This document shows, piece after piece, positions 1 through 64,000 of a DNA stretch of 64,000 nucleotides. Position 1 is the stretch's first letter. Every line of letters begins with the position of its first letter. Below the pieces are notes generated by a model that saw nothing but the letters and a program-made list of their open reading frames with translations, searched no databases and was not told where the DNA came from. Source of the DNA: Fomitopsis serialis (taxonomy: Eukaryota; Basidiomycota; Agaricomycetes; Polyporales; Fomitopsidaceae). The position numbers and the translations under genes are program-made. The DNA lies in contig NW_025955108.1 of assembly GCF_022376445.1 (NCBI RefSeq), positions 1-64,000 of the forward strand, in the 5' to 3' direction.

Positions 1-49
1 CAAGATGGATATCGGCCAGGAAAGATACCTCAGCTGATGCTCGGCTCAT

Positions 50-262
50 GCATTGTCTTGGGTGAGACAAGACGGTCGGCTGAATCAAGACGGTGGTCGG
101 CTACAGATTTTCTCCAGCCGAGAGTCGGATAGTGCATTGTCTTGGGCGAGACAAGAAGGTTGGCTGGATCAAGACAGTGGTCGGCTGCAAAGCTTTTCCA
201 GCCGACAGTCAGATAGCGCATCATCTTGGGTGAGACAGAATGGTTGGCTGGGCGAGAATGTC
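50..262. repeat. 84-bp tandem repeat, about 2.5 units
   Basis: Units start with GCATTGTCTTGGG or a close variant at 50, 134 and 218, giving an exact 84-bp period. The third unit fades after about 45 bp. The units differ by scattered substitutions. Because 84 is divisible by three, both strands stay open, which produces spurious ORFs with a 28-residue period. I see no start context or splice signals that would make it a gene. The stretch 263-439 next to it shows nothing recognisable. Confidence 0.85.
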
Positions 263-439
263 TGGGTCAGCCAATCATCCCACGCACTGCCTTGCCCACC
301 TTGTGCCGCCTTGCCCGCCTTGTGCTCGGCCGACTCAATCACCTTCCATGAGACAGTTGCGGTCGGCTGAGGTCAGCCCATCCCATCCCATTCCACGAGA
401 CTGCACGTCGGCTGTACCATGGTCATCCATGAGACAGCT

Positions 440-2312
440 GAATGGGCTCCATGCCATGGGTATGGGTTTTGCATGGGTATCATGGGTACCCTTGGGTATG
501 GGTACTATCATGGGTAGATCTATGTGCAGTTCATGGTACTCATAATTTTGCATGGTATGGGATGTGTTTGTCGGTATCATACTGGCCAGGTGAGTTTCAC
601 TGACTGCATGGTCAATCACAACATTGTTGGAGCTTCCACTTTTGCAAGCCAGGACACATTGCTTAGATGGGAGTCACTTACATGAGGGCAGTTACTGTAC
701 CTATATTTCCAACATATATGGATATTCAGGTGGGACAACCACAACATTTGGGGAATAGCAAGGCTGTATACACAAATAAGTCTTACACATCACAACACAA
801 AATGTATAGTGATACCATGGGCAGAACCCTCTAAAGCTCATCATATTGGATCACCCAGATGTAGTGGGATTACAATGGTCAACATTGAGCAGAACAAATG
901 TATCTCAGGGTATACAAAAATTGAACTGAAACACAGACAAGATGTTGCATTGTGTCATGAATATGATAATGTCTGTCAGACTAGCCCCTGAGAAGAGGAT
1001 CATATTAGAATTATTTGAATTTATTTCTTGATCATCATCACTGAATCCTGTCTTATGTCACAGGCTTCCACTAATATATGATAAGTGGGGCCAGGGGATG
1101 AATGTGACCAGCCAATTATGCAATTACTTTCATTCAAGCCTAGTTAATACATTGCCAGGTGATAAGTGACACAATAAGGAGCATGATGTCTTATAAAAAG
1201 CATGATCATAGACCTACTGTATTCAATGGCCTGCCACCTGCATGTAACTGTGGCCACTGGTCACTCTGCTGAAATCCTGGATTTAGAAAATTAACTAACA
1301 AGGCATCTATGCTAAATGTAGTGCTGGAACTGCAGGTCTAGGCTCACCTCAAGGGGTCCATGACCAGTATTCATACTGATTTTTCAAAATTCTAGAGTGG
1401 CCCTGTCACATGTACCTAGCAAGAAATTAAGTATACAGTATTACTGGCTGTTCAGCATGGACAATTGCATGGTAAGATTCAGTATGATAATATTTTGTGC
1501 CAGTATAGTATCTCAGCTGCACTGGGCTACCAAGCGCATGGCACTGCATTTAATTGAGCATAATGGTACATACACTGTAATGCACTTGTTGTTGTCAATA
1601 GGACAACCTCAATAGTCTGTGTATCATTGGTTGGAGCATAACAATAAATGACAAAATCTGTCTTCTGGTTACTTATAAGAAGACAGGATGTGGCATAGGC
1701 AGGTCTTGCACAAACTTGGTTCCAGTCACTCAGGGTATTGCTTGGGTCAGGAGAGCTAGATAGGTAGATGAGATGGACAAGGAGAGAGTTAGGTTAGAAA
1801 GAACAGTGCATTGGTCTAACTACAATGTACAGAGTACTGTGGTTGTTAGTTGTGGGTCAAGATAGATGGTTTGTGGAGCAAAAGTGTGTCTTCCATGAGC
1901 AAGTTGACACTCCTTATATTCCTGCAGGTTGGCCTTGCTGAATCATCCTCATAATCATAAGTTGAACATTATTGAATGTTTGAAAATGGACTCAAATATA
2001 TAATGCAATTCTAGCAAGTACCAACTGTATCTTGAAGGCTGACATTACGGAAAGGGAACACTTGTCAACTTTCCCATACTGCTATTGCAAAGTACTTTGA
2101 AGCAAGCTTCAGGATCACCATATAGCTGTTGAACTGTGAGAGAAACATAGCACAGACTATCTAATCAACAGTTGCCAAATTTTACCACAGAATTATTACC
2201 ACAGAAGTCCATGGGTTGCATGGGTACATGGGTCAGATTTTGGCTACCCATACCCATACCCATGCATACCCATACCCATGACCCACATGGGTTATCCATA
2301 CCCATGCAATGC
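440..2312. mobile_element. S element: non-autonomous element with ATGGGT-rich inverted ends
   Basis: The left end (about 440-530) carries many copies of CATGGGTATGGGT. The right end (about 2207-2310) carries the same motif inverted (TACCCATACCCATG). Clusters of a short motif in opposite orientation at both ends resemble transposase-binding subterminal repeats of DNA transposons. The left 340 bp recur at 45.0-45.66 kb. The interior (780-2200) has only short random ORFs and no gene that I can support. The right end cuts into the last exon of the adjacent Plavaka gene. No clear target-site duplication was found, so the exact ends are approximate and the superfamily is unknown. Confidence 0.6.
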
Positions 2313-2682
2313 ACTAGTGAAGGTTATCTTTGCTCTACCGCGCAAGCTCCCTGCGGTGCAAGGCGGAGGGCCTGCACCTCCATGGTGGCCACGGGGTCCG
2401 CTCGCGTATGTAGAGTGGTACACTCGCTTCGCGCCTGCGGCTGACCCCTCCCACTTGATGTATTCGGTGAAGAAACCGCCGTCCTCAAGCAATGGTCTGC
2501 TGCAGGGGAAGATTATTCCCCTGTCACAGATCCGGCAATCCTGTCAGCTTACACCCATTTTCCCTGGCGGTCCTCGCGGCACTGTTCCCGACTCCTGGTC
2601 ATCGGAAAATGTGTTAGAAATGGCTAGTACTTTCTACGTTAACAACTGGGGTGGATTGTATGCATACCAAACACTTTGGTAG
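2313..2682 (+). pseudogene. Plavaka transposase, last exon only (copy P1)
   Basis: This is the C-terminal exon of a Plavaka-type transposase, the DDE-superfamily, CACTA-like DNA transposase of Agaricomycetes. It reads VKVIFALPRKL, then YVEWYTRFAPAADPSHLMYS, IIPLSQIRQSCQLTP and the closing NNWGGLYAYQTLW before the stop. The same blocks close the copies ending at 25935 (+) and 35983 (-), which identifies it. Everything upstream is missing because the S element abuts the exon, so this copy cannot make transposase. PAG-A begins 185 bp downstream on the same strand, the same order as at the other two Plavaka copies. Confidence 0.85.
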
Positions 2683-2867
2683 CCTCTAATAACAAGTACA
2701 GTTAATCCCATGGTATCCGGCGCTAATCGCACTGCGGGCGTCACACACGTTGTTCACAAGCCTTATCAAAGACCACGTCTCTGCATAGAGTCTTCAAACT
2801 GTTTGGCAAGCTCTCTGCTTGGACTCTGCTCCCTCGATCTTCCGCACCACCCCGTCAACCTTCCACC

Positions 2868-3895
2868 ATGCCTGCTCTCACCTCCGCTACAGTCTTCTAC
2901 ATGTCCACCTTCCTTCCATCTTTCCGCGATGTCTGCAGGAATACGGTGGCTTGTCGTAACGCCCCTCGGCCAGGTTGCGCCAATCATATCACTCTCGTCG
3001 CTGTATCCCGTTCAACCGGGCTGGGTACGCTATGGTGCTATGTACATTACACAGCTCTCTTGTGCTGCTGGATACTGACACCATCATACTGTCAGTGCCC
3101 CTTATCTCACGTATGCGGCACCCCACAGAGCTTGCCAGTGCTGCAGCCCGACCAGGCAGACATTGTGATCTCACAACCCTACATCAACGCAGAGCTACCG
3201 CGAGACTGGGAAGACGGGTACATCTTCCTCGGAGGGGTTCACGCCTGGCACCGAAGTGTGGGGTTCCCGCTGTGTCTGCGGGAGGAGGGAAAGAAGGCGG
3301 TTGTGGAGGTCTTTCTCTACTATGAGGTGTGTCATTATTTCTTCCCAAATGTTCCCCGACACTCAGGGCGAGCACACAGAATTTCCATGGGCCGATGATC
3401 CTGCCCCTTATGTGCCGCATGTACGACAACCACATCGAGTTTCCGTTCTGGCAGCCAGTTACGGAGCAAGCCCTCCCTTGCCTCAATCGCTGGAAGCGCG
3501 ATCCTGACGTGTTCCCCGTCCTATTCAAAATGTTCAATGCCGAACAACGCAAGTGGCTGCCCATCCCTTCCATCAACGAGCTCATCTGCATCCCCCTTCC
3601 CTTGACCAACGTCATCATGATCAAGTACGCACAAATCTCTGCGACACCTTGGCACCACATGTACGGCTTCGGAATCGGACCCCGGGCTTCACGCCCATTG
3701 AGCAACCTGCTCGCCCGGATGTACGGCCTTCGGTACATCTGGCCGACAGGCTTCCCCCTCCCACGCAGCCAGATTACTTTGGCGCCCACCATAGTTACGC
3801 GCGGCGCATGCAACATCCGTCTCCTTGTAACCCTGTCGGAGGGCGAGCCGGGTTACACCATGGAGAATGTGGAGGGTGCTGAGACCGAGGACTGA
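2868..3895 (+). CDS. PAG-A: intact three-exon gene of the Plavaka-associated family
   Basis: I do not recognise this family. Exons are 2868-3041 (58 codons), 3096-3326 (77) and 3380-3895 (171 plus stop), 306 aa in all. The two phase-0 introns are 54 and 53 nt (GT...AG). The model is supported by the same exon breaks in seven relatives here. The start lies in a good context (CCACCATG) after a CT-rich stretch (2766-2867) like a fungal promoter. Conserved blocks are NHITLV...GLGTLW closing exon 1, a Cys codon opening exon 2, YIFLGGVHAW and VVEVFLYYE closing exon 2, then LPLMCR, QPVTEQALPCLNRWKRDP, IPLPLTNVIMIKYA and YIWPTGFPLPRS in exon 3. There is no signal peptide, membrane span or known catalytic motif. 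It may be a second protein of the Plavaka element or a host gene carried along. Confidence 0.75.
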
Positions 3896-4191
3896 TCATG
3901 GGTATTGTAGTGCCGTCTCTTTAGCGATGTACTGTACCATATGTGTTTGGATATACATTCTATTGAATTACTCTACTCGTTGGAACCGCGCTGTTTGAAA
4001 CCGTGCGTCTCCAGTGCGGGATTCTACGCCTACAAAATTGGGGCCCGGGGGCGCCAATGGGTCCGGTGTTCGGCGCTAGTGGTAAATTAAAAACTTCTCA
4101 CGCCTTGTTCAACGCTCTCGCATCGCTTTCAAACTCTCTGAAAACGCTTTCTCTTCCTCTTATCCTCTTCACCATCCACCTGTCCACCATC

Positions 4192-4428
4192 ATGGCTTCT
4201 TTGGATCCTCGTGTTCAATTCCACATCTCTACGCTCATTCCTTCCTTCAGCGATGTTTGCAAGAAAGTCAAGCGGTGCCCCCATGTGCCGAACGGTTCCC
4301 TCAACCACCTCACGGTGGTTGAGATATCGAGGACAGGTCTGGGGACCCTGTGGAGCCATGTGAGTGACAAATTCCATGATGAGTCTTGTTGGATACTGAC
4401 AGAAACATACATAGTGCCTGAGGACTGT
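4192..4428 (+). pseudogene. PAG-B, 5' part (exon 1, intron 1, start of exon 2)
   Basis: Exon 1 (4192-4359, 56 codons) matches PAG-A: HISTLIPSFSDVCKKV, LNHLTVV and GLGTLWSH, followed by a canonical GTGAGT donor at 4360. The start has ACCATCATGG context and lies behind a CT-rich leader (4100-4190). Intron 1 ends at ACATAG, and exon 2 opens with TGC about 4415, then is cut by the LINE that begins after 4428. The 3' part resumes at 10813. The LINE insertion and a stop in exon 2 make it a pseudogene. Between PAG-A and this gene (3896-4191) I see only the leader. Confidence 0.8.
4417..4428. repeat. Target-site duplication of the LINE, left copy
   Basis: CCTGAGGACTGT occurs here and again at 10813-10824, a perfect 12-bp duplication immediately outside both ends of the LINE. 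Removing the element and one copy restores a continuous start of PAG-B exon 2 (Cys-Leu-Arg-Thr-Val). Confidence 0.93.
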
Positions 4429-4667
4429 TGTTTTTGTTGTTGGTTCCCTTTATTGTCACTGAGGGCGAAGCCCTATGTAGACATTACATGCGAAGGTCTG
4501 GTCTATGTATTCGTGTCCGTTGTCGCGTAGCATCGCCGTCCGCCGAAGCTTCGGGCTGGTGGGTTTGTGTACCGTAATATATGCAATGAAATGGACTGGT
4601 GGGGAGAGGGAAATGGAAAGTTCGGAGTCCGAGGTTTGTGGTCCGTGCGCTGCGCGCAATCTCTGCA

Positions 4668-7600
4668 TTAGCGTGTCCGTCCATCTCCAGCCTTTGCGGC
4701 CTTGTCCGGGTCCGAGTCCTTCAGCGTCAGGTCTCCGTAGGCGGCCGCGAAGCGGCCGGTGTCATGAATGTATCGGAAGAGGTGTGTGAGCAGGTTTGGC
4801 GCATTGAGAAGGTCTTTTATCGAGCGAGCTGCAGGACCTGCGTCGCGTGCTAGACGGTCTCTATGTTCGTTGTGGGCCGGACACTCCATGAGGAAGTGGT
4901 ACACCATCTCGCGCGTGGTACGGCAAGACGGGCACAAGGGTGAGTCTTCCTTATGGATCCTAAACAGGTATTTCTGAAGCGGAACATGCTCAGTGCGAAG
5001 TTGAATGAGAATACTCGCCTGTCGTCGGGGCAGTCTTCCTGCCAGTTTTCCGTATTGCTTCGATGGCATCTCTGGGTCTATCCGATCCATCCTCGCCGCT
5101 CGGGGCGACTCCCTCCACTCCGCCTTTGCCAGTCGTGTGAACCTCTCGTTATGCATCTGCCGCACTCTGGCAAGACTGGCCGGGAGCTTCTCCTGCAGCC
5201 AGCCTGGGAGGTCCTTGACTGGGCTGCTGTCTCCTCGCACCGCTTTCTTCACCTCCACATCCGCCAGCTCATTCCCGTCAATGCCCTTGTGTCCGGGGAC
5301 CCATCTGAGTGTTAGGTCGATGTTAGGATGTCGTCGTTCGAGTCGCTCGATTGCGCCCAGGAGTCTGTCGAGCATGTAATGCGCCGGGTGAGGTTTCCTA
5401 TTCTTTGATGCGTGGAGGCATGCCAAGTTGTCTGCCGCCGCGGATGCTTTCGCGCACGAAATCTCCCAGTGTAACAGCGCGATGCCCAGGTTCAGTCCCA
5501 CGATCTCTCCCTCGTAGACTGTATGTCTCGCTGATGGCCCGAGGTGATATCGCAGGACTTTGGGCTCGCCGTTTGGTACTACCAGTACCGCTGCCGCTCC
5601 GACTCCATCGTCAATGTCCGAGCCATCTGAGTATATCCTCCATCCTTCTTTCCTTGCCCAGATCTCTTCGTCAGCTGCCGCGTCTTCCTTCGAGGGTGCG
5701 ATTGAGACTCTGAAGGGCGGCCGCCAGCTTGGGGGAGGCGTACTGCCTCGATCGTCTCCACGTCCTTGGGGTCAAGGTCGTATGCGCCCAGAATCTCGTG
5801 GAGAGGGCTGCGGTGTCGTTTGACCCATCGCGCAGCTTGCTCGACGTGACGGTGGAGGGGTGAGAGGTCGGTAGTGTGCATAACCTGGTAGCTTCGTGCA
5901 TTATCAACTTATCAACCAACAGATGGAAGGGGAGAAGGTTCAGGTGCGCAGTTAGGGAGTCAGTGGGCATTGATCTCATCGCGCCCGAGATCATGAGGCA
6001 GGCTTGACGGTGTACACGCTCGAGCTTTCGGATTACTCCGACAGACCCGTAACGCTGTTTGCGGCCTTCCATTTGTCGCTGTGGGACAAGCCATACACTC
6101 GCCGCGTACAGCATCGCAGGTATGAGCATCTGCAGGTACAGGGACTTCACATGTCTCATCGGGATCCCATGTTTCGGGCGTGCAAGGTGGCCGAACTGCA
6201 TGAGCCATGTCGTGCCCTTCTTCAGGGCATACTCGGCTTGCTTTTTGAAACACAGTTTACGGTCTATCCAGACCCCAGGAACTTAGCGTCCGCCGAGGGT
6301 TGCACTGACCCATCTGAGAGGTCCAGCGAGGGACCCATGTCGTCGTTCGCAAGGCTCGGGTCAGCGTGCATGAGGCATAGCTTCGAGATCTCGAAGCGAG
6401 AGTTCCGCGTGCGGGACCACTCCTTTGCGCCGCCTGCGCGCTCCATGTAGCTCCGTAGGGTCGAACACGTCGCGTCCAAGTCCTTGCCCACCGCTATTGT
6501 GGCTACATCATCAATGAAGCCCAGTGTGAGCTCTCCCCTTTTCTTGTCAGCACATTCCAGTAGCACCAGATTGTAGACTTTGTACAATAGGACTGAGAGT
6601 GGGCATCCCTGATCTATCCCACTTAGGATGACGAACAGGTTCAAGACAAAGTCGTCAAACGACAACCATGTCTTTCGGCCATGGAGCTTTTCTCGTAGCC
6701 AGTCGACGACTGCTTTGGGTACGCCACGCATACGGAGCTCATGGAACAAGCGCTCTGGGATAGCACTGGGGAATGCTGCCTCCACGTCCAAGAACAGGAC
6801 AGAGGCGACCTTCTTTGCCCGCCAGGCATCTCGGATCGTCTTGGTCAGTAAGTGTAGTGAGTCAGTCGTTGTACGCCTGGCTCGTCCCCCAAAGTGGAGA
6901 TTGGGGAACAAATTGAGTCTCTCGAACTCGTATTCGACAGTCTCGGCGACGCATGACGAGAGGATCTTGGCCATGCAGCTCATGAGCGCTATGGGCCTAT
7001 ACGACTTCGCAATCGAGTAGTCGTTTTTCCCCGGTTTTCGTAACACAACCGTCGTGGAGAGTTTCCACTCCTCGGGTAGTAACGCAAGTCGAATGTAGCA
7101 CGGAATAGGGACCGAGAATTGGGACCAATAGATCCGCGCACCTTTTGTAAACCTCGTTAGGTATTCCATCGGGGCCTGGGGCTTTGAATTCCTTGAGGCG
7201 GTTACACGCTGCGTGGATTTGGTGGTCCGAGATGTGCGCAAATTCGAAGGCGGGGGCGGGTAGTGCTCAGTATTAGGGTCTGGGAGTTCGAGGTCAGGAG
7301 GGGCTGTGGGAAGAACATCTCATAGAGGACGCGACTCTTCTCCTCGTTCTCGTGTTCAAGGTGGGCGCTGCCCGGGCGATGTAGCGGCGGTACCCTACTC
7401 TTGCTGCTGTCAGACGATCCTGCGCAGATGAACTTCCCTATCGTCCAGACTGACTTTGCGTCCGCCTCTTCGAGCCACGCCTCCCAGTGCGCCTTCTTGG
7501 CTGCGCGTACCTGGTCGCCATAGCGGTTCCGTATTTTCCGGTACTCTGCATGTATGGGGTGCCTAGGGAACTCGCGTTGCTTGAATGCGCGTCGTCCCTG

Positions 7601-8599
7601 TCGCCCGACCTCTTTCCGCATTGAGTTGAGCTCCTTCGAGTACCATCGCTTGGCGAAGGGTGGCGGTTTAGTCCCGGGACTGTCTCCTGGATTGTTTCGG
7701 TGAGTGTACTCATGAGCAGCGAAAGTGTCTCATTGAAACTCTCCTTCGTGTTTAGGCAGCCGTTGGGGATAGGTACATCCTCCAGCCGGATTGCGAGCTC
7801 TGTTCGGAACTCATTCCAGTCAACTCTCCTAAAGTTCCGGAATGTGCGGGGGCTGATCGGGGATGTCGAGTAGGAATGTCGTGCGGATGGGGAAGTGGTC
7901 CGTGTTGGGAGGGCGCAGGTCCGCGGCAACATCACATGACAAAAGGCAGTCCTTCAGGCCTTCCGTCGCAAAGACATTGTCTGGGCGAGTAAGGTTTTTA
8001 GTACGCGAAGCTACGAGGGTGGGGATACCCTGCGGGAGGAGCATATGCATATCAAAAACACTCAGCATGTCAATAAGCTTGTCTGCTTGGTCCAGGGCTT
8101 GGTTCGTGAACAAGTGGGAGTTCCGCTCATCATCCCAGCACGGGTGGTGACGGTTGAAGTCCCCGAGCCAGAGTATGTGGCGCTTGGGGTCCTCGTCCTC
8201 GTCTTGCAGCAACTTTCGCGACTCCCTCGACAGGACGGCTTGCGCAAGATCGCTATCCTGGGGGTTGTACACGTTAAAGATGTGGATCGTGGACGTGGCT
8301 AGGCATAGGGTGACAGCTGTGATATCAGGGGAAGCAACTGGGATCGCTGTCCAAATATTAGTAGATACGCGTTTATTGATTAGTATAACAGATCTGGACG
8401 TAGCCTTATTATCCTTGTGTCCAGTAGGGTATGTCACGATCCAGTCGGAGGCAGCGCGGGTGTTATTTTAGTGATCTAGGTAGGGTTCTTGCAGGGCTAC
8501 AACATCGAAGTCGGTGATGTCATGGAGCAGGGCCGACTGGGCAATGTTGGACTTGTTCACATTCGCCTGACAAACCCTTAGTTCTCTAGGTTGTTCCAT
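4668..8599 (-). pseudogene. LINE ORF2: endonuclease, reverse transcriptase, RNase H (broken)
   Basis: The start ATG (8599-8597) overlaps the end of ORF1 in another frame, suggesting coupled translation. An AP-type endonuclease follows (FDVVALQEPYL, then LWLGDFNRHHPCWD and TDHFPI), but an in-frame TAA near 8468 interrupts it. Reverse transcriptase lies at about 7150-6300 with FLDVEAAFPS, GIDQGCPLS and LGFIDDVA, so the catalytic aspartates are kept. RNase H follows (YSDGSDIDDGVGAA near 5640, then LRWVPGHKGIDGNELAD). The C-terminus has a Cys/His cluster, CPSCRTTREMVYHFLMEC. Frame changes occur near 7850, 7650, 6260 and 5550-5700. It would copy LINE RNA at the nicked target site, but this copy should be inactive unless some breaks are read errors. 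Confidence 0.88.
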
Positions 8600-10660
8600 C
8601 ATCGTTTACCTTGTCGAAGTAGTCCTCACTTGTCGCCGACACGCGCGAGCCGGGGCACGTCGGCGGCAGGGAGCGGCTGGTGAAGCCGCCTTCGCCAGTC
8701 AAGGTGGACTGGCGACGACCATCCGCCGTGCGGAAGCTGGACGTTCGCGGCCGGGTTGGGCCAGCCGCTACACCTGGGTTCGAGCCCTGGCCGGCTCGGG
8801 TCCAGCCCTGGTCCTGAGTACGCTGACTCGGGCTGTCGCGACGGTGCGGTGGAGGGTCACGCAGACGGGGGTCGCGAGCTTGGGGATCAGGTAACGGCTC
8901 GTCGCTCCAGTCACCTCCAAGGCGGCTCGCCCTCGACGGGTGCATGTGTCGGTGAGTCGCGCCAGATGTCTCTGCACGTGGGGCCTCCGGAGGTCTCTGG
9001 GGTGCTGCAAAGTCGCGGAACGGGAATGTGGGCACGTCGGGCACGTAATGCTGCTCCCAGGATGCCGGGTCGTCAGCGATGGGGAAGAATCGATACTGCT
9101 CCAGCGTGTTTGCACGCTGGATCTTCCGGTTCGCCTCGATGAAGGCGGGGCAGTAGCGGGACCAGGAGGTGTGGCCCGCTTCATTACAGTTGACGCAGTA
9201 ACACTGGAACGGGCCTGCCGGAGTGTCGCACTTTTGTGTCGTGTGCTCGGGGACGTGCACATTCCGCACTTCGGTGTTCCCTTGCAGTCGAACGCCATGT
9301 GGCCTGGTTCCAGGAGCTGGCACTTCATGCAGCGCCGGGCCTCCTTAACCAAGCGCCACACATTCATCTTCCGTCCGAGGTACGTGAGGCCATTGACGAT
9401 CACGTCATTGGCCCGTCTTGCGTTGCTGAACTTCGCAATTGCATAGGCCGTTCTCTGATTAAGCTTTCTTTTGTCAATAGGTTTAATCCAGTGTACGACC
9501 ATGAGGTCGCGTTCTTTCCATCCGTTCTCTTTTTTGAGCTGTCTGTACGCCTGTTCGCTCGGGACGAACGACATCGGCATGCCCTGCCAGACGACCGCAT
9601 AATAGCGGGCTCGTACTGTTGCCTCTAGGCCAAACTTGCCAGTGAAGGCCGCCAGATGCTTCTCCAGCCTCAGCCAGGTTACCACCTCTTTGGAGCTTAG
9701 CTCATACAGGATGCCCCCGTTCTTGAGCTTTTGCGCGGATACGAATCTCGCGCCCCCTGGCGCAACCATTTCTCCCTCGTTCGCCATCATATCAAGAGCA
9801 AGGTTGGCCTTCGTGACCAACTCCAGTTCTGTGAGTGGAGTTCCATCCTCCCTTGTCCTCGACTTCACATCAATCAGCATCTGACGCCCTTTGACGCTCT
9901 CCCGCGCCATCGTCGTAGCATGCGTGATTGGCAGTTGGTGCTGGATTGCGGCCGCATAAGTGGGCCATCCTCCAGTACCAACTGGCTGGGCACCTCCCGA
10001 GTCCATCGGAGCAGCATACTCCTGGACAGGTGGGGGTGCCTTCCATGCCTCTCGTGTCTCTCTCAGTACGTCCTCCCATTCTCCTCGTCGCTCATCCACC
10101 ATCTCCAAGTCCTTCGCCAGCTTCGTCTGAGACACAGCTAATTTGCGTACCTCCTCTGTCAACCTCCCCAACGTTCCATTGAGCTCCGTCGTCCACTTCG
10201 TCTGCTTGTCCGCCATCTCCTCGAGGCGGTCGATCTTGCCCTCTCCTAGTTCGCCCGGTTCACCATCGTCCTTCTCTGCAATCCGCATGAGGATGGGGCG
10301 TATGTTGTCCAAGACTTTGGCCGCCGGGCGGTTGTCGCGGATAGCCTCTGCATAGGTGGCGAAGGCGTATATGGCCGCCCGTACAGTCGCCTGATTACTT
10401 GTCTCTGCAGCAAACCTCAGTCCCTCCACCAGCGCGCCCAAGGAGGGCTGCGACTCCTTTGCAATCAGGGCTCGTCGTAGTAGGACCTCCTTCGCTTTCT
10501 CGTAGGTGTCTACTGTCTCTCTCTCTGGCTGTGTATCAGTCTGCAATGCTGAGGGGGTCGACCTCATATTCGGTCGCTCGCCGGCGCCTTTCGCGACTGT
10601 CGGTGACGCCGCTGTTTTCGCTGCCTTAGACGTCAGTCCACTTCTTGTGGAGTTCGACAT
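8586..10660 (-). pseudogene. LINE ORF1: gag-like RNA-binding protein with zinc knuckles (one frameshift)
   Basis: About 690 codons if one frame change between roughly 9290 and 9230 is bridged. The N-terminal half is charged and partly coiled-coil-like. A central domain (around 9700-9350) is followed by a zinc knuckle CMKCQLLEPGHMAFDC and a second cluster, CYCVNCNEAGHTSWSRYC, which is only in frame after the shift. Cys/His knuckles of this type bind the element's RNA in the ribonucleoprotein. The C-terminal tail is rich in Arg, Pro and Ser. Its stop codon overlaps the ORF2 start by 14 nt. Confidence 0.85.
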
Positions 10661-10812
10661 TGAGTCTCTACTGTGTGTAGAGTTCTAGATTTATTGCCTA
10701 GAGAGCCTGTAGTGGCTCTTGCCGCTGTCCTGACGTCCGTTTACCCCTCCCGTCAGAGGTTCGGACCGTGGGAAAATTGCCAGAGTATGAGCGTTAGAAG
10801 CAAAGAGGGATC

Positions 10813-11731
10813 CCTGAGGACTGTAAAACCCTGCCGTACCTTGCCCAGCAAGTTGCAGCCGAACGACGATGATGTTGCCGCGGCGCGCCCATCCATCAAC
10901 GCTGTACTGCCGGAGGAGGGCCCAAACTGATTCATTTTTGTCGGCGGCATCGAGGTGTGGCACAAGAGCCCCGAATTCCCAGAGTGCCTTCGAGGGACGG
11001 ACGAGATAGGAATAGTGGAGGTATTCTTCTATTACCGGGTGAGTTTGTCAGTCTCTGCGCGTATGTTTACAGGGCTCAAAGTAACTGGGCAGGATCATGT
11101 TGCGCCCATCAAGCTGCCCCTCATGTGCCGTGTACATGGGGACTTGGAGATAGAGCTGCTGTTCCGCCAGCCGGTCACCGAGGAGGTCATTCCATGCCTC
11201 AATGGCTGGAAGAGGGATCCTAAGGAGTACCCGGCACACTTCGAGATCTACAACGTCCAGCAAGCTAAGTTCATTCCCCTCGGGTCCGTCAACGAACCCA
11301 TTCACATCCCCCTACCCCTTCGGCACATCATCCTCGTTAAATACAAGAGTATCTATGACACCGTGTGGCCCCTCTACTGGGCTAAAGGGATCCACCCTTC
11401 TGGCGCTCTGGGCGGAATCCTCGCCAACATGTACCTCCGCCTGTCCATCTGGCCGGTGGGCTTCGCTTTCCCTAGGACCCGCATCAAAGTGTTGTCCATG
11501 GTCCGGGTTGAAGGCAACCACCGGCCTCACGTCTTCACGCCAGCAGAGGGCGATCCGGACTGTACCGTGGAGAGGATGAACACTGGAGAAGATGAGGTCT
11601 CAGTGGATGCGGACTCTGATGTGGACACGGATGTGGACTCGGATGCGGACACGGATGTGGACTCAGATGCGGACACGGATGCGGACACGGATGCAGAGGA
11701 TTGGGATGGTGAGATGGCTGTCAGCGACTGA
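10813..11731 (+). pseudogene. PAG-B, 3' part (rest of exon 2, intron 2, exon 3)
   Basis: Resumes directly after the LINE. Exon 2 continues to 11038 with FIFVGGIEVWH and IVEVFFYYR. A TGA at 10928-10930 interrupts it where PAG-A has a tyrosine-containing DGYIF block. Intron 2 runs 11039-11092. Exon 3 (11093-11731, 212 aa) is fully open: LPLMCRVHG, RQPVTEEVIPCLNGWKRDP, PIHIPLPLRHIILVKY, LSIWPVGFAFPRTR. Exon 3 is about 40 codons longer than in PAG-A because of an Asp-rich repetitive tail. An intact exon 3 beside a broken exon 2 suggests the gene died recently. Confidence 0.8.
11600..11700 (+). repeat. 6/12-bp minisatellite coding an Asp-rich tail
   Basis: Units of GATGTGGACTCG or GATGCGGACACG are repeated about eight times at the end of PAG-B exon 3. 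They encode alternating Asp-Val/Ala-Asp-Ser/Thr, an acidic low-complexity tail. It is absent from the other PAG copies, so it arose by local expansion. Confidence 0.85.
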
Positions 11732-12056
11732 GGAGATCTACATACTTGTACATCCCAGTTCCGCCTTCTCTGTACCCTTTTTTGTAACTACCTGTGTATT
11801 GCTTATCATGAGGTCCATGTAGTATTGTTTTTTGAACGATGTCCTAGTGTACAACTACGAGAATGCAAAAAGAATACATGTGTATAGTTGAACATGTATT
11901 CTATTCATGCCGCCATCGAAACACCCTTTTGAAAGCTTTGTGACTTTCTTGTAAATGCCTGCTATTAATCTGAAGCTTAGCGCTGTGCGTCTCCAGAGAG
12001 CCGCTGTACACTGTCAAGCGTCTTCTTGTTCCCTTCTCTACTTCAACCGTTGCTCA

Positions 12057-13196
12057 ATGTCTTCACCGCTTCACTCTGAACTGTGCTTTCTCTTCTCCAT
12101 GTTCGTACCAAGCTTCCGGCAGATATGCAAGGCGACAAGGACATGTCCGTGGCACAGTCATCAATCACATTACGGTGGTTCTGGTGTCTACGGAAGGGAA
12201 GTATCTAGGGACATTATGGGACTTTGTGAGTCATATTTATATTACTCTGGCCATCAGTACTAACCCGCGGTCAGTGTCCGGTATACAATAAAGACCGCTG
12301 TGACACCGTACGAAGTCTGATCCAGCCACGTCCCAATGAGTTGAAGGCTGCCCGTCCTTACCTTGCTGTGTTAGAACCTTCCGACCGCGAGGACCGCCTG
12401 ATCTATGTTGGGAGCATTGAATCGTGGAACCGGAGCGTTGGATATCCAGTGTGTCTGCAGGGAGAGGTGAGAAAGGGAGTGGTAGAGGCTTGCATTTACT
12501 ACGAGGTGCGTTACAATCATTTTTGCCTACTAGTAATCGTACACACAGCTCACCAACGTTATAGGACCGCCATTCACCTATGACCCTACCACTCATGTGT
12601 AGGATATATGACGAGGAACTTGAGCTCCTGTTTCACCAGCCGATTACCGAGCAGGCATTCCCTGTGCTCAACCCTTGGAAGCATCATCCGGTGCAGCCCA
12701 AGTTCGAGGTCTTTGACGTGGAGCGTGAGGCTTTCGTTCCGTTCTCCCTGTGGGAACCACTCCGTCTTCCTCTCCCCCTGCGCCGCATCCCAGTGTTCAA
12801 GTACGCCAGCGTCACCAACATACATTGCCCGCAAGACATTGCCCTAGATGTTGGTGATCTCGGCCCTATTTCCAGCATGAAGGTTGAGATTGGCACAACC
12901 TTCCGTTCATATGGCCGACAGGCCTTCCTACGCCCCGCACCTGCATGCACTCCAAGAATGTTGTGAAGAGCCGCGGGTACCCGTTTCCGGACGTCTTGGA
13001 GGGCCCCTTGCAGGGCCAGAAGGTATATGGTGAGGAGACCATGGAAAGTGGAGAACTAGCGGTGGAGGAGATGCCCAATGGTGGCGAGAATGGCACTGAG
13101 GAGCGGGACGAGGTGCAGATCTGGGAGGTAACCTCCACCGGCAAAGAAATTCCGTACGTTCCTGACAGTGCTGGGGGGTACACTCGTGGGGCTTGA
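12057..13196 (+). pseudogene. PAG-C: third tandem family member, two frameshifts
   Basis: Exon 1 is 12057-12225 (SPLHSELCFLFSMFVPSFRQ, then TVINHITVVLVS and LGTLWDF in the next frame). It is 169 nt long, so one base is extra compared with the family. Exon 2 (12275-12505, 77 codons) matches PAG-A in length and is clean: CPVYN..., LIYVGSIESWNRS, VVEACIYYE. Intron 2 is 12506-12564. Exon 3 (12565-13196) reads LPLMCRIYDEELELLFHQP and RLPLPLRRIPVFKYA, then shifts frame near 12890 before IWPTGLPTPRT. A hydrophilic tail of about 70 codons follows. The leader (11955-12056) is CT-rich like those of A and B. The two single-base shifts could be sequencing errors. If real, the gene is dead. Confidence 0.75.
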
Positions 13197-13495
13197 GATG
13201 CATTAGATCCACTCTGTGACACTGTATATATCATCATAAACCTGATCATGTTGAATCTTCATTGTGAAAAATGAATGGACGGCTGGTGCTGTGATGGCAT
13301 TTTTGTGTTGACGTGAAAATCACACCAATGAGATATGAAGTCCAGAGTGCCTCATGGAAAAACTCTTTTATTAGATATGAGCTATGGCCACGAATAAGCT
13401 AAAGGGGTGGGCATCTACAGAGTGTCACAATAGACTCTCAGCAGGGCCAAAGCCGGTCTCAAGTGTTTTTTAAGACTCAAAGTGCATTCCGATAC
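13197..13495. other. Intergenic, convergent gene ends
   Basis: Lies between the ends of PAG-C (+) and the unrecognised minus-strand gene. AT-rich, and I see no gene or repeat in it. Confidence 0.6.
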
Positions 13496-16400
13496 TTAAG
13501 AAAGAATCAAAGTCTGCTTATTGGTGCTTTGAAACATGGGCGTTTGCTTGGGCAAAAAAGGGTTTTTCCTGATGTCCCAGGCTGAATGCAGTACCTCGAG
13601 GACTTCTGTGTAGAAATTGTCCACAGATTCCCTGTCCATGACAATCTTTACTTTCTGCAAAAGACATACATGAGTATAGAGCACAGAAATTGAGAAAGAC
13701 CGACCATATACGCTGTGCAACGCTTAATGATCTCCGCAGATGTCAAATGACTCGTCACAGCTTCTTCCAATGTGTGATACTGAAGGGGACGGTACAGGAT
13801 GATGGTGACAGACGTGTCACCATGCATCGTAACGCCGTTGAAAGAGACGGCAGCCGATGTCTTGCCAGGTGGTGCAACAGCTACCCCACCGTTCATCACG
13901 TCACTGATGGGCGTGTCCAGCGGATCTGTCCTCTTTCCCTTCCCACTGGGCCCCTGTTCCAGGTGCGGCAGGCCCATGAGCCCCACTCCCTAGGGTTTCG
14001 GGGATTGTTTGCGATGGCGCAGCCCCAGGCAGCCAGTACCTCTGGGCTGGGTTTGGAGTTGCGCTGATGGCGATTCTCGTTCACAATGCCAATGATGTAG
14101 CCTAGGATGGGAGTGTCGCCCTGCGTGACCATACAGCCGCACTGTAAAGTGTTCAATTACACCGAATGTAAAGATATATCAACTCACCTTTCTTGCGGCA
14201 TTTGGAAGGGTTTGACACACACAAATTTCCTGGCATACAATGGGACGTAGGGCAGATCCCATATACATGAGGTATTCGGCATCACTACGTAGCCCCTTAT
14301 TCGCCGTATACTCATCGTAGACGTAGAACACCTTGCGGAGGCCAGACTTCTGCCCTAAAGCCTTGAAAGATGGTGCCAAGATGTCCTTGACACCGCTGTT
14401 AACACCGTCATGGATGCTGCTGGGCATGGTGTTGAGAGACAAATATTAGGATGCCATGAACGTATGCACCTCTGGTCTCTTGCCGCCGCTGTGCTTCTAT
14501 CTACCTGATAAGCACCACATACCCAGGGCAAGAAGTTGCCTCTTGGTCAGCAGTTCCATCCAGTACGTTAAACACCGTTCACTTGAGCGTCTGGCTTCCT
14601 TATTTGGGTTCGCAACTCATTGCAAACCCTTTTATGGAAACTCGCAACATGGAACATCAAGCGTATATGGGATATCCTTGGAAGAAGTACATACATGAGT
14701 TGCAAATAGACGGCGCTACACTATGTATACAGCACACTGCGGAATGTACCACCCGGACCATATGGCCCAGATCCTACTGCGAGGTTCAAGACCCCCCGCC
14801 GCTCACGTCTCCACGTCATGTTGCCCGCGACCCATCTGACATTGAAATACACACGGAGAGCAATCTCGTCCGGCAACTCTTCGCGGCGAGTCAACACAGC
14901 TTCCTGTGTAGACAGGCGTCCAGGGCCCTTACGCTTCCGGAAGAAGCTCTCCGGTGGTTCACGCCCGTAGATGCGTGCGTGGTGCTGCACCATTGAAGAG
15001 ATGGTCTCCCTGTAGAGCTTCTATCTCCCATATGGTAGACCCTGCACATCATCATCACGATCTGTAAGCCACTTGATGAATCTATCAGTACATGTACCAA
15101 CATTGAAGCATGCCTGCATACTTACCATGAAGTGATCGTCTTCTTCCCACTGCCTCAACGTCATACGGCTTCCGGCGTGTTGTACAAAGCTCGTGAAGTT
15201 GTCGCGGGTGTATACGAGCATGCAGCTTTGCATGCGCTCACCAGTACCGGGAATCTTCAGAACACCATAATCATCGTCTCCATGAGTTGCTGGAGTGATC
15301 ATGCTGAGGACGAAGCCATGCAGCACAGGGAGGTGAGGGAGAGCCTCCAAGAGCTATGTTTCACGTCAATCGCAACATCCCATCTCCACAAATTGAAATA
15401 CACACCTTATCTATGTTGTACATGAACTCCTTCACGCTCTGTGCCACAAGGCAACAAAAGACCATGGTTTCCTGGGCATCACCTTGCCCAAGTGTGTTAG
15501 CGGCATGGACGGATGCGTACTTGAGACAAAAGCAAAGACGGGGTGTTGTGACCGTGCAACTGGGGGATGTTGTCACTCGTGAAGAGACGGTATCTCCCTC
15601 CGCTTCACGTAGCACGCGACTCATTGCACTTGTGATGCCAAAAGTGAGGTCTTCCTCAAAGGTTGGTGCTATCACGGTCGCCGTGTCACGCAGCCGCCAC
15701 CAGTCGATCCTGAACGTACGAAGATCTCACACATTTAGCAGTGCGTCCCCTTCACAAAATGTGTATGGCCCACTCACCTCACGCAACATAGAAACACGCC
15801 CCATCGTTCAAGCTCCAGGTTGCCTTTAGCCTTATACTTCCACGTCAAATCGACTGTCAACTGCAGCAGATCGTAGGTCGTCTTGTCCATCCTGGCGAGG
15901 TCCTGAACGGCATAACCACCTGAGTTGGATGTGGTAACCGACCTAGGTAAAGTTGAGCTTACCTCGGTGATGAAACCATCCTTGTCGGAGCGGTCCCACT
16001 GGGACTGAAGCTCGTGGATCTGCGCAAGACAATGACAGAGATGATTGAACTCGTTGCCCTGTGAACCAAGAGTAGTCTTGAGCCATTGCAAGAATTCTGG
16101 GCGCACAACTTCTATTGTTGGCCTGGGAGTGATGGCGGCCAGCGATGAGACCATGACACCGTGCTTCGTATTCGAGCCAAGTGGCTCATCTAAGCCTGCA
16201 TAGGAATATGGCACTTGAGAGCTCTCTCCCGAGATGGGGGATTGAGGCTGCGCGATCCTGTGCCTGTCGGGGAGGGATTGACCTGGGGATTGTATCTTCA
16301 CTTGCGTGTGGTGATGAGCCTGGACAGGTGTGCTCGGTCAATTAGAATCGCCGGAGTCCGAGCCGCTCCCAACTGGTGTGTGCAGTGGGTCGTCTGTGTC

Positions 16401-16606
16401 CGAAATCAGCTCGGTACCGTCACGGCGTATTGAGCGCGTATCACATGCAGGGTGTCGGACTGGCCTATTCTCGTCGTCGAACAGCATGGTGTGGAGGCTG
16501 GAGGGTCGACGTTAACTGGTTCGGGGGGATGTGGAAGCTGGGAGTGAAGCATTATGTTAGCCTGAAGGGTGAGGTCATGGGAACAGCATTCAGACAACAG
16601 CGACAA
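13496..16606 (-). CDS. Unrecognised multi-exon gene
   Basis: A run of minus-strand coding blocks joined by short GT...AG gaps. A long block from 16301 to about 15790 (PEFLQWLKTTLGSQGNEF, DKTTYDLLQLTVDLTWKY), then about 15714-15406 (TVIAPTFEEDLTFGITSAM to MYNIDK), 15353-15126 (LLEALPHLPVLHGFVLSMI to DDHFM), about 15075-15020, 14998-14700 (MVQHHARIYGREPPESFF), 14442-14182 (FYVYDEYTANKGLRSDAEYL), 14140-13747 (GYIIGIVNENRHQRN, SVTIILYRPLQYHTLEEAV) and a last exon ending at 13496. The true start may lie upstream; a stretch with YFVIYEIDRP near 16720 may belong. A frame change near 13990 and a stop near 15020 leave it open whether the gene is intact. I recognise no domain, and no transposon protein resembles it. 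Confidence 0.5.
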
Positions 16607-17343
16607 CTTGAACTGACCTTCAAAGATCCCACTACATGTCTTTGGCGGCCTTCGTTCTCAATGTCCAGAGTCCACAAAACTGGAGAGACGGTGACTCCTC
16701 ACAGGTCTGTCGATCTCATAAATGACGAAATACTTGCCCCCTGCACTGAATGTCTGCAACTCTTAGAATGTCTATGCCATCCGCGTATGCGGGCTACACC
16801 CTTGGCTATGCCTCTGGACATAGGTGCCAGGTTCGCAATGTGTTGTGAACCCTCCATATTAGGGAATCTAAGCGCCGGAGTAATTGGAGGGCGTTCAGCA
16901 TCTCAGTCCTGGGGGGAAACTGCTCACCGACTCAATCCTAGCAACAGTGATGCTGCACAAGCCCTCAGATTATCAGTACAAGATGAGTGAACGGTGCTGT
17001 AAACATGTACACTAGTTGACGCTATTGAATGAGGCGTGTTACATACCTTTAAAACAGTCTATGCTGGAGTTTGACTGACTGTACTGCATTCACCGTCTGA
17101 AATAATCGTCAAGGTGTGCACCATGAGACAGTGAGGTGTTGAAAGGGCAGTCTCAATGTAGCGGATAGAAGGCAAGTGCCCTTTACCTCATCTGTCATGG
17201 AAGCACTGTCAGACTTGGTTGCGAGCCGCTCAACGCCCGGTTTAGTGCACTCTGCACCAGATCTGTGCCATCTCTACGCCCACTTGCCTCAGTTTTTTTA
17301 CAGGCAACCCCCACGTAGGTGAGTACATAAACTATTCACGGTC
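16607..17343. other. Between two divergent genes; possible 5' end of the minus-strand gene
   Basis: Holds possible upstream exons of the minus-strand gene (near 16600-16760) and the leader of the Plavaka copy P2. The plus-strand ORF at 16376-16990 has no family match and is antisense to these exons, so I do not call it. No repeats seen. Confidence 0.4.
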
Positions 17344-17890
17344 ATGGGTCAACCGTTAAAACACGAACATCATTTTCACAGACGTCGTTTGCCCAGACCC
17401 ACAGAGACCATGAAACCCTCCTTGACACTGTTTGTACGCCCGGGTGGTGACAACGACCGAACCTGCCCAGCATGCGACAAGGAGTTCCACACAAGTCAGG
17501 GGCTCATGGCTCACTTATCCAGTGCAAGGTTGTGTGCTTGGTACCGCAAGGGCAAGAATCGAGAGCTCAACGCGTTCAGCCTTCCGAAGGTCGTCGAGTC
17601 TCCGGCGCAAGCGGTCGCCAACACGCAGGTGGTGGATGGGGAGGTCAACGACTGCAAGGACATCCTAGAGGACAGAGATTTTTTCCGCTTTGAGCTTCCT
17701 GATGCGCCGCCGCCACCTGCCGACACTGATGCTGGCTCATCAGGCCAGCCATCCTCTAGCATGCGAACGGCAGGCAACTCACGGCGCAGACCTTGGACAT
17801 TCATACTGATCCTCGACAACAATGAGGATACAAGGCTTTCCGAAGAGAATAAAGATGCAGGGGCGGTCATCAGAATAGACAAAAGCATTA
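17344..17890 (+). pseudogene. Plavaka transposase N-terminus with zinc finger (copy P2, first part)
   Basis: Plavaka proteins begin with a Cys/His finger, seen here as CPACDKEFHTSQGLMAH followed by a Cys six residues on (C-x2-C-x12-H-x6-C). Then come NAFSLPKV, a Pro-rich linker and ENKDAGAVIRIDKSI. The natural continuation, a WKAYF block and the ASELDW domain, is at 23146, so repeat R (17884-23145) splits one gene. The start could be 17344 or the ATG at 17410. Downstream parts carry four in-frame stops, so the copy is dead. Confidence 0.7.
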
Positions 17891-20800
17891 CGATCCCTGA
17901 GGTACGAAGGTATCGTTCTTATGATGGACGGGCCTGAAACGCTTCCAGTGGCGCCCAATGTGGCAGTTTTTTCCCACAGGTACAGTCATTTGCCCCCAGC
18001 TTACCATGTATAGTTAACATTTGTTATGGTCAGTTAGCGGAGTTCAAAATTTTCAGACTCCCAGATGACGCGACTTGCACCAACACCACCAAACAAATGC
18101 TGTGGCTCAGTGCTTTGTCCTGGGGTGAGGGCCCAAGAAACACTTCGAGTGGCACCCAATATGGCAACTGGTGAGCATGTCATGTGACTGGCAGCCAGGC
18201 AGCTCACTGCTAGCGCTCACACTTATAGGCTGCCCCATAGCCCTAGTTAGTAACAATTGTGAATGGACTTAGTATACTGATCTGATAGCCCTTCATTCAG
18301 AGAGTATACACTATCATTATTGAGTAGCTAGAGTGGCTGGCTGGTCCAGAAAATGCAAAATAAAAAAATCCACATGTGCCTCTGCAGATGTCAAAGTGCC
18401 TATTTGTGCCTCAGATGTGTTCCATATGTCTGTAATGACATACATATGTGATTCAGACACTGTACAACTCAGTGGGTGCTGCACTACAGCCAAAATCAGC
18501 CACAATGAGCCATTTGACCCTCTTTTCACATGTTGTAGTCCATCTACATGGTGTAGTGATGTCTATGATAATCCCAAGCACTCAGATTCTCCTATTGGGT
18601 ACTTCTGTATATTTGACAGATTTTCTGCATTTTTGTGACCTCCATGGGCACCACATCTTGTCCTACTTCCTCTTTGGGCAGGACACCTACTCTATATGGT
18701 AGTTGTGGCATGTAGCTGGCATATAGACACATAGACACAATCTGGGGATATATAATGGCCATCCATACATATGTATCCATGCTACTATGATGTCAGGCTT
18801 TGTATGCTGCAGAGACACTGTCTGAAGTGTGATCATAGGCTTATATGAGCTCCCTGAATGTGAATTTCACTGTGTTATTGAGTATACTGCCCTAGTTGAT
18901 GCAACAATTGTATCATGGAAGGCTATAAGGATTTGACCTCATTCATTCTGAATATCTTCTGAATATTCCGCTTTTTTTTTCAAGTCTATACAAGCCCTCT
19001 TGACACAGTAACAGTCTGCGCTGACACCGCTTACTAAGCGCTCATTAAGCGCCCATTGCCGAAGCGGACTTGTATACAACTGCAGCCCTGCATTTCTCTG
19101 CAACTCAGGTCACCCAAAAGGGATTTTGGAGCAATGTCATTGGTTGAACCACTGGCAAACCTTGCCTTCTAAGGGAATCATTCAATCTCAGCCGAGTTTT
19201 TTGATGGCTTGCCCAATGTGGTCAGCAGCACTGTCTAGACTCTGACTAGAGCACATTGAATGTGGAGAAATCTCGGAATATTGACTCCCATGCAATGCTC
19301 CTTGCACACAGGTATGGAGGTCCATATTAGGTATCCCAGTGCTTGTTCACAGTGTACTGACCAAGGCAAGTGATGCAGAGGCATATGTACAAATGTTGTT
19401 TTTCATTTACTGCCCTTACTGGAGAGTCCTACAGGCTGACAATCTTATGCAGGGGTCTATGGCTACCAGATATGAAAATCACCATATATGGTAGATCCTT
19501 GCCTGTTTGGGAAGTTGATGATAGATCACCTTTACAGTGTTGCATAAATGGCAGGAAAATGAGCAAACATTAGATAACACTATTGTCCCATTGTGGGTTG
19601 ATAGGACTTATGTGTGATGCTGAGTACTTGTGGAGGAGATGGATAGCAGAAACACAGAGTCTGGTGCAATAGGCTCAGCCACATGCCATGTGAGGTTCAC
19701 TGTCCACAGGTCAAAATTTTGACCTGTGGACGAGTCATCTTGCAGTGTAGTCTCCCAGACTCCACTGAAATATGCTGTTTAAGGGAATTAGCCTCTGACT
19801 GGCCTTGCTGTATTTGGCCAAAGGCTCTCAAGTCCATGTATCTGCTGTACTGTAGCCTTCACAAATACAACAAATCCCCAAAATATTCTCTCTGATAGGT
19901 ATGATGTCATAGAGTCTGTAGCTGCTGTGACTTGCCCATCAACTTCAGTGGTTATGGCACAATTCACAAAACTCAAAAACCCACATATGCCTCTGTACAC
20001 ATGAGTGCACTGCTTTTAACCTTCAAAGTGACTCTATCAAAGCCTGTAGACTGCCCATTGATTCTCTGACATCTGGGATCTGCTATATAGGGAAGCTGGC
20101 CTTCCAAAAATGGCAGTTTCCATTCAGCTGCTCAGTCTGGGCTCAGAAAATGCTGATAAAATCTGGGAATATTATGTACAATTGAATTAATCCATGATGC
20201 CTGCTGTATGTAAGAAATTGATTCTGTATAGAGTCCTCAGAGTCTATAACCAGCATGCCTTGCTATATATTCATAATCCAGAAAAGAGAACCTCTGTGGA
20301 CAATTGCAAAGTGATTCCAAATATGAATAGGTTGTTGTCTCTGAAACACATTTGATATGACCTGTATAGACCATGCACATAGTCCACACAGCATGAGTGT
20401 GTCTGGAATGTGCACAGCACTGCTATGAGTGGGGAAATATTGTCATAACATGCCTGTGTTGACTTCCCACTACTGAATGACCATGTATTGAGGTTCTCTC
20501 TATTTTTAAGATGCTTAGGGATATTCCACAGATCTTCTAGAACATTATCCGATTTTCTGGGACTTTCTTGAGCCCCAAACAAGTCAGTTTTGCTGCAGAA
20601 ACAGTGCACACTTACATCGCTTACTAAGCGCGCAAATAAGCGCCCGTTGCCGAAGCGGAGTCGTCGACAGGCCGGAATTCCCGGCCTGTCGACGACTCCG
20701 GTCATTCAAAAGGGATTTTGGAACATTCCCATTGGCTGGGATGCTGACAAATATTCCCTTTTAAAGTAATCTTTCAATCTCAGCTCTTCATGCCGAGTTT

Positions 20801-23145
20801 TTTGATGGCTCTCAGCCACACTAACTCAGCTCTTACTAGAGCCCCATTAAATGCGCAAAAATACTCAAATAAATACCCAAATATTCCTTCTCCATGGGAT
20901 ACTTCATGGATACTGATGGGTGTCCATATTAGGTATCTTTGAGGGTACTGACCATGAGAAGTGATACTGAGGCATATGAGCAGATCTTGGTAAGCATGTT
21001 TACTAGAGAGCTCCACAGGTATGAGGGGAGTCTGAAGCAGACATGGAAACCTGCCATATATGGTTAGTCTCCTGCCCATTTAGGAAGTTGGCCATTGATG
21101 GCCTCTGCAGTACTGGATAAATAGCAGGAAAATCAGAGAAAAATCCAGGAGTACTATACATTCATATTGTGCTCACTATTGAGGCTCACATGTGGCAAAA
21201 ACCCTATGATAGTGCAGAGTTTCCCATGCATGGCCTGATATAAGCCACTCTTTCAGTGAGTCTTTGTATATCTTGTAACCACCAGTATCACCTGGAATTG
21301 TCAGGAACTGGCAACTCCAAACAGGATCCTAAGCTGTTGTGTTTAGTTCAACAGCTCAACAGGCCCTGAACATGCAGGCTGCCAAACTTGGGAGTTGAGC
21401 TTGAATGCCAGCCACAAGCTCATCAGTGACACTGTATTTGCTGTGCTGTGGCCTCCCAAAAATGAAAAACCCGATTGGGTATATTCTCAGTCACATATGA
21501 TGTGTCATAGAGTCTGTACATAGTATGCCTTCCCATACTTTCATATAAATATAGCCCCATCCAACAAAGAACAATAAAAAGCACATGCCTCACACTTATT
21601 CTTTTACATTGTTTGTGTTTCCTGTGATGCTTACCAATTACCTATGAATTATGTGAATAATATGTAGTAGCTGACCTGGAAAGTTTGAATTACTTGTTGA
21701 GTCTGGGCTCAGAAAATGCAGACAAAACAAGGAAATGTTATGTATGATTCCAACCTTGTACTACTTGCTGTAACTAGTAATTGGCTTCTCAGCCCCTTAT
21801 GTGGACCATGATCACTCAACAATGAGTACCTGCAGCACAAAGGTACCATTCAATGCTAGAAACACTCATAACATTGACTTTGCTTTGCATGTCCCTTGTA
21901 TAATGGCATAGCCATCACAAATATGGGTTCACACTGTACTGATCCTAGAAGTGACACAGAGACACAGTACTGTGCCCTTGCTACTCTTACTAGAGAACTG
22001 TATACACTACCAGTGTCATGAGGTGAGCAACTAGACATGCAGACTTACCATACATCCCAGCCCTTCATAGTTGCTGCAGTGCTGGACAAATGGTGGAGAA
22101 TGAGATGACATCAACTCTATTCCCTCATGTGATAATTGCTTGGAGCATATCTAACCTCTACCATCATATTATAGGCTGATGTGTTACCAGGTCCTATTGT
22201 TCAAGTTATGCAATGAGCCTTGGGTGATATAATTGGCAGCTCTTGGCTTGCTCATATGGGCAGGGAATGATTGTACCATGTATTGATGATGTCTATTTGT
22301 ACAATGTCTACTGTCACTCAGACTGCCACTAGGCAACCAGCAACAGACCATACTTATAGTGGACTTCTAGGCAAATATCTGACTGTCCTTTTCTAGATCT
22401 CGAGTCAATAATAAGTGACTTTGGATCACTCTCATTGGCAGCAACATTTCCCTTCACATGTTAGCATAAAATGTCAGCTACTCATGCTGGATTCTTTGAT
22501 GGTATATGGAAAGTCACACAATAACACCATAGACCCAGGAGTGAACACGTGTGCCATTTTAACAGTGTTGTATATATCATGGGAGGGTCCAAGAAGCAGG
22601 TATTATTACACATGGTGCATTGTGGTAATATCTGGTGGAGTACCTGCCATTCCAAATAAACAGTAGAGAATCTGTATATATTGAGAGGGTGGTTGAACAA
22701 GAGCAATATGGTGGTGAATTGTGCATGCATACAAAAGAAGTAAGTGTCAGCCAGCAGATGAAACCAAAAGTTATCTCACAAAGGTTGAAAACCTTTGTGT
22801 TCATGGGACTTATGACTGGATACCATGACCATTGAGTAGGCATTTCTGGAATACTGAGCAAAGGCAATAATGATTCCATGTGCAAGTCTCAGTGTAAGTA
22901 TGTGCTCTTCACAGACAGTTTCCTATGAATATAGCAATGACACACAACACATAGTGGCTTACTTTCTCAATTGTAATATTGCTCATGATGGAGCACTGAA
23001 ATCAACAATGTAGATAACCAGGATGCATAGAGTATTTGGGCTGTCAGGCAGCAACTAGACAGTGAAAATGGGCAATAATGAATTCTTCACACCTCAATGT
23101 ATCTAAACCAATGGGATCGTACTGCCAGCCATGGCCCTCTCCCCA
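17884..23145 (+). mobile_element. R repeat, full-length copy R1, inserted in Plavaka P2
   Basis: A 5.26-kb non-coding dispersed repeat. The left end is TTAYRATCCCTGAGGTACGA, also found near 27480, 28866, 49910, 56765 (inverted) and 58372. The right end is GGCCCTCTCCCCAGCAAGT, also at 35165, 47912, 50802 (inverted) and 60616 (inverted). Flanks differ at each copy, so the ends are real. The interior has CpG-bearing boxes around GCTTACTAAGCG near 19035 and 20613, GCCGAGTTTTTTGATGGCT near 19190 and 20790, and the palindrome at 20656. ORFs are short and not conserved in frame. No terminal inverted repeat, transposase or LTR structure was seen, and no target duplication is evident. The class is unknown. 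Confidence 0.7.
20656..20700. repeat. 45-bp palindrome in R1
   Basis: Two perfect 20-nt arms (starting CGGAGTCGTCGACAGGCCGG) separated by AATTC. It sits right after the GCCGAAG of the CpG-bearing box and before GGTCATTCAAAAGGG. A 44-bp version is at 54737-54780 in R3 at the same place. The box at 31.1 kb lacks it. Confidence 0.95.
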
Positions 23146-25935
23146 GCAAGTAGTGAAGACGTGGAAGGCATACTTTGAGGTGGACAACCCAAGTGGAGAG
23201 GACACCATGGACGTGGACGGTCCTGAGGAAGACAGGATGGATGTTGATGGGGAGCCAAACAAATCCGACAATGGCCAGAAATGGCGGCCTTTTGCGTCAG
23301 AACTGGACTGGCAAGTCGCTCATTGGATCGTTCTCGAGGACGTAGGCCAGAACTCTATCAATAGATTTCTGAGCATACCGGGGGTGAGTACACCCTTCTA
23401 ATTGAGACACTAGTCAAGCTAATCATGAGGGTTTTACGACAGGTTGTGGATAAGTTGGGTCTGACATTCAAGGACATCCACCAGCTATTCATCAGGTTGG
23501 ACACCATTCCTGAACGAGCCGAATGGAAGACCACAGCACTGACGTTCCCCGACCACCTGGATGTGACACACCTGGTATGATATTGCGATATTCTTGAAGC
23601 CGTCAAGGCGCTGCTGGGAAATCCGGCGCATGCCAAGCACCTCATTTATTGACCGCGGCGGGTCTTTGCTGATCGCTCGAGGCAGAAGAGGATATTCTCA
23701 GAGATGTGGACAGGGGTTTGGTGGAACTCCATACAAGTACGCTACACGCTTGATGCCTTTTCACTCATCACTGACCAACGGTACACCTAGCAACTCCTTC
23801 CAGAGGGGGCAACCATCGCGCCAATCATCATCTCCACAGACAAGACACAACTCACTCAATTCTCCAGACACAAGACAGCTTATCCAGTGTACATGACACT
23901 GGGCAACCTTCCGAGAGTGTTGCGCCGCAAACCATCGGAGCATGCTTGCATCCTGCTGGGGTATCTCCCGGTTCCAAAGATCAGCAAGGTGAAGCTCACC
24001 AAACGCGAACGCAAGGCTAGATCGCAGTGTCTGTTTCATGCAGCTATGAGTATCATTCTGCGCCCGCTCCTTTGCGCTGGCGTGGATGGTATGGAGGTTA
24101 CCAGTGGTGATGGCACTGTGCGCCGAGTACACCCTATCTTGGCTGCCTACGTGGCCGATTACCCGGAGCAGTGCCTCGTCGCCTGCTGCAAGTATGGCAT
24201 GTGTCCCAAGTGCAACTGTCCATCAGACAAGCTCGGCAACAGCCATCCCAGTGAAACACGCACCTCCAAGACGACCGCGACAACCATAACCGAGGCCTGG
24301 GCGAGCGAACGTAGCGCTTCTGCTGTGGAGTCCGTCTGCATGGAGCAGAACATAAGTGGTTCAGTCAAGAAGCCCTTCTGGGAAGGCCTACCCTACACCG
24401 ACATCCATATGGCGATCACGCCCGACGTCCTCCACCAGCTCTATCAAGGCATCTTCAAGCACCTTGTATCCTGGTGCCAGGATCTCCTTGGTCCTGATGA
24501 GCTCAATCGGCGGCTACGCTGCCTTCCACCCACCTTCGGTGTTCGCCATTTCAAGCATGGCATCTCCTCATTGGCGCAAATTACAGGAAAGGAACGGAAG
24601 GACATGGCCAGGGTCCTTCTAGGCTGTCTCATAGGCAAGCTCCCTCGCCCTGTAATCCTCACGTTTAGATCGCTGCTGGACTTCATCTATCTGGCACAGT
24701 ATCCTATGCACGATGACGCAACACTCCAGTATCTAAAGGACGCACTCAAGACATTCCACGCGAACAAGGATGTCCTCGTCAGGCTTGGTATAAGGGAGCA
24801 TCTCAATATACCAAAATTCCACTCGCTAATGCACTATGTCGAGTCCATTTGCCTCTACGGTACAACCAACAACTACAACACTGAAGCCTTCGAACACCTG
24901 CACATTGACCTCGCAAAGGATGCTTGGTGAGCCAGCAATCATCGCGATGAATTTCTGCAGATGGTGAGGTACATCTCTCGCCGCGAGAAAGTCACGCTGT
25001 ACGAGGTGTTCCAGAATGAATGCCGTGCAGACGAGCAGCACGAACATGTCATTGCGGTGGATGATGAAGAAGATGATGATGACTCGCTGCCTAACGTACC
25101 GGATGTGAACGCACAGGACACAAATCTTGAAGGAAGCACCATCAAAATCGCTAAGTTCCCCCTTCCCCCCAGCTGCACTTGTCCAGGATCCAGGAATGCC
25201 ATTGAGCTCCCGGTTTCACAACCGCCCTCGTACACCTCATCAACAACATGCAGCCAAATGAACTATGACTCAACCGCCAGGACCTAGCCCGTACTTGGTT
25301 ACCGTTTGACCGCCTTGACGTGTACCACCAATTCAAGATTGATCATGCGGAGCTTCACGACGGCAAGGTGGACGTAGACGTTGTCAAGGCCGCACCAAGC
25401 ACAGGAAGACAGGGGCGCAAGAGTAGGTTCGACACGGTTGTTGTCTTGGAGAATGAGCAGGCAGAATCCACCGGGGTATTAGGTGAGATTCTGTTTGCAG
25501 TGTGATTGCTGTTCAGTTGCGTATAACCAAGTTGCATCCCAGGTACATGTATTGGACGTGTTAAAGTGATCTTCAAATTACCAAATAAACTGTCAACAGT
25601 CCGCGGAAGCAGCCCTGCACCTTCATGGTGGCCTAAAGGCCCACTGGCTTATGTCGAATGGTTCACGTGATTCCCCCGCGCGGCCAATCCGGCACATATG
25701 ATGTATGGTGTTAGTAAACCGACTCCCCTGGTGGATGGCCTGCCACCAAGCGGCGGCAAGCACCATCATTCCCCTTTCACAGATACGCCAATCATACCAG
25801 CTCATACCGGCCTTTCCGGATGGCGCAAGGGGCGAGGTTTTGGCGGACTGGATGACAGAGAATGTGCTTGATTGTGCGCATAAGTTCTGGCTGAACAACT
25901 GGGCTGATTTGTATGCATATCAGACCCTGTGGTAG
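23146..25935 (+). pseudogene. Plavaka transposase core and C-terminus (copy P2, second part)
   Basis: DNA transposase of the Plavaka group. In order: FASELDWQVAHW, a 59-nt intron (23384-23442), IPERAEWKTTALTF, FSEMWTGVWWNSIQ, a 54-nt intron (23737-23790), IIISTDKTQLTQF, AYPVYMTLGNLPRVLRRKPS, YVADYPEQCLVACCKYGMCP, PDVLHQLYQGIFKHLVSW, HFKHGISSLAQITGKERKDM, NIPKFHSLMHYV, LPFDRLDVYHQFKI and the closing LYAYQTLW. TGA stops at 23578, 23650, 24928 and 25678 all replace an expected Arg, consistent with CGA to TGA. Frames shift near 25240 and 25755. It would cut and paste the element, but this copy is dead. PAG-D starts 266 bp downstream. Confidence 0.9.
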
Positions 25936-26201
25936 ACAATCATCCATTTCTTTGACCTCTACGCACAACAGACAGTAGCAACGTATCCTCCTCACAGCGG
26001 CCCTTGGTACACCAAACCCAAACCCATTCAAGCCCTCAAGATTTCACGCAGCTTGCCCGCAGACCGTATCAATCTACCGGCACTTCATTGGGATCTAGAC
26101 GTGTGGCCGTTCCCACACGCTTCAACCAACTCTCAACCACTCTCAGAACACTCTCAGACCGCTCCCAGCGAATTCTGGCCGGCTCTACTCAACGCTTCAT
26201 C

Positions 26202-27323
26202 ATGGCAGCCTTCTCGCGCATCGACCCACGCCTCGTGAACATTCTAGTCAAGAATGGCATGCCATCATGGCCGCAGCTAGCCGGAAGCGGAACCACGCTA
26301 TGCCCTTACAGCAACGGTATAGCGCACGTCACCATTGTGTGTCTTGAGAAGATACATATCAGGGAGTTTTACGAATGTGAGTGCTAGGAATCTACGTACA
26401 GGTGTCTTGCTAATGGTGTTATTTGTAAAGTGTCCTATGTCTGAGACGACCGGCTGTGCCACGCGGTGGGGCCCGGATTGGATGGAGCCTCGGCGAGAAG
26501 TACAGCGGACGATCTTGGATCAAGTGTGAAGCACGGGTAAGGGGCCTGGCAGGCCTATCAGGATGGGAGGATGGGTCTTTGCGGGCGCAATTGGCGACTT
26601 CTACCAGAACTGGGTGATTGTCCCGCGTCTCTTGCAGCTGTACCGGCCCGAGGATGCAGTCGCTCCGAAAACGGCTGTGGTGGAGGCCCTATTCTTTATC
26701 TCGGTACGTCCCTTACAGTCAGTGTTGCAATCATGCTGACGAGCTGTACAAAACTACAGGATTTCAAAGACCCCATCTCCATCCCGCTCCTGTGCGAGAT
26801 AGACAAGACGTGTCTCCAGATGCTGATACCCTGCATTATGGAGCAGCCGCTGCTGGGCCAGATCTTCCCAGGTCTGAGCCCATGGAGGCCGTTGCCCCAA
26901 AAGGGCCTTGGGGACTCGGGATTCGATTTCTACAACTACGAGAAGCAAACATTCATTCCCACCACCATGCTTCCAACCAACCCCCTTTCCCTACCCCTCC
27001 CACTGCCCCACATCCCCACATTCAAGCTCAGACACGTCCGCGTCATGCTCTACATGAGGGACCATGCCAGGGGCACTTGTTTTGAGCACCCTCTCTGCTC
27101 CATGAAACATCAGTTCATGGACCAGGAGTACGTCTGGCCGGCGGACTTACGAAAGCCACGGACGTACGTGCAGGGCCAATGGAAGATCACGGGCCCAGGA
27201 TCCCCACTGGGCATCATAGCGGTAAGGCCCATGCCTAGAGAGGAAGGATGTATGGTCCTACCAGGGGTGGAACACGGCGGCAATGGCAAGGATACGGATG
27301 CCAGGATGGCCTCCGAGGCGTAG
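26202..27323 (+). pseudogene. PAG-D: family member directly downstream of Plavaka P2
   Basis: Exon 1 (26202-26376) reads FSRIDPRLVNILVKNGMPSW and AHVTIVCLEKIHIREFY. It is one base out of the family phase at its GTGAGT donor. Exon 2 (26431-26703, 91 codons) starts with the family's Cys codon and reads GPDWMEPRREVQRTILDQV, IRMGGWVFAGAI, VVEALFFIS. A TGA at 26527-26529 interrupts it (CGA to TGA would explain it). Intron 2 is 26704-26759. Exon 3 (26760-27323, 187 aa) is open: ISIPLLCEID, QPLLGQIFPGLSPWRPLP, LPLPLPHIPTFKLRHV, YVWPADLRKPRTY. It forms a subgroup with PAG-E, distinct from A-C. Function unknown; dead unless recoded. Confidence 0.8.
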
Positions 27324-27475
27324 TAGGATTCGACCGGGATGAGTATGATTAGTACATTGTGCAGCAGAATTGATTGTTCACGTCTTGCTATCTAATGTAC
27401 TACTTAGTATCAAAGATTGTTTTACGCCCACTCACGCATGTCGGCGAGTCAAGCATTAACACATCACGGTTACAT

Positions 27476-28439
27476 CTGCTCATTACGATCCCTGAGGTAC
27501 GAAGGAATCATTCTTATGACTGGCGGAAATGTAACACTTAGCATGGAGCCCAATGTGGCAGGTTTTTCCCACAGTGCACGTGACTGTTTGAGTGCCAGAT
27601 AAGCAGAGATAAGTAACACTTACTATGCTGTCATTAGCTCAGTTGCAATTTTCAGACTCTGAGACAACGTGACTTGCACCAACACACCCAAACAAATGAT
27701 GTGGCTGACAATTCCCCATGGACTTGGGCCTCCTGTAATGTCTACCTTGGAGCCCAATATGGAAAGTGGTGAAGATGGCATGTGACCTAACCAGCAGCAC
27801 TGCACTCCAATATAATCAATCACTTTTTGGAACAGTAAGCGCTCACAAATAGATATGGCAAGTATATAGTCAACTTGTCGCCCTTGTTTCGTAGAGTCTA
27901 CAGTAATTTTGTTGTGCCCCAATAGTGGCTAGTTAGGCCAGGAAATGCAAAATACAAAAAAGAACAAGAGACTTTGCAGAATTCAAACTGCTCATTTTCA
28001 CCCTAGATATGTAGCACACAACCCATACAGTATAGCCATGTGTGTCAGACATCATGAAAATGCTTTATGATACCACAACAGAGCTCAAAATGGGCAAGGA
28101 CTGCTCATTTCATGCTTGTACATGGTATTATTGCTCACCTTCCATATATGGTAATATGTCGTCAACATCACAGACCTCATCAACATGCCATAGTGCTCTA
28201 TGAATATCTTCTGATTTATCTGCAATTTATGAAGCATTGGACATCCACTTTATTGAGAATTACTGGATTTGGAAGGTTTCTCACCATTTAGGGCAATGTG
28301 AGCTTTGTGATACTTCTTGTGCAATAAGCCCTCCCACAACTTGCCTGAAATGTACATTTCCATGGTTCACATTAGCTACACATCACTGTCTTTGTATACA
28401 TGTTGTACCAGAAAAGGCACAATGGCCACTGGGTCTGGC
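27476..28439 (+). repeat. R repeat, partial 5' copy (R5)
   Basis: Begins with CATTACGATCCCTGAGGTACGAAGG and follows the first several hundred bases of R1 with many differences, then loses similarity. No gene. A short spacer (27324-27475) separates it from PAG-D. Confidence 0.7.
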
Positions 28440-28530
28440 CAGTCACATGATCAATGACGTGGGGTCACAGCAGTTGCAGCGGTGTTTTCGCTGCATCTGC
28501 TGCGACCGCACGTCTTTGGTCATGTGACTG
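28440..28530. repeat. Imperfect 41-bp inverted repeat (hairpin, MITE-like)
   Basis: The left arm starts CAGTCACATGATCAATGACG (28440-28480). The right arm (28490-28530) ends CATGTGACTG. About 36 of 41 positions pair across a 9-nt spacer. The arms keep several CpG dinucleotides although the surroundings are CpG-poor. The following stretch, 28531-28865, shows nothing recognisable. Confidence 0.75.
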
Positions 28531-28865
28531 CAGAAATGCGGTCAAAAATGCGCAGAATATTCATTCCCAGTACAAAAACCACTGTTTTGGGGCCATAAAA
28601 ATCGCATAAATCCCCAGTAAATTGCGACAACCTCAGTACAGCTATCCTAGAGTATTTTAAAGTCATTTGAGACCAACATCATCTCAATTGAAGGCCACAA
28701 GGCTGCCAGTTGGCTTTCAAAATACAGTGCCACATTGGGTTGTTACCTGTAGTCACTCCATGGTATCTGGGAGTGATTTGCTTATGATGAGAGCAAAGCT
28801 ATCTGAGCATTCAGCCAATGTGACATTGAGGTATCCAGTACATACATGGCTTGGTGGGTTAGAGT

Positions 28866-31800
28866 ATGCACATTATGATCCCTGAGGTACGAAGGTATCG
28901 TTCTTATGATGGACCACCATGAAACACCTTAGTGATTCCTCCGGAATGGCAGTTTGTTCCCACAGTGCACGTGACTTGCAGCCACCCTGATAAGCAGAGA
29001 TAAGTAACTGTTAGTATAGGTTGCTTATCTGAGTCTGAAATTTTACACTCACAGACGACGCGACTTGGACCAACAGATACAAACAAATGCAGTGGCTAAG
29101 CACTCAGTTATGGATATGAGGCCCATGAAACACCTTAGCAGTTCCCCCAATAAGGAAACTGGTAAACATATCATGTGACTGGCAGCTTGGTGGGCCATTA
29201 CTCCAAGCGCTCACACACTGTAGGGCCTATATAGCCTCAGCCAGTAACAAATCATAGTATACATAGTATGCTCATCTGATAGCCCTTCATTCAGAGAGTA
29301 TACAGAAATTCTATTGAGTGTATACAATGGCTGGCTAACCCAGGAAATGCAAAGCAAAAAAATGCACATGTGCCTCTTCAGATTCAATCTGCTTGTTTAT
29401 GACTCAAATATGGTCTATATGTACACTGCAATGTATATGTGTAGTTCAGACACTGTGGACTACTCAGTAGCTTCAATAATACAGGTAACAAGGACTATAA
29501 TGGGTAATCTGTGCATCTTTTGCCATATTATGGCCCTTGCATACAATGTAATGGTAACCATTGCAACTCAAGGCAATCATACACTTGTCTTTGATGTGTC
29601 TGTATATTTCATAGATTTTCTGCATTTTTCTGAGCCCTACATGCCCCTGTTTGTGTATGATTCCTCTTTGGGAAGGTCACATACTCCATATGGTAGTTAT
29701 GCATCCACTGCTGGCTTTGTCTTGCTCACAGACACGATCTAGGGATACATACCTGAATGTGTACTTACACTATGATCTTATAGGGTTGTCCAGTACATGA
29801 GCAGTTCCAAGAGTGAAGTAGCAGGCTTATATAAGCTCACTGGGGCCACAGCAACCATCTTACCAGGTTATTGAGAATGCTATCTTATCTGATGTCAAAC
29901 CCATGCCATATACAGCTTTATTCACATTGCCTGGATCATTTTGAATATTGTCTCAATTTTCCGCTTTTTTCTGAGCCTATACAAGCTCTCTTAAGCACAG
30001 TAACAGTCCGCACTTACATCGCTTACTAAGCGCCCAGATGCCGAGCTGCTCTGATTGGTGCAACAAGCCCTTTTCTGCCCTAATCAGGCAGGCTGCCGAG
30101 GTTTTGAGCTGAGTTTGAATCTCAGCCACAGGCTCCATAGTGGCACTGTACCTGCTGTACTGTGGCCTCACTAAAATGCGGAAAATTCCCAAAATAATCT
30201 CTGTGATAGGTATGATGTCATAGAGTCTATAGCTGCTGTGACTTGCCCATTACCTTCACTGGTCATGGCACAATTCACAAAACAAAAAAACATGCAAATG
30301 CCTCTGTGCACATGAGTGCATACATTTTCACCTCAAAAGTCTCTCTTTTGAAGCCTATATGCTGCCCACAGATTCTCTGACATCTCAAACCTGCTAAATA
30401 GGGTAGCTGACCTTCCTAAAATGGTAATTTTGCTTAACCTGCTCAGTCTGGGCTCACAAAATGCAGATAAAATCAGGGAATATTATGTGTAATCAGACTC
30501 ATCTGTATTGCCTTGTATATGAAGGCAATTCATCTTGTATGGAGGCCCCCACAATATATCACTAGTATGACTTGCCCAGTTGTTTGAAATTCAGGAAACA
30601 GAGAAACACATGCATGAATGTGTGGCATTTGACTGGGATACACTGACTGAAATCTAATCAACTCCTATAGAGGTTATAGAGATGATAAACTCATTTGATA
30701 GCCCATCATTTCAAGGGTTAATCATACATTGGAGGAATGAAGAACAAAGGACAACATTTAGAGAATCACAAGTGACTGTGCAGATATGAATGGCTTGTTG
30801 TCTCTGAAACACATTGCCTATGACCTGTATAGATATGTGCATAGTTTACAATGCATGGATGTGTCTGGAAGTTGCACAGCACAGCTATTGGTGGGGAAAA
30901 ATGGTAATAACATGCATGTTTTGATGTCTCAGCACTGAATGACTATATAGGGAATGTTCTCCACTTGTAAATATGCTCAGGGATGCTCTACATATATCCT
31001 GGAATATTGTCTGATTAATCCGCATTTTCTTGACCCCAGAACAAGTGAGTTGTGCTGCAGTAACAGTGTGCACTTACATCGCTTACTAAGCGCTCGACTA
31101 AGCGCCCGTTGCCGAAGCGGAGTGTCACTCAAAGGGGATTTTGGAGCACTCCCATTGGCTGGAATGCTGACAAATGTTACTCTTTAAAGTAATCTTTCAA
31201 TCTCAGCTCTTCATGCCGAGTTTTTTGATGGCTTCAAGCCACACTAACTGAGCTCTTACTAGAACCCCATTAGATGCGGAAAAATCCCAAAATATTGCTT
31301 CTCCATGGAATGCCCCTTGAGTACTGACAGGGGTGCCCAGATTAGGTGTTCTTGTTGTTTTTTCACATAGTACTGACCTTGGCAAGTGATACTGGGGATA
31401 TAAGCAAATGTTGGTGTGTGTATGATGCTTGTACAAGACAGTTCCACATGTATGGGCTCTGTGAGGTGGAGGATATCAAATATACAAAACTGCCATATAT
31501 GGTTAGTCCCCTGCCCATTTGGGAAGTTGGCCATGCATGGCCTCTGCAGGACTGGATAAATAGCAGGAAAATCAGAGAAAAATCAGATAGTACTATGAAT
31601 TCATATTGAGTTGACTGTTGAGGCTCCAATATGGCAGAAAACATATGATAGTGCAGAATGACCCATGCATAGCCTGATACAAGCCACTCTTTCAATGAGT
31701 CTTGGTCCATCTTGTAAGCACCATTATCACCTGGAATTCTCAGGGACTGGCAGCTCTAGACAGGATCCTAGGCTATTCTGTTCAGTTCAACTCTTCAATA

Positions 31801-34800
31801 GGCCCTGCAAAGGCAGGCTATTGAGCTGAGTTTGAATGCATGCCACAAGCTCATCAGTGACAATGTATTTGCTGTGCTATGGTCTCACAAAAAACAAAAA
31901 CAATTGGGAATATTTCCAGTCATGTATATGATGTCAGAAAGGCTGTACATAGTATGCCTTCCCATGGATTCATATAAACATGGCACCCGCCATACACAAA
32001 GCCAAATAAAATACATATGCCTCTGTACACACTGGTTCTTTCACTTTGTTTGTGTTTCCTGTGATGCTTGCCAACTGCCTATGGATTGTGTGGCTATATG
32101 AGACCTGAATGAAACATGCCATATGTGGTACCTGACCTTCTCAAAATGGAAAGTCCGAGTTATCTGCTGTGTCTGGGCTCAGAAAATGTGGATAAAACAA
32201 GGGAATATTCTGGATGAGTCCATTCACCTTGTACTGCTTGCTATAAGTATTGATTGGCTCATGTCTAAACCCTTTGGCAGGCAATGGCATATGCAGAAAA
32301 TGGTGAACACCTGTGGCACAAAGGCCACAGTTAATGCTGAGTATGTTCATAATATTGGCTCTGTCTCACATGTGAATGGCATAGCTATCAATATTATGGG
32401 TTCGCAGAGCTTTATGACACTGTACTGATCCTAGAAAGTGATAGAAAGACATTGTACAAGTTGTGTTGTGCATCTACTACTGTTGCTAGAAAGTCTATAG
32501 GCTAGCAATGTCATAAAGTAGGGACACCACACATAGGTGATCAAATGCTTTGATGGTCTCTGCAATGCTAGATAAATGGTAGGAAATGAGATAAAATCAG
32601 ATGATCCCATGACATCATATTGTGCTGACTGTTGTAGGCCAATGCATGACAGTACATCTCAGATGTGCTAATGCAGAGTTCACAGCCTGATGTCTGCAGC
32701 TCTATTGTCCCAGTCCAGTATAAGCATGTCTTTGACTGATTGTATCAATATGAAGCAGTGCCAATTATACAGTATGATGGTGCTATGCTTGATTGTTAAT
32801 TGCTCATATAATTTTTGCCTGGAGCATATCTAATGTCTGTATGCACTACCATCATCCTATTCTCATGCAATGGCCCTTGGTATGTGAAGATAGAATAGGC
32901 AGCTCTTGGCTTGTTCATATGGGCAAAAATGTATTGACAGTGGTGTCTGTTTGTGCAGTGTATGCTGTGATTTCTTCCTGATTGGGCTCAGAAGAAGTCA
33001 TGGTTGCCATGGAAATAATGCAGACTTGCATTGCTTACTAAGCAACAGTGAAGAGGCCATATTACAATGGATGTCTGAGCCAATATATGGCTGTCCTTTT
33101 ATAAATCTCTAGTCAATAATATGACTTTGGGAGTACTCTCATTTGCTGCAACTGTTTCCTTTTACATGTGATGATAAAATATCAGCTACTCATCTTGGGT
33201 CCTTTCATGTTATATGGAAAGTGGAAATATAACACTTTAGACCCAGGTGTGAACATGTGTGATATTTGAACAGCATTGGAAATTTGTGGCACTGTGCCTA
33301 CCAGTACACCATTTGGCAGTTGATCCTGGGTGGTATCTGCCATGCCCAAGGAATGTCAACATAAAAATATAGTGTCTAATCCAAATATAGTACCATACAT
33401 TGTATGTGCACACAAAATAATGAACAGTCAGCCAGAAAATGACACTGGTGATTATCTTGGGAGTATGTCTGAATCCTTGGACTTATGATCAGAGAGCATG
33501 ACCATTGATAGTATGCATTACTAGAATACCCAGGAAAGGCCCATGTGCAAGTCTTAGTATGCAGTCTGTTGTTAGGACAAGGCATTGAAAACCCTTTTTT
33601 TTACAAGAAATTCCATAGATATGGTCTTTGACTAGGGTAGGCAGCAGGAATTGTTATCACTCCTGGGCTTTGTTATCTTTATTCTAGATTCTTTTAATGG
33701 ACTTCATTTGGGGTTCACAATGCTTTCTGACCAGATTTCAGTGATCTTTTTTCCCCACATTGTTATTCTTTGTGGCACCTATTGGTGTATGTTCTGACTG
33801 GACTATTACCAAGCTTCTAGTGCTCTCCTTAGACCCCTTGTGACCAGATGCTTTGAAAGATATTACTGGGGTTCTATTAGCTCAGACTATGTTATCTATT
33901 GATATATTATCTCAGCTGGTAGGTAATCTATGAGTGACTTGACAAGCTGTACACTATTTCTGAGTGTTCATAAGGCTGTGCTAGTGTTTCAGGATAACAT
34001 GCAAGTGGTGTGTCATGAATCACAGAGCACATCCTTGATGATCAGTGAGAATTATTGGCACATCTACCCTTGCCTTACAATGAGCCTGTGAGCTTATTGT
34101 GCATCTTGAATGGCCTTGGAAAGTGGTGTACTGAGTCTTCTACTATTTTGTAGGATTCTATGAAGTATTTTATGTAGCTAAAAGGCTGTGCATGAATGCA
34201 CAAAAGGAGCATCCCTATGAGCAAGTCCAAACATTTATCTCATCTACCACTTGCTTCTGTACTCTTTCTTATGCCAGTGTACCTTCAATTCATCAGTGAT
34301 CAATCCTGCCCATGACTCTATCAGTCTTGATGGCACTTACTATGGTGATACATTGCTTCACATTGTACTACATGAGCCCATTACTATTGACTCAGGAGCT
34401 GAGCTCCAATCCAGTAACATACCTTAGTATGGCTTTGTACTACTGGTCAGTGTCTGGTAACTGTTCACTTATGGTGAGAGCAAACTGCACATTCTTTGGT
34501 TGTATTCCTTGTATAACACATCAATTCTTGACAGGCCTTTTTCAGAATTCCTTACTGGTATACTTCTCCTCTGTATATTGGTTCCATCCTCCACTGTTAC
34601 TTGGTTTGGACTTGGGGAAGTACTGTTAACAATCTACTGAAAGACATCCTTTGGTATCAGAATTTCTCTGATCAAGGGCTAATACTTGTACAACAGCACT
34701 GACAGCAAGTCCCAACTGAGTAGTGGTTACTGTAGTCAACCCCCCAGATTCCCCTTCCTTGAGTTCTAGTTGATCTAGAGGCTCTCCTTACTTCTTTGCA

Positions 34801-35165
34801 ACATTCCCAAGCTATTTGCTCTATGTTACTATCAATACAAACCAGTAACACTGCTCATTAGTATTCAGATCATATTGATAAGCAACTTGGCAATTTACCA
34901 AGTAAGAAACAGATCCATAATGTCTGTTGCTCATGATTGCAAGCTATGATCCTCATATTACAACAACCTAATAAATTAGCAGGCTACTCTGAAGTGCAAA
35001 ATGTGGAAGATATGGCAGTACTCTATGCATAGACAATATACTAGCAGTCTTGCCAAGCATGACTTCTGATGCGGGCAGCATGAAGTTGTTCATAAATGTT
35101 CATAAATTGACATATCTCCTACCAAAGGGATCATACTGCCAGCTATGGCCCTCTCCCCAGCAAGT
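28866..35165 (+). mobile_element. R repeat, full-length copy R2; its 3' half is the left arm of the large inverted repeat
   Basis: 6.3 kb from TTATGATCCCTGAGG to CCCCAGCAAGT. CpG-bearing boxes are near 30013 and 31075, GCCGAGTTTTTTGATGGCT is at about 31210, and a palindromic TTGCTTACTAAGCAA lies near 33034. From 31772 to 35165 it is nearly identical, inverted, to 60616-64000. Short ORFs such as 34312-34629 are the same in both arms only because the DNA is. I see no coding signature. Apart from R sequence I see no gene anywhere in this 6.3 kb. Confidence 0.75.
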
Positions 35166-35500
35166 GGGTGACAGTTGCCTCGGAGCCCGCAGATTCAGTG
35201 CACGGAATACCTGCTGGGTGAGCGGTTATTGAAGAGGATCAAGTTCAACCGCATCACTCTGCACTGTGCAGATGAGCGGAAGAGAGATGGGCGGATACAC
35301 ATCCTGGAGTGAACGTGAGGTAGTAAGACCTACAAAACTAAGTACTAGGCTGGAGCCACCTGTGAAGCTGGGAGGATGGATCCTAGCCAGGTCCATCAAG
35401 GAGTTCTATGCGGCAGAGAGCACAGTGCCACGGTGTCTGCAGGGACCCAGAGTCAAAGCTGTTGTGAGGTACTCGTATTCACTGAGGTGTGTTGCCACAA
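35166..35500 (+). pseudogene. PAG-H: exon 2 fragment
   Basis: Starts right at the R2 end. Recognisable are TKLSTRLEPPVKLGGWILAR, then SIKEFYAAESTVPRCLQG and KAVV, followed in the next frame by EVLVFTE and a GTGTGT donor near 35489, as at the end of exon 2 in PAG-A. One base is missing in that block. The upstream part (35200-35305, FNRITLHCADERKRDGRIHI) does not match the family clearly. Exons 1 and 3 are absent. It runs head-on into PAG-G on the other strand. Confidence 0.55.
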
Positions 35501-35820
35501 GTTCCTATCAATCATCGAGTGAGCAAGGATGTGTTTGTTGTATGGGATTTGAATGTTGCATAGTTGTGCCGGGCAGCACAACATATCATGCATGACACAC
35601 TGGAACACCCAGATGTCCTGTGAATATACTGTAGAGACAGTGGACAGGTACTCACATAGTGGAAAAGTACGCCCAGGTTCCCCCTCTCCAGGCAGACCAC
35701 GGTTGCGAGGTTGCCTTCGGACTGGATGAGACATGATCTTGGGCGGGACAAGGCTTTTTCATAAACCACAAGAAGTGGCGCGAGGATGGCGAGGACACAA
35801 AGATCAGTGAGAGCAGACAT
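35501..35820 (-). pseudogene. PAG-G: exon 1 and start of exon 2, downstream of Plavaka P3
   Basis: Exon 1 (35820-35656, 55 codons) ends with NLATVVCLERGNLGVLFHY and a GTGAGT donor, as in PAG-E (NHVTVVCLEREHIGELFDF). After an intron ending TTCCAG, exon 2 opens with the family's Cys codon (CVMHDMLCCPAQ). It is lost within about 110 bases, where plus-strand PAG-H begins. The ATG lies 162 bp beyond the stop of Plavaka P3 on the same strand. The stretch 35821-35982 is this spacer. Confidence 0.65.
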
Positions 35821-35982
35821 ACAAACTTGGGTCGGTGGATGAGGCGGTCAAGTTCTGCGTAGTCTGGGTGGTGATGAAAGCACTTTCCAAGGTAAGCACT
35901 CTCTGTTGCAACTCCGTGCCTCACTTGTCATAAACTCTAATAAGATGATCATCTTATTGTAGATATATGTGTGAGTGCTCTA

Positions 35983-36529
35983 CTACCAGAGTGTCTGGTA
36001 TGCGTACATGCCCGCCCAATTATTGAGGTAAAATCTATCTGCGATGTCAAGGACACTGTCCAAACTCCATTCACTAGGTACCATCCCGCAAGGGCGATCA
36101 GGAAAGGAGGGAATCAATTGACAGGACTGTCTGATTTGACTCAGCGGGATTATGGCCCCCTGAGGTAGGCCATCACCGCGCCTGGGGGCTTTCTTCAGTG
36201 AGTACATGAGGTGGACTGGATCTGCTTGCGGGGCGAAGCGGGTGTACCACTCCACGTATGCAAGTGGTGTTTGCGGCCAATAAGACGGTGCTGGCGCACC
36301 GTGATATGCATTGGACAGTTTTTTGGGGAGGCAGAATATTATCTTGACCCGCCCTCCCCTTGTACCTAGGATATCGTAGTTAGAGTTGGGACTTGTAGTA
36401 CGTAGGACCGGACAGAATGATATCTTACCGAGAACTCCAGTAGACTCACTTAGTCTCAGCCTCCCCCTTCTCTATCACAACTACTGTGTCAAAGTGGCTC
36501 ATGCACCTGACGCGTGCCGTGGTGGGTAT
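35983..36529 (-). pseudogene. Plavaka transposase C-terminus (copy P3, last part)
   Basis: On the minus strand: HFDTVVVIEKGEAET, an intron of about 70 nt (GTAAGATA...CCTAG), RVKIIFCLPKKLSNAYH, YVEWYTRFAPQADPVHLMYS, IIPLSQIRQSCQLIPSFPD and NNWAGMYAYQTLW plus stop. It matches P1 and P2 block for block and is open in this exon. The upstream side is the end of a copia LTR at 36530. The rest of the gene is at 41276-42876. Confidence 0.85.
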
Positions 36530-36969
36530 TGTTGGCTGCAGTGCACCTCAGAGCGATTCCAAAGGCCTAAGTCGAGCTCTGTAAAGTCTTTTTATTCAAA
36601 GAAGCAAAGATACACACCTAAGACGAGCTCTGTAAAGTGTTAGGGACTCAGAGCTCGACGAGGCGGACTGTCTACGGTGTGCGTTACATAAGGTGACCAT
36701 AAGTGTACAGTAGAAACAGCCACAAAGTCGAACTCAACGAAGCAGTGAAAAATCGGATCAGTGCAGGGGTTCAAATCCCTGAAGATGCAAACATTATGGA
36801 AAATGGTAGACTGAAGGGAATGACGTCGGAAAAAGTACAATATGCACGGTATAGTGATGGCGTCCATGTAGAATAAAGGAGAACACACCAGGACGTGTTC
36901 CACAACTTGGACAGGGCAATGGAGCTCAGAATAATTCGCAGAAATGCGGAATAAATTCCGAGCTCAACA
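36530..36969 (-). repeat. 3' LTR of the Ty1/copia element (440 bp)
   Basis: Ends TGTTG...CAACA on its own strand. A purine-rich tract (AGGGTGGAG) lies directly inside it at 36970-36978, as expected for the plus-strand primer site. It is homologous to the LTRs at 42877-43267 and 57116-58046, but carries about 49 extra bases between two copies of GAGCTCTGTAAAGT. The flanking GGTAT (36525-36529) has no partner at the other end because that end is lost. Confidence 0.85.
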
Positions 36970-39900
36970 CTCCACCCTGACCTGTCAAGTCCCCAGCCCA
37001 AGCATCTTCACCATCTCCAGCACCTTCGGTTTAGCCAGCGACTTCGTCAGGATATCAGCAGGCATGTCAGAAGTGCGAAGGTGTATGATCTCAATTCGAC
37101 CTTTGGCGACTTCGTCTCTGAGCCAGTAGAAGTGCAAGTCGAGGTGCTTCATGCGTCCGTGGTGCTCGGAATTTTTCGCAACGGACAGCGCGGGAAGATT
37201 GTCAATTCGAAGCTTGGAGGCAAGGGAAACGTCGAAACCAAGCTCTGTGAGGTGATTGCAAAACCAGAGAATTTCCTGGCCTACTGAGACCGCTGCAACG
37301 AACTCTGCCTCTGTTGTAGAAAGCGCCACAATCGTCTGAAGATGACTCGACCAAGAAATCGCACCTGTACCCATTTTAATGACGTATCCAGAGGTGGATC
37401 GACCAGTGTCAGGGCAGCCAGCATGGTCAGTGTCGGTGTAGGAGGCGAAAATCTCGGAATCGGACGAAGGGGAATAGGTGAGCGTGTAGTTGAGGGTTGA
37501 TGTATCGGAAGAGGTGCCTGACCACTTTCCAGTGCGTCATGCCAGGGTTCTTTGTAAAATGTGCCAGGTTGCTCACAGTGCGTGCAATGTCTGGACGAGT
37601 TGCCACAGCAAGGTAGAAAAGCGAACCCACTGCCTGATCATATATATGGGATGTTCTGCATCTCCCTGACCTCGGACGACATCTTGGGAGCCTTGTCTGC
37701 ACTGAGACGAAGGCCAGGCTCCATCGGAGTGCCCACAGGGTTGCAGTTTGCGAAGCCATAGTGCTCCAGGATGTCGAGAGCGTACTGCTGCTGCGAAATC
37801 GAAAGCGAATGCTTCGCTCAATCACGCTCAATATTGACTCTTAGGATCCAGGACGTCGGCCCAAGGTCCCTGAGCTTGAAGTGTGTACGAAGGTCGTCCT
37901 TGACGCGCTGGATTGTGGTTTTCGACTTCGCTGCAATGGTGATATTGTCGACAAAGACAGGGATGATGCTGCGCACTCCATCTCGCAGGTAGACCCAGAC
38001 ACTGTGCTCACAAATCAGCCACGAAAATCTGAGTTTTGTGAGTACCTCGTGCAGCTTTTCGTGCCAGCAGCGTCCAGCCTGCTTCAGACCGTAGAGGGCC
38101 TTCAGAAGACGCCATACCCGGTTCGGAGTTTTCTGCTCAAAGCCCTCTGGCGGCTGCATGTACACCTCCTTCTTCAGTTCGCCGTTTAGATAGGCTGAGG
38201 AGATGTCCACAGACTCGAGCTCGAGGTCCTCCAGGGCTGCAAGCGCAAGAATGGCTCGAATTGACGCCCACTTCGGTGTAGGAGCGAAGGTCTCATTGTA
38301 GTCGAAGCCAGGACGCTGGGAGAACCCTTTGGCGACGAGGCGGCCCTTGTACCGCTCAATTGAGCCGTCAGCATTGCGCTTGACACGGAAAACCCACCGG
38401 GAACCAATGGCTTTGCATCCAGGAGGCAGCTGAACGAGCTCAAAGGTCCCATTTTCAACGAGGGACTGGATTTCGTCCTGAGGAGCCTTGAGCCACTTCT
38501 CTCGCTCATCTGGGGGTCGCTTCATCGCGTCTGCAAAGGTCCTAGGCTCGCCGAAGTGCTCCTGGTGCGCCTTGAACGCATTCTGGGCCACAGGCTCGAA
38601 CGCAAAATCGAAGGCTTTGTCGTAGGACAAGAAATCCTCGCTTTCAGCGGAGTACACGTGCTCAACGCCTGCGATCATCGCGTCAAGCGAGCAGCCAAAG
38701 GTGTCCTCATGTCCATCTCCACGCAGGAAATTGAGTTCGTCATCGCTCTCCGGAGGTAGGAGAGGGTGGATAAACAGGCTCTGGAAGCGGAGCAGGTGCA
38801 GCAGGTGGACTCAGTGGCGCTTCAATGAGAGGATCAGGCGACGGAGAATTGCGCTGAGGCGTTTCGTCGTGTTGGCCAGGCTGGGGCGTCGAGGCAGGGG
38901 ACTGAGAGTCGACTCTAAAACACTGGGGCAAGAGATTTCGCCGCTGCAAGTCGTCATCATTCAGGGAGCCTTGAAAACACGTAGAACGAGCTGGGAGTTG
39001 ACGTGAAGGCGCAGGATATGGCCTGTATCTGTCATAGTTGTCAAGTTGACAATGAACTGCGGGACACTGTGGTGCCAGCGGAGGTGCAGCAGGTGCTGGG
39101 CGAACGTGCTGGATGGTCAGGGGAAGTTTTGTGGAATCCTGGGGTGCAGGGAGCTGATTTGGCGGTGGAGATGCAGGAGGTGCAGGATCATCAGAGTCGT
39201 CTCCCCCCTGATCATGCAGCTCTGGCGCATCAGGGGCATCTTCAGCGGGTTCGCTGTCGTCGAGAGGGAGGCCGAAGACATGTATGAAGGACGAATTCCT
39301 GGGAAATAGCATTCATCAAAGACAGCATGCGACGAAATGATGAATTTCTTCGCAGCAGGGTCCCAGAATTGCCAGGCCTTGGTGCCCTCAGGATAGCCGA
39401 CAAAAATACACTTTCTCATGTGCGGCTGCATCGCGTTGCGGTCCCTCTTTCGTACCAACACATAGGCAAGGCAGCCAAAAATGCGGAAGTAGGAGACATC
39501 TGGCTTGCGCCCATCGCCTTTCCAGGCAGCCCAGGGCACACCTTGCAGGGACAACGTAGGCATGTGGTTCCTCATGTGGACGAAGGTGGAGAAGGCATGG
39601 CCCCAAATCGACGGAGGGAGCTTCGACTGAACAAGGAGGGCAGTCCCACCCTCAGCAATTGTCCTATTAACTCGCTCTGCAACACCGGGGTTTGTCTGGT
39701 TCAGTGTGCTGACGCTGGATGCCATGCTGAGCGCAAAAGTCGACGAACAGCTTGCCCATGTACTCCCCACCCTTGTCATTGTGTGTAGCCTTCAGGACGA
39801 GGCCTAGAGCGTTTTCGGCGTACGCCTTGAACGCCTGGAACACAGAGAATGTGTTGCTTTTGCACTTCAGGAAGGCCACAACCCAAAACCTCGAAGAGTC

Positions 39901-41275
39901 GCAGATAAATGTCATCCAATAAATGTGCCCCTCCGGCGTAGGCGTTGGGAGAGGCCCTTGAGGTTGGTGTGGACGAGGGTGATGCAGACAAAGTTTCTGG
40001 ACGCAAAATGAGGGATACAGTGTCGATGCAGCTTAACAGCTAGGCAAGGCTTGCAGATGGGATCAGGTGTACACTTCGAACGGATGGTGAGGCCGGAAAC
40101 GAGCTCCTTCGAGTGCGCCATTCGGAGGTCGTCGAGGTTGACGTGTGAGCAATGCTGGTGCCAAAGCGCGAGGTCCAGATCGCAAGTCGTCGAAGCGGAC
40201 AACACAGTCTTCGTTTAAGACACAGTCTGGCCTAGCAGGTAGCCGACGTTGTGCTCGTTAACTCACGCCTCAAAGCGGAGTTCTCTCTCCTGGTAGAAAA
40301 ACGCGTTCGCAGCTTGCAGCTCGACGACATAGCCCTTCTCGTGTGTGAGGTGAAAAACGGATAATAAATTTCTGGCAAGTGCAGGGACATGAAGGACGTC
40401 ATGCAGTACAACAGCTGGCAGTAGAACTCCGTCCCTCTCCACAGGTTGAACGACCACAGACCCTAGTCCAGCCGAATAGACTACGTGTGAGTTGGCGAGG
40501 CGAATGGGGATGGAATGGGGAGAGTAGGAGTGAAACCAGTAGAAAGCCAGGAGGCACAATCCGAGGTGGATAGGAGGGCAGAGGCGCAACCAGCACTCAC
40601 AGTGGCCGCTCCAGCGGACTCCTGGGACACATCCTGCGCATCCTGGACGGTTTTCGACGCTTCCTTCGCCTCCCTCGTCTTGTCCTTGCCCTTTCCAGGG
40701 CGAAACTGCGTGTGCTGCGACACCTTCTCCTTCGCTTTGAAGCTAGCATCGCGTTTGGAGAAGTACTGCTCCTCGGAGTGGCCAGAGCGGCTGCAGAAAG
40801 CGCAGATGATGGCGGCAGCGACCTGGGATAGGACCGGGATTGTCGATAACACACCAGGCTGATTTTCTAGGGCGACAAACATGTCCTGGAGCGTCTCAAG
40901 CATGAGGGTGTCGTCCAGCAAGAGGGTCTGGCGAATTTGGCGGGCAGGGCGCGGATTAAAGCCATCAGAACGAGCTCATCGTTGAGTTTAGCGATGTTGA
41001 AGTCCTGGGGACGAAGGGCTTTCATCTCGGACTTGAGCTGCGAAGCTCGCGTCGAAAGCGTCGACAGGGACTCATCCTTGGCCTTGGAGAGGCTCAGGAG
41101 CGCATTGTAGGTGTTAAAAGGATCGTCTCTAATCGCCTCCAGATGCATCTGCTGCTCCCTCTCCACACACCCCCAGATCTCCCCAGCTGCCAGGTCCCTC
41201 CTGTTCTCAAAATTGCGCCTATCTCGGCGTTCTGAGGCGTCCAGGGGCTGAGTGAATGAAGGCCTGGTCTCTGAG
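36970..41275 (-). mobile_element. Ty1/copia retrotransposon body, 5'-truncated, inserted in Plavaka P3
   Basis: Gag-pol without a 5' LTR. On the minus strand: gag (about 41260-40870, WGCVEREQQMHLEAIRDDPF), a knuckle CAFCSRSGHSEEQYF whose last Cys is Tyr, GAG-pre-integrase and integrase (40205-39117; SSRFWVVAFLKCKSNTFSVF, THNDKGGEYMG, VAERVNRTIAEGG), RT (38678-37818; KGRLVAKGFSQRPGFDYNET, SVDISSAYLNGEL) and RNase H (37374-36985; TEAEFVAAVSVGQE, ADILTKSLAKP). The order INT-RT-RH defines Ty1/copia. The RT box reads FVDNI instead of F/Y-V-D-D, and the first integrase aspartate is Asn (LVHTNLKG). Several frame breaks occur. It is inactive. The 5' border with Plavaka lies near 41265-41285. Confidence 0.88.
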
Positions 41276-42876
41276 CCCTTCTGAAGACAATGCAAAGAGC
41301 TGCAAGAGTTTGAAGTCTGGCCTCCATGTCAAGCCTCCCCATATCCATGCATTCTGTTCTCGGAAGGGCCGCAGGTGGTGCCTCCCCTTTCACACCGCTA
41401 TCCTGTCCTCCTGCATCATTGTCATCATCTTCATCCCCGTGAGCTTCTTCTGTGTCCTCCCAATCAGCTCCATGCTGGAACTTCTTGTACATCACCATCT
41501 TTTCGTTCTGCAACACCCACTTCATCATCTGCGGGAACTCATCATGATGGTTTGATGTGCGCCACGGATGCTCCGGCGAAGTCAATATGCAGGCGCTCAA
41601 ATAGCTCGGTGTTGTAGTTGTCGGTTGCACCAAACAGGTGGATTGACTGGACGTAGTGGAGTAGAGAATGTATCTTGGGTATATTGAGATCTTCGCATAT
41701 CCCAAGGTCGACTAGAACTTGCTTGTGCTTGTGAAACATCGTCAAGGTGTCTTCTAGGTATTTGAGAGTGGTGTCGTCGTGAGTCAGGTACTGGGCAAGA
41801 TAAATAGAGTCTAAGAGTGAGCGGAATGCGAGTAAGAGCGGCTTGGGTATACCACCTATGAGGCAACCAAGGAGAATGCGCGCCATCTCCTTTCGTTCCT
41901 TGCCAGATATCTGTGCCAGAGAGGAGATCCCATTTTTGAAATGTTGGGTGCTATGGGCCAGGGGAAGGCAGCGGAGGTGATTGTTAAGCTCGGATGGCGT
42001 GAGGAGCTCCTGGCACCAAGTGACCAGGTGCTTGAAGATGCCCTGGTACAACTGGTGGAGGACGTCAGGTGTTATGGACATGTGGATGTTGGAATAGTCC
42101 AAGTCCATCCAGAAAGGTTGTTTCACCATGCCACTGACGTCTTCCAGCATGCACTTGGCCTTGGTCGCACCCGCACCGAGGCCCTCCTCCCAAGTGTTGT
42201 GAATGACATCCTCTGTGTGCTCGGACATGCATTGATCACTTGCTCGCTCAGCCTCCAGCTTGTCTGAGGGCACTTGCACTTAGGGTGCATTCCATACTTG
42301 GAACAAGTGACTAGGCACTGCTCCGGGTAATCAGCCACGTAGCATGCTAGGATGGGGTACAAGCGCTGAACTGCACCATCACCAGCAGTAATTTCCAGCC
42401 CCTCTGTGCCAGCTCAGATGAGAGGCTTCAAGATTATGCGCATGGCGGCATGAAAGATCTTTTGCCCTCTGGCTTTGCATTCACGTTTGGTGAGGTTCTT
42501 CTTTCCGATCTTCGAGACCGGAAGGTACCCGAGCAGAATGCATGCATGTTCCGAAGGTTTGTGGCGGATAGCTCTGGGAATGTTGCCTAGGGTAAGGTAG
42601 ACAGGGTATGCAGCTTTGTTGCCCAAGAACTGCGTAAGTTGTGTTTTGTCTGTCGCTATTATGATGGGTGCAACAGCCGCACCCTCCGGTAGATAGCTCT
42701 GAGAAATTCATGGCGAAGATATGTTAGCTATGTGCGCCAGCACAGTCCCGTAATCTTTGGCTTACCTGGATTGTGTTCCACCACAGTCCAGTCCACATTT
42801 CGGTGTAGATTTGGACCGCTCAGAACAGACCTGCTTTGGACGATAGACAATGTGGCTGGCATGCGAGGGATTGCCC
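41276..42876 (-). pseudogene. Plavaka transposase core (copy P3, first part)
   Basis: On the minus strand: HIVYRPKQVCSE, YTEMWTGLWWNTIQ, an intron, IIIATDKTQLTQFLGNKAAY, PVYLTLGNIPRAIRHKPS, LYPILACYVADYPEQCLVTC, PDVLHQLYQGIFKHLVTW, HFKNGISSLAQISGKERKEM, NIPKIHSLLHYVQSIHLFG and FERLHIDFA, then an acidic stretch up to the copia junction. It has a TGA near 42416, a one-base shift near 42268, another near 41545, and one between HIVYRPK and YTEMW. It is truncated at 42876 by a solo LTR, so the zinc-finger end is missing. Same family as P2, different copy. Confidence 0.88.
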
Positions 42877-43267
42877 TGTTGAGCTCGGAATTTATTCCGC
42901 ATTTCTGCGAATTATTCTGAGCTCCATTGCCCTGTCCAAGTCGTGGAATGTGTCCTGGTGTGTTCTCCTTTATTCTACATGGACGCCATCACTATACCGT
43001 GCATACTGTACTTTCTCCGACGTCATTCCCTTCAGTCTACCATTTTCCATAATGTTTGCATCTTCAGGGATTTGAACCCCTGCACTCATCCGGTTTTTTC
43101 ACTGCTTCGTTGATTTCGACTTTGTGGCTGTTTCTACTGTACACTTATGGTCACCTTATGTAACGCACACCGTAGACAGTCCGCCTCGTCGAGCTCTGAG
43201 TCCCTAAGACTTTACAGAGCTCGACTTAGGCCTTTGGAAATCGCTCTGAGGCGCACTGCAGCCAACA
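42877..43267 (+). repeat. Solo copia LTR (391 bp), opposite orientation to the copia body
   Basis: TGTTG...CAACA ends are exact. It is homologous to the LTR at 36530-36969, inverted relative to it. The flanks TGCCC (left) and CAAAC (right) do not match, so there is no target duplication. The left flank is the Plavaka N-terminal region and the right flank is PAG-F exon 2. It keeps its CpG dinucleotides. Confidence 0.88.
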
Positions 43268-43576
43268 CAAACCTCCTCCATGACCTCGTGTTCCGGTTGC
43301 ACCTCGCTCAGAATGGCGGGGCACTCTGTCCCGTGGTAGGATGGACACTAAAGGGTGTCAGTAGTAGTCAAAAGCAAAGATTAAAAGACTTACGTAGTCA
43401 AAGACCTTGCCAAAGTTGCTCCTGCTGTTCTCCAGGCATACGACCGCGAGATGGTACACCTCCAAGCTTTTCTCTAAGCTGGGGCATATGGCGGTCAACT
43501 TTGCAACCACTGGAAATGGCGGGAGTACGGGCGGGAGTAGGCTGATGAGTCTCTTATCAAATCCGAGACCAGCCAT
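43268..43576 (-). pseudogene. PAG-F: exon 1 and part of exon 2, cut by the solo LTR
   Basis: Exon 1 (43576-43394, 61 codons) reads LGFDKRLISLLPPVLPPF and YHLAVVCLENSRSNFGKVFD, with a GTAAGT donor. Intron 1 is 46 nt (43393-43348). Exon 2 opens with the family's Cys codon (CPSYHGTECPAILSEVQPEH) and stops at the LTR after about 80 nt. Exon 3 is absent. What remains is open, so truncation is the visible defect. The stretch 43577-43830 between F and E is short and shows nothing else. Confidence 0.7.
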
Positions 43577-43830
43577 TGAGACGAGAAGCGGTTGAGTGTG
43601 GTGAGTGAAGCGTAAGTGTGGTACGCAAGTTGAAGGAAAGCAATCTTTAAGCGCTAAAGAAGCGGTGACTAAGACTGTTTTGAGGCGCCCACGCTCACGC
43701 AGCACGGCTAGTAGGTGGTACAAACGATGTTATTGTGTATACGGGCTCAAACACAATACAAAAATGGTACACAGCAATGAAGACTAATAGTACATTTGAA
43801 CAACTCCACGTAACCTGAATCTCCCGGCAG

Positions 43831-44918
43831 TCAAACGTGAATGTACTCGGACATCTCCCAGTTGTAGTACGGGGCCCGACACACCCCGTATCCATTCTCC
43901 CCAGGCCCGGGACGCATCACTACAACACCCAGCGGCATCCCGAAGTCCCTCACAGTCCAGTCAGCTGCCACGCACTTGCGCAGAATCTGCCGCCCAGATG
44001 TAGGGCTGCTGCGTGAAGCTGTGCTTCATGGGGCACGTAGGGGCCGAAGCAACGGCACCCGTGGCGCGGTCGCTCGCGCGGAAGGTAACACTGACGTTGG
44101 TCAGCTTGAAGGTGGGGATGTGGCGGAGGGGGAGGTGTAGGGTGAGGCGTTCGTTTGGGAGTGTGGCGGTCGGGATGAACGTCTGCCCTCTGACGTCGTA
44201 GAGGTCAAATCCTGCAGCCCCGAGGCCCGTGTGGGGCAACGGCTTCCATGGGCTCAGCCCCGGGAACATCTGCAGCAGCAGAGGCTGCTTGGCGGGACCA
44301 GGAATCTCCATCTCATGTCCTGTCTCATCCACCTTGCACAGGAGGGGAACGGACACCCGGTCATCAATGTCCTGGTAAGTTCCATTAGAAACAGAGGTGA
44401 CATGAGGTGTAAGGGATGTACCAAGACGATGACTACTGTCTCCACTACCGCCACTCTGGGAGCCTCCTCCTCCGGGTGGTACACCCGCAACAAACTGGGG
44501 ATTCTCCCCCCCATCACTCCGGTGGAAATCCTCGAACGCCCCCACGTAGACCCACCCACCCATCCTAAAAGGCCCCTGAAGCCCAAAGTATGACTCGTGG
44601 ACTTGGTCCAGGATGACCCTCTGCATCTCCAGCGAGGGCTGCCACCAATCCGGGCACCGTACCATGGTACAGCCCATACTCTCATGCATCATGCACTGTA
44701 GTACATCAGCCACGTCGCACCTGTACATAGAAACGGACACTCGCGAAATCAAACAGCTCTCCAATGTGCTCCCTCTCCAGACACACAACCGTGACATGGT
44801 TCAGACCGCTTCCATGCGGGCATTGCCTCGTGCAGCCTCGGGTTATCTTTTGATAGGACGGGAGGCCATTTTGCACCAGTATGTTGATCAGGTGCGAGTC
44901 GATGCGCGAGAATGCCAT
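43831..44918 (-). pseudogene. PAG-E: three-exon family member with two frameshifts
   Basis: Exon 1 (44918-44745, 58 codons, as in PAG-A) has FSRIDSHLINILVQNGLPSY and NHVTVVCLEREHIGELFDF. Its donor is GCGAGT, a GC-type donor exactly at the family position. Exon 2 (44695-44422) starts with Cys, reads CPDWWQPSLEMQRVILDQVH and FRMGGWVYVGAFEDFHRS, and shifts frame at a run of seven C (minus-strand G) near 44506-44512 before LLRVYHPEEEAPRVAVVETV. Its 274 nt equal PAG-D's 91 codons plus one. Exon 3 starts at 44371 (VSVPLLCKVDETG, PLRHIPTFKLTNVSV, PYIWAAD) and shifts near 43985 before GVVVMRPGPGENGYG, ending at 43831. Shifts in homopolymers may be read errors. Confidence 0.7.
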
Positions 44919-44944
44919 GATGAAGCAGTTGGGAGTGACTAATG

Positions 44945-45662
44945 CATAGTGGGGGTGTACCCATGGGTGTCTGAGGGCATACCCATACCCATACCCACAT
45001 GGGTTGCATACCTATGGCATGGGTATGGGTTTTGCATGGGTATCATGGGTACCCTTGGGTATGGGTACCATCATGGGTAGATCTATGTGCAGTTCATTGT
45101 ACTCATAATTTTGCATGATGGGTAACATAATTGGCAAGATATGGGGTGTGTTGATCAGTATCATACTGGCCAAGTGAGCTCAGACCAGACTCACAACTGG
45201 CTTGCCAATTGGATGAATAACACCACAGAGCTGACACTGGGCCATGGAGATGGATGTGACTAGGGGCTGTTCTCTCAATGATGGGGTGGCAAGGCAGGAT
45301 GTCATTATGGCACACATTTACTGCTACCATTATGAGAACAACCCCACTGACTGCATAGTTAATCACAACACAGAAGTTGGAGTTTCCAGTTTTGCAAGCC
45401 AGGACATATATCAATTAGATGGGAGGCACCTGCATGAGGGCAGTAGGCTGTTATGCAAGCAGCTTATATACATGCAAGAACAATGGAGAGGAGAGGTCAA
45501 TTAAATGGGTCAAAGCAAAGTAACATAGGACAAATCCATCCAAGATGTGACAAAGGATTAAAGAACCTGATAAACAGTGACTATACCTTTATTTCCAGTA
45601 CATATCACTACTTAGGTGGGGAGACCACAAGATTTGGGGAATAGCAAGTCTGTATATACCCC
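44945..45662. mobile_element. S element, second, truncated copy
   Basis: The ATGGGT-rich end (44960-45090) and the next 550 bp match 440-780 of the first copy with differences and small insertions. It starts just upstream of the PAG-E start codon and ends at the LINE fragment. No gene. Confidence 0.65.
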
Positions 45663-45672
45663 TTTACATGTG

Positions 45673-45946
45673 TTTGTTTTTGTTTGTTTATTTTCTTTTG
45701 CATCACTGAGGGTGAAGCCCTATGTAGACAGTACATACACTAATCCCAACATGTGTCTCTCGGGCTGTGGTCGCTTAGCATCACTGTCCGCTGAAGCTTC
45801 AGGCATGTATAGGAAGGGAAATGCAAGGATGGTTGATCAGATCAGGGGGAGTCTCCACCATTTCAAGGCCCATCTCCTGCTGTCTCGACAAGATCATTGC
45901 ATTGCGCCTATGTCAGTGCCACTTTCGCCTTTCTCCATCCTTCGCT
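45673..45946 (-). mobile_element. 5'-truncated LINE insertion (274 bp)
   Basis: The plus-strand left edge is T-rich (element A-tail), followed by ACTGAGGGTGAAGCCCTATG, which matches the 3' end of the LINE at 4450-4475 (ACTGAGGGCGAAGCCCTATG), and by a related stretch with CCGCTGAAGCTTC. TTTACATGTG flanks both sides (45663-45672 and 45947-45956), a 10-bp target duplication. It is a dead-on-arrival copy from a related, somewhat diverged LINE. Confidence 0.8.
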
Positions 45947-47912
45947 TTTACATGTGATTATAAAATGTCAGCTACTCATGCTCAATCATTTCATGTTATA
46001 TGGTAAGTGGGAAATAACACTTTAGACCAGGGTGTGAACATGTATGAATAACATTGGAAATATTTCCTGCCATTTGTGGCAGTGTGCCTACTAGCACCCA
46101 ATTTGGAAGTTGATCCTGGATGGTATCTGCCATGCCAGAGGAATGTCAATATCAACATATGGTGTCTAATGCAAATATAGTACCATTGTATGTGCACACA
46201 CGGTCCCCCAGAAAATGACACTGGTTATTAAATACCTTGGGAGTGTGTCTGAAGATATAGAAATCCCTAGACTTATGACCAGAGAGCATGACCATTGTTA
46301 CTAGGCATTACTAGAATACCCAGGAGAGGCAACAATGACCCCATGTGCAAGTCTTAGTATGCAGGCTGTTGTTAGGGACAAGGCATTTTTACAAGGAATT
46401 CCACATATGTGATCTTTGAATAGGATAAGCAGCAGTTGTTATCATTCCTGCACTTTGGTATCTTTATTTCATTTCCTCTTAATGGACTTCACTGTAGTAT
46501 TCACAATGCCTTCTCACCACATTCAGGTGATCTTTTGTTTCTCACATTGTTATGCTTTGTAGCACTTGATTGTGTATGTACTGACTGGACTATTACCAGG
46601 CTCCTAGTACTTTCCTCAGGCCCCTTGTGACCAGATGATCTGAAAGCTGTTACTGGGTGACTATTAGCTCAGAATATTGATGATAATATTCCAGCTCATC
46701 AAGCTGTACACTATTTCTGAGTTTTCATAGGGCTACACTAGTGTTTCAGGTTATCATCCATGTGGTCCCTCATGTTTCACAGAGCACATGCTTGATGATC
46801 AGTGGCAATCATTAACACACATACCCTTGCCTTGCTTTTTCCCTACTTTTTGAGCCTTATTGTGCATCTTGAATTGCCTTGGAAAGTGCCATGGTGTACC
46901 AAGTCTTCTACTATTTTCCAGGATTCTAAGAAGTATTATATGTAGCTAAGAGGGAGGGAGTGCACTTGGGAAATTCAACAAAAGGAACATCCCTAAGAGC
47001 AAGTCCAAACATTTATCTCATCTACCACTTGCTGCTGTACTCCTATGTACCTTCAATAGTCCCTGACATCAGTGATCAATCCTTCCCATGACTCTATCAG
47101 TCTTGATATCATACATTAGCCCATTGCTGTTGGCTGAGCTCCACTCTAGTAACATACCTTAGTATGGCTTTGTACTACTGGTCAGTGCCTGGTAATCATT
47201 TATTTCAGTGTACAAATGGTGAGAGCAAACTGGACAGTCTTTGGTTGTATTCCTTGTATAACATGACAACTCTGGAAGGGCCTTTTTTCAGAATCCCTTA
47301 CTGGTATACTTCTTGGTCTACTGTTGATTGGTTTGTCCTTGGGGAAGTACTTCTATATCAGAAGTTCTCTCTGATCAAGGGCTAATAATTGCACAACAGC
47401 AAGTCCCAGCTGAGTAGTTGTTACTGTAGTCAACCTCCCAGATTCCACTTCCTTGAGTTCTAGTTGATCTACAGGCATACTTCTTTGCAACATTTCCAAG
47501 CTATTTTCTCTTTGTTATTAGCACAAACCAGTAATACTGTTCATTAGTATTCTGATAATGATGGTCATTGACTTGGCAATTCACCAAGTAAGAAACAGAT
47601 TCATGTTCTCAATGGAGAGCCTCATATGAATATGCAATTACTTACTCAATTGGGACATTGCTCATGATTGCAAACTATGATTCTCACATAAAAACAACCT
47701 CATAAATTAGCAGGCTACTCTGAATGTTTATACCATGAGATGGCAACTGGATGGTGCAAGATGCGGAAGATATGTCAGTACTCTATGCAGACAATATACT
47801 AGCAGTCTTGCTGAGCTTAACTTCTGATGTGGTCAAAATGTTTTACTCACAAACTGACACATATCAAACAAAAGGGATCGTACTGCCAGCTATGGCCCTC
47901 TCCCCAGCAAGT
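45947..47912 (+). repeat. R repeat, 3' part (R7); left arm of the inner inverted repeat
   Basis: Matches the last 2 kb of R1/R2 and ends with the standard CCCCAGCAAGT at 47912. From 46334 on it is nearly identical, inverted, to 50802-52380 with no net length change. No gene; short ORFs are mirrored in the other arm only because the DNA is. Confidence 0.85.
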
Positions 47913-48772
47913 AAAGGCGGCACACTCTGGTGGTTGGCATAGAGATTATGATTTGATGACCCAGTATATTGTCGACCAGCCATTCTTGCTGGTCGTTGTT
48001 GCCGAAGTCGTAAAACAACTTGGCTTCCTGGTTGGGAAACAGATTGTCAAAGCCTGCGCACGCTCGCACTTTGTCCAGGCCCTCCAGCCCCGTCCGACCT
48101 TCAGCCACCCATGGCTATTCATCGGCGGTATCAAGGATGTGTTCAAGCTGGACAACCTGCCAAAATGCTGGGAGGGTACCAGAGAGAAGCAACTGGTGGA
48201 GGTTCTGGTGTTTTACCAGGTGCACCATGTCATTCTGATCTCTCGCAAGATTTGTACTTACACTTGTGTATTTTGCGCAGGATTCGAACATGCCGCTTTC
48301 CCTGCCGCTGATCAGCGATGTTCAAGGCAACGAGCTCGTCGTTTGGTTCCAAGCCGATCACTGCTCAAGTATTCCCCGGATTCCGCTGGTGGAGTTGCGA
48401 CTACACAGGCCCAAAGAACATCAATGTCAACGCGCAGACCTTCGTGCCCAACTACCTGCGGCCGCAACCCTATTGATTCCCCCTTCCCCTGTGCCATGTC
48501 CCCATCATCAAAGGCAGGTCGGTCACTATGGTCAGACCATTCACACCAAGAACTACACCCTCGGCAAGCATCGGGAGATCATCCCGATGTGTTCGATGAA
48601 GGCGAGCTTCATGCCGAACATGGAGTTCGTCTGGCCGACCAAGGTCATTCTGCCGTGGCTACGCTTTCGCGTGAGCTGGAGGGTGGGGCATGACCGTCAA
48701 CTCGGTGCGACTACCACTGTGTGCCCTTTGACGGGCAAGGATGGATGTACAGAGGAACCGGTCAGAGGGTAG
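47913..48772 (+). pseudogene. PAG-I: exons 2 and 3, frameshifted
   Basis: Exon 2 (from the R end to 48219) reads QYIVDQPFLLVVVAEVVKQL, PTFSHPWLFIGGIKDVFKLD and LVEVLVFYQ. A 61-nt intron (48220-48280) follows. Exon 3 (48281-48772) begins DSNMPLSLPLISDVQGNELV, shifts frame to read KPITAQVFPGFRWWSCDYTG and FVPNYLRPQPY, then a stop, then FPLPLCHVPIIKGRSV, and shifts back to read CSMKASFMPNMEFVWPTKVI. Exon 1 is missing because R7 abuts it. It is the most diverged PAG copy here and not functional as it stands. A spacer (48773-48950) without features follows. Confidence 0.65.
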
Positions 48773-48950
48773 GGGCTGGAGGTCCGGTGTTGAGCTGTCA
48801 AAACTTTGGTGTGTAGTTACTTGTATGATCTGTATTTGTTGTGCGTCTCCTACTCCATGTGTACGCTAAGTTAATAGATGGTGAGCACCGCACCAAAAAA
48901 GCAGTCGCATAAAGAGGACCCACCCAGACACTTTGTCCATTGACTCTCTT

Positions 48951-50801
48951 TGTAGTTGGAAGTATGTGGGTGCTCCCTGTATCATGGGCTCAGAAAATGT
49001 ATGATTCCACTGACCTTGTACTCCTTGCTGTAACTAGTAATTCCCCTTATGTGGGCCATGATCACTCAATAATGGATACCTGCAGCACAAAGATCCCAGT
49101 TAACACTGAGAGTTTTCATAAGATTGACTCTGGTTTGCATGTCCATTGTATAATGGCATAGCCATCACAACAATGGATTCCAGATTTTGTTCACACTGTA
49201 CTAATATTACAAAGTGAAACAGATACATTATACAAGTTGTGTTGTGCATCTACTCCTCTTACTAGAAAATTCTATAGGATAGCAATGTCATGAAGTGGGG
49301 CCACCAGACATACAAACTTACCATACATGTATATCACAGTCCTTGATGGTGTCTGCAGTGCTGGATAAATGGTAGATAAGATCAAATCAGATCTCCCCAT
49401 AGCTTCATCCTGTGCTGACGTAGTCTGATACATGACAGAACATCTGTGCTGATTCATGCACATAGCCTGATACTAATATAAACATGTCTTTGCCTCATCT
49501 TGTCAGTGTGAAGCAGTGCCAATTACATGGTATGATGGTGCTATGCTTAGTTGTTGATCCCTCATAGATAATTGCCTGGAGCATATCTAACATCTACCCC
49601 ATATATGGGCAGATGTAATACCAGATCCTATTGTCATGCAATGATCCTTGGGATATGGAGATATAGTACTAGGCAGTTCTTGGCTTGTTCATAGGGCAAG
49701 GAATAATTGTACCATGTATTAATGAAGTTGTCTGTTTGTTCAATGTATACTGTCACACATAGTGCAGTGTATACTGTTATTTCTCTACTGATTGGGCTCA
49801 GAAAAAGCCATTGTTGCTCTGGCAGTGGTACAGACTTACATTGCTAACAAGGGGCCATACTATAGTGAATAATTCTCAGGAGATATAGGATGGTCATCTT
49901 CTAGATCTCTAGTTATGATCCCTGAGGTACGAAGGTATCGTTCTTATGATGGACCACCATGAAATGCCTTAGTGATTCCTCCAAAATGGCAGTTTGTTCC
50001 CACAGTGCACGTGACTTGCAGCCACTCCAATAAGCAGAAATAAGTAACTGTTGGTAGGGGCTGCTTATCTGAGTCTGAAATCTCAGACTCCCAGATGACT
50101 CCACTCAAGGACTGCATATCTTTCTGATATTTATATTGTACTCTTCAGGTGTTTTAACATAGCTATGTACAAGACTTTGGGACATTAAGGCCCACACAGA
50201 ATGAGGAGAGCTTGTTGAGTGCTAAGATGGCCAAGATTGTGACCCAATGTAGTAATGCTTCCCAAATGGCACACATATTCACCCCTGGGTCCATATTGTT
50301 ATTTTGCTGCTTTCCACATACAATCCAAGAAACTAGCATAAGTAGCCAACACTGACTGAAACAGATAAACTTTGTAGCCAATGGGAATGCTTCAAAGTTA
50401 CTGATCAGTGACTGGAGGCATAGACACATATAGTCTCATGTTTGCCTACAAGTTCAATGTCAGAATGGCCTCTTGATTGCCTTTGTAAGTCTGCATGATT
50501 TCCAGCGCAACAATGGCTTTTTCTGAGTCCAGAAAGTAGAGACAACACAGCATACACATTTAGCCCAACTTTGAAACTGCAATACTAGCAACAGTAGACA
50601 TCACACAAACAGACACCATCATCAATGCACAGTGCTGATGATACCCATATGAATAAGCCAAGAGCTGCCTATTTTGTCTGTACTTTGGGTCATGTTTCCA
50701 CATATCAAGGGCCAGTGCATGGCATTGAATGACAATGGGACCTGGCAATACATCAGTGCATCATGTGTTAGTAATTCATATGGAGGTTAGATATTCTCCA
50801 A
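48951..50801. repeat. R-derived fragments inside the inner inverted repeat
   Basis: 48951-49909 follows R1 around 21.7-22.4 kb in plus orientation (GGGCTCAGAAAATGTATGAT, ACCTGCAGCACAAAG). 49910-50160 is an R left end (TTATGATCCCTGAGGTACG). 50161-50801 follows R1 around 22.35-22.6 kb in minus orientation. No gene. The mosaic shows repeated insertion or rearrangement of R. Confidence 0.6.
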
Positions 50802-53800
50802 ACTTGCTGGGGAGAGGGCCATAGCTGGCAGTACGATCCCTTTTGTTTGATATGTGTCAGTTTGTGAGTAAAACATTTTGACCACATCAGAAGTTAAGCT
50901 CAGCAAGACTGCTAGTATATTGTCTGCATAGAGTACTGACATATCTTCCGCATCTTGCACCATCCAGTTGCCATCTCATGGTATAAACATTCAGAGTAGC
51001 CTGCTAATTTATGAGGTTGTTTTTATGTGAGAATCATAGTTTGCAATCATGAGCAATGTCCCAATTGAGTAAGTAATTGCATATTCATATGAGGCTCTCC
51101 ATTGAGAACATGAATCTGTTTCTTACTTGGTGAATTGCCAAGTCAATGACCATCATTATCAGAATACTAATGAACAGTATTACTGGTTTGTGCTAATAAC
51201 AAAGAGAAAATAGCTTGGAAATGTTGCAAAGAAGTATGCCTGTAGATCAACTAGAACTCAAGGAAGGGGAATCTGGGAGGTTGACTACAGTAACAACTAC
51301 TCAGCTGGGACTTGCTGTTGTGCAATTATTAGCCCTTGATCAGAGAGAACTTCTGATATAGAAGTACTTCCCCAAGGACAAACCAATCAACAGTAGACCA
51401 AGAAGTATACCAGTAAGGGATTCTGAAAAAAGGCCCTTCCAGAGTTGTCATGTTATACAAGGAATACAACCAAAGACTGTCCAGTTTGCTCTCACCATTT
51501 GTACACTGAAATAAATGATTACCAGGCACTGACCAGTAGTACAAAGCCATACTAAGGTATGTTACTAGAGTGGAGCTCAGCCAACAGCAATGGGCTAATG
51601 TATGATATCAAGACTGATAGAGTCATGGGAAGGATTGATCACTGATGTCAGGGACTATTGAAGGTACATAGGAGTACAGCAGCAAGTGGTAGATGAGATA
51701 AATGTTTGGACTTGCTCTTAGGGATGTTCCTTTTGTTGAATTTCCCAAGTGCACTCCCTCCCTCTTAGCTACATATAATACTTCTTAGAATCCTGGAAAA
51801 TAGTAGAAGACTTGGTACACCATGGCACTTTCCAAGGCAATTCAAGATGCACAATAAGGCTCAAAAAGTAGGGAAAAAGCAAGGCAAGGGTATGTGTGTT
51901 AATGATTGCCACTGATCATCAAGCATGTGCTCTGTGAAACATGAGGGACCACATGGATGATAACCTGAAACACTAGTGTAGCCCTATGAAAACTCAGAAA
52001 TAGTGTACAGCTTGATGAGCTGGAATATTATCATCAATATTCTGAGCTAATAGTCACCCAGTAACAGCTTTCAGATCATCTGGTCACAAGGGGCCTGAGG
52101 AAAGTACTAGGAGCCTGGTAATAGTCCAGTCAGTACATACACAATCAAGTGCTACAAAGCATAACAATGTGAGAAACAAAAGATCACCTGAATGTGGTGA
52201 GAAGGCATTGTGAATACTACAGTGAAGTCCATTAAGAGGAAATGAAATAAAGATACCAAAGTGCAGGAATGATAACAACTGCTGCTTATCCTATTCAAAG
52301 ATCACATATGTGGAATTCCTTGTAAAAATGCCTTGTCCCTAACAACAGCCTGCATACTAAGACTTGCACATGGGGTCATTGATGGGTATTCTAGTAATGG
52401 TCATAATCAATGGTCATGCTCTCTGGTCATAAGTCTGAAGATTTCTACATCATCAGACACACTCCCAAGATAATTAATCACCAGTGTCATGTTATTATGT
52501 GTGCACATAAAATGGTACTATATTTGGATGAGACACCATATTTTGCATGTTGACATTCCTCTGGCATGGCAGATACCATCCATCAACTGCCAAATTGGAT
52601 GCTAGTAGGTAGGCACACTGCCACATATTTCCAATGCTGTTCAAATATCACACATGTTCACACCCTGGTCCAAAGTGTCATTTTTCCACTTTCCATATAA
52701 AATGAAAGGGCCCAGCATGAGTAAATAACATTTTATAATCACATGTAAAAAGATACAGTTGCAGCAAATGAGAGTACTGCCCAAGTCATATTATTGACTG
52801 GAGATCTATAAAAGGACAGCTTATATTGGCTCATAAGTCCATTGTAGTTCTTCACTGTTGCGTAGTAAGCAATGCAAGTCTACGCTATTTCCAGAGCAAC
52901 CATGGCTTCTTCTGAGCCCCATCAGGACGAAATCACAGCATACACTGCAATATGAGTGCTAGTAGACATTGCACAAACAGACACCACTGTCAATACATTC
53001 TATATGAACAAGCCAAGAGCTGCCTACTCTACCTCCACATACCAAGGGCCATTGCATGAGAATAGGATGATGGTAGTGCATACAGAGGTTAGATATGCTC
53101 CAGGAAAAAATCATATGAGGAATTAACAACTAAGCATAGCACCATCATACTGTATAATTGGCACTGCTTCATATTGACAAGACCAGTCAAAGACATGCTT
53201 ATACTGGACTGGTACAATAGAGCTGCTGACATCAGGCTATATGCATGAACTCTGCATTAGCAAATCTGAGATGTACTGTCTGTCATGCATGAGCCTACAA
53301 CAGTCAGCACAATATCAAGTCATGGGATTTTCTGATTTCATCTTATTTCCTACTATTTATCTAGCATTGCAGAGACCATCAAAGACTTTAATATACTATG
53401 TGTGGTAATGTGGTGGCCCCACTTCATGACATTGCTAGACTATAGATTTTCTAGCAACAGTAGTAAATGCACAACACAACTTGTACAATGTCTTTGTATC
53501 ACTTTCTAGGAGCAGTACAGTGTGAAAAAGCTCTGTGAACCCATAATATTTTCACATGTGACATTAACTGTGGCCTTTTGCCACAGGTGTTCACCATTTT
53601 CTGCATATGTCATTGCCTGTCCAAGGGTTTACACAGAAGCCAATCAATACTTACAGCAAGCAGTATAAGGTGAGTGGAATCATACAGAATATTCTCTTGT
53701 TTTATCCGCATTTTCTGAGCCCAGACATAGGAGGTAACTCAGACTTTCCATTTTTGGAAGGTCAGTTACCACATATGGCATGTTTCACATCTCATATAGC

Positions 53801-56768
53801 CACACAATTCACAGGCAGTTGGTAAGCATCACAGGAAGCATAAACAATGTGATAGAACCAGTGTGTGCAGAGGCATATGTATTTGCTTTTGCTTTGTGAA
53901 TGGTGCCATATTTATATGAATCTATGGGAAGGCATAATATGTACTGCATCTGACATCATATACATGACTGGGAATATTACCAATTGTTTTTGAATTTTTG
54001 GGAGACCATAGCACAGCAAATACAGTGTCACTGATGAGCTTGTGGATTGCATTCAAACTCAGCCCAACAGCTTGGCAGTCTGCCTTTTTGGGGCCCATTG
54101 AACAGTTGAACTAAACAGAACAGCCTAGGATCCTCTCTGGAATTGCTAGTCCCTGAGAATTTCAGGTGACAGTGGTGCTTACAAGATGGACCAAGATCAC
54201 TGAAAGAGTGGCTTGTATCAGGCTATGCATGGGTCATTCTGCATTATTATATGTTTTCTGCCATATTGGAGCCTCAACAGTCAACTCAATATGAATCCAT
54301 AGTACCATCTGATTTTGTTCTGATTTTTCTGCTATTTATCCAGTCCTGCAGAGGCCATGCATGGCCAACTTCCCAAATGGGCAGGGGACTAACCATATAT
54401 GACAGTTTTGTATGTTCAATATCCCCCACTCTCATACATGTAAGAACTGTCTAGTACAAGCATCATATACACACCAAGATTTGCCTATATAGTATCACTT
54501 GCCAAGGTCAGTACTCTGTGAAAAACAACAAGAACACCTATCTGGGCACCCCTGTCAGTACCCAAGGGAGAAGCAATATTTTGGGATTTTTCCGCAGTTA
54601 ATGGGGCTCTCAGTTAGTGCTGCTCGAAGCCATCAAAAAACTCGGCATGAAGAGCTGAGACTAAAATATTACTTTAAAAGGAATATTTGTCAGCATTCCA
54701 GCCAATGAGAGTGCTCCAAAATCCCTTTTGAGTGACCGGAGTCGTCGACAGGCCGGAATTCCGGCCTGTCGACGACTCCGCTTCGGCAGTGGGCGCCTAA
54801 CTGAGCGCTTAGTAAGCGATGTAAGTGCACACTGTTACTGCAGCAAAACTGGCTTGTTTTGGGCTCAGAAAAGTGCAGTAAAATCGGACAATATTCCAGG
54901 AGATATGTGGAGCATCTCTGAGCATATTGACAAGTAGAGAGACTTCCCATATATGGACATTTAGTACTGGGACACTAACATATGCATGTTATGACAATAT
55001 TTCTCCATTCATAGCACTGCTGTGCATGTTCCAGAATCATCAATGTGTTGGAAGCAATGTAAATGGCCATACAAGTTATATGGCATGTGTTTCAGATGCA
55101 ACAGAACAAATACATATTCACACAGAGTCACCGCTGTTTTTTATATTAGCATTTTGCTACTCATTCAACCACTTCTCTCAGGAAACTATCATAGACACTC
55201 TGATTGAAGGTCAATTGGGTGAGCTTACTATCTCTAAACCAGTTGATCATACTTCAGTCATTGTATCACAGTCAAATGCCACCAAATCATGTCTGCAGAG
55301 GTATGTGTGTTTCTCTGTTGTCTGAATTGTGAATATGGGCAAGTCCTTCAAATCATAGCCACTGGGGGTGATATACTGGATTGATGTCTTACATACAGCA
55401 GGTAGTACAAGTGAGTCCAGTTGCACAGAATATTCCCTGATTTTCTGAGCCCAGACTGAGCAGCTGCATGGAAATTACCATTTGAGGAAGGTTAGCTACC
55501 CTTTATGGCAAGTTTCAGATGTCATAAAGACATACAGAATCTATGGGCAGTCTGCAGGCATCAAAAGAGTCACTTTGAAGGTGAAAACAAATGCACTGAC
55601 ATGCACAGAGGCACATGTGTATTTTTTTGTTTTGTGATTTGTGCCATAACCACTGCAGTTGATGGGCAAGACACAGCAGCTATATACTCTATGACATCAT
55701 ACCTATCCTAGAGAGTATTTGGGGGATTTTCCGCATTTTATTGAGGTCACAGTGCAGGAGATACAGTGCCACTAAGGAGCCTGTGGCCGGGATTCAAACT
55801 CAGCTCAAAACCTCGGCAGCCTGCCTGATTAGGGTAGAAAAGGGGCTTGTTGCACCAATCAGAGCAGCTCAGCATCTATATGTATACCTAGTCTGTGTCT
55901 ATGTGCAAGAGAAAGCCAGTGGCTGGATAATTGCCATATGGAGTATGTGACCTTCCCAAAGAAGAATCCAACACAAACAGGGACATGTAGGGCTCAGAAA
56001 AATGCATAAAATCTCTGAAATAAAGAGATGCATCGAAGACAAGTGTATGATGACTTTGAGCTGTAATGGTCACCGTTACATTGTATACAAGGGTCGTAAT
56101 ATGGTAAAAGATGCTCACATTGCCCATTATAGACTAAATTTATAGTCCTTATTACCTATATTATAGAAGCTACTGAGCAGTCCACAGTGTCTAAACCACA
56201 CATATACATTACAGTGTACACATAGACCATATTTGAGTCATAAACAAGCACTTTGAATCTGCAGAGGCACATGTGCATTTTTTTGATTTGCATTTCCTGG
56301 GTGAGCCAGTGACTGTATATACTCAATAGAATTTCTGTATACTCACTGAATGAAGGGCTATCAGATGAGCATACTATGTATACTATGATTTGTCAGTAGC
56401 TGAGACTATGTAGGCCCTACAGTGTGTGAGCGCTTGCGGCATTGAGCCACCAAGCTGCCAGTCACATGATATGTTTACCAGTTTCCTTATTGGGGGAACT
56501 GCTAAGGTGTTTTATGGGCCTCATATCCATAACTGAGCGCTTAGCCACTGCATTTGTTTGTATCTGTTGGTCCAAGTCGTGTCGTCTGGGAGTCTGAAAT
56601 TTCAGACTCAGATAAGCAACCCATACTAACAGTTACTTATCTCTGCTTATTGGGGTGGCTGCAAGTCACGTGCACTGTGGGAACAAACTGCCATTCCGGA
56701 GGAATCACTAAGGTGTTTCATGGTGGTCCATCATAAGAACGATACCTTCGTACCTCAGGGATTGTACA
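50802..56768 (-). mobile_element. R repeat, full-length inverted copy R3; right arm of the inner inverted repeat
   Basis: Runs from ACTTGCTGGGGAGAGGGCC at 50802 to the inverted left end (CGTACCTCAGGGATTGTAC) at about 56768, nearly 6 kb. Its first 1579 bp mirror R7. It carries the CpG box near 54785-54825 with the 44-bp palindrome beside it, and ACTCGGCATGAAGAGCTGAG near 54640. No gene in it. Confidence 0.75.
54737..54780. repeat. 44-bp perfect palindrome in R3
   Basis: Two 22-nt arms meet at GGAATTCC with no spacer, outer ends CGGAGTCGTCG/CGACGACTCCG. It is the same palindrome as at 20656-20700, one base shorter in the centre, and occupies the equivalent place in the repeat. Confidence 0.95.
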
Positions 56769-57115
56769 ATTACCATATGAGGGATCAACAACTAAGTGTA
56801 GCACCATCATCCTGTAGAAATGGCACTGCTTCATACTGACAAGATGAGGCAAAGTCATGCCTATACTGGTACAATGCACTCTCACAGAGTTTTTGCCATC
56901 AGGGTATGTGCATGAAACTCTGCCTTAGCACAGATGTCCTGTCATGTATCAGCCTACAAAAATCACCACAATATGCAGCTATAGGAGCATCTGATTTTAT
57001 GTTATTTCCTGCCATTCATCTAACATGAAAGACTGGCAAGATTACCAATTGAGAATATGGTGAGTTTGCATGTCTGGTGGCCCCACTTCATGACATTGCT
57101 TGTGTAAAGAGTTCT

Positions 57116-58046
57116 TGTTGAGCCCAAATTTATTACACATTTCTGCAGATTATTCTGAGCTCCATTGCCCTGTACAAGTCATGGAATGTGTCCTGGTGTG
57201 TTGTCCATTATTCTACATGGACACCATCACTATACCATGCATACTGTACTTTCTTCAACATCATTCCCTTCAGTCTACCATTTTCTATAGGGTTTGCATC
57301 TTCAGGGATTTGAACTCCTGCTGTCACGGAGCTAGGTCCAACACAACTCAAAACAAAAGCAAACAAAACTATACTTGAACCTCCTGGTGTTGGATCATAG
57401 TCAACAACAGTCTAACAGTGCTGAACGCAATGCTAGCAACTCCAAGTTAGTATCATTGTACTGGTACTTAGTACAACAGTGGGTGCTTACTTAGCAACTC
57501 CAAGAGGATGAGCTGGAGTGCTAGGCAGCGTACAGGCTACTATATATACTGTCCAGGTTTAGGGCAGGTCTGCCTACACTGGCTACCAAGACTGAGGTCA
57601 CATGTATGTATGAGTCAGAATGAGTTAGGCAGGCTAGGCACTGCCACAGGCCGATGATGCAAGTGAGAATACATAAGCAAGGGCACATGACGAGACAGGT
57701 CACAAGACAAACCCTAGCACATGATGTGTCACGTGACTAGTCAGAAAGTCGTTCCAGGTAAAGTCTACCATACAGCGTATAGTACAAGTCCGTAGAAAAT
57801 GAGCAAAAATAGAATAAAACAAGGCAAAAATATTGGGCCTCCGTGTCATACCATGACACCTGCACTCATCCGCTTTTTCACTATTTTGTTGATTCCGACT
57901 TTGTGGCTGCTTCTACTGTACAGATGTGGCTGTATTACATAATGCATGCCATAGAAAGTCCACTTCATTGAGCTCTAAGTCCCTAAGATCTGACAGAGCT
58001 CAACTTAGGCCTTTGGAAATCACTCTGAGGTGCACTGCAGCCAACA
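57116..58046 (+). repeat. Solo copia LTR (389 bp without its insert), CpG-decayed
   Basis: TGTTG...CAACA ends and a perfect GTTCT duplication (57111-57115 and 58047-58051). It aligns along its length to the LTR at 42877-43267. Nearly all CpG sites of that copy are TpG or CpA here. It contains another solo LTR (57322-57858). Confidence 0.9.
57322..57858. repeat. Solo LTR of a second family (537 bp), nested in the copia LTR
   Basis: The ends are TGTCA...TGACA. A perfect 5-bp duplication CCTGC flanks it (57317-57321 and 57859-57863), and removing the insert restores the copia LTR sequence. No internal region remains. The family is not identifiable from an LTR alone, and the orientation is unknown. 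Confidence 0.88.
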
Positions 58047-58371
58047 GTTCTCTAGTAAGAACAGCAAATACACAACATGACTTACACACTCTGTGTCACT
58101 ATGCCTATGCCAATTTACAAGTGACATGCCATTATTTGGCATGTTTTAGGGCCCTTGTACCACAGATGTTCACTGCTGGGACATAATTCTCTGATCATAA
58201 TGTTTACACAGAAGCCAATCACTATGTACAACAAGCAGTACAAGGTGGGTGGAATCATACATAATAGTTCCTTGTTTTGTCTGCATTTTCTGAGTCCAGA
58301 CTCAGCAGGTGAATCAGGCTTTCCATTTTGGGAAGGTCAGTTACTGCGTACAGGCTGTACAGCAGGTGCCA

Positions 58372-59527
58372 GATTACAATCCCTGAGGTATGAAGGCATT
58401 GTTCTTATGATGGACCACCATGAAACACCTTAGTGATTCCTCTGGAATGGCAGTTTGTTCCCGCAGTGCACGTGACTTGCAGCCACCCCAATAAGCAGAG
58501 ATAAGCAACTGTTAGTATGGGTTACTAATCTGAGCCTGAAATTCCAGACTCCCAGATGATGCAGCTTGCACCAACAGATACAACAAATACAGTGGTTAAG
58601 TGCTCTGTTATGGATATGAGGCCCATGAAACACCTTAGCTGTTCCCCCAGTAAGGAAACTGGTGAACATATCATGTGACTGGCAGCTTGGTGGCCCACTG
58701 CTGCAAGCACTCACACACTGTAGGGCCTATATAGTCTCAGCCAGTAACAAATCATAGTATACATAGTATGCTCATCTGATAGCCCTTCATTCAGAGAGTA
58801 TACAGAAATTCTATTGAGTATATACAGTGGTTGGCTAACCCAGGAAATGCAGAACAAAAAAATGCATATGTGCCTCTGCAGATTCAAAGTGGTTGTTTAT
58901 GACTCAAATATGGTCTATGTGTACACTGTAATGCATATGTGTGGTTTAGACACTGTGGACTACTCAGTAGCTTCTATAACACAGGGAGTAAGGACTATAA
59001 TGGGTAATCTGAGCATCTTTTGCCATAATATGGCCCTTGTATACAATTTAATGGTGACCATTGCAGCTCAAAGCAATCATACACTTGCCTTTGATGTGTC
59101 TGTATATTTCATGGATTTTCTGCATTTTTCTGAGCCCCATATCCACCAGTTTGTGTAGGATTCCTCTTTGGGAAGGTGACATACTCCATATGGCAATTAT
59201 GCAGCCACTGGCTGTCTCTTGCACATAGACACAGATTCAGTTACACATACATGCATCTGTACTTGGACTATCATCTTATGGGGATGTCCACTACATGAGT
59301 AGTTCCTGGAGTGGTGTAGTAAGCTATATAAATAAGCTCACTGGGGCCACAGCAACTATCTTACAAGGTTATTGAGGATATCTGATGTCAAAATGATGGC
59401 ATAGACAGCTTCAATCACACTGCCTGGGCCATTTACAATATTCTCTGATTTTTCCGCTGTTTCATGAGTCTATACAAGCCCTCTGCACAGTAACAGTGCT
59501 CACTTACATCACTTACTAAGCACCCAG
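58372..59527 (+). repeat. R repeat, 5' part (R6)
   Basis: Starts ATTACAATCCCTGAGGTATG, where the usual CpGs of the R left end are already TpG/CpA, and runs to a decayed box ACATCACTTACTAAGCACCC at about 59505. It is close to the first 1.15 kb of R2. No gene. Sequence of a different origin starts at 59528. Confidence 0.75.
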
Positions 59528-59779
59528 ATGCCGTTCAGAGGTGCATCTGTGCGGAAATTTGGCATGGAGCGCCACAAAGTGTTCATTGGCGGCAACAATA
59601 TCAAATTGGGCCAGATGAAGCTCACATCCATCTTCACCTCATTCCCCATCAGTGCAGGCATCAAGCCATCCACAATTGCATGCTACAATAGCCACCTCAG
59701 CAATAATGACAGGCACAACTTCTCTGTGGAGCCGCAATTCAAGACCAAGGATGTCAGCAAGTGCAGCATCATCGCCTGA
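59528..59779 (+). pseudogene. Fragment resembling myo-inositol-1-phosphate synthase
   Basis: The reading frame holds ERHKVFIGGNNIKLGQMKLT, ISAGIKPSTIACYNSHLSNN and QFKTKDVSKCSII. This resembles the conserved NAD-binding and catalytic part of inositol-3-phosphate synthase (INO1/MIPS), which has GGDD-K-GQTK, AGIKP-SI-SYNHLGNNDG and FRSKE-SKS-VVDD in the same order and spacing. That identification rests on remembered family motifs. Only about 75 codons remain, and the frame ends at a TGA where the family continues. Key positions differ (GGNN for GGDD, an extra Ser in YNSHLSNN). It is probably a host exon captured or left behind between repeat copies. Confidence 0.65.
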
Positions 59780-60615
59780 CCACCTCACCACCAGTCATAC
59801 CAAGTCCAAGGGTGTGTTGAGAAATGATACCTTTAATGTTCCTTTTTTGTGCGGTGAAAGCTCAGGAACAGGAAACCAGTTCTGCACATTTTCCCAACAT
59901 TTTCCACACATTTTCCAGCTTGGAACAGGCAAGCTGGCTCCAGCCCAACTACAAACCAGGAAATGTGAGTATTTCCAACACTTTTCTGTACATGTTCTGG
60001 AGTGGACAAGGCAATCTCAACACAAGCAGGAAAATGTATGCAATATGGTCAGGAATGTTTACACGTTGCATACCATAAAAGGTTGGTAGCTGTGACTGTG
60101 ATGGGAGACCAAGTACCTGCTATTTTTCTAACATGTTCTTTGTGGTAACATTCACCATTGCCTGTTGTGTAGCCTGCTATTGTGCAGTCACCTTAGTTTG
60201 GGCAGGCTCCATGGCCATGAGAGCTTTTTCCTGATTGGCAGGAAGAAGAGTCTGCAGGTGCTCAGTCCTTGGGCATGGGCTGGGAAGGGCCCAGGTACTG
60301 AGCAGCTCCACCCCATGTGATGCCGTGCGTGAAGCCACTGAAGTCATGCAGCAGCATGCAGCTCGGAGCAGATCCGGGCAGATTTTGATGCCACACGTAC
60401 TCCAGGAATTTCTGAGTAGATGAATTTTTCATCAAGTCTCAACATTCAGCGCTAAATTCCTGCTTGTCTCCTAATAGCCTCCCCACCAAGCCTGTCACTT
60501 CATCTGTGAACAAATGGTGGCAACCAAACCTCAACCAAGCCTAGATTTTCCTCACAAGTCAAGCACCAGGAGGAGAGGAAGAGGCAGGGAAAGAGAGAAG
60601 GCAGAACTGCTTGGG
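59780..60615. other. Non-coding spacer with a cluster of ACATTTTCC motifs
   Basis: Between 59880 and 60060, ACATTTTCC or AACATTTTCC occurs three times and its inverse (GGAAATGT, GGAAAATGT, GGAATGTTTAC) three times. The rest (60080-60615) shows no gene, no known repeat and no similarity to R. An ORF at 59652-60089 is open but has no recognisable content. Confidence 0.45.
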
Positions 60616-63600
60616 ACTTGCTGGGGAGAGGGCCATAGCTGGCAGTACGATCCCTTTGGTAGGATACATGTCAATTTATGAACAACTTCATGCTGCCCGC
60701 ATCAGAAGTCATGCTTGGCAAGACTGCTAGTATATTGCCTATGCATAGAGTACTGACATATCTTTAACATTTTGCACTTCAGAGTAGCCTGCTAATTTAT
60801 TAGGTTGTTGTCATATGAGGATCATAGCTTGCAATCATGAGCAACAGACATTATGGATCTGTTTCTTACTTGGTAAATTGCCAAGTTGCTTATCAATATG
60901 ATCTGAATACTAATGAGCAGTGTTACTGGTTTGTATTGATAGTAACATAGAGCAAATAGCTTGGGAATGTTGCAAAGAAGTAAGGAGAGCCTCTAGATCA
61001 ACTAGAACTCAAGGAAGGGGAGTCTGGGGGTTGACTACAGTAACCACTACTCAGTTGGGACTTGCTGTCAGTGCTGTTGTGCAAGTATTAGCCCTTGATC
61101 AGAGAAATTCTGATACCAAAGGATGTCTTTCAGTAGATTGTTTACAGTACTTCCCCAAGTCCAAACCAATCAACAGTGGAGGATGGAACCAATATACAGA
61201 GGAGAAGTATACCAGTAAGGAATTCTGAAAAAGGCCTGTCAAGAATTGATGTGTTATACAAGGAATACAACCAAAGAATGTGCAGTTTGCTCTCACCATA
61301 AGTGAACAGTTACCAGACACTGACCAGTAGTACAAAGCCATACTAAGGTATGTTACTGGATTGGAGCTCAGCTCCTGAGTCAATAGTAATGGGCTCATGT
61401 AGTACAATGTGAAGCAATGTATCACCATAGTAAGTGCCATCAAGACTGATAGAGTCATGGGCAGGATTGATCACTGATGAATTGAAGGTACACTGGCATA
61501 AGAAAGAGTACAGAAGCAAGTGGTAGATGAGATAAATGTTTGGACTTGCTCATAGGGATGCTCCTTTTGTGCATTCATGCACAGCCTTTTAGCTACATAA
61601 AATACTTCATAGAATCCTACAAAATAGTAGAAGACTCAGTACACCACTTTCCAAGGCCATTCAAGATGCACAATAAGCTCACAGGCTCATTGTAAGGCAA
61701 GGGTAGATGTGCCAATAATTCTCACTGATCATCAAGGATGTGCTCTGTGATTCATGACACACCACTTGCATGTTATCCTGAAACACTAGCACAGCCTTAT
61801 GAACACTCAGAAATAGTGTACAGCTTGTCAAGTCACTCATAGATTACCTACCAGCTGAGATAATATATCAATAGATAACATAGTCTGAGCTAATAGAACC
61901 CCAGTAATATCTTTCAAAGCATCTGGTCACAAGGGGTCTAAGGAGAGCACTAGAAGCTTGGTAATAGTCCAGTCAGAACATACACCAATAGGTGCCACAA
62001 AGAATAACAATGTGGGGAAAAAAGATCACTGAAATCTGGTCAGAAAGCATTGTGAACCCCAAATGAAGTCCATTAAAAGAATCTAGAATAAAGATAACAA
62101 AGCCCAGGAGTGATAACAATTCCTGCTGCCTACCCTAGTCAAAGACCATATCTATGGAATTTCTTGTAAAAAAAAAAGGGTTTTCAATGCCTTGTCCTAA
62201 CAACAGACTGCATACTAAGACTTGCACATGGGCCTTTCCTGGGTATTCTAGTAATGCATACTATCAATGGTCATGCTCTCTGATCATAAGTCCAAGGATT
62301 CAGACATACTCCCAAGATAATCACCAGTGTCATTTTCTGGCTGACTGTTCATTATTTTGTGTGCACATACAATGTATGGTACTATATTTGGATTAGACAC
62401 TATATTTTTATGTTGACATTCCTTGGGCATGGCAGATACCACCCAGGATCAACTGCCAAATGGTGTACTGGTAGGCACAGTGCCACAAATTTCCAATGCT
62501 GTTCAAATATCACACATGTTCACACCTGGGTCTAAAGTGTTATATTTCCACTTTCCATATAACATGAAAGGACCCAAGATGAGTAGCTGATATTTTATCA
62601 TCACATGTAAAAGGAAACAGTTGCAGCAAATGAGAGTACTCCCAAAGTCATATTATTGACTAGAGATTTATAAAAGGACAGCCATATATTGGCTCAGACA
62701 TCCATTGTAATATGGCCTCTTCACTGTTGCTTAGTAAGCAATGCAAGTCTGCATTATTTCCATGGCAACCATGACTTCTTCTGAGCCCAATCAGGAAGAA
62801 ATCACAGCATACACTGCACAAACAGACACCACTGTCAATACATTTTTGCCCATATGAACAAGCCAAGAGCTGCCTATTCTATCTTCACATACCAAGGGCC
62901 ATTGCATGAGAATAGGATGATGGTAGTGCATACAGACATTAGATATGCTCCAGGCAAAAATTATATGAGCAATTAACAATCAAGCATAGCACCATCATAC
63001 TGTATAATTGGCACTGCTTCATATTGATACAATCAGTCAAAGACATGCTTATACTGGACTGGGACACTAGAGCTGCAGACATCAGGCTGTGAACTCTGCA
63101 TTAGCACATCTGAGATGTACTGTCATGCATTGGCCTACAACAGTCAGCACAATATGATGTCATGGGATCATCTGATTTTATCTCATTTCCTACCATTTAT
63201 CTAGCATTGCAGAGACCATCAAAGCATTTGATCACCTATGTGTGGTGTCCCTACTTTATGACATTGCTAGCCTATAGACTTTCTAGCAACAGTAGTAGAT
63301 GCACAACACAACTTGTACAATGTCTTTCTATCACTTTCTAGGATCAGTACAGTGTCATAAAGCTCTGCGAACCCATAATATTGATAGCTATGCCATTCAC
63401 ATGTGAGACAGAGCCAATATTATGAACATACTCAGCATTAACTGTGGCCTTTGTGCCACAGGTGTTCACCATTTTCTGCATATGCCATTGCCTGCCAAAG
63501 GGTTTAGACATGAGCCAATCAATACTTATAGCAAGCAGTACAAGGTGAATGGACTCATCCAGAATATTCCCTTGTTTTATCCACATTTTCTGAGCCCAGA

Positions 63601-64000
63601 CACAGCAGATAACTCGGACTTTCCATTTTGAGAAGGTCAGGTACCACATATGGCATGTTTCATTCAGGTCTCATATAGCCACACAATCCATAGGCAGTTG
63701 GCAAGCATCACAGGAAACACAAACAAAGTGAAAGAACCAGTGTGTACAGAGGAATATGTATTTTATTTTGCTTTGTGAATGGTGGGTGCCATGTTTATAT
63801 GAATCCATGGGAAGGCATACTATGTACAGCCTCTCTGACATCATATACATGACTGGGAATATTCCCAATTGTTTTTGATTTTTTGGGAGACCATAGCACA
63901 GCAAATACATTGTCACTAATGAGCTTGTGGCTTGCATTCAAACTCAGCCCAATAGCCTGCCTTTGCAGGGCCTATTGAAGAGTTGAACTGAACAGAATAG
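60616..64000 (-). mobile_element. R repeat, inverted copy R4, cut by the window end; right arm of the large inverted repeat
   Basis: Starts ACTTGCTGGGGAGAGGGCCA and mirrors 35165 down to 31772 with a few substitutions and small indels. One 10-bp duplication (TTCATAAATG) is present only in R2. Short ORFs (61099-61458, 62154-62396, 62660-62866, 63344-63649) are mirror images of ORFs in R2. No gene. Confidence 0.85.

Follow-up and report, generated by a model that had tools for sequence, protein, structure and literature searches.

PAG genes at the locus

The window analysed here, a 64,000-nucleotide stretch of the genome of Fomitopsis serialis, a wood-decaying member of the Polyporales, carries parts of three Plavaka transposase copies, each followed on its own strand by a member of a gene family that we refer to as PAG (Table 1). 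The distances from transposase to PAG given in an earlier, sequence-only reading proved exact: 185 bp separate the Plavaka stop codon, ending at 2682, from the ATG at 2868 (+ strand), and the two other gaps measure 266 bp (25935 to 26202, + strand) and 162 bp (35983 to 35820, − strand). Exon 2 opens with a Cys codon (TGC or TGT), as reported, in all seven copies with a placeable junction. The layout described for the family, in which two phase-0 introns of some 50 nt each separate three exons, is clear in copy A (exons of 174, 231 and 516 nt; introns of 54 and 53 nt), which is the sole intact PAG gene of the window.

The earlier count of nine copies was not reproduced; a profile scan placed seven copies or fragments between 2313 and 44918, with starts at 2868, 4192, 12057 and 26202 (+) and at 35820, 43576 and 44918 (−), and an eighth beyond that region. 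The profile was built partly from copy A, with near-identical copies kept and one splice model (C126_48692) left out as spurious; its exon-3 scores were 212 bits for A, 266 for B, 162 for D and 128 for the 44-kb copy. Two copies, at 35.8 and 43.6 kb, are cut short, the former retaining a weak exon-3 remnant at 35235–35306, and the pair at 44.9–43.3 kb is found upstream of the third Plavaka instead of downstream. Overlooked at first was that PAG A, B and C stand in tandem, with a Plavaka 3′ terminus behind them; the LINE that splits PAG B is flanked by the target duplication CCTGAGGACTG (4417–4427 and 10813–10823). A search of the genome with copy A returned 104 matches, the best non-self match having an E of 1.2e-60; the family is far beyond chance.

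Table 1. Plavaka, PAG and other features of the window.
Feature	Position	Strand	Remarks
Plavaka transposase C-terminal exon, copy 1	2314..2682	+	rest of gene missing; 67% identity to the C345 C-terminal exon
PAG A	2868..3895	+	intact; exons 2868-3041, 3096-3326, 3380-3895
PAG B	4192..11731	+	second in tandem array; LINE-split; one TGA; exon 1 4192-4359, exon 2 from 4415, resuming 10813-11038, exon 3 11093-11731
LINE (RVT_1, RNase_H)	4428..10812	-	within exon 2 of PAG B
PAG C	12057..13196	+	third in array; frame-broken
3′ terminus GTTTTTCCTGATG	13562..13574	+	of the element holding PAG A, B and C
Partial gene common to the C345 5′ half	15508..15708	-	33% identity over 67 residues, E 4e-8
Plavaka N-terminal exon, copy 2	17374..17691	+	C2H2-like finger, slightly short of the Pfam cut-off (E 3.2e-4)
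Plavaka transposase core and C-terminus, copy 2	23336..25935	+	with stops
PAG D	26202..27323	+	one TGA in exon 2
PAG fragment after Plavaka copy 3 (G)	35508..35820	-	exon 1 and start of exon 2
Plavaka C-terminal exon, copy 3	35983..36360	-	
Copia-type element	36600..41400	-	RVT_2 37821-38810; splits Plavaka copy 3; limits approximate
Plavaka core, copy 3	41424..42953	-	with stops
PAG fragment	43270..43576	-	exon 1 and part of exon 2
PAG copy	43831..44918	-	no open three-exon frame placed
Eighth PAG fragment	48067..48763	+	beyond 2313-44918

PAG follows one transposase lineage

Across the genome, 31 of 118 Plavaka C-termini (125 matches, reduced by joining 14 pieces into seven loci) are followed on their own strand by a PAG no more than 2.5 kb away, as against 0/118 upstream and 1/118 on the other strand. 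These counts contradict the notion that PAG genes are lone host genes, and in this genome we found neither PAG homologues standing mostly as single host genes far from Plavaka nor Plavaka ends between transposase and PAG. When the termini were grouped by transposase kinship, PAG was present at 29 of 39 close relatives, at 2/60 and 0/19 of the more distant ones; PAG is thus restricted to one transposase lineage and is not a general Plavaka gene. The transposase tree comprised 16 C-terminal exons minus that of C126, which is the same as C58, and the distant C146. Eight of the 39 close relatives had no PAG downstream on their contig and one more had it only at 7.5 kb; C76, whose transposase is nearly related, has neither a PAG nor an evident substitute gene in its 3.6-kb 3′ region. 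Since it is missing from some close relatives, C76 included, PAG is either dispensable for part of them or has been lost.

A complete carrier element with five PAG genes

The 66-Mb genome contains a complete element of 21.5 kb (G000:C345:7000-28483; hereafter C345). Its ends, CATCAGGAAAAAC...GTTTTTCCTGATG, are of PlavakaB type, it has a 2-bp target duplication, and it encloses one Plavaka transposase and five tandem PAG genes. The same 5′-CATCA..TGATG-3′ termini recur at C62 and at other paired ends, and an exact 2-bp duplication was seen at 11 of the 15 inspected end pairs, a count that leaves out other possible pairs (e.g., C103 and C169). C62 is scored among the pairs lacking a duplication: its flanks do not match and its 5′ flank is also that of C124, so that recombination or duplication may have produced it. 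Another pair, C23:34309/52140, looked at by eye outside the scripted check, has no duplication either. The Plavaka transposase domain PF18759 matches C345 in two pieces (one at E 6.6e-55, the other below the cut-off E) and the window copies at E 7.8e-109 and 4.6e-57. Such termini, together with 2- or 3-bp target duplications, characterise PlavakaB elements according to the available sections of Kojima 2025 (PMC12730594), and the carrier of PAG is PlavakaB-type by termini, 2-bp duplications and transposase domain. Element ends enclosing transposase and PAG, which the sequence-only reading had proposed to look for, therefore exist as paired termini with target duplications, and PAG belongs to a mobile element. 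On the other strand C345 holds a DUF6532 gene, and at 10822–11223 (−) a match to PF12851 (Tet_JBP) that, at 25.6 bits (E 8.1e-6), stays under the threshold of 34.9 bits.

Arrays of PAG are common elsewhere in the genome. Merging matches at most 2.5 kb apart gave 57 of them, some overlapping exon matches being omitted from this count; for the scoring against Plavaka C-termini, 30 further exon places were added to the set, and the comparison of arrays with termini drew on 100 of 179 terminus places, which covers 36 of the 57 arrays. Arrays reach five genes, and the five-gene array kept open in C345 is met again in C62, C124, C779, C121 and C425. The order of the paralogues varies, window copies A, B and C grouping with genes two, one and three of C58. 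It follows that the earlier proposal of PAG as the second protein of this Plavaka lineage stands as to an element gene bound to a lineage, and has to be amended as to number, from a single gene to tandem diverged paralogues.

These data also bear on whether the arrays are a separate repeat that merely sits beside Plavaka in transposon-rich regions. Thirteen of the 57 arrays are on contigs without a scored Plavaka core, as such a reading would have it, though C62, one of the thirteen, does hold a core. It is contradicted by the complete elements, whose ends with 2-bp duplications enclose both genes, by the lack of any copy of the terminal 7-mer between the transposase and the last PAG in C345, and by the constant strand and spacing behind the transposase, and we regard it as exceedingly improbable.

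PAG proteins: motif, predicted fold and divergence

Neither PAG-A nor the exon-3 frame of PAG D had a Pfam match at E ≤ 1, in agreement with their description as an unrecognised family; PAG is thus an addition to the known protein families, one that Pfam had missed. Conserved across the family is a C-x(7-10)-H-x(17-19)-C-x(4-8)-C motif that spans the exon 1/2 junction and is split by intron 1, a pattern that fits zinc binding and no more. Structure models were poor (pLDDT 58 and 41); in two models, residues ~120–226 are predicted with a ubiquitin-like order of strands and helices, a low-confidence hint that PAG may hold a ubiquitin-like domain. This predicted order would resemble that of the ubiquitin-like self-association domains DIX and PB1 and those of SATB1 and TDP-43. 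Foldseek against the PDB returned staphylococcal superantigen-like proteins (E 0.003–0.1, TM ~0.2, rmsd ~14 Å), a kinship we rejected because the PAG model is poor and only the beta-grasp part recurs. A PDB profile search gave chance matches only, to Cry4Ba (E 0.23 and 0.29).

Rhodofomes roseus, with the gene C8Q71DRAFT_728102, is the only other named species with a PAG homologue. A search of 5.8 billion proteins, covering relatives that share 5-residue words and are present in gene models, found no host homologue outside the family, and a scan of viral contigs found nothing. Within the family divergence is fast: PAG-A shares 23–28% identity with the C345 PAGs, whereas the C-terminal transposase exons of the same two elements are 67% identical. 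Recent pairs of PAG copies have a dN/dS of 0.64–0.83. Diverged copies are under constraint, with a dN/dS of 0.42 in an unsaturated pair and of 0.26–0.29 in saturating pairs.

Could PAG be a passenger? A host gene might have entered the element a single time, in the ancestor of the lineage, and have multiplied there by duplication while contributing nothing to transposition. The near-neutral drift of recent copies would suit such a history, as would the close transposase relatives that have no PAG. Against it speak the lack of a host homologue among the proteins searched, the constraint on diverged copies and the five-gene arrays, kept open in C345 and repeated in five further elements or contigs, and we judge it improbable.

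A PAG-specific subterminal motif was looked for at element ends and not found; short CAAG/CTTG words are enriched there with or without PAG.

Possible roles of PAG and relation to known systems

We consider it probable that PAG, besides belonging to the element, in some way helps to move or control it. PAG would be an accessory gene family of one PlavakaB-type sublineage, seen here in Fomitopsidaceae and placed after the stop codon of the transposase and ahead of the 3′ terminal inverted repeat, on the transposase's strand. Its proteins would most likely comprise an N-terminal zinc-binding module, as the motif suggests, a beta-rich central part that the models cast as a possibly ubiquitin-like self-association domain, and a variable tail, acidic in some members. 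We infer that they bind zinc, oligomerise, contact DNA or the transposase and move together with the element. Most likely, in our view, the paralogues assemble on the transposase or at the element's ends and so form a second part of the machinery that carries out or regulates transposition.

By analogy, such a component might be TnpA-like in role, not in sequence, a specific reading that we offer tentatively. CACTA and Plavaka transposases are related (PMC12730594, available sections). In CACTA/Spm-En, TnpA stands beside TnpD as PAG does beside its transposase, and in both cases a large element encodes, next to its transposase, another protein that diverges fast; TnpA is single, arises by alternative splicing with TnpD and binds subterminal repeats, whereas PAGs are separate genes, up to five, with no sequence kinship detected (PMC2613891, available sections). 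Five diverged paralogues exceed the needs of a TnpA-like partner. The drift of recent pairs, the missing PAG in close relatives, the poor models and the lack of a subterminal motif likewise count against our preferred explanation.

Rapid change of an accessory protein is also known from VANDAL, an Arabidopsis DNA transposon whose VANC protein is anti-silencing and carries the Pfam domains DUF1985 and DUF287 (PMC5735166, available sections). In a VANC-like manner, PAG might act as a counter-defence protein on host chromatin or silencing factors, the array members perhaps each having their own targets. Faster divergence than that of the transposase, tandem paralogues suited to an arms race and the putative Tet_JBP-like dioxygenase in C345 would agree with this; the dioxygenase would, however, double the role, and neither DUF1985 nor DUF287 was found by Pfam in PAG-A or the PAG D exon-3 frame. 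VANDAL has another transposase, and no tandem array of VANC paralogues is described in the available part of that report. We hold this role to be unlikely, though not far-fetched. A further reading, less likely than not, is a multi-gene accessory system with up to five diverged, zinc-binding and self-associating paralogues per element, forming a hetero-oligomer on element ends or host chromatin next to an opposite-strand TET/JBP-like dioxygenase. To our knowledge, no other eukaryotic DNA transposon has such a tandem paralogue array.

Among the closest described systems is PlavakaB of Agaricomycetes, which has in common with C345 the Plavaka transposase, the CATCA..TGATG termini, the 2-bp duplications and, possibly, a TET/JBP-like gene; the PAG array and the other-strand DUF6532 gene are not mentioned in the available sections of that work, according to which no TET-positive Plavaka was found in Polyporales (PMC12730594). 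If the sub-threshold Tet_JBP match holds, C345 would be one. Plavaka gene content as given in the literature at hand is a transposase and sometimes a TET/JBP gene, with no mention of PAG, which is apparently an undescribed family. In some mushroom genomes, such as that of Marasmius oreades, Plavaka accounts for a large part of the DNA transposons (PMC8290104, available sections), and lineage-bound accessory arrays of up to five paralogues offer a direct way to approach how such elements move or evade silencing. They also call for caution in annotation, as many frames listed by NCBI as uncharacterized proteins in this genome are transposon genes.

PAG copies in the window

The genome searched comprises 66.2 Mb on 806 contigs, and the window covers positions 1-64000 of contig C55 (105,511 bases). 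The coordinates in the sequence-only reading were right: the C-terminal frames of the three Plavaka transposase copies stop at 2682 (+), 25935 (+) and 35983 (-), and each is followed downstream by the ATG of a PAG gene (2868, 26202 and 35820) after gaps of 185, 266 and 162 bp. The three-exon layout with phase-0 introns likewise held (54 and 53 nt in copy A, an intact gene of 306 codons), as did the Cys codon opening exon 2 (TGC or TGT in each of the seven copies where this junction could be placed). Nine copies had been counted inside 2313-44918; a profile scan gave seven copies or fragments there and one more at 48067-48763, and the nine were not reproduced. Copy A matches B0H18DRAFT_959583 of Fomitopsis serialis with 100% identity over 81% of the query.

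Around the copia-type insertion, LTR-like ends (36643-36963 and 42883-43110; 94% at the protein level) lie in inverted orientation on opposite strands and Plavaka sequence abuts copia directly, a sign of rearrangement. The right part of the window also holds a long inverted repeat (31802-34946 versus 60825-63937, mostly 98-100% identical in translated frames), and CATGGGTA-rich repeat tracts adjoin the broken Plavaka copy 1 (2213-2312) and the PAG copy at 44918 (44950-45105).

PAG genes lie inside a complete Plavaka element

Because the window elements are broken, the window alone leaves undecided whether PAG lies inside the element, and we therefore turned to relatives in the same genome. Element ends were set where similarity stops in the alignment of contig C345 with C62 and C124. 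The C345 element is 21,484 bp long, begins with CATCAGGAAAAAC at 7000 and ends with GTTTTTCCTGATG at 28483, and its flanks (CCCA before, CATC after) give a 2-bp CA duplication. Its termini are those of PlavakaB as given in the available part of Kojima 2025 (PMC12730594). A search for element ends enclosing both genes, suggested by the sequence-only reading, thus succeeded: the paired ends enclose transposase and PAG, and the membership of PAG in the element is firmer than could be known from the window.

Features of the complete element on C345, of a shorter PAG-bearing element and of the window (a blank cell, no value reported)
Feature	Location	Strand	Remarks
DUF6532 gene	C345:8239-9167	-	PF20149, E 2.4e-9 (two joined frames) and 1.9e-5 (third frame), both over cut-off
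Tet_JBP-like dioxygenase frame	C345:10822-11223	-	PF12851, E 8.1e-6, under cut-off
Further gene	C345	-	Common to window 15508-15708
Transposase	C345, ~17.6-20.88 kb	+	
PAG1	C345:21049-22284	+	
PAG2	C345:22565-23744	+	
PAG3	C345:24037-25151	+	
PAG4	C345:25373-26515	+	
PAG5	C345:26886-28071	+	
C158 element	C158:28248-37472		9.2 kb; both ends, TC duplication, PAG genes; no Plavaka match among the 123 of 323 candidates scored
LINE splitting PAG copy B	window		RVT_1, E 8.4e-16; 11-bp duplication
Copia-type element splitting Plavaka copy 3	window		RVT_2, E 1.7e-60
3' terminus behind PAG A, B and C	window 13562-13574		Same terminus as C345

The minus-strand genes of C345 follow one another from the left as tabulated, and exon 1 of its transposase shows 47% identity to the exon in the window with a C2H2-like finger. 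All five PAG genes are open across three exons (331-371 codons, introns of 48-67 nt), with PAG5 ending 0.4 kb from the terminus; the PAG1 tail is frame-shifted relative to C62. Matches to five PAG genes were also found in C62 and in C124, and exon-3 matches of five in each of C779, C121 and C425. PAG is a real, well-bounded accessory gene family of a known kind of transposon, and its tandem-array layout is unusual.

Genome-wide, the terminal 13-mer is found 92 times on one strand and 87 on the other, and its reversed form on neither. Eleven of 15 end pairs carry an exact 2-bp duplication (C345, C124, C158, C72, C146, C223, C129, C63, C237, C219 and C22, the exceptions being C62, C76, C29 and C23); the chance of 11 in 14 at 1 in 16 each is 2e-11, computed before C23 joined the tally. 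Six pairs hold PAG (C345, C124, C158, C72, C146 and C62), five of them with a duplication. As no Plavaka match was scored inside it, the C158 element may be a non-autonomous deletion derivative that retained PAG.

Two further observations concern these elements. C62:64039-85019 and C124:447204-468529 have the 5' flank CAGGTATCGAGG in common and unlike 3' flanks, which could reflect recombination, segmental duplication or an assembly that contains two haplotypes. The Tet_JBP-like frame, with its under-cut-off Pfam match, lies within a PlavakaB element, and the host fungus belongs to the Polyporales, an order from which section 3.2 of PMC12730594 reports no TET-carrying Plavaka.

PAG accompanies one Plavaka lineage

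Searching with the Plavaka C-terminal exon gave 125 matches, or 118 loci once pieces were joined. At 31 of these a PAG gene on the same strand starts no more than 2.5 kb downstream, against 0.13 expected for 57 arrays placed at random; of the 118 loci, none has PAG upstream and one has it on the opposite strand. For PAG genes with a detected exon 1, transposase stop codon and PAG are mostly 166-270 bp apart. PAG accompanies 29 of 39 loci whose exon is at least 60% identical to that of C345, two of 60 at 50-59% and none of 19 below 50% (Fisher p 7e-17, overstated because copies are treated as independent). When 14 of these exons were placed in a tree, one branch (support 100/99) parted eight PAG-bearing rows, including C412, one of the two PAG-bearing loci below 60%, from six without PAG.

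The linkage is not complete: among the ten loci of the top class with no PAG inside 2.5 kb, PAG follows at 2.6 kb on C72 and at 7.5 kb at one C18 locus, and eight have none downstream on the contig. Nor was PAG found in the C76 region ahead of the 3' end.

Seen from the arrays, at least 24 of 57 are preceded on their own strand by a Plavaka core no more than 6 kb away, a lower bound because 123 of 323 candidates were scored. Among those scored, none of the 57 has an upstream core on the other strand; five arrays have a core up to 6 kb downstream, 15 have cores at greater distances only, and for 13 the contig lacks one. For 36 of the 57 arrays, terminus places on the contig are among the matches listed. 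A 3' terminus in the right orientation lies no more than 3 kb from the end of 18 of these arrays (0.49-0.67 kb in 14), and three have one in the wrong orientation inside that distance.

Relatives and conserved residues of PAG proteins

At E≤1, Pfam returned no match for PAG-A or the exon-3 frame of copy D; NESP55 for the exon-3 frame of copy B (E 0.22, far under cut-off) was dismissed as a chance match. Among 5.8 billion proteins we found 13 relatives: eleven named Fomitopsis serialis, one from Rhodofomes roseus (P0008; 41% identity, 90% of PAG3 covered) and one unnamed ENA entry resembling PAG1 with introns read through. Since this search depends on common 5-residue words and on gene models, the true range of PAG is possibly wider.

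In an alignment of 23 proteins, near-identical copies included, C29 is present in 23, H40 in 22 and C59 in all 21 rows with that stretch, each with a second Cys 5-9 residues farther on. The exon-2 Cys was required by the splice search for 14 rows and ranked first, not required, in the five C345 models; P0006 and P0011, both NCBI models, confirm it independently. The resulting motif, C-x(7-10)-H-x(17-19)-C-x(4-8)-C, could accommodate a single zinc ion. G53, Q160, N171, P257 and R264 are invariant (23/23), and Q75 and E129 occur in 22.

Evolution and possible role of PAG

The PAG tree splits into two main clades. A, B and C group with the copies of C58, C404, C412, C616 and C188; the second clade holds D, the copy at 44 kb, the C345 array, the annotated proteins P0006, P0010 and P0011, and the Rhodofomes protein, whose place is within C345 PAG2-5. 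The array members are thus old paralogues. PAG is under constraint: dN/dS is 0.42 for C58:52148 versus C404:7583 (dS 0.62) and 0.26-0.29 in four pairs that lie farther apart, where dS approaches saturation (1.4-1.9). Values of 0.64-0.83 come from three recently separated pairs (dS 0.02-0.29), among them C345/C62 PAG1 with its frame-shifted tail counted in; a fourth recent pair has only two changes. A transposon gene is expected to behave in this way, with surviving lineages constrained and dead copies drifting. PAG appears to change faster than the transposase, given 23-28% identity between PAG-A and the C345 PAGs versus 67% for the C-terminal transposase exon of window element 1 and C345, although the PAGs compared are paralogues.

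We propose that PAG acts as an accessory protein of one Plavaka lineage, its putative zinc-binding module and a presumed self-associating domain working with the transposase or on element ends. TnpA of CACTA elements offers an analogy for such a transposase partner: in the available text of PMC2613891, it binds subterminal repeats and is needed with TnpD in Spm/En, and its counterparts in other CACTA elements have little common sequence. CAAG/CTTG words average 6.0 at nine PAG-bearing ends (2.3 in mononucleotide shuffles) and 8.4 at 19 other ends (2.1 shuffled); being rich in these words, the ends could carry candidate binding sites, though not PAG-specific ones. The main rival, that PAG counters silencing as VANC does in the part of PMC5735166 available, seems to us rather unlikely.

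Iyer and others (2014) is said to be the founding Plavaka paper. The available portions of PMC12730594, PMC9674265 and PMC8290104 make no mention of a gene behind the transposase, and as far as they go the PAG family is apparently undescribed. Near a terminus of another CATCAGG-ended element (C10:13414-13426) lies a 252-codon (756-nt) open frame on the plus strand, unlike PAG and with no Pfam match, and other Plavaka-type lineages may therefore carry other accessory genes.
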